Under the pieces are notes generated by a model. That model was not told the DNA's origin and made no database searches. It was given only the letters and a program-made list of their open reading frames with translations. The position numbers were made by a program, and so were the translations under genes. This document shows, one piece after another, positions 1 to 43,641 of a stretch of 43,641 nucleotides of DNA (position 1 is its first letter; the number at the start of each line of letters is the position of its first letter). This stretch comes from a virus: positions 1 to 43,641 of IMG/VR virus record IMGVR_UViG_3300048625_000093. One strand, 5' to 3'.

Positions 1-7
1 ATATTGT

Positions 8-109
8 TTAGTCACTCTTAGAGCCACGCTCCATCAAAGCTTGCGCATTTGAAAGTGCAGTAGCTGCACTAAACAACTGAATCTTGGGTGCTACCTTTTT
101 GTCGCTCAT
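8..109 (-). CDS. small hypothetical protein, 33 aa
   Basis: Not recognised. A 33-residue reading frame starting MSDKKVAPKI and ending SKSD, with an Ala-rich helical middle (residues about 12-27). The start ATG sits 6 bases after a good AAGGAG ribosome site and overlaps the stop of the upstream gene as ATGA, the same coupling used throughout this operon, which is the main reason to call it. It is the last gene of the minus-strand operon inside the window; the operon may continue beyond base 1. Confidence 0.6.
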   Translation of the reverse strand: MSDKKVAPKIQLFSAATALSNAQALMERGSKSD

Positions 110-420
110 AGCTTCTCCTTTAAATCCTTGATACTGATGATGCGATTATTATATAGACAGTGGTCTAGCTTGTTATTGTGCCAGACTACAGTAAAGATAT
201 TACCCTCTTTATATCCTTGCGCCCACACGTTATTAACAATTTTTCCTTCGACAGTTGTGCCGGCCTTAGCTCCAGTCTTATATGTTCTGTCATCATCTTG
301 AAACTTTGAGTAACCTATCTTCACGCTCCAGCCAGCTTCGATGGCTTGTTTCTGCATGAGCATAGCTGAGCGAGTGCGTTCATCAATGGCAGCTTCACGC
401 CCTTCAATCAGTAACTTCAT
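106..420 (-). CDS. hypothetical protein, 104 aa
   Basis: Not recognised. The start is placed at the ATG (MKLLIEGREAA) because it is preceded by GGAGAAG at the right distance; an in-frame TTG 15 bases earlier would add five residues but has no site. The N-terminal third is helical and Ala-rich, followed by a beta-rich middle (about 30-85: VKIGYSKF, TTVEGKIVNNVW, IFTVVWHNNK) that could form a small SH3-like barrel; that fold guess is inference. It overlaps the upstream gene by 17 bases and the downstream one by 4. Confidence 0.75.
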   Translation of the reverse strand: MKLLIEGREAAIDERTRSAMLMQKQAIEAGWSVKIGYSKFQDDDRTYKTGAKAGTTVEGKIVNNVWAQGYKEGNIFTVVWHNNKLDHCLYNNRIISIKDLKEKL

Positions 421-730
421 AGGTTTCTTCTCCAAAGATTTCTTTCAATTGGCGCAGCACGGTGACGCCGCGTGGGTCATCATTGAGTTCTAGTACATAT
501 GCAAGTGCGGCAGTCATTGATTCTACTGTCATGTTCTTTACAATCGCATGGTCTTGAATCCACGGCAACTTCTCACCGAGGCACAACACGCGCCCAGGTG
601 AGCCGATAACCGCGTCTACGGGCTGTATGAGTATGTCAGTACCCAACCTTACCTTAGCCTCCTTCAAAAGCCCTAGGATTGCGCCTGATGGCTTGTGAGG
701 ATACACTGGTAGTGGTCGAACATTAGTCAC
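404..730 (-). CDS. conserved phage protein of unknown function, 108 aa
   Basis: Starts at GTG, chosen because AAGGAT lies 8 bases upstream and because the overlap with the FmdB-like gene before it is 8 bases, a spacing repeated elsewhere in this operon. The middle carries a hydrophobic/Gly stretch, GSPGRVLCLGEKLPW (about residues 43-57), and the C-terminal half is helical (ESMTAALAYVLEL; RQLKEIFG). No catalytic motif is evident and I do not assign a function. Confidence 0.75.
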   Translation of the reverse strand: MTNVRPLPVYPHKPSGAILGLLKEAKVRLGTDILIQPVDAVIGSPGRVLCLGEKLPWIQDHAIVKNMTVESMTAALAYVLELNDDPRGVTVLRQLKEIFGEETYEVTD

Positions 731-905
731 TGTTCTTATCCTTACTATAGAATCCTTCGCCTTTAAAAGATATGGCAGTAGCTGCCGGGCGACGTACCAT
801 TACACAAGTACAATCAACACATCGAACTTGTGGGTCTTCAACTATTGAATGCCAAACCTCTTTAGTGCTTCCACATTCAGGGCATCCATACAAATATGTT
901 GGCAT
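723..905 (-). CDS. FmdB-like zinc-ribbon protein
   Basis: Sixty residues with the FmdB/CxxC zinc-ribbon pattern: MPTYLYGCPECG at the start (C8, C11), a second knuckle C29-x2-C32 plus C34, and a C-terminal FKGEGFYSKD that matches the FKGxGFYxxD tail of the family. FmdB-type ribbons were named for a putative regulator but most are of unproven function; in phages they may bind nucleic acid or a host protein. The start overlaps the stop of the primase-helicase gene by one base (TAATG), so it is translationally coupled to it. Confidence 0.85.
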   Translation of the reverse strand: MPTYLYGCPECGSTKEVWHSIVEDPQVRCVDCTCVMVRRPAATAISFKGEGFYSKDKNSD

Positions 906-3139
906 TACTTATTTACCTCCAGCCATTTGCCTGATTTATCTGAAACTTCCTTAAGCCTACCCTGTGAGCATAGCGCACCAACAGCTTCTTGCAGGTCGCG
1001 CACACGCCACGCTTTGAATCGTCGATTAACGAACTCAAGTTTAATCTTGTTATCCTTAGCCTTAACATATGCTTCTACCTCATCACAGTTACGCTCGAAG
1101 TCTGACGCACTAATCTTCTCAGCCACAATGAACAGGTTCTTAACCCATTCTTCCGCTGCCTGAATAGCTTGCAAGACATGCTTCATCTCAGTAATGTTGC
1201 TACCCTCAACAAGTGCAAGAAGTGACGCACACTTACGAATTGTTACACCCATGCGCACGAGCGACGGGTTGAGAATGTCCCAGTTAGGGTCTGACTTCTT
1301 TACAAGGTTAGCCATAGCCCACTTAACTTCAGTCATTCGGTCAGCGGCATCGCCAGCAATAGTAATAGGGATGTGACCATTACCAGTATCTCCACGAAGT
1401 CTACGTTTAATGTCAGCAAACTGAGCAGCCCACTGCCTAGCCATCGGTTCAAAGCCGAGCTTAATTTCTGTACCATCAGAGTCTTCCTCTCGTACCGCGT
1501 CTTTGCTGAGCGTGCGCGGTTCACCGATTGACCACATGAATCGCGCAAGGAATCCGCTCTTAAACATTTCACGGTTCAGTGAGCGAGTGATTTCTTCGGG
1601 CGTTCCCATCAAGTGCATAACAAAGTGTGTCTTGGCTGCACGAGACATGTCCTTCTTTCCCATGCGAAGCATTGGCGGAACAGTTCCATCGTATAGAAGC
1701 GCGAGGTCTTCCATCATGCCGGTAGTCCAGTCTTGCGTAGACCACTGCTTGAACAGACCGTGCGCCTCATCCTTAGAGAACATCGAAACCTTGTTATCAC
1801 GCTCAATAAGTTTCTCACCGAGCGCGTTGGGTGAAGCATTACCTCCAAGGTTGTAGCCTTTGTCGTCAAGGAATACTTCATCCAGCACAGTACGCATCAG
1901 CTTCAACGATTGCGACTTACCTGTTGTTGTTTCCCCAAGCGTCATCATGTACAGGTTCAATCCTTCAGGACCGTTCTTGCGTGGGATGAATGCCACGTCA
2001 GAGAATGAGCATGACAGGATAGTCCACGCATTGATACGGTCATAGGGTGAGTTCTGCTTAGACAGTTTGTTGTATGTCCAGTTGAGGTAAGTATCAATCC
2101 ATGACTTGTTCTCTAGCAGGAATGAACGCTCACCATCAGACAGCAGAGAGATAGCCCCCTGCTCTGTCTTCTCCTCCGGCGGTTCAAGTCCTTGACCTGC
2201 TTCCCAAACAACTTCAGCCTGCGCTTTGTTGGCTTCCATCATCAGACCGTTGATGCCGCGGCTATCTTCCTGTGACCACTTACGGCAGGCTGGTGCATGC
2301 CATGCAATCGTCAGCACTTCCTCATAGGTGAGGAGCGAGCCGAGGCGGAACAGGTCACACAGTAGACGGTAGCGTGCCTCTGAACGGTAGCCGTCAACGC
2401 CCACCTCAACCTCTGCAAGTGCAAGGTCGAGCACATCCTGTGGAAGTTTAGCGAGTGCTTCAGCATAATCCGGCAGGTCAGTCGGTTCAACGATTTCGAC
2501 ACTGTTCGATACGCGACCCATGACGGGGCGTTCGTAAATGTCTACATCTTTATATGCTTCTTCCATCTCTTCGATGGTATAGAACTCGCCAGTGTATTCG
2601 GCAATTACTGCCTCTGGAAATCCGTGTCCGGTGTTGACCGTGCCAGCCATACGGAGAACCTTATTAGCTGACCAACCCGAAGGGTCACACCCTTGGTCTT
2701 TGTGGGCAGTAGTAATACGGTGCGCGACTTCAGCGGCTCGCTTCGCGTCAACCGCGTTATCGAGAACCCAATAGTCGTGACCACGCCCTTCAGAGGTAAC
2801 AACATGAATGCTTGGCTTAAGCCGAAACTTATCAGGCGTGCAGAGGTCACTGTCCATGTAGATAGTGTTAGAGGTGAGCGCATTCTCCGGGGTACGGGCA
2901 ATGTTACCTTTGTCATTCTTTTTATCTCCGTACAGTAGCGGTGATAGGTACACGTCTTCGTGCTGGTATTTCTCAGCATAGGCTACCATCTCTTCCATCT
3001 GTGCAGGATATGCCCATGTGGTGTGGATGTTGATGTTGAGTTTACCGGCAGCTGTTTTGCCTGAAGCACGAGAGATGAAAGCGTTGCCCGTGTTGCTACC
3101 GAGAATAGTCTCGATGAATGTTGCATATGTTTGGTTCAC
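905..3139 (-). CDS. primase-helicase fusion (AEP-like primase + DUF3987-like ATPase)
   Basis: Predicted replicative primase and helicase for phage DNA. The start is the GTG preceded by GGAGGAGAT, giving 744 residues; the open frame upstream runs through tRNA genes and is not coding. The N-terminal part looks like an archaeo-eukaryotic-type primase: an acidic MDSDL at residues 95-99, a SIHVVTSEGRGHDYWVL strand-and-His segment at 110-126, then a Lys/Arg-rich NKVLRMAGTVNT. The C-terminal part is a RecA-like ATPase with Walker A GETTTGKS (402-409) and Walker B-like SMFSKDEAHG (about 453-461), resembling DUF3987 helicases. It follows the tRNAs, SSB, nuclease and ERF genes, so it closes a replication/recombination block. 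The primase assignment rests on motif reading and is less sure than the ATPase. Confidence 0.85.
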   Translation of the reverse strand: MNQTYATFIETILGSNTGNAFISRASGKTAAGKLNINIHTTWAYPAQMEEMVAYAEKYQHEDVYLSPLLYGDKKNDKGNIARTPENALTSNTIYMDSDLCTPDKFRLKPSIHVVTSEGRGHDYWVLDNAVDAKRAAEVAHRITTAHKDQGCDPSGWSANKVLRMAGTVNTGHGFPEAVIAEYTGEFYTIEEMEEAYKDVDIYERPVMGRVSNSVEIVEPTDLPDYAEALAKLPQDVLDLALAEVEVGVDGYRSEARYRLLCDLFRLGSLLTYEEVLTIAWHAPACRKWSQEDSRGINGLMMEANKAQAEVVWEAGQGLEPPEEKTEQGAISLLSDGERSFLLENKSWIDTYLNWTYNKLSKQNSPYDRINAWTILSCSFSDVAFIPRKNGPEGLNLYMMTLGETTTGKSQSLKLMRTVLDEVFLDDKGYNLGGNASPNALGEKLIERDNKVSMFSKDEAHGLFKQWSTQDWTTGMMEDLALLYDGTVPPMLRMGKKDMSRAAKTHFVMHLMGTPEEITRSLNREMFKSGFLARFMWSIGEPRTLSKDAVREEDSDGTEIKLGFEPMARQWAAQFADIKRRLRGDTGNGHIPITIAGDAADRMTEVKWAMANLVKKSDPNWDILNPSLVRMGVTIRKCASLLALVEGSNITEMKHVLQAIQAAEEWVKNLFIVAEKISASDFERNCDEVEAYVKAKDNKIKLEFVNRRFKAWRVRDLQEAVGALCSQGRLKEVSDKSGKWLEVNK

Positions 3140-3210
3140 GGCAATCTCCTCCTCTGCGTGTAAGTGTATAGTAAAGTCCGCTCTAGTTTCGTAATAATAA
3201 TCCGCAATTG

Positions 3211-3274
3211 TCCCCCGCCTAGGAATCGAACCTAGCACCGTCGTGTGCCGTGTATGTTTTATACTCAACGGGGG
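3211..3274 (-). tRNA. degenerate or non-canonical tRNA-like element, 64 nt
   Basis: Acceptor stem CCCCCGT / GCGGGGG (seven pairs, one G-T) and a perfect T arm, CTAGG-TTCGATT-CCTAG, are directly adjacent as in a real tRNA, with A as the discriminator base. The 32 bases between them are about nine short of normal and do not fold into a regular D arm plus an anticodon loop with T33; the only local hairpin is GTAT-AAAAC-ATAC. It may be a decayed tRNA, a tRNA with an unusual fold, or a processing or attachment element. It lies 5' of the primase-helicase gene, in line with two good tRNAs. Confidence 0.45.
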
Positions 3275-3336
3275 TTGGATACCGCACCTCAGCGTAAGTG
3301 CTTCACATAAGGTCGCAATCCCTATATGTATATCCG

Positions 3337-3409
3337 GGCCTCCTACCGGGTTCGAACCGATGACATCCGCGTTACAAAGGCGGCACTCTACCAACTGAGT
3401 TAAGGAGGC
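3337..3409 (-). tRNA. tRNA-Thr (anticodon TGT)
   Basis: Complete cloverleaf: acceptor GCCTCCT/AGGAGGC, D arm ACTC-AGTTGGTA-GAGT, anticodon loop TTTGTAA (TGT, reads ACA), T arm ATCGG-TTCGAAC-CCGGT. One C-C mismatch closes the anticodon stem and the discriminator base would be C, both slightly unusual. No CCA is encoded. It is embedded in the minus-strand operon between the SSB and primase-helicase genes. Confidence 0.85.
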
Positions 3410-3444
3410 TTGAGACGATGAGCGTGATAGCACCCATCGTATCG

Positions 3445-3517
3445 CTCCCCGACGTGGACTCGAACCACGAACCTGCGCATTAACAGTGCGACGCTCTGCC
3501 AATTGAGCTATCGGGGA
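3445..3517 (-). tRNA. tRNA-Asn (anticodon GTT)
   Basis: Perfect seven-pair acceptor TCCCCGA/TCGGGGA, D arm GCTC-AATTGGCA-GAGC, anticodon loop CTGTTAA (GTT), T arm CGTGG-TTCGAGT-CCACG, and G as discriminator, as usual for tRNA-Asn. No encoded CCA. It is the first tRNA after the SSB gene in the direction of transcription. Confidence 0.92.
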
Positions 3518-3560
3518 TGGTGTGCGTTGTTTACGAGACGCACCCCTCGCTTCGGGTTAG

Positions 3561-3917
3561 CTAGAAAGCTCCGCCATCATCGGCATCTTTGCGGAACTTC
3601 GTAACGACCGACTCAACCCAGTCAGTCTGAAGCGAACGACCAGTCGTTCCATCCTTCTTGGCGAACTCCTTCTCAACCAGCGTCGCGCTGATTTCAACAA
3701 GGTCACCCTTCTGAACGTCAGTGTTGTCAGCAAGGTCACGCCACAACGTAACCTTAACCTTCGACACGTCACCGGTCTTCTCGTAATCTCCGGTGTCCTT
3801 GTTCTTCTTCGTGTGGTTAACGTAGACAGGGAACTCCAACAGGTTACTTGCGCCTACCTCGCGGCGCTCCGGGTCAGCCACAACTGAACCGGTAAAGGTA
3901 GCCTTAATCTGGCTCAT
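3561..3917 (-). CDS. ssb: single-stranded DNA-binding protein (SSB 1)
   Basis: OB-fold SSB of 118 residues: it opens MSQIKATFTGSVVADPERR, continues with VTLWRDLADNTDVQKGDLVEISATL (the typical W/F strand followed by the KGD..EI.G strand), and ends in a short acidic tail DADDGGAF. Bacterial SSB tails end DDDIPF and recruit partner proteins; the final Asp-rich stretch and Phe are kept here, which suggests partner binding (inference). The start has a near-perfect AAGGAGG site. It sits downstream of the ERF and nuclease genes, where it would coat single strands for annealing. A second, different SSB is at 12942-13343. Confidence 0.9.
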   Translation of the reverse strand: MSQIKATFTGSVVADPERREVGASNLLEFPVYVNHTKKNKDTGDYEKTGDVSKVKVTLWRDLADNTDVQKGDLVEISATLVEKEFAKKDGTTGRSLQTDWVESVVTKFRKDADDGGAF

Positions 3918-3959
3918 TTACTTTCCTCCTTGTTTCTAGATTTGCAAGTCTAACACAGG

Positions 3960-4808
3960 TTACTTGTTAGCTTTGCGGATTTCTTTGATTTTGTTTTGTG
4001 CATGTGAAACTTTCAACAGCCCAAGGTATGCCTCGAAGTGTTCAGGAATCTCAGCATGGTCGATAACTTTCAACTTACAGAAAGGCTCCATATAGTTACC
4101 TTCGTTGTCAGTATCGGATGGGCGTAGGTGAAGCAGTGCGTACTGGCTGAATGGTGGCAATGCATCATCAATCCAATGCCCTTCGCTCACTTCACGCAGG
4201 ACACTATCGCAAGCACCAAGAGCAGCTAACTGCATGTAGTGCTCATCCCAAGTGTTGCGTGATGTCTTCACATCAATCAGCATTGGAACGCCGTCTACAA
4301 GCCACAAGCCGTCAGCCGTACCGGCATAACCGTAAGTGTGCGACCAGAAAGTTTCTTCAGTCAGCACAGGAACAATGTCATGCTCTTGCTTGAAGTTGTC
4401 CCACTGGTTTACCATTTCCCAAAAGTAGGGTGGAGCATCAGTAACATCAGGGTAAGGGCAAGCGCCGTGGTCAGCAGCAATCCAATCGTGAACCAGAGTA
4501 CCCAGCTCCGCCGCGTCATTGAGTACGCCTTGGCTGTAATTGCGAATGTCACCAGTATCGCCAGCCAAAGGGTCACGCTTCCAATACCAGCGTAAGAATC
4601 CAAAGCCTTGTTCCTCCGTTCTTGATAGTAGTGAGTCAATGTTTGCAACCGCGAATGCGGCAGTGTTATCTACCGCCCATTGAGCGATAGCCGGCTTGTC
4701 CAGCTTTTTGAGTACGGTAGTTACGCCGGGAACTACCGAGCCGTCTAGTGGGTGCTTGTAGCCGGAGCCACCATGCCCACTAGACCGGACTCGAAGTTTC
4801 GGTTCCAC
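3960..4808 (-). CDS. PD-(D/E)XK nuclease, Cas4/RecB-like exonuclease
   Basis: A 282-residue member of the RecB/Cas4-type nuclease superfamily. Visible motifs in order: GTLVHDW with H107, E152 in the LTEETFW strand, D166 in GYAGTADGLW, DVK (179-181) in LIDVKTS, and the QxxxY-like MQLAAL (Q193). These match the H-E-D-ExK-Q order of RecB-like nucleases that use two metal ions, here with Asp-x-Lys as in many members. It starts at GTG overlapping the stop of the ERF gene by one base, so the annealase and the exonuclease are made together as in phage recombination modules. No Fe-S Cys cluster is present, unlike true Cas4. Confidence 0.85.
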   Translation of the reverse strand: MEPKLRVRSSGHGGSGYKHPLDGSVVPGVTTVLKKLDKPAIAQWAVDNTAAFAVANIDSLLSRTEEQGFGFLRWYWKRDPLAGDTGDIRNYSQGVLNDAAELGTLVHDWIAADHGACPYPDVTDAPPYFWEMVNQWDNFKQEHDIVPVLTEETFWSHTYGYAGTADGLWLVDGVPMLIDVKTSRNTWDEHYMQLAALGACDSVLREVSEGHWIDDALPPFSQYALLHLRPSDTDNEGNYMEPFCKLKVIDHAEIPEHFEAYLGLLKVSHAQNKIKEIRKANK

Positions 4809-5518
4809 TACTCGACTTCACCAGCCTTGAGTGCGGTAAGAACCTGCGTCAGAACGCCAGCATCAGCTGACCATTCAGACGATGCCTTGCCACCGGAGAG
4901 GCGAGTACCGAGAGCGTTAGCTACGTTACCGTTCAATCCGTTAGAGCCGAGGAATGCCTTGATTTCGTTGAAGATACTTGCAGCATCCTCGCCCTTAGCG
5001 ACAGCAATCTTCTTCGCAGCTGGTGTCTGCTTAGGCTGTGCCGGTGCAGACGGTGCAACATCAATGCCATCAGGGTCAGGCTCACCAGTAGCGATGGAGA
5101 AAGTGAGAAGGTTAGCAATCTTCTGCGCCTGAGTGACAGCCTTACGACCGCCCTTATCTCCGTTGTCTGCACCTTCAGCAGTAGTTACAACGCTGAACTC
5201 TGAGCCATCCTCAACCGAGATGTAAGTGGTTTCGAGGCTGACGACAGTCATTGCGACTGAACGGTTCGCGCCAATCTCACGAGAGACAAGCTCATGCGAG
5301 ATGATGCGTGGTCGAACAATGACATTGTTCTCTACGAGAAGTTTACTAATCTTCTCCAGAATGTCATCGTTGCGTACATACTTGTACGAACCTTGCGATG
5401 CCGGACCGACACCATCCTTGGGAATGTTACCAACGCCTGCCTGAATCTTGGCAATCGCGTTATAAATCTTTGGCACTGACACCTTAGTTCCTCCTTTGTT
5501 TGTTGTTGCTTCAGTCAT
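4808..5518 (-). CDS. erf: ERF-family single-strand annealing protein
   Basis: Recombinase that anneals complementary single strands. The 236 residues follow the ERF pattern: SYKYVRNDDILEKISKLL (about 44-61), an N-terminal core with RPRIISHEL, and GDKGGRKAVTQAQKIANLL, the conserved Gly/Gln segment before the linker. A Pro/Ala-rich linker (about 155-172) leads to a C-terminal domain, as usual in ERF proteins. An AGGAGG site precedes the ATG. With the exonuclease and SSB just downstream it forms an annealase-exonuclease pair functionally like RecT/RecE or Redbeta/Redexo. Confidence 0.88.
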   Translation of the reverse strand: MTEATTNKGGTKVSVPKIYNAIAKIQAGVGNIPKDGVGPASQGSYKYVRNDDILEKISKLLVENNVIVRPRIISHELVSREIGANRSVAMTVVSLETTYISVEDGSEFSVVTTAEGADNGDKGGRKAVTQAQKIANLLTFSIATGEPDPDGIDVAPSAPAQPKQTPAAKKIAVAKGEDAASIFNEIKAFLGSNGLNGNVANALGTRLSGGKASSEWSADAGVLTQVLTALKAGEVE

Positions 5519-5527
5519 TGTTTCCTC

Positions 5528-5647
5528 CTAATCGTTCCATGCGTAACCGGGGTAAAGCTTACCCATCTCACGCGAGAAACATCCCACGCATTCGCTACCA
5601 CGTTTAACGCAGTCAACGCAATTTGAGTTCAATTCTCTCATGCTCAT
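5528..5647 (-). CDS. small zinc-knuckle protein, 39 aa
   Basis: Not recognised as a family. The ATG overlaps the stop of the WhiB-fusion gene as ATGA and is preceded by AAGGTGG; a second in-frame ATG follows two codons later. Two Cys pairs, C10-x2-C13 and C20-x2-C23, in 39 residues would bind one zinc ion. It lies between the WhiB-like regulator and the ERF gene, so it could be a small regulatory or adaptor protein, but that is guesswork. Confidence 0.65.
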   Translation of the reverse strand: MSMRELNSNCVDCVKRGSECVGCFSREMGKLYPGYAWND

Positions 5648-6342
5648 TTTCCAACCACCTTTCCATTTTTCCAAACTTCCCCGCCCCATACACCGACAAC
5701 CGGTTTGTATGCAGAAGCGAATCTACCACACTCTACCAACATCGGACACTCTTCGCACAACTTATATGCTTGAACTCGTGTCGGCTCGAAGTCTTCCTCA
5801 TAATCAATATAGTCTGCTGGATTACGATAGCAGTTACCACGAGAATTATCAAATGCTTTTTCTAATGGTTCCCATGCTCGCTGCGCTCGCTTACCTAGTC
5901 TCAAGTAATTCAAACCAGTATATGAGCCATTTGTTTTCTTTACTTCCTCAGCAAGAATGACATCGTTCTTGAATGCTACCTCATTAGACCTAGCCTGCTT
6001 AGCCTCATCAGCCTCGCGTCGCCTAGCGAGATACTCTTGATACTGTGGTGTATCTCTCCATGCCCTCTGTCTATCTCGAGTGCTTTCACGAAAGCATATA
6101 ACACATTTCAAATATGTTTTTCCATCACCTTTATGCTTCACAAGTTTCATATTCTGTCCAGCAATAACATGACCTTTAGAACATAAGTCACCTTCTTTAG
6201 TTCGTGGCCTGATTGCACTACTGCTCATCGTGCATTGAAAGCATCGAACTGCTGGTGTAATTCCACGGTTCATATAATGCTGAGCATTATCGCCTTCAAT
6301 CTTATGACCCTTTTTACAGAAGTCCCCTACCTTGATTGTCAT
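5644..6342 (-). CDS. WhiB-like Fe-S regulator fused to two zinc-binding repeats
   Basis: The C-terminal third is a WhiB-type domain: C171, then C196-x2-C199-x5-C205 and the GVWGGE turn at 217-222, the full set that binds a [4Fe-4S] cluster and contacts the host sigma factor. The N-terminal half holds two tandem units with CxKGHxIxGxN followed by a CxxC pair (C9...C34-x2-C37 and C54...C80-x2-C83), like the zinc-binding units found in phage HNH-type proteins, then a charged helical linker. Stand-alone WhiB proteins are about 80-130 residues, so this 232-residue fusion is unusual. Likely role: steering host RNA polymerase. It is coupled to the helicase gene upstream by ATGA. Confidence 0.82.
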   Translation of the reverse strand: MTIKVGDFCKKGHKIEGDNAQHYMNRGITPAVRCFQCTMSSSAIRPRTKEGDLCSKGHVIAGQNMKLVKHKGDGKTYLKCVICFRESTRDRQRAWRDTPQYQEYLARRREADEAKQARSNEVAFKNDVILAEEVKKTNGSYTGLNYLRLGKRAQRAWEPLEKAFDNSRGNCYRNPADYIDYEEDFEPTRVQAYKLCEECPMLVECGRFASAYKPVVGVWGGEVWKNGKVVGK

Positions 6343-7706
6343 TTCACCTCCCTCTGTTTAAGAATGCTATTCATTTCAATAGCTTTACTTATGTGTGACG
6401 ATAGCACGCCTGAATCATATGTGTCAAGTGCAATTAATTCTCTTGACCGAACCTGCTTTGTCTGCCCCCTGCGTAGGATGCGAGCTGCTGCCTGTTCGTT
6501 GAGGATTCTATTATCACTACGGTTCATCCACAAAACATTTCTTGTGGCGTGTTGCAAACCGTCAACACCTTCAGCAATAGCCGATGTTACTGCAACAAGA
6601 TACTTCAAGTCACCGTCAATGAATCGTTTCTTGCGGGCCTCGCGTTCTGCTTGTGAAACTTCACCGTGCCATGCGGCTGAACCTTCCAGCCTGTGCACAA
6701 TAACATCAGCAAACTTGCGTGAGTCAGTGAGTATAAGCGTTGGCTCATCCTCGAAATCATCTTTAAGAATCTCGAACATCTTGTCTAGCTTACTTGACTT
6801 GCAGTTCAAATCAAACCATACCTCGCCGTCAATATCAACATTGAACATACCGAGACTTGCTTGTCGAAGCCTTGCCCGAAGTGTAATAGGGAACTCAACA
6901 ATTAGTGGATTCTCTCCAATCCAAGTAATCATCTTAGATTCAAGCTCACGATATGCTCGTCGCTGGTCTGCATGCAACTCAACATATACTTGCTGTTCAT
7001 CAAGTTTAATGTCTAGCTCTGATTCAATTCGAACATAGCATGGTAAAGAATTGAAGAACTCTCCGGGGTTTAGTTCGCCAACAACTTTGAGATTGCCGGG
7101 AGCAAAGTGGTCATACTCTGTATGACACCACATGGATACCCAAATGTGATATGAGTTTGGAACAACATCAGGAAACAGCCACTTGCTTACGGCCCATGCC
7201 CCGCTAAATGAATTGCCTGTTGGTGTACCGGACATAGCTAGTTTGTATTTACCTTTCACCTGCTTGAGTGTCTTGAATGTTTTACTCAAACGGTTTTGGG
7301 CACGGTGTGATTCATCAAACAATACAAGGTCCGGAACTTTAGCCCATGTTGCGCTGCGTGTTTTACCACTCCATCCAAGTCGAGCAAAGTATTCAACACC
7401 AACAAAGTAAATGCCGGGCAGTTGCCACTCCCAATCAGACATGGCTTGCTTGCCATCCTTCGTGGAGTTAATCCAGTTGAATGGAAGATGAACACCTTGT
7501 CGCTCGAATGTAACCTGCCACCCGAGTCGTGTGCCCAGCGGTGCGATAAGTAGGATAGTTTCCGCCCCCAAACGCTTAGCAACCTCAACTGCTTTGAGTG
7601 TTTTGCCTGCGCCCATCGTGCTGCCATTTAGTGCAGCTCGCGATAGCTCATGCACCATTCGTTCGATTGCTTCTTCCTGTTCAACTGAAGGTACTAGCGC
7701 ATCCAT
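6339..7706 (-). CDS. SF2/SNF2-like DEAD-box-type helicase
   Basis: ATP-driven DNA translocase or helicase of 455 residues, starting at the ATG after GAGGCTTG (an in-frame TTG lies one codon earlier). Motifs in order: Walker A GSTMGAGKT (about 28-36), LLIAPLGT (Ia), DESH (131-134), SGTPTGN (159-165), a second RecA-like lobe with TLILTDSRKFA, SAIAEGVDGLQ (motif V) and QAAARILRRGQ (405-415, motif VI with the Arg finger). The set matches SNF2-type helicases common in phage replication blocks, possibly for recombination or origin remodelling. It is coupled by one base to the 46-residue gene upstream. Confidence 0.9.
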   Translation of the reverse strand: MDALVPSVEQEEAIERMVHELSRAALNGSTMGAGKTLKAVEVAKRLGAETILLIAPLGTRLGWQVTFERQGVHLPFNWINSTKDGKQAMSDWEWQLPGIYFVGVEYFARLGWSGKTRSATWAKVPDLVLFDESHRAQNRLSKTFKTLKQVKGKYKLAMSGTPTGNSFSGAWAVSKWLFPDVVPNSYHIWVSMWCHTEYDHFAPGNLKVVGELNPGEFFNSLPCYVRIESELDIKLDEQQVYVELHADQRRAYRELESKMITWIGENPLIVEFPITLRARLRQASLGMFNVDIDGEVWFDLNCKSSKLDKMFEILKDDFEDEPTLILTDSRKFADVIVHRLEGSAAWHGEVSQAEREARKKRFIDGDLKYLVAVTSAIAEGVDGLQHATRNVLWMNRSDNRILNEQAAARILRRGQTKQVRSRELIALDTYDSGVLSSHISKAIEMNSILKQREVK

Positions 7707-7846
7707 CAAGCCTCGAACACCGCAATCAGTACGGCAAACTTTGTATTGTCTTTGCCGTTCTGGTACATAAGAACATCGCCCTCATAGAAGTAAAGGTCGG
7801 GATACTTCTCAATCAAATCTATTTCTACATCATTTGATAGCAACAT
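7706..7846 (-). CDS. small hypothetical protein, 46 aa
   Basis: Not recognised. It runs MLLSNDVEIDLIEK to VLIAVFEA with aromatic residues in the middle (YPDLYFYEG). Called because start and stop each overlap a neighbour by one base (TAATG and TGATG), filling exactly the space between the helicase and the 98-residue gene. Too short to assign a function. Confidence 0.65.
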   Translation of the reverse strand: MLLSNDVEIDLIEKYPDLYFYEGDVLMYQNGKDNTKFAVLIAVFEA

Positions 7847-8142
7847 TATTCATCATCTTCTTCCTGCTGTTGACGCAATGCCAGCAAGGAATCTAATGTT
7901 GCAATGAGGCCAAGATTTTTTTTGTCATCATTCGCAATAGTAAGTAGGCCAACTTGTGTGTGATGTGGCAGACCTTCCGAAGTGTATGTTACATAACCAT
8001 CCTGTTCACCAATCTGGTGCTGAACGGATGATGCTGATACTACAAGAATCCATCCAGTAGTGAACACATCCTCATTACCTGATGCTTTGACATGCGCACT
8101 AATCGCATCATCTAGTTCGCGATATGTTTCGTCTTCATTCAT
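7846..8142 (-). CDS. hypothetical protein, 98 aa
   Basis: Not recognised. A strong AGGAGG site precedes the ATG. The protein has an acidic N-terminus (MNEDETYRELDD), a beta-rich centre (GWILVVSASSVQ, GYVTYTSEGLPHHTQVGLLTIA) and an acidic tail (QQQEEDDE). It may be a small globular cytoplasmic protein. It sits in a run of co-oriented small genes upstream of the helicase. Confidence 0.75.
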   Translation of the reverse strand: MNEDETYRELDDAISAHVKASGNEDVFTTGWILVVSASSVQHQIGEQDGYVTYTSEGLPHHTQVGLLTIANDDKKNLGLIATLDSLLALRQQQEEDDE

Positions 8143-8150
8143 AATTCCTC

Positions 8151-8354
8151 CTAGTCAATTCGGACATCGCCATTAGGCATTGTCACATAATAAGTTTCGT
8201 CGTCTTCATCGTAGTCAAACTTGCCATACGCTTTACGCGCATGTTCGGCTATGTTATAGAAGTAAATCTTTGACATAGCAATAAACCAAATGACTAACTT
8301 GTATGCGACATAAGCCGCAAGCAAGGCTACCCATGCTGCAAGGAATTGAGCCAT
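8151..8354 (-). CDS. small membrane protein, 67 aa
   Basis: One hydrophobic helix (residues 4-27, LAAWVALLAAYVAYKLVIWFI) at the N-terminus followed by a charged, acidic cytoplasmic-looking tail with a short beta hairpin (YYVTMPNGDVRID). It begins within the end of the 179-residue gene. Function unknown; small membrane proteins in early phage operons may act in superinfection exclusion or alter the host envelope, which is inference here. Confidence 0.75.
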   Translation of the reverse strand: MAQFLAAWVALLAAYVAYKLVIWFIAMSKIYFYNIAEHARKAYGKFDYDEDDETYYVTMPNGDVRID

Positions 8355-8866
8355 GCAGTTGCTTCCTCATAATACTCGCCATCGATTGTTCCGTCAAGTG
8401 CAACCACTGCGTCGTTTCGCACGGTGTATGAATCGTTCCATAGTGAAGTGTTTGACATGAACATCACGCCACCATTGCCACTATTGAGTTTCATAATCTT
8501 GAATGATGCTTCACCGTTGTACATCTTTGAGCCATGATTTACATACTTCACAAACAGGGTTTCACCATCCTCGCCAAGCTTGTATACATCATCGAGCGGG
8601 TTGTGTCCGACGATTTGTGCGACACCTTCAGTTCGGGCAAGGCTTGCTTGCATTGTGTTGTAGTCCTTGATACCCATTGCCCGCATGATTGCCGCCTTGG
8701 ATTCCCCCGCATTAAATGCGTAGCGAACTGCAATATCTACCTGTGTTTGTAGGTTGCCAAGTTCTTGCTTCATCTGTTCACGAAGGCGAGACTCTAGAGT
8801 TGTTCGCGCAATTACATATGCTTGTCGCGCCTTGCTTACGGCATCTAGCTTTGCACTATAAGTCAT
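8327..8866 (-). CDS. hypothetical protein with coiled coil and HTH-like segment, 179 aa
   Basis: The start is set at MTYSAKLDAV, with GAGGATAAAGC just upstream; longer in-frame starts would bury about 100 bases in the zinc-ribbon gene. The first 45 residues are a predicted coiled coil (KARQAYVIARTTLESRLREQMKQ pattern). Residues about 46-80 contain AGESKAAIMRAMG with a following helix, which reads like a helix-turn-helix. The C-terminal half is beta-rich (LFVKYVNHGSKMYNGEASFKI). It may be a DNA-binding protein; no family is recognised. Confidence 0.75.
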   Translation of the reverse strand: MTYSAKLDAVSKARQAYVIARTTLESRLREQMKQELGNLQTQVDIAVRYAFNAGESKAAIMRAMGIKDYNTMQASLARTEGVAQIVGHNPLDDVYKLGEDGETLFVKYVNHGSKMYNGEASFKIMKLNSGNGGVMFMSNTSLWNDSYTVRNDAVVALDGTIDGEYYEEATAWLNSLQHG

Positions 8867-9107
8867 ATGCTTTATCCTCTGCAATATCGTCGTAGCCATA
8901 GTTGATTTCAATCCAGTTGTGAGCTTCACAGTTGGGGCAATCCCAGTTAGCGCCACCATTGCGTGACTCCAGCGAAGCCATCGTCGTCATACCCTTTGGC
9001 GGTTGCCATCCGCAATCCTCGCATGGGTCATCAACACTTACCTCAATCGTATAAGCATCTTCACTATATGCTTCCCAGCCTGAAGCTAGGCTTGACTCGT
9101 AACTCAC
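8856..9107 (-). CDS. zinc-ribbon protein, 83 aa
   Basis: Starts at GTG seven bases after GGAGG, overlapping the upstream stop as GTGA. Two CxxC knuckles, CEDC (29/32) and CPNC (57/60), frame a Met/Ser-rich linker, consistent with one zinc-ribbon domain; acidic residues dominate both ends. It overlaps the next gene by 11 bases. Function unknown, possibly nucleic-acid or protein binding. Confidence 0.75.
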   Translation of the reverse strand: MSYESSLASGWEAYSEDAYTIEVSVDDPCEDCGWQPPKGMTTMASLESRNGGANWDCPNCEAHNWIEINYGYDDIAEDKAYDL

Positions 9108-9292
9108 AGGATACCTCCAACCTTTGTATATTTATTTACGATACCGCGGACTACGAAGGTTCGGTCACGGTCACTACAGTTATCCACATCCTCAAAATCT
9201 TGCGCAGTCCACAAGGTTACATCAGCGACGACACCATTCTCTAGCGAACCCCACGAACCTTCCTCAGCAAAGTAATACATATCAGGCAACAC
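9104..9292 (-). CDS. hypothetical protein, 62 aa
   Basis: Not recognised. Contains FAEEGSWGSLENGVVADVTLWT then an acidic segment and TFVVRGIVNKYTK, suggesting a small beta barrel. Start choice is uncertain: GTG at the given position has GGAG close upstream, while an ATG four codons later follows directly after the upstream stop. It is coupled to the zinc-ribbon gene by a GTGA overlap. Confidence 0.65.
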   Translation of the reverse strand: MLPDMYYFAEEGSWGSLENGVVADVTLWTAQDFEDVDNCSDRDRTFVVRGIVNKYTKVGGIL

Positions 9293-9596
9293 TCACTCCA
9301 ATCTCTTCAAGGTGACGACGCAGTTTGCGTGGAATCGTAAAATTATTTACCAAGTCCTCGCTGTAAATAAATGCATCGTATTGACTATCAAACCATTCAC
9401 TTGTGCGTAGCCCCATTATGGCTACCTCATTCTCGTTCAGCGTGTAATCGAGTCCGTCAATCATCTCGCCACGGTTGTAGTAAGTACCATCGAAGGTTGT
9501 CTCGTAGAAGTTTATCTTCCACTGTGAATACTTTTTCTCTTCAGGAAGGTGGTCTGTTTCATACAGCCCCTTATCCCAAATGTTTAGGTCGTACAT
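9282..9596 (-). CDS. hypothetical protein, 104 aa
   Basis: Starts MYDLNIWDKG at an ATG with a clear GGAGG site; the longer open frame upstream runs into the structured leader and is rejected. The protein is rich in aromatic and acidic residues (WKINFYETTFDGTYY, SEWFDSQYDAFIY) with a basic C-terminal helix (PRKLRRHLEEIG). No family recognised. It is preceded by two stable hairpins (9621-9693), so its expression may be controlled at the RNA level. Confidence 0.75.
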   Translation of the reverse strand: MYDLNIWDKGLYETDHLPEEKKYSQWKINFYETTFDGTYYNRGEMIDGLDYTLNENEVAIMGLRTSEWFDSQYDAFIYSEDLVNNFTIPRKLRRHLEEIGVSVA

Positions 9597-9620
9597 TATG
9601 ATTCCTCCAATCAAATAAAT

Positions 9621-9693
9621 GCGTGGGATGTCAGAGCCGATTGGGGGAAACCCAAACATCCCACGCTATGACTATCACTCCATTGTGATAGTC
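9621..9693 (-). promoter_or_regulatory. structured leader: two tandem hairpins
   Basis: On the minus strand two hairpins follow each other. The first pairs GACTATCAC with GTGATAGTC (9 pairs, 6-base loop, 9670-9693). The second pairs GCGTGGGATGT with ACATCCCACGC (11 pairs, 9621-9666) and encloses a smaller TTGGG/CCCAA hairpin (9641-9655). No T-run follows, so this does not look like an ordinary terminator; it ends about 25 bases before a start codon with GGAGG. It could be an RNA-level control element, an RNase processing site or a weak attenuator. Confidence 0.6.
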
Positions 9694-9696
9694 AGC

Positions 9697-9870
9697 CTAT
9701 ACAACAGAAATGATAATCGCAACTATAGCTAATGCTGTAGAAAATATAGCGAGTATCCCAGTGCCAATAACTATAGCAGGGATTTTGTTATCAACAAGTC
9801 CCCCCACATTTTCATCATCGCGTGTAATATCTTTTACTGCAAGTGGCTCAGTAAATCCCCGCTCACCCAA
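9697..9870 (-). CDS. small membrane protein, 57 aa, TTG start
   Basis: A charged N-terminal half (MGERGFTEPLAVKDITRDDE) followed by one strong hydrophobic helix (residues about 31-57, ending IVAIIISVV), like a tail-anchored membrane protein. The TTG start overlaps the upstream stop by 8 bases, the same spacing seen at other junctions here; a GTG 21 codons downstream would leave only the helix. The reading frame is otherwise closed by stops. Moderate confidence because the start codon is weak and lacks a clear ribosome site. Confidence 0.55.
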   Translation of the reverse strand: MGERGFTEPLAVKDITRDDENVGGLVDNKIPAIVIGTGILAIFSTALAIVAIIISVV

Positions 9871-10168
9871 GGTCAATCACCAGTCTAGACAGCTCGCGTC
9901 GGTCACCATCTGGGTCAGTCGGTGATACAAGAACCATCTCCTCTGGCTTGCCATACATGCGATTGTTATGTACCTGTAAGAATGTCAAGTCCATTTGCTC
10001 CAATGCTTCCTCGTCGCTGATTGGCCATACAAGCTGGTGTCGGTAACGATTACCACCAGCATAGATGTCAATGCAATACAATTCTTCTTCAGTAACTTCC
10101 GGCAATGATTCCAAATACTTACGGAATCCCCCCGGCGTTTTCAATGCCTCGTCTAAGTCAATACTCAT
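9863..10168 (-). CDS. hypothetical protein, 101 aa
   Basis: Not recognised. Acidic protein (MSIDLDEALKTPGGFRKYLESL; EVTEEELYCIDIYAG) with a central beta-rich part (RYRHQLVWPISDEEA) and a C-terminal helix. The ATG overlaps the upstream stop as ATGA. It lies in a run of small acidic or zinc-binding proteins of unknown role. Confidence 0.75.
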   Translation of the reverse strand: MSIDLDEALKTPGGFRKYLESLPEVTEEELYCIDIYAGGNRYRHQLVWPISDEEALEQMDLTFLQVHNNRMYGKPEEMVLVSPTDPDGDRRELSRLVIDLG

Positions 10169-10374
10169 TCAGTCTCCTCGTCTTCGTGTGTGAAATATTT
10201 GTTGGAACATTCTAGGCAAAGCCCGAGTTCCTCTTTGTAAATGCCCTCGTCAATAGCCGTACCGCAATGTTCACAGGGCAGTGTACCAGTTGATTCATAC
10301 TCTTGCTCGCCCTCACAAATACTACAGAACGGCGTGCAGTCGAACGCTCCATCATGGTTAGGACACTCAACCAT
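10165..10374 (-). CDS. Cys-rich zinc-binding protein, 69 aa
   Basis: Eight Cys: C4, C13, C17 and C20 in the first third, then CEHC (34/37) and CLEC (53/56), enough for two zinc sites; the last pair with EHC resembles a small zinc ribbon with the spacing C-x2-C-x15-C-x2-C. The start ATG follows GAGGAAGAAGG and overlaps the upstream gene by 8 bases; an in-frame upstream extension of 33 residues is basic and overlaps the whole acidic tail of that gene, so it is rejected. Function unknown. Confidence 0.75.
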   Translation of the reverse strand: MVECPNHDGAFDCTPFCSICEGEQEYESTGTLPCEHCGTAIDEGIYKEELGLCLECSNKYFTHEDEETE

Positions 10375-10597
10375 CTTCGCCTTCTTCCTCATTTTCCTCG
10401 CACGAGCAGTTGCCAATCCCCAACTCGCACTCGTCACAGGTTTCATCTTCCTCAACCACAATGTCAAACACACCGTCGTACATCATGTCGTCAAAGTTAT
10501 ATCCGAACTGCTCGGCTGCCTCTGCGGAATCGAACTCGTTGTGGTCTGACTCGTAAACGAAATCAACCGTTGTCTTGATTGTAAACTTCTTACCCAT
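10367..10597 (-). CDS. hypothetical acidic protein with Cys cluster, 76 aa
   Basis: A short beta strand region (KKFTIKTTVDFVYESD) leads to helical and acidic segments and a C-terminal cluster C54-x2-C57-x6-C64-x-C66 followed by an Asp/Glu-rich tail. The Cys spacing could hold one metal ion. It overlaps the upstream stop by one base (TAATG). No known family. Confidence 0.75.
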   Translation of the reverse strand: MGKKFTIKTTVDFVYESDHNEFDSAEAAEQFGYNFDDMMYDGVFDIVVEEDETCDECELGIGNCSCEENEEEGEDG

Positions 10598-10845
10598 TAC
10601 TTACTCCAATCTACTAGTAAAGCACCAGGGTCATTACCTTCAGCATCGCTCATAGGAACAGCGACCGTGCCATCGGTGAACTGAATGACAAACGGAACAG
10701 TACCATACCGAATGCTCCAAGCAAAACCATCAGCTTCACTAATGGTCATTGCTCGTACACTCCCCACAGTTTTCCCCACCAACGCGCTAAAGTCGCGCTC
10801 TATAACGAGGGTATTCTGTTTTGTAACCTCAGCATTAGTTAGCAT
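10597..10845 (-). CDS. hypothetical protein, 82 aa
   Basis: Starts MLTNAEVTKQ nine bases after GGAGG, overlapping the end of the DprA-like gene by 11 bases. Sequence is beta-rich: NTLVIERDFSALVGKTVGSVRAM, GFAWSIRYGTVPFVIQFTDGTVAVPMSD. Possibly a small beta-sandwich. Function unknown. Confidence 0.75.
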   Translation of the reverse strand: MLTNAEVTKQNTLVIERDFSALVGKTVGSVRAMTISEADGFAWSIRYGTVPFVIQFTDGTVAVPMSDAEGNDPGALLVDWSK

Positions 10846-11527
10846 AAGCAAGTCCTCCAACCTTGTGATTCTGAATGTGTTCGTATACATCATCAGCAGT
10901 AGTAACCAGCGATGCGTAACCAGTCTTGATGAGTTCGTGAACACCATAAGACACCGCGCTAGTTACAGGCCCCGGTACTGCAAGCGAGAACTTGCCAGCA
11001 AGGTGAGACTGTTGAGCATACTGAAGCGAGCCACTCCTAAAGCCAGCCTCCACAATGAGAGAGCCAGCCGTAGCATAAGCCATGTATTCCGCTCGACTCT
11101 CGAACCGCTCTTTAGTTGGCGCACTACCCGGCTCGTGTGCCGAGATGATAAGACCAGTCTCGATAACGCGCTTGAGCAAAGCATCGTGACCTGAAGGATA
11201 CAAGCGGTCAACCCCACCAGCAAGCCACACCATAGTCGGTTTGTTGCTTGCAAGTGCAGCTCGGGTAGCCATGCCAGCAATACCGTATGCACCGTCAGTC
11301 ATGACGGTAACATCACGGTCGCTTAGACCAGAGACAATCTCCATAGTTACATGTTCCCCGTAACCGGTGGATGCTCGCGCCCCCGCAACAATCATTGCGT
11401 TGTCAATGTTCTCCAACAGTTCGAGATTGTTTCCACGAACCCAAATGCTTTGAGGTGCACCGCCATGCATGTAGTGCAACCCCTGCGGGTACAGGATGTG
11501 ACCCTTTTCAATTTCCATGTAATGCAT
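10835..11527 (-). CDS. dprA: DprA-like Rossmann-fold protein
   Basis: Matches the DprA/Smf family across its Rossmann core: GARASTGYGE (about 49-58), GAYGIAGMA (79-87, the G-x-GID-x-xAH segment), AGGVDRLYPSGH (103-114), EPGSAPTKERF (about 132-142), EAGFRSGS (160-167) and AVPGPVTSAVSYGVHELI. Cellular DprA binds single-stranded DNA and loads RecA during transformation; phage versions may help recombination-dependent replication. At 230 residues it has the core but no winged C-terminal domain. The second in-frame ATG is used because AAGGAGG lies six bases before it, whereas the first ATG abuts the site. Confidence 0.88.
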   Translation of the reverse strand: MHYMEIEKGHILYPQGLHYMHGGAPQSIWVRGNNLELLENIDNAMIVAGARASTGYGEHVTMEIVSGLSDRDVTVMTDGAYGIAGMATRAALASNKPTMVWLAGGVDRLYPSGHDALLKRVIETGLIISAHEPGSAPTKERFESRAEYMAYATAGSLIVEAGFRSGSLQYAQQSHLAGKFSLAVPGPVTSAVSYGVHELIKTGYASLVTTADDVYEHIQNHKVGGLAYAN

Positions 11528-11538
11528 ATCCATCCTCC

Positions 11539-11907
11539 TTATCCGTAAACCATTTCACCAAAGATTGCATGTTGCAGAATGATGTCCCCGAAACAACTAT
11601 CGGGGTCTTCCATGTCAATCGGGTAATTCCCACAGTGCGTCATGTTCGACTGCTTGACCTTGATGTATGCGTCAGCCAGTTCTTCAAGAGTTACCTTATG
11701 CCACTTGCCTTCTACCAGCAACTTGAATGCGCTAGGGTTCGGCGCATAATCCTCATCAACTTTCCACAAGTCAATGCCCGAACCGTCAGTCTTGCGAATA
11801 GCGTCACACCAGTAGGTGATTCCCCCACCGTCGTCAGACCAAATGCTTTCCCACAATTCGTCAATGTCTACCTTCACAGTAACATTCCGTTCCCAAACTC
11901 TACTCAC
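11539..11907 (-). CDS. hypothetical protein, 122 aa
   Basis: Starts at GTG six bases after AAGGAGCT and overlaps the upstream stop by 8 bases. Motifs seen: VDIDELWESIWSDDGGGITYWCDAI, LEELADAYIKVKQ, and a C-terminal CFGDIILQHAIFGEMVYG. The pattern of Trp-rich N-terminus and acidic substrate-like pocket recurs in actinophage proteins of unknown function; I assign none. Confidence 0.75.
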   Translation of the reverse strand: MSRVWERNVTVKVDIDELWESIWSDDGGGITYWCDAIRKTDGSGIDLWKVDEDYAPNPSAFKLLVEGKWHKVTLEELADAYIKVKQSNMTHCGNYPIDMEDPDSCFGDIILQHAIFGEMVYG

Positions 11908-12235
11908 TATCCAGCTCCTTCTCAATTTTGTAAACCATGTTGTCCAATGTTGCCGGCATGATTCGCTTTATCCACAACGCCCGAGACTCCGGCTTGAACG
12001 CTGCATTTGTTTTCAATCCCTTCATCGACTGAATGAAAGTAACAGGTGTCACATTGTATCCATGAATCCGTTCCCACATATTCAGGCGAGCCGTGAACTC
12101 TGGGATTGTTTCATCTGTAATAGAACCGATACCTACAGCGATAGTGCTGAAGATAATTTCTTGAACCTTGCCCCAATCAGTATCAACCAATTCCCCCCAG
12201 TTGTCAACTTCTCGTGCGTCATATGTCAATGCCAT
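11900..12235 (-). CDS. hypothetical protein, 111 aa
   Basis: Starts MALTYDAREV after AAGGAGAT. Mostly helical with Trp residues (DNWGELVDTDWGKVQ) and a basic middle (PESRALWIKRIMPATLDNMVYKIEKEL). No family recognised. It is the first gene after a 65-base gap downstream of the clamp gene; I see no clear promoter in that gap. Confidence 0.75.
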   Translation of the reverse strand: MALTYDAREVDNWGELVDTDWGKVQEIIFSTIAVGIGSITDETIPEFTARLNMWERIHGYNVTPVTFIQSMKGLKTNAAFKPESRALWIKRIMPATLDNMVYKIEKELDSE

Positions 12236-12300
12236 TAGTAATCTCCTTCCATCCAGAATAAGTGGCGAGCAGTTTATACACATGCTCAGGTGATTTTGTG

Positions 12301-12942
12301 TTATCGCGTAGCCAACCGAGGCTGAACGAGATAGTCTAGCAAAGCGCCAGTCCCATTAGAACCATCGCGAGTTACATACACAGACCCAGGCTTGCTACCC
12401 TCGGTCTGCTTGAAGATGAACCGCCACGGCACATCCTTGTAACGAGAGCTACCCGAATCATCCAGAGGATGAAACAGTTTCGTAAGGTCAGCAAGGTAAG
12501 CAGCGTTCAGTTGCACGCTAGGTACACCAGTCGCCGTGTCCTCGTCGAAGCCAGCCATGAGCTTACCAACAGGAGGATAACTCCCGGCAATCACATCAGT
12601 CGTGGAAGTAATCCCCCCATGATTTAGCGTCACGCCTTTATCATCAAGAGTCATAGTCACAAGACCGACATCCTTGCTTGACTTGATACTCGCCCAGAAC
12701 TTACTCATGTATGAAGCAGGTACAAGAACCTCGAAGTCTGTAGCACTCAGGTTCTCCTCGCGACCGGTCGCGAACTGTACGCGACCAATGCGGAAGCGGT
12801 CTGTTGCAACAGCCGTCACCTCATCTCCCACATAAGAGATGTTGATTCCCGTGATGACTCGCATCACATCATCCTTGCAAGCAACTACAGCCAGCGACGC
12901 GATAGAACGAAACTGTTCTTTCGTAAGTGACAGTGTATCCAT
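12301..12942 (-). CDS. dnaN: DNA polymerase sliding clamp-like protein (short DnaN)
   Basis: Two DnaN signatures are visible: VITGINISYVGDEVTAVATDRFRIGR in the first third (residues about 29-54, the TDxxR-type clamp strand) and a C-terminal YLVQPRL (about 203-209) matching the YLxMPxRL end of beta clamps. A bacterial clamp is about 370-380 residues in three domains; 213 residues suggest a two-domain version, perhaps forming a trimer as in PCNA (inference). It would tether a polymerase to phage DNA, yet no polymerase is in the window, so a host polymerase may be used. Coupled by TAATG to the SSB gene. Confidence 0.82.
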   Translation of the reverse strand: MDTLSLTKEQFRSIASLAVVACKDDVMRVITGINISYVGDEVTAVATDRFRIGRVQFATGREENLSATDFEVLVPASYMSKFWASIKSSKDVGLVTMTLDDKGVTLNHGGITSTTDVIAGSYPPVGKLMAGFDEDTATGVPSVQLNAAYLADLTKLFHPLDDSGSSRYKDVPWRFIFKQTEGSKPGSVYVTRDGSNGTGALLDYLVQPRLATR

Positions 12943-13343
12943 TAGTACGCTCCAATCGGTTCAGGAATTATGTCGTCAATGTGTGGCGCTACGACGCGCT
13001 CGAACTTGCTCGTACCCCAGAACATATCGTGACCAATGTTGTCTGCCTCAATCTCGACAGTCGTACCAGAGCGGTCAGTGTTCTCCCAATCGCGGATACG
13101 AAGTCGCCCCACAATAACAACTCGGTCGCCTTTCACAATAGACTCTGCCGCATTCTTGGCAAGGTTACCGAAGGCAGACACCGTGTACCAGTTGGTGTCT
13201 GAATCCATCCAGCGCTGAGTGTTACGGTCGAAGCGTCGCTGACTAGAAGCCAGACGGAAGCTCGTGATGGCCAGCCCCTCACTCGTTGTAAGGTGTCGTG
13301 GGGTAGTAGCAACCAGCCCCGTGATAGTGATGTTGTCGCTCAT
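12942..13343 (-). CDS. ssb: single-stranded DNA-binding protein (SSB 2, actinobacterial SsbB-like)
   Basis: 133-residue OB-fold SSB with the features of actinobacterial SSBs: TITGLVATTPRHLTTSEGLAITSFRLASSQRRFDR, then DTNWYTVSAFGNLAKNAAESIVKGDRVVIVGRL, then RSGTTVEIEADNIGHDM. It differs strongly from SSB 1, being closer to host-type SSB, and lacks the acidic Phe-ended tail (it ends PEPIGAY). The ATG follows GGAGAATAAC, one base after the upstream stop. Two different SSBs in one phage imply separate roles, for example replication and recombination. Confidence 0.88.
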   Translation of the reverse strand: MSDNITITGLVATTPRHLTTSEGLAITSFRLASSQRRFDRNTQRWMDSDTNWYTVSAFGNLAKNAAESIVKGDRVVIVGRLRIRDWENTDRSGTTVEIEADNIGHDMFWGTSKFERVVAPHIDDIIPEPIGAY

Positions 13344-13344
13344 G

Positions 13345-13656
13345 TTATTCTCCAATCTTCTCTTCGGCCTTGCGACCGAGCTTCTTGATGATGCGTTCTA
13401 CATTCTCCATGATTGTCAATGCCTCGTCAAAGTTCTCACGAGCAACAAGAGACACATGCCCTGAGCCAACCCACTCCCTCGTGTAGAACTCCTCGGCTCG
13501 GCGCACACGCCCAATGAATCCAATCTTCTCATTACGGTAAGTAACTTTCAGGAAACGAACCGTGTGTTCCGCCAGCCACTTCGCATTATCCAATGCACTA
13601 ACAGACTCTTTCTCAATAGTCTCACGAAGGTATTCCTCGTGTGTTTGTTCAGTCAT
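13345..13656 (-). CDS. hypothetical helical protein, 103 aa
   Basis: Not recognised. Charged helices at both ends (EEYLRETIEKESVSALDNAKWLAEHTVRF; DEALTIMENVERIIKKLGRKAEEK) around a short beta-rich centre (KIGFIGRVRRAEEFYT, GHVSLVARENF). AAAGGGG precedes the ATG. It is the first gene behind promoter-like element 13685-13712 and heads the SSB2-clamp block. Confidence 0.75.
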   Translation of the reverse strand: MTEQTHEEYLRETIEKESVSALDNAKWLAEHTVRFLKVTYRNEKIGFIGRVRRAEEFYTREWVGSGHVSLVARENFDEALTIMENVERIIKKLGRKAEEKIGE

Positions 13657-13684
13657 TTCGTAACCCCTTTCAGTCGGTCAGCCA

Positions 13685-13712
13685 ACAATAACAGCTCTCG
13701 TGATGTTGTCAA
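13685..13712 (-). promoter_or_regulatory. sigma70-type promoter, minus strand (copy 1)
   Basis: -35 TTGACA (13707-13712), 16-base spacer, -10 TATTGT (13685-13690), leading to the gene starting at 13656. It shares GGATTTGACA and the spacer length with three other copies. Confidence 0.75.
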
Positions 13713-13717
13713 ATCCA

Positions 13718-14050
13718 TTACAGTACCCGTGACTCAAGCGACTTGTAATCACCAAACAACACAGTCGCCAGCGTACTCACCATGTGAAACGCCATGTCCA
13801 TTCCCCCACCAGAAACTCGTACCGCGTTGTAACCATTCACTAGGATAGTGTTGTACCCTAGCGCATTCGCTACATGGTATGTAATGTTCAGTGGCTTGTC
13901 ATCCACGATAACGAAGAACGACATTGTGCGAGACAGCCCGGATGCAGCAACACTACGGATGATAGTGTGAACCGTCATGCCCGGTGCAAGGTAATCATTT
14001 ACAAGGTAGCTCATACTTGCTTTCACTTCATGCGTACTAGGCTTAGCCAA
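13718..14050 (-). CDS. conserved phage protein of unknown function (GMDMxFH family)
   Basis: Contains the stretch YLAPGMTVHTIIRSVAASGLSR (about residues 20-41) and GGGMDMAFHMVSTLA near the end, which recur together in many tailed-phage proteins of unknown function. The start is a TTG with GGAG six bases upstream; no better start is available before the conserved part. At 110 residues it has the usual length. A nucleic-acid-related role is possible but not shown. Confidence 0.75.
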   Translation of the reverse strand: MAKPSTHEVKASMSYLVNDYLAPGMTVHTIIRSVAASGLSRTMSFFVIVDDKPLNITYHVANALGYNTILVNGYNAVRVSGGGMDMAFHMVSTLATVLFGDYKSLESRVL

Positions 14051-14115
14051 TTTATTCTCCAATCGTTGTGGGGAAATCCCCCCCATAAAACTTTATCGCG
14101 CGACTATAAAACTTT

Positions 14116-14196
14116 CTAGTCGTTGTGTCGTGTATTTTTTTTACCGCATATGAGACACACATTGTTCTCATACACATGCCGGCGACGGCTCACCAT
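14116..14196 (-). CDS. very small zinc-knuckle peptide, 26 aa
   Basis: A 26-residue frame, MVSRRRHVYENN then CLIC (C14/C17) and a His near the end (H24), with an overlapping start on the upstream stop. C-x2-C-x6-H plus H7 could make a zinc knuckle. The region also carries an inverted repeat TATGAGA/TCTCATA, so it could instead be a small RNA element. Weak call. Confidence 0.4.
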   Translation of the reverse strand: MVSRRRHVYENNVCLICGKKNTRHND

Positions 14197-14363
14197 TTCC
14201 TCACCGGCTCACCGTTACCGTCTACGATACCGACCAATGTGTAAGGTGCGCACCCACGCAGGTAAGACCATGCCAGCTCTGAAGCTTCCGCAACAGTAAC
14301 TCGCTCACCAATCGTAACCTTATCTACAAGGTTAGGCCACGCACTATAGAACACCGTAAACAT
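14190..14363 (-). CDS. hypothetical protein, 57 aa
   Basis: Starts MFTVFYSAWP after GATTGGAG, the recurring ribosome site of this operon, and ends GNGEPVRKW. The first 25 residues alternate like beta strands, followed by a helix (VAEASELAWSYLRG) and a short hairpin (APYTLVGIVDGNGEPV), resembling a small alpha/beta fold. Function unknown. It is the first gene after promoter copy 2. Confidence 0.7.
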   Translation of the reverse strand: MFTVFYSAWPNLVDKVTIGERVTVAEASELAWSYLRGCAPYTLVGIVDGNGEPVRKW

Positions 14364-14392
14364 TTACGCTCCAATCGAATCGAACCGAACCA

Positions 14393-14420
14393 ACCTTAGC
14401 TCCTCTTGCGAGGTTGTCAA
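14393..14420 (-). promoter_or_regulatory. sigma70-type promoter, minus strand (copy 2)
   Basis: -35 TTGACA (14415-14420), 16-base spacer, -10 TAAGGT (14393-14398), overlapping the GTTGGTTCGGTT motif (14383-14394). It lies just upstream of the gene starting at 14363. Confidence 0.75.
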
Positions 14421-14430
14421 ATCCATCACA

Positions 14431-14538
14431 CTATCCGTGCATGAACAAGACATCATATATACCTTCCGCAAAAGTAACGAACAGGAAGAATAGGATTACC
14501 CCCGCCCACTCAAGTATGTTGCGCATTCTATTACTCAT
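14431..14538 (-). CDS. small membrane protein, 35 aa
   Basis: MSNRMRNILEW then a hydrophobic helix (AGVILFFLFVTFAEG, about residues 12-26) and a short tail ending LFMHG. Basic N-terminus and one helix fit an inner-membrane peptide. The ATG overlaps the upstream stop as ATGA. Function unknown. Confidence 0.65.
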   Translation of the reverse strand: MSNRMRNILEWAGVILFFLFVTFAEGIYDVLFMHG

Positions 14539-15092
14539 GCATTACCCTCAATCTCTCCAGCAATTCGCAACATTTCTTCCTCAATAGTTCCATCCGTGAA
14601 ATACACCTGACCCCACACATCACCGTCGATTTCCCAACGGTCAATCGTAGTGCCGGCCTCACTCGTGTAAGTCACCAACTTCTCACAACACACCTGATAC
14701 ACCTTGCCGTTGTAAAAGGCTTTCATCTCGCGAATGTGATAGTCGATAGTCTCTTGCGAGATAGTCTCTTCTGCCCCGTAGTATATGAAAGTCCCCACAT
14801 AATCACGGTCAGACATCATGTCTACGATACGAAACGCTCGCTTGTTCTCTGCCATGAGCGCGGCAACTTCCTCACGGAATTGCTCATCATCCACGATACC
14901 TTCTTGCTTTTCCACAATGTCATCACCAAGGTCGTTCGTGCCACCGTATGGTGCAAGGTAGTGACGGTTTATCACAATACGCTGAACATAAATGTCTTCC
15001 GCCCACTCACGAGGTGACTCCGCATGATTGTCATAGTATGCAACGGCTCGCGTCTTATCGTCAATCTTTACCTCATATACAGGTTCATTCAT
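14535..15092 (-). CDS. hypothetical protein, 185 aa
   Basis: Acidic protein with alternating strands (YEVKIDDKTRAVAYYDN; FRIVDMMSDRDYVGTFIYYG) and a two-Cys turn (VYQVCCEKLVTYT). The C-terminal helix (EEEMLRIAGEIEG) is strongly acidic. No catalytic motif recognised. The ATG overlaps the upstream stop by one base and the downstream membrane gene by four, so it is part of a tightly coupled set. Confidence 0.78.
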   Translation of the reverse strand: MNEPVYEVKIDDKTRAVAYYDNHAESPREWAEDIYVQRIVINRHYLAPYGGTNDLGDDIVEKQEGIVDDEQFREEVAALMAENKRAFRIVDMMSDRDYVGTFIYYGAEETISQETIDYHIREMKAFYNGKVYQVCCEKLVTYTSEAGTTIDRWEIDGDVWGQVYFTDGTIEEEMLRIAGEIEGNA

Positions 15093-15352
15093 TAGTCGTT
15101 CTCCTCATCTTCCATTGGCGGGTAAATCTCCCACACCCAAGACACCATGTAGTCAGCATCTTCCCATTCGATACCCGACTCTACGAGAGAACTTGTCAGC
15201 ATCTCGTAGTAACTCTCCGCAATCACACGCTTGTTGTAGAGAGTGTTCCACTCCTTGCCATCCCACTCTCGCACACGAACTTGCGAACCATCCACCGGGT
15301 AAGGCTCAACCTCCACCATGTAATCCTCGTACTTGTAAATCGTTTCACTCAT
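15092..15352 (-). CDS. hypothetical protein, 86 aa
   Basis: Not recognised. Tyr/Trp-rich and acidic (ETIYKYEDYMVEVEPYP; EWDGKEWNTLYNKRV), with a central helix and a C-terminus ending in Asp/Glu. The composition resembles the 185-residue neighbour (both begin with a Tyr-rich acidic strand), so the two may share an ancestor or partner. Coupled at both ends by TAATG overlaps. Confidence 0.75.
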   Translation of the reverse strand: MSETIYKYEDYMVEVEPYPVDGSQVRVREWDGKEWNTLYNKRVIAESYYEMLTSSLVESGIEWEDADYMVSWVWEIYPPMEDEEND

Positions 15353-15567
15353 TACGAAACCTCCAATTCACTAGCCAAATATTCTTTCTCGAAACGCTCC
15401 AGCGCGTCGAACCGTGAGTATCCAAAGTGAACGCCCCCCACAAGGGTAGTGTTCTTTGCGTGGTCAGCAAAGCAATCCTCGCAAGCGAAAGTCATGGAGT
15501 GGTCGTCGTAACCAATGTAACCAACAGCCTCATATTCACATTCATAAAACCATTCACAACGAGCCAT
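15352..15567 (-). CDS. zinc-finger-like protein, 71 aa
   Basis: Cys/His ligands C4, C10, C29, C32 and H36 (ARCEWFYECE ... FACEDCFADH) give a spacing of the treble-clef or B-box kind, binding one or two zinc ions. The remainder is helical. Start overlaps the upstream stop by one base. Similar small zinc proteins occur across this operon; none has a known partner. Confidence 0.75.
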   Translation of the reverse strand: MARCEWFYECEYEAVGYIGYDDHSMTFACEDCFADHAKNTTLVGGVHFGYSRFDALERFEKEYLASELEVS

Positions 15568-15680
15568 TAGATATTCCCTTCCAAACCGAACAGCGACAAC
15601 AACAGCATAGCCAAACCAATCGGCAAAGTCAAACCGACTAGCACAATCACGGTAGCCGCGACTTCACGAACAACACCCAT
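15567..15680 (-). CDS. small membrane protein, 37 aa
   Basis: Short charged N-terminus (MGVVREVAA) then a long hydrophobic helix (TVIVLVGLTLPIGLAMLLLSLF), ending GLEGNI. One transmembrane segment. Overlaps both neighbours by one base (TAATG), which supports it as a real gene. Unknown function. Confidence 0.65.
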   Translation of the reverse strand: MGVVREVAATVIVLVGLTLPIGLAMLLLSLFGLEGNI

Positions 15681-15811
15681 TAGTATCTCCCCCCCATGCG
15701 GGCAATGTTTCGCCTTGTGTTCTTCCGCTCAATCGTGAGCATTTTACTAGCCGTCTTCCGCTCCAACATCAAAGCCTTACGCTCTGCATATGTGAGTGTG
15801 TTCGTGTTCAC
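15680..15811 (-). CDS. small basic helical protein, 43 aa
   Basis: GTG start seven bases after GGGAG, with a GTGA overlap on the upstream stop. The sequence (TYAERKALMLERKTASKML, IERKNTRRNIARMGGRY) is a single basic helix, suitable for nucleic-acid or membrane-surface binding. Unknown function. Confidence 0.65.
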   Translation of the reverse strand: MNTNTLTYAERKALMLERKTASKMLTIERKNTRRNIARMGGRY

Positions 15812-16131
15812 TTGTTTCTCCCAATCATCTTCTTCATGGAAACCGCCACATCCTTGTAGTTAGGGTGACGCACAACCCAATCATTGTGCAGCACAATCTC
15901 ACCAGTCTTGCAATCCAAAACCCAATCGCCCAACCAAATCTCTCGCACGGTAGCTCGCAAAGTATTCTCGAACATCTGCCAGTAATCGTTCAGGATACGA
16001 ACCGGGTTGAGCTGTTTGCCCGTTGCATATCGTGTATCCCAATTCTCGTCGTCATGAACATCATACGAAAAGTTTGAGTCAATCACGATAGAACCATTCT
16101 TGCGAACAATCGCCATGTGCAGGTTTCTCAT
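15808..16131 (-). CDS. hypothetical protein, 107 aa
   Basis: Start placed at MRNLHMAIVRK, eight bases after AGGAGG. Beta-rich first half (AIVRKNGSIVIDSNFSYDV), a central helix (LNDYWQMFENTLRATVREIW) and a C-terminal strand with a His-rich end (HNDWVVRHPNYKDVAVSMKKM). No family recognised. Downstream of a 62-residue Cys protein with which it shares a transcript. Confidence 0.75.
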   Translation of the reverse strand: MRNLHMAIVRKNGSIVIDSNFSYDVHDDENWDTRYATGKQLNPVRILNDYWQMFENTLRATVREIWLGDWVLDCKTGEIVLHNDWVVRHPNYKDVAVSMKKMIGRNK

Positions 16132-16143
16132 AACCAATCCCTC

Positions 16144-16332
16144 CTAGTTGCCACAGTCGCAAACGCCAGCCTCGTAAGAAGCCGACGACATCACCATGAA
16201 GCAAGACTCGCAAGTGTGAAAGCCTCGCTCGAAAAACTCTTTCGTAAGACCACCGGAAACCTGAGCGACGGAAGCCGTAGGGAAACGACCAATCGTAATC
16301 ATTTTGCCAGAGTTAGAAACAACCTGAAACAT
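16144..16332 (-). CDS. small Cys-cluster protein, 62 aa
   Basis: Starts MFQVVSNSGKM after AAAGGTTG. Ends with C41-x2-C44 and C58-x-C60, four potential metal ligands. The first 30 residues form short strands. Driven by promoter copy 3; function unknown. Confidence 0.7.
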   Translation of the reverse strand: MFQVVSNSGKMITIGRFPTASVAQVSGGLTKEFFERGFHTCESCFMVMSSASYEAGVCDCGN

Positions 16333-16370
16333 GGAGCAACCTTTCGTAGAAGAACCGAACCAACAAATCG

Positions 16371-16398
16371 AACCTAGCAGCTTCTCGTGAGATGTCAA
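16371..16398 (-). promoter_or_regulatory. sigma70-type promoter, minus strand (copy 3)
   Basis: -35 TTGACA (16393-16398), 16-base spacer, -10 TAGGTT (16371-16376); GTTGGTTCGGTT lies 6 bases downstream (16353-16364). It precedes the gene starting at 16332. Confidence 0.8.
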
Positions 16399-16414
16399 AT
16401 CCCTCGTGTTTCAC

Positions 16415-16510
16415 CTACCACGCATCCTCCTCACAAAACCACATACCAGCCTCACCAACAAGCTCATCAAAGTCCAACTTACGAGAACAAACAACACAAA
16501 CAGCTTTCAT
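16415..16510 (-). CDS. small Cys protein, 31 aa
   Basis: MKAVCVVCSRKLDF ... MWFCEEDAW: a CxxC pair (5/8) plus C26 in an acidic 31-residue protein. AAAGG precedes the ATG. It is the first minus-strand gene next to the strand-switch region and follows promoter copy 4. Function unknown; weak but consistent with its Cys-cluster neighbour. Confidence 0.55.
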   Translation of the reverse strand: MKAVCVVCSRKLDFDELVGEAGMWFCEEDAW

Positions 16511-16550
16511 GAGGAAGCCTTTCATAAGAGGAAACCGAACCAACATCGAC

Positions 16551-16578
16551 AGTCTAATCGACATCGCGAGGTTGTCAA
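16551..16578 (-). promoter_or_regulatory. sigma70-type promoter, minus strand (copy 4)
   Basis: -35 TTGACA (16573-16578), 16-base spacer, -10 TAGACT (16551-16556); GTTGGTTCGGTT again 6 bases downstream (16533-16544). It is the outermost promoter of the minus-strand block. Confidence 0.8.
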
Positions 16579-16599
16579 ATCCATTGTAAATGTATGAGA

Positions 16600-16912
16600 A
16601 ACCATTATGAACCTTTACATGAAACCTGTAGGATAGCATACATAAAAACCCCCACTTATGAGAAAAACTCCCACCTCTATACACAATCAAATCACAAGAA
16701 CCCATATGATTACTGCATACAAAAAAGTATTCTCACCGTGTTACTATAAACAATGTATATAATCATATATATATATATATAGATATAGTGTATGTATGTA
16801 TAAAGCCCCCCACATTTACAAAAAACTCTCATCTCTATATATATATGAATCCCCCCACAAATGATAATCTCGCGCGTCTCTATATGTATATGATTCCATC
16901 ACAAGAGAGCCA
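16600..16912. other. AT-rich non-coding strand-switch region
   Basis: No convincing gene. The stretch holds a long alternating TA tract (about 16755-16800) and three imperfect copies of a C-run element (listed separately). Together with the DnaA boxes just to the right this resembles an origin unwinding region. Confidence 0.65.
16649..16893. repeat. three imperfect direct repeats (iteron-like)
   Basis: Copies start at 16649, 16806 and 16851. Each has a C-run followed by A/T-rich sequence and ends in TCTCTATA or CCTCTATA; on the minus strand each reads TATAGAG, about 20 variable bases, then a G-run. The second and third copies are adjacent (45-base period), the first is 157 bases away. Confidence 0.6.
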
Positions 16913-16913
16913 C

Positions 16914-16956
16914 TTATACACACCCTGTGGATAACTTATCCACACCATGTGGATAA
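16914..16956. other. DnaA-box cluster A (putative origin)
   Basis: Perfect 9-mers TTATCCACA at 16936-16944 (plus) and, as TGTGGATAA, at 16926-16934 and 16948-16956 (minus), plus a one-mismatch copy at 16914-16922. Three perfect boxes in 31 bases is far beyond chance and implies binding of host DnaA. A perfect palindrome TATACGA-AA-TCGTATA follows at 16961-16976. Confidence 0.75.
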
Positions 16957-16960
16957 CTCA

Positions 16961-16976
16961 TATACGAAATCGTATA
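16961..16976. repeat. 16-base palindrome
   Basis: TATACGA AA TCGTATA, a perfect 7-base inverted repeat with a 2-base centre, immediately right of DnaA cluster A. It may be a protein operator in the origin region. Confidence 0.55.
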
Positions 16977-17027
16977 CAATCCATTCGAATAAATCTTCGA
17001 AAATGGATCGCAGCGAAAAGGCAAAAA

Positions 17028-17052
17028 AAACCCCGCTTGCTAGGCGGGGTTT
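17028..17052 (-). terminator. strong bidirectional terminator
   Basis: AAACCCCGC-TTGCTAG-GCGGGGTTT: nine-pair stem with a 7-base loop, A-run on the left and T-run on the right, so it can work on both strands. It is just 3' of the two minus-strand genes at 17067-17785 and separates them from the operon to the left. Confidence 0.9.
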
Positions 17053-17066
17053 CTTTAGGTGACGCG

Positions 17067-17444
17067 CTACAGGCAAGTAGGGCAGTCGATTACCGTACAA
17101 GCGGTGTCATTCCACAAGTTGCTCTTGCCGGTACGGGCGGTGATGGCAATTTCGGCTAGCACCAACTCGATGTCTGCCCAAGGTGTGCGACCTGACCGGG
17201 TAATGCTAATCCCGGCGGTCTCGACCAATTCGGCGAGAGCGCTAATGCTTTTGTCAATGAACGGAAAGCGCGAGAGGTCTCGCAATTCCCGAACGCCACG
17301 AATGAACCAAGCCGGCGTGCCGACGACACCTCCATTCCGGTTCGGGAAAAACCCGGTGACGGCTCGACCATGTGAGGGGGTAACAGTCACTTGCCAGTAA
17401 AGCGAGTGAGTGATAACCGTGATTCGGTTCGTGTGCTTAGCCAT
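17067..17444 (-). CDS. hypothetical protein, 125 aa
   Basis: Not recognised. N-terminal strands (NRITVITHSLYWQVTVTPS), a Gly-rich middle (GFFPNRNGGVVGTP), a helix (KSISALAELVETAG) and a C-terminus with three Cys (C116, C121, C124 in TVIDCPTC). It is the second gene of a two-gene unit enclosed between DnaA-box clusters and closed by a strong terminator, so it might act in replication control; that is context only. Confidence 0.75.
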   Translation of the reverse strand: MAKHTNRITVITHSLYWQVTVTPSHGRAVTGFFPNRNGGVVGTPAWFIRGVRELRDLSRFPFIDKSISALAELVETAGISITRSGRTPWADIELVLAEIAITARTGKSNLWNDTACTVIDCPTCL

Positions 17445-17446
17445 GA

Positions 17447-17785
17447 TTACTTACCTGCCTTTGCGTTGGTCTTGCGTGCCGGAATGGAAGCGAGAAAACC
17501 AACAGGCTCGCCGGTCTCGCTGTTGCTGTAAAGCTCAATGACCGCCTTGGTATTCCACAAGTCAGAGATGAGCGTGTACTCGTTTGCGTCAAGCTCGCCA
17601 GTCATGATGAGAACCGACGACTTGCCTACCGTGGAAACCGTGGCGAAACCGGTCGACCATTTAGCCCAAGTGATGCCTTTCTGGGGAGCGTCTTCGATAC
17701 CACGAAGAGCCGTGAAACGCTCGCAACCCATACCGGGCTTGACGATACGGAATTTTGCCGGAACGCCGGGGGGGAACTTGCTCAT
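17447..17785 (-). CDS. hypothetical protein, 112 aa
   Basis: Starts MSKFPPGVPAKFRIV; an alternative GTG 39 bases upstream would add 13 residues (MQAPKYGCQIGYK) and cannot be excluded. Contains FTALRGIEDAPQKGITWAKWS, strands TVSTVGKSSVLIMTGEL and NTKAVIELYSNSE, and a basic C-terminus. No known family. It ends two bases before the next gene, forming a bicistronic unit between the two DnaA-box clusters. Confidence 0.68.
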   Translation of the reverse strand: MSKFPPGVPAKFRIVKPGMGCERFTALRGIEDAPQKGITWAKWSTGFATVSTVGKSSVLIMTGELDANEYTLISDLWNTKAVIELYSNSETGEPVGFLASIPARKTNAKAGK

Positions 17786-17875
17786 TTTGTAACCAATCTG
17801 GCAACCGTATTTCGGTGCTTGCACCTAGGCTAATCGCTTTTGACCGAGACACCAAAACCAAATACCTGGCCAAAC

Positions 17876-17995
17876 TTATCCACAAGGTTATGCACAGGTT
17901 TTACCCTGCAATTCCGGGCTTTTTGACTTTGCCTGTGGATAACTCCCGGGCGTGTCGCGCTCCCCCCTGTGGATAACCCTTCAGGCTGTGGATAA
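17876..17995. other. DnaA-box cluster B
   Basis: Perfect TTATCCACA at 17876-17884 (plus) and TGTGGATAA at 17934-17942, 17968-17976 and 17987-17995 (minus), plus a one-mismatch copy at 17888-17896. It lies between the bicistronic unit and the late operon, about 1 kb from cluster A, in a gene-free 258-base stretch. Confidence 0.75.
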
Positions 17996-18063
17996 CTTTG
18001 CGTGGTGGGTCGAGCCAGCTCTAGTACGAGTTATTTTTTTCTTTTTCAGTTTTGTATACGGGG

Positions 18064-18076
18064 TATATGATAGGGT
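18064..18076 (+). promoter_or_regulatory. late promoter -10 region for the terminase operon
   Basis: TATATGAT followed by TAGGGT (18071-18076), ending 6 bases before the first ATG of the plus-strand operon. The same -10 to start distance recurs at six other genes, so the transcript is probably leaderless; an AGGG at this point could also serve as a weak ribosome site. Confidence 0.55.
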
Positions 18077-18082
18077 TTCTGT

Positions 18083-18226
18083 ATGACTCCTTTACAGGTT
18101 GAACTCGCTAATGTTGAGTGGGAAATTTTTTTGATTTATAAGTCTGGGTTTGCTGCGCCTGAGAAGCTTGCTTCGTTGTGGGTTGAGGTTGACCGGCTTG
18201 ATGCGTTGGTTGTGCTTGATGGCTGA
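18083..18226 (+). CDS. small protein upstream of terminase, 47 aa
   Basis: First plus-strand gene, MTPLQVELANVEWEIF ... ALVVLDG. Helical and hydrophobic at both ends but without a clear membrane segment. Overlaps the next gene by 8 bases. Codon use is rich in TTG-Leu and T-ending codons, as in the next three genes. Unknown function, perhaps a packaging or regulatory accessory. Confidence 0.7.
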   Translation: MTPLQVELANVEWEIFLIYKSGFAAPEKLASLWVEVDRLDALVVLDG

Positions 18227-18407
18227 CGGGATTTTTTTTAATTATTGGGGTGTGACGCACGAGTTGGAGTTGGGTTTGTTTGACCGGCCGACTGTGTGGC
18301 GTGCTGTTGTTGATGGCGTTGATGAAGTTTTTTTTGATGCGTCTACGGATGCTGATGTTATTGAGTTGATTGATTTGGCGATTGGGGCGTGGGTTGCTGA
18401 TGTCTGA
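18219..18407 (+). CDS. small acidic protein, 62 aa
   Basis: Starts MADGIFFNYWGVTHELEL; longer in-frame starts overlap the whole upstream gene and are rejected. Contains GLFDRPTVWRAVVDGVDEVFF and an acidic, helical C-terminus (DADVIELIDLAIGAWV). 8-base overlaps at both ends. Unknown; located directly before the small terminase. Confidence 0.7.
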   Translation: MADGIFFNYWGVTHELELGLFDRPTVWRAVVDGVDEVFFDASTDADVIELIDLAIGAWVADV

Positions 18408-18909
18408 GTTGGTGTCGCGTTCTGCGATGGATTCGAAGTTGTTGTCGTTGGCTCGTAAGTCGCCGGCTGAGATTGCTGAGTTGACTGGGTTGGATGCTAA
18501 GTTTGTGGCGGCTCGTGTTAGTGAGTTGTTGGAGTCTCGGGATTGGTTGTCGGATAGGCAGCAGGAGCGTCTGCTTCTTGAGGAGGTTGCTGAGTTGAAG
18601 GATTTGGCGTTTGATGCTGTGCGTTCTTCGGCTGATGCGGGTGAGTTTGCGGCGACGGCTAATGTGGCGTTGCGTACTTTGAAGTTGGTGTCGGAGCGGA
18701 TTGATGCTCGGCGTAAGTTGGTGGATGCTGATATTAATGAGATTACTGCGGCGCAGGCGCGTGTGTTTGGTAAGGCTTTTGATAGGGCGTTGTCTCATAT
18801 TGTTGGTGTGTTGGGTGATGGTTTAGATTCTGCTGTGGTGGATGCCGCGGTTGCTGATGGGTTGAGGTTGGCTGTGCGCGAGTTGGATGGGCATGTCGTT
18901 TCTGAGTAG
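18400..18909 (+). CDS. terS: probable small terminase subunit
   Basis: 169 residues starting MSELVSRSAM. The N-terminal third has a helix-turn-helix-like segment (SPAEIAELTGLDAKFVAARVSELL), as in DNA-recognition domains of small terminases, followed by long helices (EEVAELKDLAFDAVRSS; LRTLKLVSERIDARRKLVDADINEI) for oligomer formation. It immediately precedes and overlaps the large terminase, the normal place. It would recognise the packaging site; identity rests on position and fold pattern because small terminases are poorly conserved. Confidence 0.7.
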   Translation: MSELVSRSAMDSKLLSLARKSPAEIAELTGLDAKFVAARVSELLESRDWLSDRQQERLLLEEVAELKDLAFDAVRSSADAGEFAATANVALRTLKLVSERIDARRKLVDADINEITAAQARVFGKAFDRALSHIVGVLGDGLDSAVVDAAVADGLRLAVRELDGHVVSE

Positions 18910-20449
18910 TGTTGTTGAGGGTGCGATTGGGGATTTGCAGGAGCGTAGCCGTAAGCGGTTGTATGAGTCTGACCCGCAGGCGTGGTTGTCTGATGTTTTG
19001 GGTAAGCGTTGGTATTCGAAGCAGGAGGAGATTGTTGCTTCGTTTATGGAGTCGCCTCGTACTGCGGTGAAGTCTGCTAATGGTTGTGGTAAGTCTGCGG
19101 TTGTTGCTGATTTGATTACTTGGCAGGTTGCTGTCTCTGACCCGCGTGAGACTTTGTGTATTGTTTCTGCGCCTACCTTGTCGCAGATTGAGAAAGTTAT
19201 TTTTGCGTATTTGAAAATTAATAAGTCTTCTGCTGGTGCACGCGGCATGGATTTGCCGGGTCGTATTACGGAGACGTTGGCGTGGAAGTTGGATGGTGAT
19301 GAGGGTTCTGAGTTCCTTGTTTTTGGTAAGCGACCGTCTGATAGGGATATTGTTTCTTCGTTTCAGGGAACTCGTAAGTTGCGTACTATGGTTTTTCTTG
19401 ACGAGGCTGGTGGTTTGCCTGCTGATATGTTTACTGCTGCGGAGGCTGTGGCGACTGGTTCGGACTCGAGGATTTTAGCGATTGGTAACCCGGACCGTCG
19501 TGGTACTGAGTTTCATAAAATTTTTACTGATTCGCATTTGTCGCAGGATTGGAATCTGCATACTATTAGTGCGTTTGATTTGCCGACGTTTACGGGTGAG
19601 GTTGTTTATCCTGATGTGAAGCAGCAAGATAATTTGTTGGCTGGGTTGACGAGTGTCGATTGGGTTGAACATAAGAAGCGCGCATGGGGTGTGGATAGCG
19701 CACGCTATAAGGCTAAGGTGTTGGGCGAGTTTCCTGACGAGGCCGATAATACTTTTTATGGTCAGGAAGTTATTGACCGCGCGTATGAGTGTGACATTGT
19801 TGAGGATGATGCTATCCGCCCAGTGTTGGGTGTTGACGTTGCGCGTTTTGGTTCGGATGAGAACCGTATGTATATTAATCAGGGCGGTCGTGTTCGTCGT
19901 TATGAGGATGGCACTGAGGATGGCGGTGCATGGTCGAAGACTGATTTGATTACGACGGCCCGTAAGGTTCATGCTGCCGCGCAGCGTGTTGGTGCGAAGC
20001 TTGTTAATGTTGACGTTAACGGTGTGGGTGGTGGTGTCGTGGATGCGTTGGTTACGTTGGATGAGTTCCGTGATGCTGTCTATGATGTGGGTGCTATTGC
20101 TGGTTCGAATGCGTCGCCCGATAATCAGCGTTGGTTTAATGCGAGGGCTTGGCATTATGATACGTTGCGTGAGAAGATGGCTGCGGGTCAGATTGATTTA
20201 GATTACAACGATAGTGATTTGCGTGAGCAGTTGATTACTCAGACTTATAAGTTCTCCGCTAAGGGGGCTGTGCAGATTACTTCGAAGGATGAGATGAAGA
20301 AGAATGGGTTATCTTCTCCTGATGCTTTGGATGCTGCGATTCTTTGTGTGATTGACTTCAATGAGTCAGATAGACCTGAGGTTGGGTCTGTTATTGAATA
20401 TGATTACGACGATGTTGATAACGCTTTCTATCGGGAATCCTTCTGGTAA
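18887..20449 (+). CDS. terL: large terminase subunit
   Basis: ATP-driven DNA packaging motor and nuclease. Walker A ANGCGKS (64-70), Walker B MVFLDE (168-173), coupling motif AIGNPD (198-203), then the RNase-H-like nuclease with GVDVARFGSDEN (D317), VNVDVNG in the second strand and SPDALDAAI near the end supplying further acidic ligands. 520 residues is normal. The start could also be the ATG two codons later; no strong ribosome site decides. Leu codons are mostly TTG, unlike the capsid genes. Confidence 0.95.
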   Translation: MGMSFLSSVVEGAIGDLQERSRKRLYESDPQAWLSDVLGKRWYSKQEEIVASFMESPRTAVKSANGCGKSAVVADLITWQVAVSDPRETLCIVSAPTLSQIEKVIFAYLKINKSSAGARGMDLPGRITETLAWKLDGDEGSEFLVFGKRPSDRDIVSSFQGTRKLRTMVFLDEAGGLPADMFTAAEAVATGSDSRILAIGNPDRRGTEFHKIFTDSHLSQDWNLHTISAFDLPTFTGEVVYPDVKQQDNLLAGLTSVDWVEHKKRAWGVDSARYKAKVLGEFPDEADNTFYGQEVIDRAYECDIVEDDAIRPVLGVDVARFGSDENRMYINQGGRVRRYEDGTEDGGAWSKTDLITTARKVHAAAQRVGAKLVNVDVNGVGGGVVDALVTLDEFRDAVYDVGAIAGSNASPDNQRWFNARAWHYDTLREKMAAGQIDLDYNDSDLREQLITQTYKFSAKGAVQITSKDEMKKNGLSSPDALDAAILCVIDFNESDRPEVGSVIEYDYDDVDNAFYRESFW

Positions 20450-20452
20450 GAT
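20447..20452 (+). promoter_or_regulatory. extended -10 element before portal
   Basis: TGG-TAAGAT: hexamer 20447-20452 with an upstream TG, 6 bases before the portal ATG and no ribosome site. It overlaps the end of the large terminase gene. Confidence 0.5.
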
Positions 20453-20458
20453 TGTTTT

Positions 20459-21970
20459 ATGTCTAAAATTCCTACAAATCTTTCTGGTTCTCGTAAGAAT
20501 CTTCCGGGTTATTCGCAGCTTTCTGAAAGGATTGCAGAACTTTCTGTGGAGAATGAGCGTCTCTCCGAGAACTATGCAGCGATTGCTCGAGCTACTTTAG
20601 AGTTCGATGAGGTGGGTTGGTCTTCTATTAACCAGTTGACTGCGAATCATGGCATTAGTTTGGAGCAGGTTAAGCAGATTGCTTTCAATGCTCGGATGCA
20701 GATGAACAATAATGCGGTATTGAATCGTGGCGCTGCCCTTCGTGCGTCGTATGTTTTCGGTCGTGGCTTTAAGATGTCTTCGGGTAACATGCCGTTGCAG
20801 CCACGCTACCAGTCAATTATTGATGACCCGATTAATCAGCAGGTTCTTTTTTCTGAGGCTGCATGTAAGAAGAATGAGAAGATTCTTTTCTCGACAGGTA
20901 ACTTCTTTGCGCGTTGGGATATTAAGAATCGTCGTTGGGCGCGTATCCCTATTGAGCAGATTACTGGTTGGGCTGTTGACCGTGATGACCCAGAGATTTT
21001 AAATTATGTTTTGCACGAATATAACCGTGTGCTTTCTGTCAATGCTGATGGTTCGCAGAAGACTGAGCATGTGAAGGTTTGGTATCCTCTGGATTACACG
21101 AAGAACCCGATGCCGAAGATTAACATGATTCCTGTTGACCGTAACTTTGTTTTGGTTGACCACCGCGAGAATGATGACACTGGTTCTTTGTGGGGCATGC
21201 CTGACTGTCTTCCTGCTTTGCCATGGGCTTGGGCTTATAGCGAATACTTGAAGGATGGCTCAAAGATGCTGAAGGCTCTCTCGAGTATTGCTTGGCAGGT
21301 TAAGTCGAAGACTAAGAACGGTCAGACTAACTCTTCAGCTAAGTTGTTGAACAACCGTCAGGTTGCTGCTACTGCTGTGACTGGTTCAGATGTTGAACTA
21401 TCTGCGATGCCGCGCAACAATGCTGTTGATTTGGATACTGGTCGCCCGCTTGCTGCGATGGCTGCGACTGCTATGGAAGTTAGTGTTGATGCTTTGCTTT
21501 CAGGTACTGGCACAACTGCTTTAGGTTCACAGGTTTTGGACCAGTCTACGCTGAACGCAGCGTATGGTCGTCAGGGTAACTGGGAAGCTTTCTTTACTCG
21601 TGCGCTTCGTGTGATGGGTGTTCGTGACCCGAGCGTTAAGTTTAATAAGATTATTGTTGACCCCGGCTACCGTAATGTTCAGTCGCTTGGTCAGGCTTGG
21701 CAGACTGGTCTGTTTGACCCCGCTATTATTCAGGCCGCCTATGCTGAGGAACTTGGTATTGAAGAGCGCGGTATGATTCCTGATGGTGTCATGGTTCCTA
21801 ATAATGAACATTCAGGTGTAACACCTACAAGTGGAAGTGTAACACCGGGTGCTGATATTACTGGAAATCAGACTGATGTGTCTACAGGTCAGGGCCGTTC
21901 AGGTGCTGGCATTGGTGATTTAACAAACTCAGATAATACTCTTAGGGATATTCAGAACATTCCGCAGTAA
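20459..21970 (+). CDS. portal protein
   Basis: 503 residues in the position and size of a portal, with helical N-terminus, the long central block typical of portals (RGAALRASYVFGRGFKM; ARWDIKNRRWARIPIEQITGW; LDYTKNPMPKINMIPVDRNFVLVDHRE), a crown-like part with WAWAYSEYLKDGSKML, and a Gly/Thr-rich C-terminal tail. It forms the dodecameric ring at the capsid vertex through which DNA passes and binds the terminase. Followed by protease and capsid genes as expected. Confidence 0.9.
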   Translation: MSKIPTNLSGSRKNLPGYSQLSERIAELSVENERLSENYAAIARATLEFDEVGWSSINQLTANHGISLEQVKQIAFNARMQMNNNAVLNRGAALRASYVFGRGFKMSSGNMPLQPRYQSIIDDPINQQVLFSEAACKKNEKILFSTGNFFARWDIKNRRWARIPIEQITGWAVDRDDPEILNYVLHEYNRVLSVNADGSQKTEHVKVWYPLDYTKNPMPKINMIPVDRNFVLVDHRENDDTGSLWGMPDCLPALPWAWAYSEYLKDGSKMLKALSSIAWQVKSKTKNGQTNSSAKLLNNRQVAATAVTGSDVELSAMPRNNAVDLDTGRPLAAMAATAMEVSVDALLSGTGTTALGSQVLDQSTLNAAYGRQGNWEAFFTRALRVMGVRDPSVKFNKIIVDPGYRNVQSLGQAWQTGLFDPAIIQAAYAEELGIEERGMIPDGVMVPNNEHSGVTPTSGSVTPGADITGNQTDVSTGQGRSGAGIGDLTNSDNTLRDIQNIPQ

Positions 21971-21985
21971 ATCTAGTGTAGAATA
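21970..21985 (+). promoter_or_regulatory. extended -10 promoter before protease gene
   Basis: AATCTAGTGTAGAATA; -10 TAGAAT (21979-21984) with upstream TGT, 7 bases before the ATG. The same 16 bases occur at 27304-27319, also 7 bases before a start. Confidence 0.7.
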
Positions 21986-21991
21986 TTTAAT

Positions 21992-22924
21992 ATGGCTACA
22001 CTATTTACTGAGAGCGCTGTTGCGCCAGTCAAGACTGGTGATAACTGGCGTGCTGTTTTGATTACGCCGGGTAAAGGTTCGTCTGGAATTTATAGCGAGT
22101 CCATGCTTAAAGAGTATGGTGCTCAGGCTTTTCCTAAAGGAACTCATTCCTATGTTGACCACCCTATTTCTGAGGGTGAGATTCGTTCGCCTAAGAACTT
22201 GATGGGTGTTCTTGCTGAGGATGCTTACTATGATGAAGCAGCTGGTGGCCTTGTCGCTGAGCTTCAGGTAATGCCTCACTGGAAAGATTTTGTGGAGGCC
22301 GTCGCCCCACATACAGGTTTGTCCATTTACGCAATGGGCGAGGGTAACCATAACGATGACGGCGATGTCGTTGTCGAATCACTGGTTCCCAACATTCAGA
22401 ATTCGGTTGACCTTGTATCTTATGCCGGTCGCCCCGGCTCGGGTCTTGCCGAGAAACTGTACGAGTCTGCGCTTGCTGCACAGACTTCGGACAATGGTAC
22501 TGTTGCTGAGACAGCCACAGCTCCAATCCCTACTAACGAAGAAGGAATCCCTAACATGGATGAAATCATGGCAAAGCTTGAGGAGATGAACGCAGCTATC
22601 GATGCTAAGTTCGCTGCTATTGCTGAAACCCTGTCGCCCGTCGAGGAGCCTGAAGAGGTTGAAGAGGTTAGTGTTGAGGCTGTTGCCGAGGCTCTTATCG
22701 CTGCTAATCTTCCTGAGGTTTCACGTAAGGCTGTATTTGAGTCGCTTCGCAACGGTGCTGACTTGACTGCTGCTATCGAAGGCCAGAAGGCTTTTGTTGA
22801 GTCGGTTAAGTCGCACCTCAAGGAATCAGCTGTTGCTGCTCCTGCCGCTGAAGAGACTATCGTTGTCAACACCGTCGAGAAGGCTGCTAGCCTCCGCGAC
22901 ATTCTTAACGTGAAGGTTGGTTAA
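21992..22924 (+). CDS. capsid maturation protease with scaffold-like C-terminus
   Basis: The N-terminal 150 residues read as a phage head maturation protease: HSYVDHP (H52/H57), SPKNLMGVLAEDAYYD, a Ser in TGLSIYAMG (S111) and SVDLVSYAG (138-146), the usual order His, Ser, then SVDxVxxAG. A Pro/Thr linker leads to a coiled-coil and acidic region (about 190-310: EEMNAAIDAKFAAIAETL; EEVEEVSVEAV), typical of an attached scaffold that is cleaved away. Predicted to be translated from a leaderless mRNA. Confidence 0.88.
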   Translation: MATLFTESAVAPVKTGDNWRAVLITPGKGSSGIYSESMLKEYGAQAFPKGTHSYVDHPISEGEIRSPKNLMGVLAEDAYYDEAAGGLVAELQVMPHWKDFVEAVAPHTGLSIYAMGEGNHNDDGDVVVESLVPNIQNSVDLVSYAGRPGSGLAEKLYESALAAQTSDNGTVAETATAPIPTNEEGIPNMDEIMAKLEEMNAAIDAKFAAIAETLSPVEEPEEVEEVSVEAVAEALIAANLPEVSRKAVFESLRNGADLTAAIEGQKAFVESVKSHLKESAVAAPAAEETIVVNTVEKAASLRDILNVKVG

Positions 22925-22929
22925 TTCCA

Positions 22930-23313
22930 ATGGCTATTAATGAAGTTTACAAAAAGGCCGATAGCCTCAGCTACGCTGTTAACAGCGCTGTTGTTGCTGG
23001 CAACTTTGTTGTTCTCGGTGGCGTAAACGCTTCCACTTCGCCCACCGGTATTGTCGGTGTTGCAGAGGTAAGCGCAAAGCTCGGAGACGACACAAACTAC
23101 TACGCAACACTGCGTCACGAAGGTGTGTTCACTGGTACTACCACTGACACTTCTGCTATCACAGTTGGTGCTCCCCTGTACCTTGCTTCGGCTGCTACCT
23201 ACGGTACGGCTCTTACTGCTACAAGCACAAGCAACAAGTTTGTTGGCTACGCTTACACGGCTAAGGGTTCGACTACCGGCACGCAGACCATCGCAGTCCG
23301 AATCAACAACTAA
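22930..23313 (+). CDS. DUF2190-like capsid decoration protein
   Basis: 127 residues with the DUF2190 pattern: YAVNSAVVAGNFVVLGGVNAST, TGIVGVAEVSAKLGDD, HEGVFTGTTTD..ITVGAPLYLAS, and a C-terminus with FVGYAYTAKGSTTGTQTIAVRI. Proteins of this family form trimers or cement on the capsid surface. It lies between protease and major capsid, five bases after the protease stop, where decoration proteins commonly sit. Confidence 0.8.
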   Translation: MAINEVYKKADSLSYAVNSAVVAGNFVVLGGVNASTSPTGIVGVAEVSAKLGDDTNYYATLRHEGVFTGTTTDTSAITVGAPLYLASAATYGTALTATSTSNKFVGYAYTAKGSTTGTQTIAVRINN

Positions 23314-23324
23314 GGATATTAATA

Positions 23325-24479
23325 ATGTCTAACAAGATTAATCTCGTAGAAAATGCGATTGCTCGCATTGAAGAGAACACCACGAAGCGTCAGATGGAAG
23401 CTGCAAAGCTTTACTTCGCCGCTAAAGAGGGCGACGTTCGCGCTCGCGTAACTCTTCAGGAAGGTATCTCCACTTCGGATGTTCCTACTCTTCTTCAGCC
23501 TGCAATCAACGTTGAGTTCCTTTCCAAGTACGCTGTTCAGCCTACTGTCTGGAACCAGATTGCTCAGGAGAAGCAGCTTGAATTCAACACTGAGTACAAG
23601 TTCGGTAACTTCGTTATCGATGCTTCGTCACTTGGTGATGTAAACGGAAGCACTCACACTGCTGGTGGACTCCCCGTAGTTCCTGAGTACGCTGAGTACC
23701 CTTCTGTCAAATTCACTACTTCTTCTTCGAGCGTTACACTGCGCGACAAGAAGGGTATCCGCGCTCGCCTGTCATGGGAAGCTCTCCGCAAGTCGGGTAA
23801 CTTCGACCTCATCAACGAGTTCACCACCTACTTCGCTGTTGCTGCTGCTCGTGAAGAGGACTTCGTTCTCGCTAAGCAGTTCGTTACCGCTGGTGGAGCT
23901 GCTGCTTCCGCTTGGTCTGGCAAGGGAATCTCGGGTAACCCGACCCTCGCTGGCGATGTTAACGCTGCTCTTGAGGCGCTCGGTGCTGCTAAGACTGCTT
24001 CGCGCAACTTCAAGGTTGATGGTAACCCGATTGCTGTAAACCAGTGGAAGCTCGTTCACGGTGTTGCACTTACCCCGACCGTTGACAAGCTGTTCAACCT
24101 TACCGGTGTTAGCCACCGTCAGGACACAACCGATGGTACGCTTGACTTCGCTGTCAACCCCGGTGTTTACACTGGTGGAATTGCCCCGGTTGAGTTCCCT
24201 GCACTTGATGGTGTTTCTGCTGGAGCAACGGATGACTTCTGGTTCCTCGTTCCGGTTAACCCCGTTCGCCCGAACTTCCACGAGTTCTTCCTCACTGGTG
24301 AGCGCGCTCCGCTCATCACCATCAAGGACAGCGGTCACATGGCGCTGGCTGGTGGAGAGGTTCCCGTTCGTGAAGGTTCGTTCGATGAGGATGACATTCA
24401 GACTCGTGTTCGCCACCTCGTTGAGGCTGGAACCATGAACTCTGATGGCTTCGTCTACTCGACTGGTGCTGGCGTTTAA
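23325..24479 (+). CDS. major capsid protein (HK97 fold)
   Basis: 384 residues: an N-terminal helical arm (VENAIARIEENTTKRQMEAAK), E-loop/P-domain style strands (FGNFVIDASSLGDVNGSTHTAG), the long spine helix region (LSWEALRKSGNFDLINEFTTYFAVAAAREED) and a C-terminal A-domain with VPVNPVRPNFHEF. An AAGGA site precedes the ATG. Codons are strongly biased to C-ending forms (TTC, AAC, GAC, CGC), typical of highly expressed genes. A UUCG-loop terminator follows. Confidence 0.92.
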   Translation: MSNKINLVENAIARIEENTTKRQMEAAKLYFAAKEGDVRARVTLQEGISTSDVPTLLQPAINVEFLSKYAVQPTVWNQIAQEKQLEFNTEYKFGNFVIDASSLGDVNGSTHTAGGLPVVPEYAEYPSVKFTTSSSSVTLRDKKGIRARLSWEALRKSGNFDLINEFTTYFAVAAAREEDFVLAKQFVTAGGAAASAWSGKGISGNPTLAGDVNAALEALGAAKTASRNFKVDGNPIAVNQWKLVHGVALTPTVDKLFNLTGVSHRQDTTDGTLDFAVNPGVYTGGIAPVEFPALDGVSAGATDDFWFLVPVNPVRPNFHEFFLTGERAPLITIKDSGHMALAGGEVPVREGSFDEDDIQTRVRHLVEAGTMNSDGFVYSTGAGV

Positions 24480-24495
24480 TTACTCCATTAAGATT

Positions 24496-24525
24496 AGCCC
24501 CTCGCTTCGGCGGGGGGCTTTTCTT
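24496..24525 (+). terminator. UUCG-loop terminator after major capsid gene
   Basis: AGCCCCTCGC-TTCG-GCGGGGGGCT, ten pairs (one T-G), closed by a C(TTCG)G tetraloop and followed by TTTCTT. Confidence 0.9.
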
Positions 24526-24529
24526 ATGT

Positions 24530-24535
24530 TAGGAT
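24530..24535 (+). promoter_or_regulatory. -10 element directly after terminator
   Basis: TGT-TAGGAT, hexamer 24530-24535, 6 bases before the ATG at 24542; five bases after the terminator T-run, so it restarts transcription of the neck genes. AGGA inside it could also act as a weak ribosome site. Confidence 0.6.
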
Positions 24536-24541
24536 TAATGT

Positions 24542-25042
24542 ATGGAAAATGACTACGCTATGCTTAATGACCGCCAGCGCAAACAGGCTGAACAATATGC
24601 TGAACTTGCTGTAGAGTATGGCATGTTTGACCAGACAACTTTTGCTAATGGTGCTCACTACGCTCCCGCAAAATTTAATCCTTTTGTGAAAGAGGGTATG
24701 GCCTGCAAGAACTGCGTATTTTTTGATGAGTCAAATAACCAGTGCCAGATTGTTGCTGGTCCTATTGAACCTGATGCTGTTTGTAAACTTTGGGTTATTC
24801 CAGAGAATCTTCTTGCAGGTTACAAGGCTGAAGCTGCCCCAGCTATTGAGGCTGCTGTCAATGTTAAAGAGTTCTATATTCGTAAAGACGCACCTGGTTG
24901 CAAGGGTAGCTGGGCTACTGTTGATGGTAAGGGTGATGTTGTAACCTGCCATGAAACTAAAGACCAAGCTGTCAAGCATATGGTTGCTGCATCTATCGGT
25001 GCGGGTGAGCAGCCCGGTGGCGAGTGGTCACCTAAAAAGTAG
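24542..25042 (+). CDS. head-region protein with HiPIP-like four-Cys motif
   Basis: 166 residues. The core is CKNCVFFDESNNQCQIV followed by GPIEPDAVCKLW: C55-x2-C58-x9-C68-x12-C81, close to the C-x2-C...C...C pattern of high-potential iron-sulfur proteins, so it may bind a [4Fe-4S] cluster (inference). The C-terminal part (GSWATVDGKGDVVTCHETKDQAVKH) resembles the short domain found at the ends of some phage head proteases. The N-terminus is helical. Position between capsid and head-tail adaptor genes suggests a structural or assembly role. Confidence 0.7.
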   Translation: MENDYAMLNDRQRKQAEQYAELAVEYGMFDQTTFANGAHYAPAKFNPFVKEGMACKNCVFFDESNNQCQIVAGPIEPDAVCKLWVIPENLLAGYKAEAAPAIEAAVNVKEFYIRKDAPGCKGSWATVDGKGDVVTCHETKDQAVKHMVAASIGAGEQPGGEWSPKK

Positions 25043-25061
25043 ACTTGATTCTACTGTAAGA

Positions 25062-25067
25062 TAGAAT
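25062..25067 (+). promoter_or_regulatory. -10-like element TAGAAT upstream of a terminator
   Basis: GTAAGATAGAATTG right after the Cys-cluster gene. Only a short Pro/Cys-rich frame and a terminator follow, so its role is unclear; listed for its match to the other late elements. Confidence 0.3.
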
Positions 25068-25098
25068 TGCATGGTTCCTCCTCCAATCCAGCCATGCT

Positions 25099-25133
25099 GC
25101 CCCCCGTTGAGTTTCTGCTCCGGGGGGCTTCTC
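25099..25133 (+). terminator. terminator hairpin
   Basis: GCCCCCCG paired with CGGGGGGC (8 pairs, 14-base loop) and then TTCTCT. It ends the transcript of the Cys-cluster gene. Confidence 0.8.
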
Positions 25134-25140
25134 TATGCGG

Positions 25141-25146
25141 TAGAAT
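25141..25146 (+). promoter_or_regulatory. -10 element before head-tail adaptor gene
   Basis: GCGG-TAGAAT, 6 bases before the ATG at 25153, directly behind a terminator and without a ribosome site. Confidence 0.65.
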
Positions 25147-25152
25147 AGAGTT

Positions 25153-25548
25153 ATGGCAAATACAGGAGTAGCACCCGTAGACTTGGGTTCAAACATTGGG
25201 CGTGTTCGCGTTCTTCTTGGCGACACAGACCCCATCAATGTTGCTAATAATATTGGTGAATACTTATTCTTCAGCGATGCTGAAATCGAATCAATCCTCA
25301 CCATGTATGGTGATAATCCAAAGCTTGCTGCTGCTCGTGCACTTGAAACTATTGCTGGCTCACAGGCCCTGCTGCTTAAGTCTTGGTCAACTGATGACCT
25401 GTCTGTGCGCGGTGACCAGATTGCTAAAGAACTTCGTGAGGTTGCTAAGCAGCTTCGCGCTGAGGCTGCCGATTGGGAGTCTAGCGATTTCTATGCGCTT
25501 ATCCAAACAGTTGATGCTGATGACCCGACGGTGACATGGTGGAACTAG
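25153..25548 (+). CDS. head-tail adaptor (gp6-like)
   Basis: 131 residues with the helical adaptor pattern: RVRVLLGDTDP near the start, FFSDAEIESILTMY, AAARALETIAGSQALLLKSWSTDDLSVRGDQIAKEL and a helix rich in Ala/Arg. Such proteins form the ring docked under the portal (HK97 gp6 type). Start is at the first ATG behind the -10 element. Confidence 0.82.
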   Translation: MANTGVAPVDLGSNIGRVRVLLGDTDPINVANNIGEYLFFSDAEIESILTMYGDNPKLAAARALETIAGSQALLLKSWSTDDLSVRGDQIAKELREVAKQLRAEAADWESSDFYALIQTVDADDPTVTWWN

Positions 25549-25549
25549 C

Positions 25550-26290
25550 ATGGGTGTTTTCAATCAGTCGATGAATTTTACAGCCATCGGCTCTGAGATG
25601 GCTGGTGTCATGCGTTCATGGATGAATGCTACGATTCAAATTGTTGACCCTAATACTGATTCAGCTATTTGGGATGAATGGACTAATACTGAAACTGGTG
25701 GTGAGCCAACAGTTATCTGGTCTGGACCTGCACGAATCCAGCACCTGTCTGCGCAATCAAATGCTAATGTTGGGTTCAGTGAAGTTGGCATCCGTGGCAT
25801 TCGCGTGCAAGTTCCACTAGATGTTGAGGCGGGATTTATTCGTAAAGGCTTGCAAGTTATTGTTACTGATGGTGGTAATGATTATGAACTTGAGCAGTTG
25901 CAGTTTGTTATAGCATCTGCTATTAATTCAAGCTATGCTTGGGGTCGTACTATTGAATGTCATGTTGATGTTAAGTCAATTGCTAACTCAACATGGTCTG
26001 GAATTGCTGGCTCTGTAGTATCAAATGGCGCAGCTATTAGCGGGGCTACCGTGCGAACATTCCACCATGAAGATAACCTTTGGATAATGGATTATGAAAC
26101 GACTACGGACTCCCTCGGAAATTATGAACTTCCTGCGGATGCAGGTGTACCCATCACTATTGTTGCTTCTGCTGCCGGCTACATTACTGATTACTACGAT
26201 GGTGCTAATGGCTTTGATTTCGCAACGACTGTAACGCCTGTTAACCACGAGGAGATACAGGGAATCAATTTTGATTTGGTGCTTGACTAA
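25550..26290 (+). CDS. head-tail stopper-like protein with C-terminal Ig-like domain
   Basis: The first 140 residues form the compact neck domain of head closure proteins (IWSGPARIQHLSAQS; IRVQVPLDVEAGFIRKGLQVIVTDG; WGRTIECHVDV). Residues about 150-246 are a separate domain of the carboxypeptidase-regulatory / CNA-B type: SGIAGSVVSNGAAISGATVR, DSLGNYELPADAG, VASAAGYITDYY. Ordinary stoppers are only about 110-150 residues, so the Ig-like tail is an addition, probably displayed on the neck surface where it may bind cells or glycans (inference). Confidence 0.78.
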   Translation: MGVFNQSMNFTAIGSEMAGVMRSWMNATIQIVDPNTDSAIWDEWTNTETGGEPTVIWSGPARIQHLSAQSNANVGFSEVGIRGIRVQVPLDVEAGFIRKGLQVIVTDGGNDYELEQLQFVIASAINSSYAWGRTIECHVDVKSIANSTWSGIAGSVVSNGAAISGATVRTFHHEDNLWIMDYETTTDSLGNYELPADAGVPITIVASAAGYITDYYDGANGFDFATTVTPVNHEEIQGINFDLVLD

Positions 26291-26850
26291 TGGCTAGGGC
26301 TTTATCTTTTAAGGTTGATGCTTCACAGTTTTATGCGAAGATTAATTCTCTTACCGGCATAATGCAGGAGGGCGGAGATAAAGGTCTTGAGTATGCCTCA
26401 CAGGGTACTGTTAATGTAATGCGCAATCGTATAGAAACTGCTGGAACTAAATGGTCTTCGTTTCGTTTCGATAGTGGTGGAAGTCTTCCTAATGTTGACC
26501 CGGGTATTGGCCCGGGCCGTACACTTAGCGGAGACATGCTTAACTCTATAGGTTTCCTTAAGCGTGGAAAGAACATTGTCATGGGTTATGTTCATGGAGT
26601 CCAACAGTATTTTAGATACCAAGAGTATGGTTTCACAAACTGGGGAACATACATCATGCCATACACTAGCCAGAATGGGAATGTTGGTGGTGGGTTCTTC
26701 CTAAATCATCCACGCTTTGAGCATTTGACTCCGGGTATCTTTGCTCTTAAGGATGGAAAAACAAACATGACTAGAACAGCTCCAGGTCTTATTAAGGCTA
26801 CAGCTGTTCGTTATGCCAACATGGAAAAATATTCTAAGGGTAAAAAATGA
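26290..26850 (+). CDS. gp10-like neck/tail-connector protein
   Basis: 186 residues, starting inside the upstream stop (TAATG). Sequence ALSFKVDASQFYAKINSLTGIM, a helix GTVNVMRNRIETAG, then LSGDMLNSIGF and QYFRYQEYGF, matching the HK97-gp10 type of tail-completion proteins in order and length. It is followed by the tail terminator with an ATGA overlap. Confidence 0.75.
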   Translation: MARALSFKVDASQFYAKINSLTGIMQEGGDKGLEYASQGTVNVMRNRIETAGTKWSSFRFDSGGSLPNVDPGIGPGRTLSGDMLNSIGFLKRGKNIVMGYVHGVQQYFRYQEYGFTNWGTYIMPYTSQNGNVGGGFFLNHPRFEHLTPGIFALKDGKTNMTRTAPGLIKATAVRYANMEKYSKGKK

Positions 26851-27305
26851 GTGGCCTTAATTTAGTCGCAGCTCAAGATACTATTGCTGCATACATTAGA
26901 CAAGAGTTTCCTAACTATGAAGTTTATGAAGATGAACTTATTGACAATGAGTCAATCCTCAAGATGGGAAATAAAGTAAAGCCTTATATCACCCTGCGCT
27001 GGGGTGGACTAAATAGAAGCCCTAATGCTCGGGCGTTATCTGGTGTGCGCTTTGATGAATACGATTCAACTGTTGATGTCAATGTTATAGCTCCGACACC
27101 CAAGCAGTGTAGGCGAGCGTTGAATATTATTATGGATACCCTTATCGGGTGGAAGTTTGATGGAGTATTCCCAATGGTTCCCGAGGGTGGAGCTGGAGTT
27201 TATGTTGTGCCAGATTTAAATGGTATCCCACATGTATATTTGGCTACTGCCCGCTTGAGTTTCGCTGTAAACTCTATTGACCCCGGTGCTAACATTGCAC
27301 CGTAA
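26847..27305 (+). CDS. tail terminator protein
   Basis: 152 residues: an N-terminal helix (AAQDTIAAYIRQEFPNYEV), strands KPYITLRWGGL, DSTVDVNVIAPTPKQCRRALNIIMDTLIG and a C-terminal strand with ARLSFAV, the alpha/beta layout of gpU-like tail terminators that stop tail-tube growth and join tail to head. Gene order (neck protein, terminator, tube) supports it. Confidence 0.78.
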   Translation: MSGLNLVAAQDTIAAYIRQEFPNYEVYEDELIDNESILKMGNKVKPYITLRWGGLNRSPNARALSGVRFDEYDSTVDVNVIAPTPKQCRRALNIIMDTLIGWKFDGVFPMVPEGGAGVYVVPDLNGIPHVYLATARLSFAVNSIDPGANIAP

Positions 27306-27319
27306 TCTAGTGTAGAATA
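27304..27319 (+). promoter_or_regulatory. extended -10 promoter (second copy of 16-base element)
   Basis: AATCTAGTGTAGAATA, identical to 21970-21985, with -10 TAGAAT at 27313-27318, 7 bases before the ATG at 27326. No ribosome site. Confidence 0.7.
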
Positions 27320-27325
27320 GATACT

Positions 27326-27601
27326 ATGGTACTTGCACGAAACACTATCTCCGGGCAGATTGCTGATGTCTCACCCAAGCTTCTTAAGCACCCAAAGTTT
27401 AAGGATATTCTTGAGGTCGTTGATGCTGGCGCGAAGCCGTATGTTGCTGAACTGTATAAGTCCGGCACTAAGCAGGAAAAGGCTACTAGCAAATCAAAGA
27501 AGAAAGCTGAAGCTGTAGAGGCTGAAGTTATCATTGAAGATGAGCTTGTTGTCGAAGATGAAGTAATCGAAATCTACCCTGAAATTAAGGAAGAAAACTA
27601 A
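27326..27601 (+). CDS. small charged protein before tail-tube genes, 91 aa
   Basis: Basic N-terminal half (RNTISGQIADVSPKLLKHPKFKD), a Lys/Ser linker and a strongly acidic C-terminus (VIIEDELVVEDEVIEIYPEI). Unknown, placed between tail terminator and tube genes. Predicted leaderless start; overlaps the next gene by one base. Confidence 0.7.
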   Translation: MVLARNTISGQIADVSPKLLKHPKFKDILEVVDAGAKPYVAELYKSGTKQEKATSKSKKKAEAVEAEVIIEDELVVEDEVIEIYPEIKEEN

Positions 27602-28116
27602 TGGCAAACACACGACTTTATCGTGAGAACATTACGTTCCTTCTCGCTCACCCGGAGGCTTTCGCAGACCGCACTGCCCCCACAGCAGCTGAACTGAACG
27701 ACACTACGCTTGTTCACAACATCACCTGCGCTCTGAACGAGGATGGTACGGAGTTCACTCTTGGAGACTCGGACACCGATGACACTTTGACTTTCTGTTC
27801 AAAGGCTGGAATCTCAACCCCGACTTTCTACAATCCCACAGTTAAGATGGAAGCATTCCGTGACGCAAACGTCACAGCCGAAAGTGAGTTTAACCTTGCA
27901 TTCGACTTGCTTGCATTCCCCGATATTGAATACATTGCTATTCTTCGTATCGGCGGCAAGAGCACAGATGTGTTCACTGCTGGTAACATCGTAAAGATGG
28001 CTGCTGTAAAAACAGACTACGGCACTGATGTCGTTGGCTCTGGTGAAAACATCCGTATCTCGCAGGCGTTCCTCCCGAACGACTTTGTTAACTGGAACTA
28101 TGAGGTGGCTGCATAA
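27601..28116 (+). CDS. tail tube protein 1
   Basis: 171 residues, beta-rich, starting MANTRLYRENITFL with the motif TAPTAAELNDTTLVHNITCAL and ending with VNWNYEVAA. The PTAAELN segment recurs in the next protein, so they are likely related tube subunits. It follows the tail terminator and precedes the chaperones, where the major tail protein sits. Codon use is of the highly expressed type. Confidence 0.75.
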   Translation: MANTRLYRENITFLLAHPEAFADRTAPTAAELNDTTLVHNITCALNEDGTEFTLGDSDTDDTLTFCSKAGISTPTFYNPTVKMEAFRDANVTAESEFNLAFDLLAFPDIEYIAILRIGGKSTDVFTAGNIVKMAAVKTDYGTDVVGSGENIRISQAFLPNDFVNWNYEVAA

Positions 28117-28877
28117 TGACTATCGGAACAAAGGTTCCCGCATCGGGAAACATCCGTGTATGGTGGGCACTCGAGAATGCTTTCTCAAACTGGCAGTCCC
28201 CTACTGCTGCTGAGATTAATGCATCGCTTGATGTCTCTGATTCGATTTCTTGGAACGACTTTGGCTTTGCCCTTGACGCTTCAAACACAATCGATGACCC
28301 AGCTATCACTGCTATCGGTAAGGTTTCTGACCGTGGTGCTGCTCAGTTCGGTGGAACGATTTCGTTCTACTACCCCGGAGTTTTCGGTGATACATCGAAC
28401 CACTACGCAAACACTTACGATGCTCTCGACCAGCCACGCACCAAGGGATTCCTTGTTATTCGCGTTGATGGTGAAAACTCGAACGACCTGACAGCTTCGA
28501 ATGGTGACCTCGTTCACGTCTTCCGTGTGATGACTGACGCATACGCAGAGACAATTGTTGGTGAAGAAGCATTCCGCTACACCATCACATTCCTCTCGCA
28601 GGGTGACCTTGCAGTTCGTACCATGGTTGGTACAGTAACTGTTGACATCGCTGAGGGTGTTGGCACAGTTATGACTGCTGGCGAGAAGCTTCCTCTGCAC
28701 GCTTTCCTTAATGAGACTCGTGTTTACACGAACGGTCTTAAGTGGACAAGCTCTAATCCTGCTGCTGTTTCAGTATCAACTGCTGGCGTTCTCACATGCC
28801 ACACAACAGCAACTACAACCATTACTGCTACATACAAAGCAACTGGTGCTACCGCTACGTTCCTCGTAAACGACTAA
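28116..28877 (+). CDS. tail tube protein 2 with BIG2-like domain
   Basis: 253 residues. The first 165 resemble tube proteins (SPTAAEINASLDVSDSISWNDFGFALDAS; GRFTITFL-type strands) and share PTAAE(I/L)N with its neighbour. Residues about 172-253 are an Ig-like BIG2 domain: KLPLHAFLNETRVYTNGLKW, SSNPAAVSVSTAGVLTCHTTA, TITATYKATGATATFLV. Such domains decorate the outside of many phage tails. Coupled to tube protein 1 by TAATG. Confidence 0.8.
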   Translation: MTIGTKVPASGNIRVWWALENAFSNWQSPTAAEINASLDVSDSISWNDFGFALDASNTIDDPAITAIGKVSDRGAAQFGGTISFYYPGVFGDTSNHYANTYDALDQPRTKGFLVIRVDGENSNDLTASNGDLVHVFRVMTDAYAETIVGEEAFRYTITFLSQGDLAVRTMVGTVTVDIAEGVGTVMTAGEKLPLHAFLNETRVYTNGLKWTSSNPAAVSVSTAGVLTCHTTATTTITATYKATGATATFLVND

Positions 28878-28903
28878 GCATATCCCGACAAGGATGACGA
28901 CTG

Positions 28904-28928
28904 GCCCCTCTTCGGAGGGGCTTTTCGT
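28904..28928 (+). terminator. UUCG-loop terminator after tail-tube genes
   Basis: GCCCCTC-TTCG-GAGGGGC (7 pairs, tetraloop) followed by TTTTCGTTT. Confidence 0.9.
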
Positions 28929-28934
28929 TTATGT

Positions 28935-28951
28935 GATAGGATATTCCTATC
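28935..28951 (+). promoter_or_regulatory. promoter with overlapping palindrome before chaperone genes
   Basis: -10-like TAGGAT (28937-28942) lies inside the palindrome GATAGGA-TAT-TCCTATC. A proper ribosome site (GGAGG) follows before the ATG at 28970, so this transcript has a short leader. The palindrome may be an operator. Confidence 0.5.
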
Positions 28952-28969
28952 GAACCCTATGGAGGATTA

Positions 28970-29623
28970 ATGTCTCAAGACATGGAAAAAGAAATTACTG
29001 AGATTGTCGATGCCGCTAAAGCTCCCGGTACATTTAACATTCTTAATGTAATTAAGAACAAAGCATATCCTAAAGATGATGTAGTTATCTACCTTGATGA
29101 GCAGGCAGCATATGATGCATCAAACCTGAAAGATAAAATTCAGGATGTTCAAATCAATGTTGATAATGAGATTGATGTAAAAGAGAACACTATCAAGCTT
29201 GATGCTTTGAAGGCTGAACTTGATGAAGCGATGAAGCGTGTTCAGGCAAGTAAGTATATCTTTACTATTAGCGGAATCTCTGAGGGCAAGCGTGAAGAAC
29301 TTTTTGATAAAGCTCGCGAGAAGTTCCCAGTCGAGTATCGTGAAGAGCGTAATGTTCTTTCGCAGGAAACAACTCGTATCGAGATTGAAAGTGAAGAGCG
29401 AGACAAGTATCTCACTAATCTTTTGTGGGCTGAGTCTGTAGTAGCAATTACCGCACCTGATGGTTCTGGACAGAATGGTATTTCATTTGATGATGTTGTA
29501 GAGTTGCGTTTCAGTTTTCCACCATCGGCAAATATTATTATCAATCAAACCATTGAGAAGGTTCGTGCAGCTTCCGCCGTATTCCTTATGTCGGTGGATG
29601 AGGATTTTTTAGCCAAGTCCTAG
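28970..29623 (+). CDS. tail assembly chaperone, upstream frame (gpG-like)
   Basis: 217 residues, helical and acidic (EKEITEIVDAAKAPG; LKAELDEAMKRVQAS; REKFPVEYREE). The position between tube and tape measure, followed by a second frame one base back, marks the two-part chaperone that folds and delivers the tape measure. Near its end lies a slippery heptamer through which a fraction of ribosomes pass into the next frame. Confidence 0.85.
   Translation: MSQDMEKEITEIVDAAKAPGTFNILNVIKNKAYPKDDVVIYLDEQAAYDASNLKDKIQDVQINVDNEIDVKENTIKLDALKAELDEAMKRVQASKYIFTISGISEGKREELFDKAREKFPVEYREERNVLSQETTRIEIESEERDKYLTNLLWAESVVAITAPDGSGQNGISFDDVVELRFSFPPSANIIINQTIEKVRAASAVFLMSVDEDFLAKS
29605..29611 (+). other. 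-1 ribosomal frameshift site T_TTT_TTA
   Basis: In the chaperone frame the bases read GA-T TTT TTA, a canonical slippery heptamer. A slip back by one base joins the frame that continues, without a stop, into the gene ending at 30078. Confidence 0.8.
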
Positions 29624-30078
29624 TGTGGGATGACCACCGTTATTTTGGTACATTGTTGAGGGCGGCTGTCAAATCTGGGCAGCCGCCCTTAGCGGTTATA
29701 CTGAATGACCCTACACATAAGGACTGGGATGAGTGGGATTATAAACTTTTCAAGGCGCACTATATTCTTCAGGACTGGTATCGTGATGGTATCCCTGTAT
29801 GGTGGGATGAATCAGAGCGTGTAATATTTGAGGCTAAGGCTCGTACTTCTAAATCTCGCGCAGCTATTGAGCGTGCGCAGGAAGCCGCATCAAAGAATAA
29901 GACTCCATCTCCGGGTAGGTATTATGTTGCTGAGCCTCGGACTATTGATGGTGGGCCTATGCCAACCCGTGAGGAGTGGGGTGAGGAGCAAACTATGAAG
30001 TCAAACAAGAATGCTCCAGTAACAAAGTTTGGTGGGGGACCCGGCTCTAGAAATAATATTCAGCAGGGTCGAAAATAA
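29611..30078 (+). CDS. tail assembly chaperone, downstream frame (gpGT extension)
   Basis: Expressed as a C-terminal extension through the -1 shift: after the slip the sequence runs SQVLVWDDHRYFG..., giving a fusion of about 369 residues. A GTG at 29623 could in principle start it alone but has no ribosome site. It contains RAAVKSGQPPLAVILNDPTHKDWDEWDYKL, and a basic, Gly-rich C-terminus (KFGGGPGSRNN), typical of gpGT-like extensions that contact the tape measure. Confidence 0.82.
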   Translation, partial: SQVLVWDDHRYFGTLLRAAVKSGQPPLAVILNDPTHKDWDEWDYKLFKAHYILQDWYRDGIPVWWDESERVIFEAKARTSKSRAAIERAQEAASKNKTPSPGRYYVAEPRTIDGGPMPTREEWGEEQTMKSNKNAPVTKFGGGPGSRNNIQQGRK

Positions 30079-30088
30079 ACTCATGAGG

Positions 30089-30110
30089 TAGAATAGATAT
30101 AACTATTCTA
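30089..30110 (+). promoter_or_regulatory. promoter with overlapping inverted repeat before tape measure
   Basis: TAGAATAG-ATATAA-CTATTCTA: 8-base inverted repeat, its left arm being the -10-like TAGAAT (30089-30094). The tape measure start follows 18 bases later after a GAGG site. Same design as 28935-28951. Confidence 0.5.
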
Positions 30111-30127
30111 TTTGTTTTGAGGTTTGC

Positions 30128-33100
30128 GTGGCTAACGAAGATATTCAATTTACCGCCGGCTTAGACTGGACTGCCCTGAAGAGGGGTATGTCTGACGCTA
30201 CCACTATGGTAGAGAGAACAGCTAAAGCTACTCGCGCTAAAGTTGACCTGAAAATCAATATTAGTGCTGGCGACCTTAGAAAACAAGTTCAAGCTGCTGT
30301 CAAGACTGAGCAAAAAGAAATGCTTAAGAACCTTGGGCAAAGTGCAGTATCACAAATTAGCAGTAAGCAGTATGGTAATCTTGCACAGATTAAGCAGCCA
30401 CAAAATATTGCCAAGGCAATGGATACTGGTAATGTCGCCAGCATTGGTGCACAGGAGCAGGCTTATGAGGAGCAGCAGAAACGTGAGCTTGCATCACTTC
30501 AGGCTAACATCCGTGCGCGTTATGCTGCCGAAGATAAATTAAACAAATCGCTTAAGTCGCTTGGGGAGAAGCGAGCTAATGAGCGCCAAGCTGCTGAGGA
30601 AAAACTTAACCGCGCCATGGCTCGCCTTCAGGCGGAGCGTGAGCGTCAAGCAAAGCAAGAAGAACAGCAGAAGATTAACTCTCTTCCAAGGCTTCGTTAT
30701 GCCCTTTATGATGTTGCTAACATTGGTGACAAAATGGGCCGCTCACTTACTGGTGCTGTTGGCGGCGCAATCAAAACCTTTATGGATTTTGAGACATCAT
30801 TTACTGCGGTGCAGCGCGCAGCTGATGTTACTGGGACTAAAGCGGATGACCTTAAAGCTCAGCTGATTAGTCTTACTCGCGATGTTCCACTATCGTTCCA
30901 AGATGTTGCTGGCCTTTCGACACTCGGCGCTCAGCTTGGTGTAGCAGATAGTAACCTTAAAGACTTTGCTCTTACTGTAGCTCAGTTCTCATCGGTTACG
31001 AATGTTTCAACTGAACAAGCTGCTATGGCCTTTGGTTCGCTTGGAAACCTTTTGCACTTGAGTTCGGCACAGTACAAGAACCTTGGCTCTGCTATTGCAT
31101 ATGCCGGTATTAAAGCCGTTGCTACTGAGAAGGACATCATCTCTGTTGCCACTGCTGTTGGTGGTGTTGGTACTCAGGCCGGTCTTAGCGCCGAGTATGT
31201 TCTTGGTCTATCAACTGCGCTTGCTTCGCTTAAGGTTCCAGCAGAGCAGTCACGTGGTGCTATGACTCGTATGTTCCAAGAGATTAACCGAGCAGCGACT
31301 ATTGACCCTAAGGCAATGGATGAGTTTGCTAACGTCATGGGCATGACGACAGAGAAGGCAACTGCTCTGGCAAAAACTGATATGGGTACATTCTTTACTC
31401 AGTTTATTACTGGAATGAATAAAGTATCTGCTGGTGACCCAACAAAGATTACCGCACAACTTGATGCTTTGAACCTTAGTGATATTCGTATTACAAATAC
31501 TATTACTCGTCTTTCACAAAACCTTCCACTATTTAAGAAAAGTATGCAAGATGTTGGTGGAGCTTTTGCTTCTGGAACATTCTTGGCTGAGTCATACAAA
31601 GCTAAGATTGATGACCTCGCATCGCGCTTCGCTATCTTGAAGAATGCTTTTGCTGAGTTTGCTAATACTGTTGGTGGAACACTTGCCCCATACTTGAAAC
31701 CTCTCGTTGATGGCCTTGCTTTTGTTGTCAATTTATTTAACGATATTTCTAAGAACCCTGTAGGCGCAACTATCCTTGGGCTTGGTGCTGGTGTTGTTGC
31801 TCTTATCGGTGGGCTTCTTCTTCTCGCGCGGACTGTTGCTAGTGTTGTAGCTGGTAGCCTTGCTTTGCGTACTGCTGTTACTGAAGTTATGCGAAGCACG
31901 CAAGGTGCAAACGGTAGCTTCGGTCAAATGATTGCATTCCTACTTGGACTTGATGGTGCTGCTAAAAAGGCAACCATGTCTATGATTGGCTTGGGTAATG
32001 CGACTAAGGGAACTGGTCGCCATGCAATTGGGTACAACGCCGCTGCCGCTGCATCCAATACTGCAACTGGTGCTATGAATGTTTCATCTAAAGCTGCATC
32101 AATTGGTATTGAGGGTATTGGTACAGCAATGAAAGGCCTCATGAAGGCTACCATTGTTACAGCAATTATTGCTGCTGCATTTGAAGCAATTCAATGGGGT
32201 ATTAGTGCTATTGAAGAATCAATGAAGACATCCGCTGACCGGGCTAAAGCATACTATGGTGAGGCTGCGCAGCAAACAATTATTGATGCAGCAAAGATTG
32301 ATACACAGCAGGTTAACTCTGGTGCGCAGTCACAGTCTAATGTGATGAAGACAGTATCGGTTATTCAACCAGATACCCTTTCTACATCAACAACAGATAA
32401 TGCTGCGGCTGCTGCATCTAGTGCACTGACAAATAATACTCTTGCAGATTCACAGAAAGCTCTTGAATCTTCTGTTATTTCAACATCTGATGCCCTTGAT
32501 AAACAGACATTATTCTATGGCGAGAATGCTAAGGCTGCTGCATTTAAAGTCATTCAAGATAAGATTATGTCTGACTCTGGAAATCCGCTTCGTAAACTTT
32601 ACGAAGATAAGGGTGCTGTGGATGCACTTAAAAAATCTGGTGTTGACCTTAAGAAATATACTGAAGCTATCATCTCTGGTAATGATGAAGCGGCTCAAGC
32701 TGAGCTTGCAAAACTCAGAGGATATGAGCAGGAGAAACAGAAAGCATATAAGGAAACATATGCTGCCGGTAACTTGGCTGCTGTAAATGGCAATCAAGGT
32801 GCAGCAAAAAATCTTAATGACCAAGCTCAAGCATTTCAACTCCAGTCTGGTTCTGCAACTATTGCTATTGCTCGTCTTGAAAAATATGATGAAACAACAA
32901 AAGGACTTCTTCCAGATTCTGCTGCCGTTACTGCTGCTGCTGATATTATGGGCGAGTCGATTTCAAATAGCGGAGATGCTGCTGCAAATGCTGCTGGAAA
33001 ATTTGACCAATTTAAGCAGGATTTTAATAACGCTTTTGGTGGCGAGAGCGAAGCTTTAACTAAGTTTGCTGGAAGTTTAGATTCCCTTCTTAGTGGCCTT

Positions 33101-34633
33101 GATGCTAATGGCAAGGGCTTTGACATGATGACATCTAATGGTGCGCAGAATTTAACTAACTTGCGTCAAGCATTATTTGATTCTGTTGACGCTGCTGAGC
33201 AGATGGGTTATGACTCAACTACTGCTATTAGTATGGTGTTTGCTCAGCTAGAGCAGAAGGGTGTTGATACTGCTGAAACACTCAAACAACTCAAGAGCAT
33301 GGGTGGCGACTATGCATCTGCTGCTGTTGGAATTGAGGCGGCACAAAGCGGGATGTATGGTGGCCTGACTTCGGCTTTTAATAGTATGAAGAATGCATAC
33401 AAACAATCTGGCGATGCCGCTGCCACTGCTGCTAAGAAATTCCGTCTTGCTACAGATGTTGCATCAGACTTCTCATCCGTTGCTAAGCGCGCATTTGATT
33501 TACGGTTTAGCAAGCAGGATTCACTTGATAAGATTTCTGAAGCATGGCGACAGATGGCAGACGATGCAAAGAGAGCTAAAGAAGAAATCGACAAGCTCGA
33601 TAATGACCTTGGTAAGATGTCTAATGATAAGGCTCTTAAAGAATACTTCCTCAGTGTAGCCGAAGCAATGGGCGATACTATTCGCGCAGCGCAGTTGCGT
33701 ATTGAGCTAAACAAACTTAATGATGATATTACACAAGCCGAGAAGGCCCGAGCTGATGCAACTGATTCAGCTAACAAGTCTTTGGTTGGTAATAGCGCAG
33801 CGGCAATTAAGAACCGTATTAGTATTCGTGGAATGGTAACAAACTATCAGGGATACATCGATACGCTTATTTCTTCTGGTGCTAGTCAGGCAGAAGTTAC
33901 TGCTGCTGTTCAGCAATCAAAGCAAGACTTCATTGACCAAGCAACTGCTATGGGTTACAGCACTGATGAACTTACAACATACAGCGCAGCATTCGATGAT
34001 ATGGGTACGATTATTAAGAATACAGACTTTAGTGTATCTGTAAATATTAAAGGCATGGACCCAGCACTTGCTGCTATTCGTGAATTCAAGGCTAAGGCAG
34101 ATGACGCAGCACAGGACCGTACATCGAAGCTTTCTATGAGCGTTGACTATGCATCTCTTGCTAAGTGGTCACGCGGTATTGCAGTTCTTAATGATTTGAG
34201 TGCGGCAGAACTTGCATACAATGAGGGCATTGCCGCTCATCGCCCACAGAGTGAACTTGAAACTCTTCGCTCAAAGGTTAGTACGCTTAGGACAAAACTT
34301 GAATCTGGTAACTTTGCTAGTGGTGGATATACTGGTCAGGGTGGAAAGTATCAGGTTGCTGGTATGGTCCACAAGGGTGAGTATGTTGTTCCTCGTGAAC
34401 AGGTTAATCAGGGAACTGGTCTTCCATACTTCATGAACCAGCCACGAGCATTCTTTACTGGAGCATACCAACAGAAGGGTGCGCAGATGGTTGCATTAAC
34501 ACCCGAAGACCGTGCCCTTCTTCGAGGCATTGGACAGACTGGAGAGGTTATCCTGTATGCTAATAATGAGGCAATTGCACGCAGTGCAAACTCTGGAAAC
34601 AAAGACATCGTAGCGGCAGGAGGTCGCCCATAA
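30128..34633 (+). CDS. tape measure protein
   Basis: 1501 residues, the longest gene, starting at GTG six bases after GAGG. N-terminal coiled coils (residues about 40-190), a TP901-type core domain, hydrophobic segments (about 540-570, PVGATILGLGAGVVALIGGL and following), long Ala/Ser-rich helices and a C-terminal block (GGYTGQGGKYQVAGMVHKGEY) that is common at tape measure ends. Its length sets the tail length, here suggesting a tail of about 200 nm or more using the usual 0.15 nm per residue. No peptidoglycan hydrolase motif recognised inside. Confidence 0.93.
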   Translation: MANEDIQFTAGLDWTALKRGMSDATTMVERTAKATRAKVDLKINISAGDLRKQVQAAVKTEQKEMLKNLGQSAVSQISSKQYGNLAQIKQPQNIAKAMDTGNVASIGAQEQAYEEQQKRELASLQANIRARYAAEDKLNKSLKSLGEKRANERQAAEEKLNRAMARLQAERERQAKQEEQQKINSLPRLRYALYDVANIGDKMGRSLTGAVGGAIKTFMDFETSFTAVQRAADVTGTKADDLKAQLISLTRDVPLSFQDVAGLSTLGAQLGVADSNLKDFALTVAQFSSVTNVSTEQAAMAFGSLGNLLHLSSAQYKNLGSAIAYAGIKAVATEKDIISVATAVGGVGTQAGLSAEYVLGLSTALASLKVPAEQSRGAMTRMFQEINRAATIDPKAMDEFANVMGMTTEKATALAKTDMGTFFTQFITGMNKVSAGDPTKITAQLDALNLSDIRITNTITRLSQNLPLFKKSMQDVGGAFASGTFLAESYKAKIDDLASRFAILKNAFAEFANTVGGTLAPYLKPLVDGLAFVVNLFNDISKNPVGATILGLGAGVVALIGGLLLLARTVASVVAGSLALRTAVTEVMRSTQGANGSFGQMIAFLLGLDGAAKKATMSMIGLGNATKGTGRHAIGYNAAAAASNTATGAMNVSSKAASIGIEGIGTAMKGLMKATIVTAIIAAAFEAIQWGISAIEESMKTSADRAKAYYGEAAQQTIIDAAKIDTQQVNSGAQSQSNVMKTVSVIQPDTLSTSTTDNAAAAASSALTNNTLADSQKALESSVISTSDALDKQTLFYGENAKAAAFKVIQDKIMSDSGNPLRKLYEDKGAVDALKKSGVDLKKYTEAIISGNDEAAQAELAKLRGYEQEKQKAYKETYAAGNLAAVNGNQGAAKNLNDQAQAFQLQSGSATIAIARLEKYDETTKGLLPDSAAVTAAADIMGESISNSGDAAANAAGKFDQFKQDFNNAFGGESEALTKFAGSLDSLLSGLDANGKGFDMMTSNGAQNLTNLRQALFDSVDAAEQMGYDSTTAISMVFAQLEQKGVDTAETLKQLKSMGGDYASAAVGIEAAQSGMYGGLTSAFNSMKNAYKQSGDAAATAAKKFRLATDVASDFSSVAKRAFDLRFSKQDSLDKISEAWRQMADDAKRAKEEIDKLDNDLGKMSNDKALKEYFLSVAEAMGDTIRAAQLRIELNKLNDDITQAEKARADATDSANKSLVGNSAAAIKNRISIRGMVTNYQGYIDTLISSGASQAEVTAAVQQSKQDFIDQATAMGYSTDELTTYSAAFDDMGTIIKNTDFSVSVNIKGMDPALAAIREFKAKADDAAQDRTSKLSMSVDYASLAKWSRGIAVLNDLSAAELAYNEGIAAHRPQSELETLRSKVSTLRTKLESGNFASGGYTGQGGKYQVAGMVHKGEYVVPREQVNQGTGLPYFMNQPRAFFTGAYQQKGAQMVALTPEDRALLRGIGQTGEVILYANNEAIARSANSGNKDIVAAGGRP

Positions 34634-35529
34634 TGGCAGATAAAATGTGGATGGGTATTCCGACTAAGCACATGCAGTTTGTTCCATGCCCATCAATTAC
34701 TTCAACGATAACTCGAAAGCGTTATGTTGAGCGTCTTCAGTTTGAGAATGGTGGTGGTGATGTTAAGCGTTCGCCAGCATATCAAATGGAGTATGAACTA
34801 AACTTCACTGGTCTTGCTCATGAGGTTGATGGCATTGATGCTTTCAATAAGTTTGCTTCTGGGTTCTACGGTAATGGCCTGATTTACTTGGCGCATCCAG
34901 CAAACTTTGAGACTAATATGTTCAGTGCTGGCTGGGCTACTCCCGGACTTGCTGAGCAGGGGTGGCCTAAGATTTCATCTAATGACCCAACCTTCATTAA
35001 TAGTGGAGCTACTGGTGTTGATTCTTATGGACAGCCAATGCGAACAGCAGTATATGTAATTGATTCCCCAGCTAATGCTATCCCAAGTAAGTATCGTTTC
35101 ACTATTCCAATTCCACCAACACATACGCTACAGCTTGGAGCTTCTGGGTCTGTTATTGCTGGTGATGCAACGGTTCAGGTTCGCGCGATTTTTGCTAATG
35201 GAACATATGATACTCCACATGCATTAGCCCTACAGGACCCAGATAGTTCTTCAAGAATGACTGAAGAGTTTGCTGGTTCAACATATCAGGCTGTTGAAGT
35301 TTATCTTATGCGCACATCTTCAGCACCAGCTGAACTCTCATTAACATCAATGATGGGAATTCTTCGTAGTTCTTCATCTAGTTGGATAGATAAAACAAAT
35401 CACTATCCCGGCGAGGGCAGTACTGGACTCATGTTTATTGATAGTGCAATTGTTGAAACATATGCATATATGTATCCACCGCGTAAGGGAATCAGCACGA
35501 CACTCGCTGAGGTGGAAGCGTGGCGATAA
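34633..35529 (+). CDS. distal tail protein (Dit-like)
   Basis: 298 residues directly after the tape measure (TAATG overlap, AGGAGG upstream). Begins with WMGIPTKHMQFVPCPS and ERLQFENGGGDVKRSPAYQMEYELNFTG, a beta-barrel-like N-terminal domain, then a galectin-like second part. It should form the hexameric ring joining tube to hub. Confidence 0.75.
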   Translation: MADKMWMGIPTKHMQFVPCPSITSTITRKRYVERLQFENGGGDVKRSPAYQMEYELNFTGLAHEVDGIDAFNKFASGFYGNGLIYLAHPANFETNMFSAGWATPGLAEQGWPKISSNDPTFINSGATGVDSYGQPMRTAVYVIDSPANAIPSKYRFTIPIPPTHTLQLGASGSVIAGDATVQVRAIFANGTYDTPHALALQDPDSSSRMTEEFAGSTYQAVEVYLMRTSSAPAELSLTSMMGILRSSSSSWIDKTNHYPGEGSTGLMFIDSAIVETYAYMYPPRKGISTTLAEVEAWR

Positions 35530-35933
35530 AAGTAAACATGACTGGTTCGGGAACTATTGGAGACATTCTTCCCAACTGGAGTGTTAGTGAGTTTGCTACG
35601 CCTGTAGTTATTGGTGAAACAAACAATGGTCTTGGAAGTATCAGCTTTACTGCCGAAGCTCTTGAAGATTCTATTCTTATTTCAAACAATAATATTACTG
35701 TTGAGCATACTGACTCTGCTGGGAACTTAGGTTCTTTTATTGGAACTATCAAATCTGTATCGCAGAATGGCGCAACAGTAAATGCTAATGGTTTGAATGT
35801 TCTATCAAAGTTTGATGCTGACTATAACATTCCTTATTTGAATGCTGGCTCTTTGTGGAGTGCGGTAGACTTGTTAACGCAGGTTACTGGAACTGTGCGT
35901 ATTAGCGCAGAGCCACTTATGAAGGATGTTTAA
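35520..35933 (+). CDS. tail hub N-terminal piece (Tal-like)
   Basis: 137 residues starting at GTG after GAGGTGG, overlapping the Dit-like gene by 10 bases. It has the first-domain pattern of tail hub proteins: GDILPNWSVSEFATPV, SISFTAEALEDSILISNNNITV, then a helical GLNVLSKFDADYNIPYLNAGSLWSAVDLL. Hub proteins are normally one chain; here this piece stops at LMKDV and the next gene carries the rest, so the hub seems split. Confidence 0.65.
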   Translation: MAIKVNMTGSGTIGDILPNWSVSEFATPVVIGETNNGLGSISFTAEALEDSILISNNNITVEHTDSAGNLGSFIGTIKSVSQNGATVNANGLNVLSKFDADYNIPYLNAGSLWSAVDLLTQVTGTVRISAEPLMKDV

Positions 35934-38900
35934 TGGCTGCCCCTATTAGTGTTAATTTTGGTGGAGCCAGTACTACATCTGGGTTTACTGGTGCTGGAAT
36001 TTATACAGCAATTGGTATTGGCGCACGACGTTTGGCGGCTAATGGTCTTGGCCCTCAAATTATTACAACCGTAAGTGGATACCTTGGTGGTCGTGGTGGT
36101 GCGTGTACTGGAACAATTTATCTTGGAAGTTCATCGCTTGCTGGGGTAAGTATTCCATCAGCTGCTAATGGCGGGACTATTCGAGGTCCGTTCAATACTT
36201 CCGACTGGTATGTAAGTAACGGTGCAACAGCTAATTATGGTTTCAATGCAACTGGTGGAACCAATTCATTTTACTTTGGTCGTAGCGCAAGTGGAACTAC
36301 GTATGATACTTCTGGTGGAACCCCTTGGACTGGTGTAGCTGGTGGTGCATATACATATGTTCAATCCCCTAGCGCACCGGGCAATCTTGCTATTACATCA
36401 ACTGTTATGGGTGAGGCTAATGTCTCATGGAATCATGCTGGAACAGGTTCACCCATTGTTGTTGGTGATGATGGTGGAACTGCTGTAACTGGTTCTCGTC
36501 TACAATATTCAGTTGTTGAAACTTTTGGTAGTGGTGTTACTACAGTTGACCTTACAGGTATCGGAACTATTACAGCGCACATTACTGGTTTGACACCGGG
36601 AGCAATATACTACTTCCGCGTATCATCTAAGAATGCTGTTACTACAGCAGCAAGTACAACATCAGTGTGGTCTGCAACTAAATCAGTATTTGTTATGGTC
36701 GATGCTGCTACAGCCTACGAGACACTTCACCCCCAGCGTAATGCTGTTACGCCATTACAGAATGGTGCATTCTGGTCGCTTGCTGGACATGGTATTGGAT
36801 TTGACCGTAACGGTAAACAAATTAAGCCGGGCATTGCTCCATACACATACAACTATTACGAGCCTCAATCTGCTTCATACATGACACAGCAGGGCAATAT
36901 CGACTACAATCTTTTGCGCACAAGCAATAGTATTGTAGATGTTCCAGCATCATATACTGGCCCGCCACTTGACCCTTTTGTTGTTTATCCTTATGATAAT
37001 TTTGGCGACACACTTTACGCAAACAATATTCAATACAGTTCGCTTGCTGTACGCAAGGTGAATTCTACATACAATAGTGTTTATCGTATGGCATACAAGA
37101 CACGTCTTTGGTATCCAAATAAAAATGACTGGAACCAAAAAGATTACTTTAAACATACTGTTGCGTGGCAGGGTAAACCAAGCGATTCATTCCTATTCAC
37201 TGGTCAACAGTACCAATACACGATTGATAGTGTTGCTCAGGAACTTGCAATATCAGTAAACTATATTGATGCTTCCGGCACAGCTCAGGTAGCAACTAAT
37301 ACAGTATCGCTATCTCCTTTGATGGCTGATATGAGTTATGAATTTAATGTATATGTAGAGTACACATACGACTCATCATTCAATTACCGACTATCAGTTA
37401 TGGTTACTTTAAGTGGAAACATTGGTACTTCAGTAATGGCTGAAGTAACATATACCGCAAAGCGTGATGATGTTTACTACACTCCTGTAGCTATTAATGG
37501 TGTTGCTCGCGACTTATATGTTACGCACTCTGAACATCAAACGCAGCTTGCTGCATACGAGTGGCAAAATCAAGACATTGGTTATATCACAAACAATTTA
37601 ACTGCCGCTACTAAGACGGATATTGGTGGACCCACGCTTGGTGTGAAGATGAATGGTTGGGAGTATCTTCAAGCTGCCGCAGCCGCATCGAATATGGAAC
37701 TTGTAGTTAACCCTACCGGGGAAATTGTTGTTCGCAATACTGGTGAGAACATTGTAGATATTACTAACCTTGTTCCGAGCGTTACGCTTACACCAACTAC
37801 AACCTTTAGTGGCCAGCAAGTTGAAGTTCAATACAACAATGCTATATCTGTTAGCGCATCCGATGCGACATCCACAGAGATTCCAGAATCACGACCAGAA
37901 GAAATGTATAATGCTTGGTTTGATGACAACCGTATTCTTGAGGTTAAGACTGGCGAGATACTTAAGATAACTGTCAATACAAAAAATTACCCTTTGGCTG
38001 TTTACAATCCAACTCGTGTCTATTTCATTAGTGACCCAGTTACGGGTAAAGCATTGTTTACTGATTCGCTTTCCCTGTATGGTCAATACTCAGTATCTGA
38101 TTCATTAAACATGCTCATTGGTAAAGATAAGTTTGAGGCAGCTGGTGGAAAGTTAGAAGTTGTAATTAACCCAGATATTCCTAACGCGCTTGACATTACT
38201 CTTACTGCTCCACACTTTGATATTCCAAATGCTGTAGGCCCATACCGTCTATCTATTAGTAGTGGTACTAATGAATATGCTTCACTCTCAATCCTCGGCT
38301 ATGGCCTGAAAACTGAACCGAAGAATGTTCAAATCCTTACAGGTTCTACAGCTAGTAAGACTCCACAAAAAGTTGCTAAGACAATTATTAATCCTTTCAT
38401 CGACACACTCGAGCGTGCCTATGACCAAGGCTCATGGGCAGCAACTGAAGCATCAGGTCCGAAGGTTTCTATTAATGGAAGTATTCCAACAAATACTTTA
38501 TTAGCATCTGGCTTTGGATTAAATGTCGGCGGAATCATAAAGTATATGAACTCGTCATATCGAATCGTTGAGTTGAATATTGGAAATATTGAAACAAGAT
38601 TCCAAGCTACTCGTTTCGTTAGGGTAGATGATTTCGATACTGAATGGCTAGATGGAACTCAACAACGTAGTGTTGGATTCCATGATGGCGTGTGGGATGG
38701 TAAAGAAGTACAAGACGAAATTGTTTTGTCATACTACGGCACGGCAGGTATCGATGGTGTCTTTATCGATATTGATACCGATGGAACTCCAGACATCACA
38801 TTCAATATGAATGGTGCTGTTGGTGAATATGTCCTACTGTTTGATACTGATGGCGTACCATACTATGAACTTATTGCCGCTGGACAATGCGCTACTTTGC

Positions 38901-38938
38901 TATACTTAGATACAGACTTCTCCCCCTACTATGTGTAA
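35933..38938 (+). CDS. large tail hub/minor tail protein with FN3 domain
   Basis: 1001 residues, coupled to the previous gene by TAATG. Order of parts: a Gly/Thr/Ser-rich beta domain (1-140); an FN3 domain (146-255, with the SWNHAG and YYFRVSSKN strands); a LamG-like or jelly-roll region (about 260-560); a hub-like region (GWEYLQAAAAASNMELVVNPTGEIVVR at about 580-606); then beta-rich baseplate and a C-terminal Asp-rich end (FIDIDTDGTPDIT). It probably forms the tail tip and carries adhesive domains. The hub assignment is from pattern only. Confidence 0.72.
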   Translation: MAAPISVNFGGASTTSGFTGAGIYTAIGIGARRLAANGLGPQIITTVSGYLGGRGGACTGTIYLGSSSLAGVSIPSAANGGTIRGPFNTSDWYVSNGATANYGFNATGGTNSFYFGRSASGTTYDTSGGTPWTGVAGGAYTYVQSPSAPGNLAITSTVMGEANVSWNHAGTGSPIVVGDDGGTAVTGSRLQYSVVETFGSGVTTVDLTGIGTITAHITGLTPGAIYYFRVSSKNAVTTAASTTSVWSATKSVFVMVDAATAYETLHPQRNAVTPLQNGAFWSLAGHGIGFDRNGKQIKPGIAPYTYNYYEPQSASYMTQQGNIDYNLLRTSNSIVDVPASYTGPPLDPFVVYPYDNFGDTLYANNIQYSSLAVRKVNSTYNSVYRMAYKTRLWYPNKNDWNQKDYFKHTVAWQGKPSDSFLFTGQQYQYTIDSVAQELAISVNYIDASGTAQVATNTVSLSPLMADMSYEFNVYVEYTYDSSFNYRLSVMVTLSGNIGTSVMAEVTYTAKRDDVYYTPVAINGVARDLYVTHSEHQTQLAAYEWQNQDIGYITNNLTAATKTDIGGPTLGVKMNGWEYLQAAAAASNMELVVNPTGEIVVRNTGENIVDITNLVPSVTLTPTTTFSGQQVEVQYNNAISVSASDATSTEIPESRPEEMYNAWFDDNRILEVKTGEILKITVNTKNYPLAVYNPTRVYFISDPVTGKALFTDSLSLYGQYSVSDSLNMLIGKDKFEAAGGKLEVVINPDIPNALDITLTAPHFDIPNAVGPYRLSISSGTNEYASLSILGYGLKTEPKNVQILTGSTASKTPQKVAKTIINPFIDTLERAYDQGSWAATEASGPKVSINGSIPTNTLLASGFGLNVGGIIKYMNSSYRIVELNIGNIETRFQATRFVRVDDFDTEWLDGTQQRSVGFHDGVWDGKEVQDEIVLSYYGTAGIDGVFIDIDTDGTPDITFNMNGAVGEYVLLFDTDGVPYYELIAAGQCATLLYLDTDFSPYYV

Positions 38939-38944
38939 TAGGAT
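38939..38944 (+). promoter_or_regulatory. -10 element before fibre gene
   Basis: TGTGTAA-TAGGAT, 6 bases before the ATG at 38951, at the stop of the hub gene. AGGA could also serve as a weak ribosome site. Confidence 0.55.
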
Positions 38945-38950
38945 TGTATT

Positions 38951-40117
38951 ATGACTCAACCTTCAAGTAAACGCTTTGTTATGGAAGACGGCTATCTAGC
39001 CAACAAAGGGGCAACAGATACTGCAATCTATGATGAGCAGATAGCGCGTCAAGAGGGGGATGATGCGACACTAATTAGCGCAAATGCCCACACTGATTCA
39101 GAAATAAATACTTTAAATACTGACCTTGGTGGCAAGCGGCCACTACCAAACTATTTGATTAACGGTGCTTTTGACATTTGGCAGCGTGGAACATCACTGA
39201 CGCTTCTTACAGCATCAATGCAGTCTGGATATATTGCTGACCGTTGGAAGTCTTACGCAACCGGGACAACTGGTGCATCATACACATTCTCTCGAATTGA
39301 GAATACTTCTCGTATTCCCGGAGATTTGGGTAGATATGATATGCAGATTACTCAAAACAATACCGTTGTAGACCCTGCTCACTTTGGTAGTATTGTTCAG
39401 GTCATTGAGACTAGCGACTTGTTTCCTATTATTGGTCGCGAGGTTGGCTTCTCTGGATACATCAATTCAAACATCAATACAAGTATTGAGATTTCCATTG
39501 TGGGGGCTGATGCTGTTGATTCTTCATCACCAACAACTATTCAGACATTCACTGCTTCCGTTGTAGCTGGTCAATGGACACAGTTCTCTTTGAGTTCGCT
39601 TGGAATTTCATGGACTAAGCTTACTGTCGGTGTGCAGATTAAAGTTAATTTGCAAAATGCTGGTGACTACATTAAGGTCAGCAGGATTAAACTTGAGCAA
39701 GCATCTGCGGTGAACTATGAACCTACTGCCTTTATTCGCAATGGTGCAAATGTTGCTGCTGAGCTTGCTACATGCCAGCGCTATTACTACCGCACACCAT
39801 CACCGTCTGTAGGATATCCTTGGGCTAATGGATATAACACAACAACATTGCTGTCTACATTCTTTGTGCAGTTCCCGGTCCCTATGCGTGTAGCCCCTTC
39901 TGCGCTTGAGCAGAGTGGTACTGCTGCGCACTTTGCAATCACTAATACTGTTGGTGCTGCTGTAGCATGTAGTGCTGTGCCGACACATGTAAGCGCAAGT
40001 ACACGAGGCGCTCGTATTGCAACAACTGTTGCTACAGCTGGAACTGCTGGGTTTGGTTCAATGCTTCTTGCTAATAACACGGCTGCGTATCTTGGGTGGA
40101 GTGCTGAAATCCTATGA
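38951..40117 (+). CDS. tail fibre / receptor-binding protein with carbohydrate-binding-like domain
   Basis: 388 residues. A short N-terminal stem (residues 1-60), then NYLINGAFDIWQRGTSLTL ... GYIADRWKSY, the hallmark start of carbohydrate-binding-module-like domains in phage fibres, a jelly-roll (to about 260) with LEQASAVNYEPTAF, and a C-terminal QRYYYRTPSPS domain common at fibre tips. It would recognise host surface sugars. Confidence 0.8.
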   Translation: MTQPSSKRFVMEDGYLANKGATDTAIYDEQIARQEGDDATLISANAHTDSEINTLNTDLGGKRPLPNYLINGAFDIWQRGTSLTLLTASMQSGYIADRWKSYATGTTGASYTFSRIENTSRIPGDLGRYDMQITQNNTVVDPAHFGSIVQVIETSDLFPIIGREVGFSGYINSNINTSIEISIVGADAVDSSSPTTIQTFTASVVAGQWTQFSLSSLGISWTKLTVGVQIKVNLQNAGDYIKVSRIKLEQASAVNYEPTAFIRNGANVAAELATCQRYYYRTPSPSVGYPWANGYNTTTLLSTFFVQFPVPMRVAPSALEQSGTAAHFAITNTVGAAVACSAVPTHVSASTRGARIATTVATAGTAGFGSMLLANNTAAYLGWSAEIL

Positions 40118-40242
40118 CGCTTAATAACATTATTGCTGTTGGTGATGACCAAAAGTGGAAATCTGAAGTAGAGCGCACGATTAAAGAATTACAACAGACT
40201 GTTGCCATTTTGAAAAACCAATTGAATGCCAGAGGTAAATAA
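40114..40242 (+). CDS. small coiled-coil protein, 42 aa
   Basis: MTLNNIIAVGDDQKWK then a heptad-like helix (VERTIKELQQTVAILKNQL). Start overlaps the fibre stop as ATGA and stop overlaps the next start by one base. It may be a trimerising chaperone or adaptor for the neighbouring fibres (inference). Confidence 0.68.
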   Translation: MTLNNIIAVGDDQKWKSEVERTIKELQQTVAILKNQLNARGK

Positions 40243-41096
40243 TGCCGATTACAAATGATTACAACATTTACTATGCTGATGGTGATACTCCGCTTTCAAT
40301 TGCAACAATTAGTGCAGAGCAGGCTGGTTCTGTAGATACGGCTCTTGGCAATATTGATAAGTATGCTGGTCGTTCAGTTCAAGATAGTGCAGAGCGTGAT
40401 TCTTTATATGCATCACCGGCTCAGGGGGATGTAGTCTTCCGTCAGGATACTGGTCGAGTTGAGCGTTACTACGATGTATATGATTCCAATAGCAATCCGG
40501 GTGGTAAGTCTCCGGCTGCATGGTATCCAGAACCACAGGTACTCACACCAGTTGTGCCAACTACTGCATCAGTTTCTGGTTCACAAATTGAAATTAAACT
40601 TGATGGAACAATCATTTTAACTGGTGCAACATCGCTTACACTTCTGTCTGTTTTTAGTAGTGCATTCACAAACTACCGAGTAGAGTTCAATCTTACATCT
40701 AGTACTGTAGCAACAGCAGTGAAATACAATCTTAATACTGGCGGCGCTGACTATGTAACAGCAACCCATGCCACGGTTATAGATGAGCTTGTTGTTACGG
40801 GTGCTGCTACTGGAACAAACACATACACATATTCAAACACTTCCACATTCGGAACATTGTGCCGCTCTATTGGGTTAGGTGGAACTGCTGGTTTTATGAA
40901 CCTATACAACCCGTATGTCGCTCAAAGCACAGCTCTTCCAAGTGTTTCAAAGTATGGCGCATCAAGTTCAATGAGCCGCACAACACAGGGATATTACAGC
41001 ACATACATTTCTGCTACTGGGGCATATGAAAGCTTGACGATTGCTGCTATTACTGGAACAATCTCTGGAACTATTCGCATCTACGGATTCAACTAA
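40242..41096 (+). CDS. tail fibre protein, 284 aa
   Basis: N-terminal adaptor (TNDYNIYYADGDTPLSIATI), a second small domain with AQGDVVFRQDTGRVERYYDVYD, and a Ser/Thr/Gly-rich beta C-terminal domain (NLTSSTVATAVKYNLNTGG; GTISGTIRIYGFN) like fibre tips. GAGG precedes the start. Specific receptor unknown. Confidence 0.72.
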   Translation: MPITNDYNIYYADGDTPLSIATISAEQAGSVDTALGNIDKYAGRSVQDSAERDSLYASPAQGDVVFRQDTGRVERYYDVYDSNSNPGGKSPAAWYPEPQVLTPVVPTTASVSGSQIEIKLDGTIILTGATSLTLLSVFSSAFTNYRVEFNLTSSTVATAVKYNLNTGGADYVTATHATVIDELVVTGAATGTNTYTYSNTSTFGTLCRSIGLGGTAGFMNLYNPYVAQSTALPSVSKYGASSSMSRTTQGYYSTYISATGAYESLTIAAITGTISGTIRIYGFN

Positions 41097-41104
41097 GGAT
41101 AATA

Positions 41105-41353
41105 ATGTCTGACAATCTTGATGACAGCCCTAACCATGTAGATATCACGCCTGCTGGTAGTGCTGTTCGTATCTTTAAGAACATTGCTCCAGTTGATGAA
41201 GAAGCTCGAGCTGCTGAAGCTGCTGAGTTTATTGCCTATGATGAATTTATAAACCGTAAACCAGAACTTATTGCATCTGCTACCGAGAAGCTTACAAAGC
41301 TGGGTTTAACTAATGATGAGATTATGGCTATGCTTGGATTCTATACAGCTTAG
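41105..41353 (+). CDS. small helical protein, 82 aa
   Basis: AAGGA site before the ATG. Acidic N-terminus, Ala/Glu helix (EEARAAEAAEFIAYDEFINRK) and a second helix (ATEKLTKLGLTNDEIMAMLGF) that resembles a UBA-like or small adaptor fold. Position after fibre genes; function unknown. Confidence 0.72.
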   Translation: MSDNLDDSPNHVDITPAGSAVRIFKNIAPVDEEARAAEAAEFIAYDEFINRKPELIASATEKLTKLGLTNDEIMAMLGFYTA

Positions 41354-41361
41354 GCTGCTGG

Positions 41362-41367
41362 TATACT
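41362..41367 (+). promoter_or_regulatory. extended -10 promoter TGGTATACT
   Basis: TGG-TATACT, a consensus extended -10, 36 bases before the holin-like gene start, so this transcript has a leader. Confidence 0.65.
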
Positions 41368-41403
41368 AGATATAAACCTATACTTAGCAGAGACTTATTA
41401 ACT

Positions 41404-41688
41404 ATGTCAGACTTGAATCAGCCTACAGACTTGAGCATTGCTGTATCTGTTGGGCGTATTGAGGAAATGATTAAGTCTTTGTTTGAACAAAACAAGGAGC
41501 AATCGTTGTCTATGCGCGACCTTGATATGCGTGTTCGTGACCTTGAACAAGCCATCCAGCGCATTGAAGCTAAGCAAGTTCCCAAGCAACCATGGTATGC
41601 GATTGTTGGTGGAGTTGTTGGAATCATCACTGGTGTTGGTTCTTTGATTGCTCTGCTCACGATTCTTAGCAACATCAATACACCATAG
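41404..41688 (+). CDS. holin-like protein (XhlA-type layout)
   Basis: 94 residues: coiled coil at 17-57 ([33 protein letters not shown]) then one membrane helix at 65-88 ([20 protein letters not shown]) and a short tail. This is the layout of XhlA/hemolysin-type holins that work with a lysin. No lysin is in the window; it may follow beyond the right end. Could also be a membrane-bound accessory. Confidence 0.65.
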
Positions 41689-41699
41689 GGGGTAGCGCC

Positions 41700-43641
<1,942 letters not shown>

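Follow-up and report, generated by a model that had tools for sequence, protein, structure and literature searches.

In Mycobacterium tuberculosis a TANNNT element lies 7-12 bp upstream of most transcription start sites (TSSs) with no -35 motif, and among genes with a primary TSS the leaderless share is 26% (PMC3898074). A 5'-terminal ATG or GTG suffices for leaderless initiation in Mycobacterium (PMC4633059). Leaderless initiation was previously a matter of actinobacterial chromosomes and scattered phage cases; in the phages compared here it appears as a fixed, position-specific design of the structural gene region, shared by a wide set of actinophages.

Probable -10 elements at the starts of late genes

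The window is the IMG/VR record IMGVR_UViG_3300048625_000093 at its full length of 43,641 bases. A preliminary description had reported seven late genes with a -10 hexamer ending 6, 6, 7, 6, 6, 7 and 6 nt before the start codon and had predicted leaderless transcripts for them. All seven hexamers were found at these places:

18071..18076, plus strand: -10 TAGGGT, 6 nt 5' of ATG 18083 (first late gene, 47 aa)
20447..20452, plus strand: -10 TAAGAT, 6 nt 5' of ATG 20459 (portal)
21979..21984, plus strand: -10 TAGAAT, 7 nt 5' of ATG 21992 (head maturation protease)
24530..24535, plus strand: -10 TAGGAT, 6 nt 5' of ATG 24542 (166 aa)
25141..25146, plus strand: -10 TAGAAT, 6 nt 5' of ATG 25153 (131 aa)
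27313..27318, plus strand: -10 TAGAAT, 7 nt 5' of ATG 27326 (91 aa, function unknown)
38939..38944, plus strand: -10 TAGGAT, 6 nt 5' of ATG 38951 (tail fibre)

The product of gene 24542 has a weak head-protease match, and that of gene 25153 is head-tail connector-like, judging by its position. The TAAGAT hexamer of the portal gene overlaps the TAA stop codon of terminase. The identity of two elements over 16 bases is exact, with AATCTAGTGTAGAATA found at 21970 and 27304. The statement that most hexamers are preceded by TG (extended -10) was too strong: a strict TGn is present in 3 of the 7 (18083, 20459 and 24542), and two more have GTG.

For the window-wide scan 28 late starts were listed by hand along with 28 early positions, three of which are not on a start codon. 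TANNNT occurs before the late starts five times at spacing 6, twice at spacing 7 and never at spacing 5 or 8, so the seven elements are the only ones at 5-8 nt; there are none among the 28 listed early positions. The narrower TRGRAT was observed 5 times at spacing 6-7 against a mean of 0.11 in shuffled sequence, and any TANNNT 7 times against a mean of 1.4; neither count was reached in any of 3000 dinucleotide shuffles. The hexamer is thus far commoner before starts than in shuffled sequence, which was the comparison proposed in the preliminary description. Its other contrast, ribosome sites missing at most of these starts and present at nearby genes, stands in a weaker form. Pairing to the anti-SD (anti-Shine-Dalgarno) tail has a median energy of -2.9 kcal/mol at the seven starts; the other late genes reach -5.1 and the background -1.8 (one-sided P 0.03), so that the sites are indeed weaker at the seven, but the difference is graded and moderate rather than all-or-none. 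The weak SD-like AGGA at 24542 and 38951 is a part of the TAGGAT hexamer itself.

Conservation and anatomy of the elements

The genes to be tested were chosen in the window beforehand, and their orthologous starts were then sought in other genomes: IMG/VR relatives found by the portal, relatives found via other genes, two contigs of a metagenome-assembled genome (MAG) of uncultured Microbacteriaceae and INPHARED isolates. In the pooled and de-duplicated counts, which include the window, TANNNT stands 5-8 nt before 100 of the 108 starts of six genes (18083, 3/3; 20459, 23/25; 21992, 25/29; 24542, 4/4; 25153, 26/28; 27326, 19/19) versus 4 of the 202 starts of neighbouring genes (18887, 0/20; 22930, 0/22; 23325, 1/26; 25550, 0/28; 26290, 0/11; 26847, 2/23; 27601, 0/25; 28116, 0/24; 28970, 1/23). 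The corresponding Fisher P is about 6e-66, with the window counted, and it overstates independence because the rows are related by descent. For the seventh gene, 38951, the single orthologue with that start (44% amino acid identity) has the same element. At 18083 TANNNT is retained at spacing 6 in both homologues having that gene; one relative (L005) retains TAGGGT but has lost a second possible hexamer, TATGAT, located 5 nt further upstream. Nine contigs not used before, which came from a later scan with another gene, served as a held-out set: here the element is present at 17/17 starts of the four testable genes (7/7 each for 25153 and 27326) versus 0/61 starts of other genes. The search in related phages proposed in the preliminary description therefore gave a clear outcome, the hexamer being kept at the same genes and absent at their neighbours.

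The middle letters of the hexamer vary freely (TAGAAT, TAAACT, TATTAT, TATCAT, TATGCT), and TA...T together with the 6-7 nt spacing is constant. Portal orthologues, for example, have TAAACT in Clavibacter phage CN1A and TATACT in Microbacterium phage Alleb. The pattern is present in isolates of 54-65% GC at 27-49% protein identity and was found in Clavibacter phages CN1A and CMP1, in Microbacterium phages Alleb, PhillyPhilly and Lyell, and also in Jojan60 and Pan2. Arthrobacter phage Molivia has the element at one gene and leaders elsewhere. No peak at 6-7 nt comparable to this was seen in phiC31, BFK20, Giles and lambda with a simple gene caller, which misses genes in GC-rich genomes; with the same caller the unrelated actinophages phiC31, BFK20 and Giles have one or two such sites at most. 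The lack of a comparable peak in these three rules out a generic property of actinophages.

Some annotated starts in the relatives deserve a comment. In Alleb and PhillyPhilly (L037, 20983 and 22824; L124, 8904 and 13606) they fall within the -10 itself (TAGAATG), and a start 9 nt further downstream agrees both with the Lyell homologue (MAY.. vs MEIMAF../MENMAF..) and with the leaderless prediction. The annotated portal start of CN1A is 38 codons 3' of the homologous ATG, which stands 6 nt after TAAACT. The element offers a way to correct start codons of annotated phages and to recognize from sequence that a host is actinobacterial.

The spacing among 104 elements is 6 nt in 75, 7 nt in 26, 8 nt in two and 5 nt in one, that is, 6-7 nt in 101/104. 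The start codons behind them are 102 ATG and 2 GTG, with no TTG. Relative to the hexamer, 85% of the elements have G at -2 and 63% have T at -3; TGn of the extended -10 is present in 65/104. The second base after the hexamer is G in 70%, and among the 75 elements of spacing 6 the base at -5 from the start is G in 57. G at -5 is a known contact of sigma region 1.2. No conserved -35 was detected, as no position upstream of -9 from the hexamer exceeds 0.25 bit divergence, and sigma-70 -35/-10 pairs are not above shuffles. An SD-like tetramer occurs at 15/104 element starts, partly within the hexamer.

Predicted leaderless and leadered late units

Most probably, the elements are sigma-A type -10 promoters whose predicted TSS falls at the start codon, and we hold the resulting set of leaderless late units to be very likely. 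Each element would be read by sigma-A of the host, independently of a -35 and often in the extended form, perhaps together with a phage or WhiB-type activator. At spacing 6, RNA polymerase is expected to initiate on the start codon itself, at its first base; at spacing 7, one base earlier. With start points at the start codons, the late region would thus be split into several units, the first gene of each being translated from a leaderless mRNA by the host's route for a 5'-terminal AUG or GUG, and the genes after it relying on ordinary SD sites. This reading is well supported because the elements are built in the way described for leaderless promoters of actinobacteria. The inference of the preliminary description is supported, as a prediction of 5' ends, by the shuffles, the position and spacing of the elements, their conservation at orthologous genes, the TANNNT core, the lack of a -35, the exclusive use of RTG starts, the discriminator G and the terminators before some units.

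The late region contains other signals as well, three of which are promoters that the preliminary description did not include:

24496-24519: terminator just 5' of the -10 at 24530..24535
28903..28922, plus strand: intrinsic terminator before the 28937 promoter
28937..28942, plus strand: leadered late promoter, -10 TAGGAT, 27 nt to ATG 28970 with a GGAGGA SD
30089..30094, plus strand: leadered late promoter, -10 TAGAAT, of the tape measure gene (GTG 30128)
41362..41367, plus strand: leadered late promoter, -10 TATACT, of the gene at 41404

As these three promoters have ordinary leaders, the late region is mixed. The leader of ~27 nt and GGAGGA are kept in the orthologues of 28970, where a TTG start is frequent. 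In one relative (L028, near 10001) TAGACT stands ~30 nt before the start of the head-tail gene and the leader contains AGGAG; as read from its sequence, this gene has changed naturally from the leaderless to the leadered form, and it illustrates that orthologues without the leaderless arrangement can retain a promoter and acquire a leader with SD.

It may be that the hexamers are -10s, but RNA that starts upstream or reads through dominates, and translation is mostly leadered or reinitiated. Transcription from upstream units is possible, genes 20459 and 21992 start only 10 and 22 nt after the upstream gene, and in two elements (24542 and 38951) the AGGA within TAGGAT is at an SD-like distance and could serve as SD in read-through RNA. 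We consider this very unlikely in view of the terminators ahead of 24542 and 25153, the latter present in all relatives, and of the conservation, which concerns TA...T rather than AGGA and keeps the spacing at 6-7 nt.

That the motif is a translational feature, an A/T-rich unstructured start region with no promoter, is less probable still. The element regions are richer in A/T than their flanks, which speaks for it; yet letters 1, 2 and 6 are fixed, as are TG/G preceding them and the G at -5, the neighbouring starts do without the motif though they also need open start regions, and the same element stands before a non-coding RNA (see below). Chance combined with shared descent in an A/T-rich genome would be helped by close relatives (>90% identity), which inflate the counts; it is already refuted by the comparative data, namely by the pattern in the diverged isolates and the held-out contigs. 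The preferred reading remains that of promoters with leaderless transcripts.

The phage most likely infects actinobacteria, presumably freshwater ones. An actinobacterial host is indicated by a WhiB domain encoded in the window, by Clavibacter and Microbacterium being the hosts of its nearest isolated relatives, and by relatives within the Microbacteriaceae MAG. Megablast against phage records returned no close isolate. The WhiB domain is C-terminal in the product of 5644-6342 (minus strand), next to an HNH-endonuclease-like part (weak PHROG match). Elsewhere in the window, 10835-11533 (minus strand) encodes a DprA-like (DNA_processg_A) protein, and an open frame at 41700-43641 (plus strand), truncated at the window end, contains long collagen-like Gly-X-Y repeats. 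A phage-encoded sigma factor was rejected as the reader of the promoters, no sigma domain being found among the window proteins scanned. Jojan60 has an annotated 'RNA polymerase sigma-H factor' (L120, 4281-4772). Since it is related to the ORFs that in CMP1 and CN1A directly precede the large terminase gene, it is more likely, and we think probably, the small terminase subunit. Jojan60 (L120/L126), which also has an annotated WhiB1, and Pan2 (L121/L127) are labelled as Stenotrophomonas and Pseudanabaena phages; both display the leaderless signature and gene order of actinophages, and their recorded hosts are doubtful.

A putative small RNA and comparison with known systems

In all close relatives, a putative small RNA is located in the gap that separates the capsid gene from the 25153 promoter; in the window it follows gene 24542:

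25057..25062, plus strand: -10 TAAGAT of the putative small RNA, 6 nt before the hairpin base
25069..25134, plus strand: putative 66-nt small RNA, a hairpin with CCUCCU loop followed by a terminator hairpin and U tail

The distance from the -10 to the hairpin base is 6 nt in 18 and 7 nt in 4 of 23 loci. Here the same -10 stands 6-7 nt before a covarying non-coding hairpin, and so the spacing fits the placement of a TSS with no codon involved. The first loop is invariant (CCUCC) in 18/18 aligned sequences, and the stem letters are swapped for complementary ones: 16 of 17 pairs are changed on both sides, and 94% of the cells pair (two helices). The covariation score is 0.604 versus 0.185 for shuffled and at most 0.114 for slid alignments, the alignment having been fitted to the structure. 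The loop of the terminator hairpin is C-rich or variable across relatives; it is CCCCC-rich in most of them and not in the window. A covariance model matches all nine held-out contigs with E below 1e-9 and gives a weak match at the orthologous place in CN1A, outside the model (E 0.009). No Rfam family scored above threshold, with only sub-threshold chance matches, and RF01066 (6C) has no match at 24400-30200 of the window or in the relatives up to E 1-10. A borrowed host gene was rejected, the RNA being absent from the 118 bacterial relatives of the MAG that were searched and present only on its phage contig; ATG 25072 was rejected as a short gene, as it lies inside the hairpin and is not kept by the relatives. 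We regard the locus as a putative conserved small RNA, previously undescribed.

The loop equals in sequence the core of the anti-SD tail of 16S rRNA, CCUCCUUUC; the loops of Jojan60 and Pan2 comprise nine consecutive letters of this tail. In the window, the best pairing partners of the loop are SD regions of early genes, and the leaderless starts pair with it poorly; SD strength by itself would predict this. The 6C/B11 RNAs of actinobacteria, which are likewise small RNAs with C-rich hairpin loops, act on G-rich SD regions through these loops (PMC10470900), so a translational role of the phage RNA is plausible; unlike them it is phage-encoded, has an invariant CCUCC instead of a C run and does not match RF01066. 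It is conceivable, though rather unlikely, that the RNA acts as a translation switch: by binding SD sites it would repress those mRNAs of the host and of early phage genes that are SD-led, and the leaderless late mRNAs, having no such target, would continue to be translated. It speaks against a switch that late leadered genes with a strong SD (28970, 34633) would be hit too. An anti-SD small RNA beside leaderless genes offers a concrete, falsifiable link to control of SD-led translation, and the phage group a testable system for asking why a virus forgoes SD sites for virion genes.

In the literature within reach of our search, which most subscription journals lie outside, no description of such a design in Microbacteriaceae phages was found. 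The elements resemble leaderless genes of M. tuberculosis and M. smegmatis in having TANNNT at -12 to -7, no -35, a 5'-terminal ATG/GTG and no SD. They differ in that the mycobacterial genes are chromosomal and depleted from active-growth functions whereas those of the phages encode virion structural proteins, and in that TGn is found in 65/104 elements versus 7% in M. tuberculosis (PMC3898074, PMC4633059). The predicted leaderless promoters PL1, PR2 and PL2 of Corndog-type (Cluster O) mycobacteriophages are also SigA-like, their +1 coinciding with the initial base of the codon; in contrast to the present case these are three sites, PL1/PR2 are divergent and intergenic, -35 boxes were sought, and there was no tracing over a phage superfamily (PMC4351075). 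Two further kinds, the -10-adjacent ORFs described in Deinococcus-Thermus (PMC12340547) and the TA-led genes (PMC3160421), share the -10 directly before the ORF, the spacing requirement and the mis-annotated starts, but belong to bacterial chromosomes of another phylum and were tested there by mutation. The fit to the Mycobacterium, Deinococcus and Corndog precedents therefore points to a known mechanism, which these phages appear to use in an unusually systematic and gene-specific manner in their structural regions.
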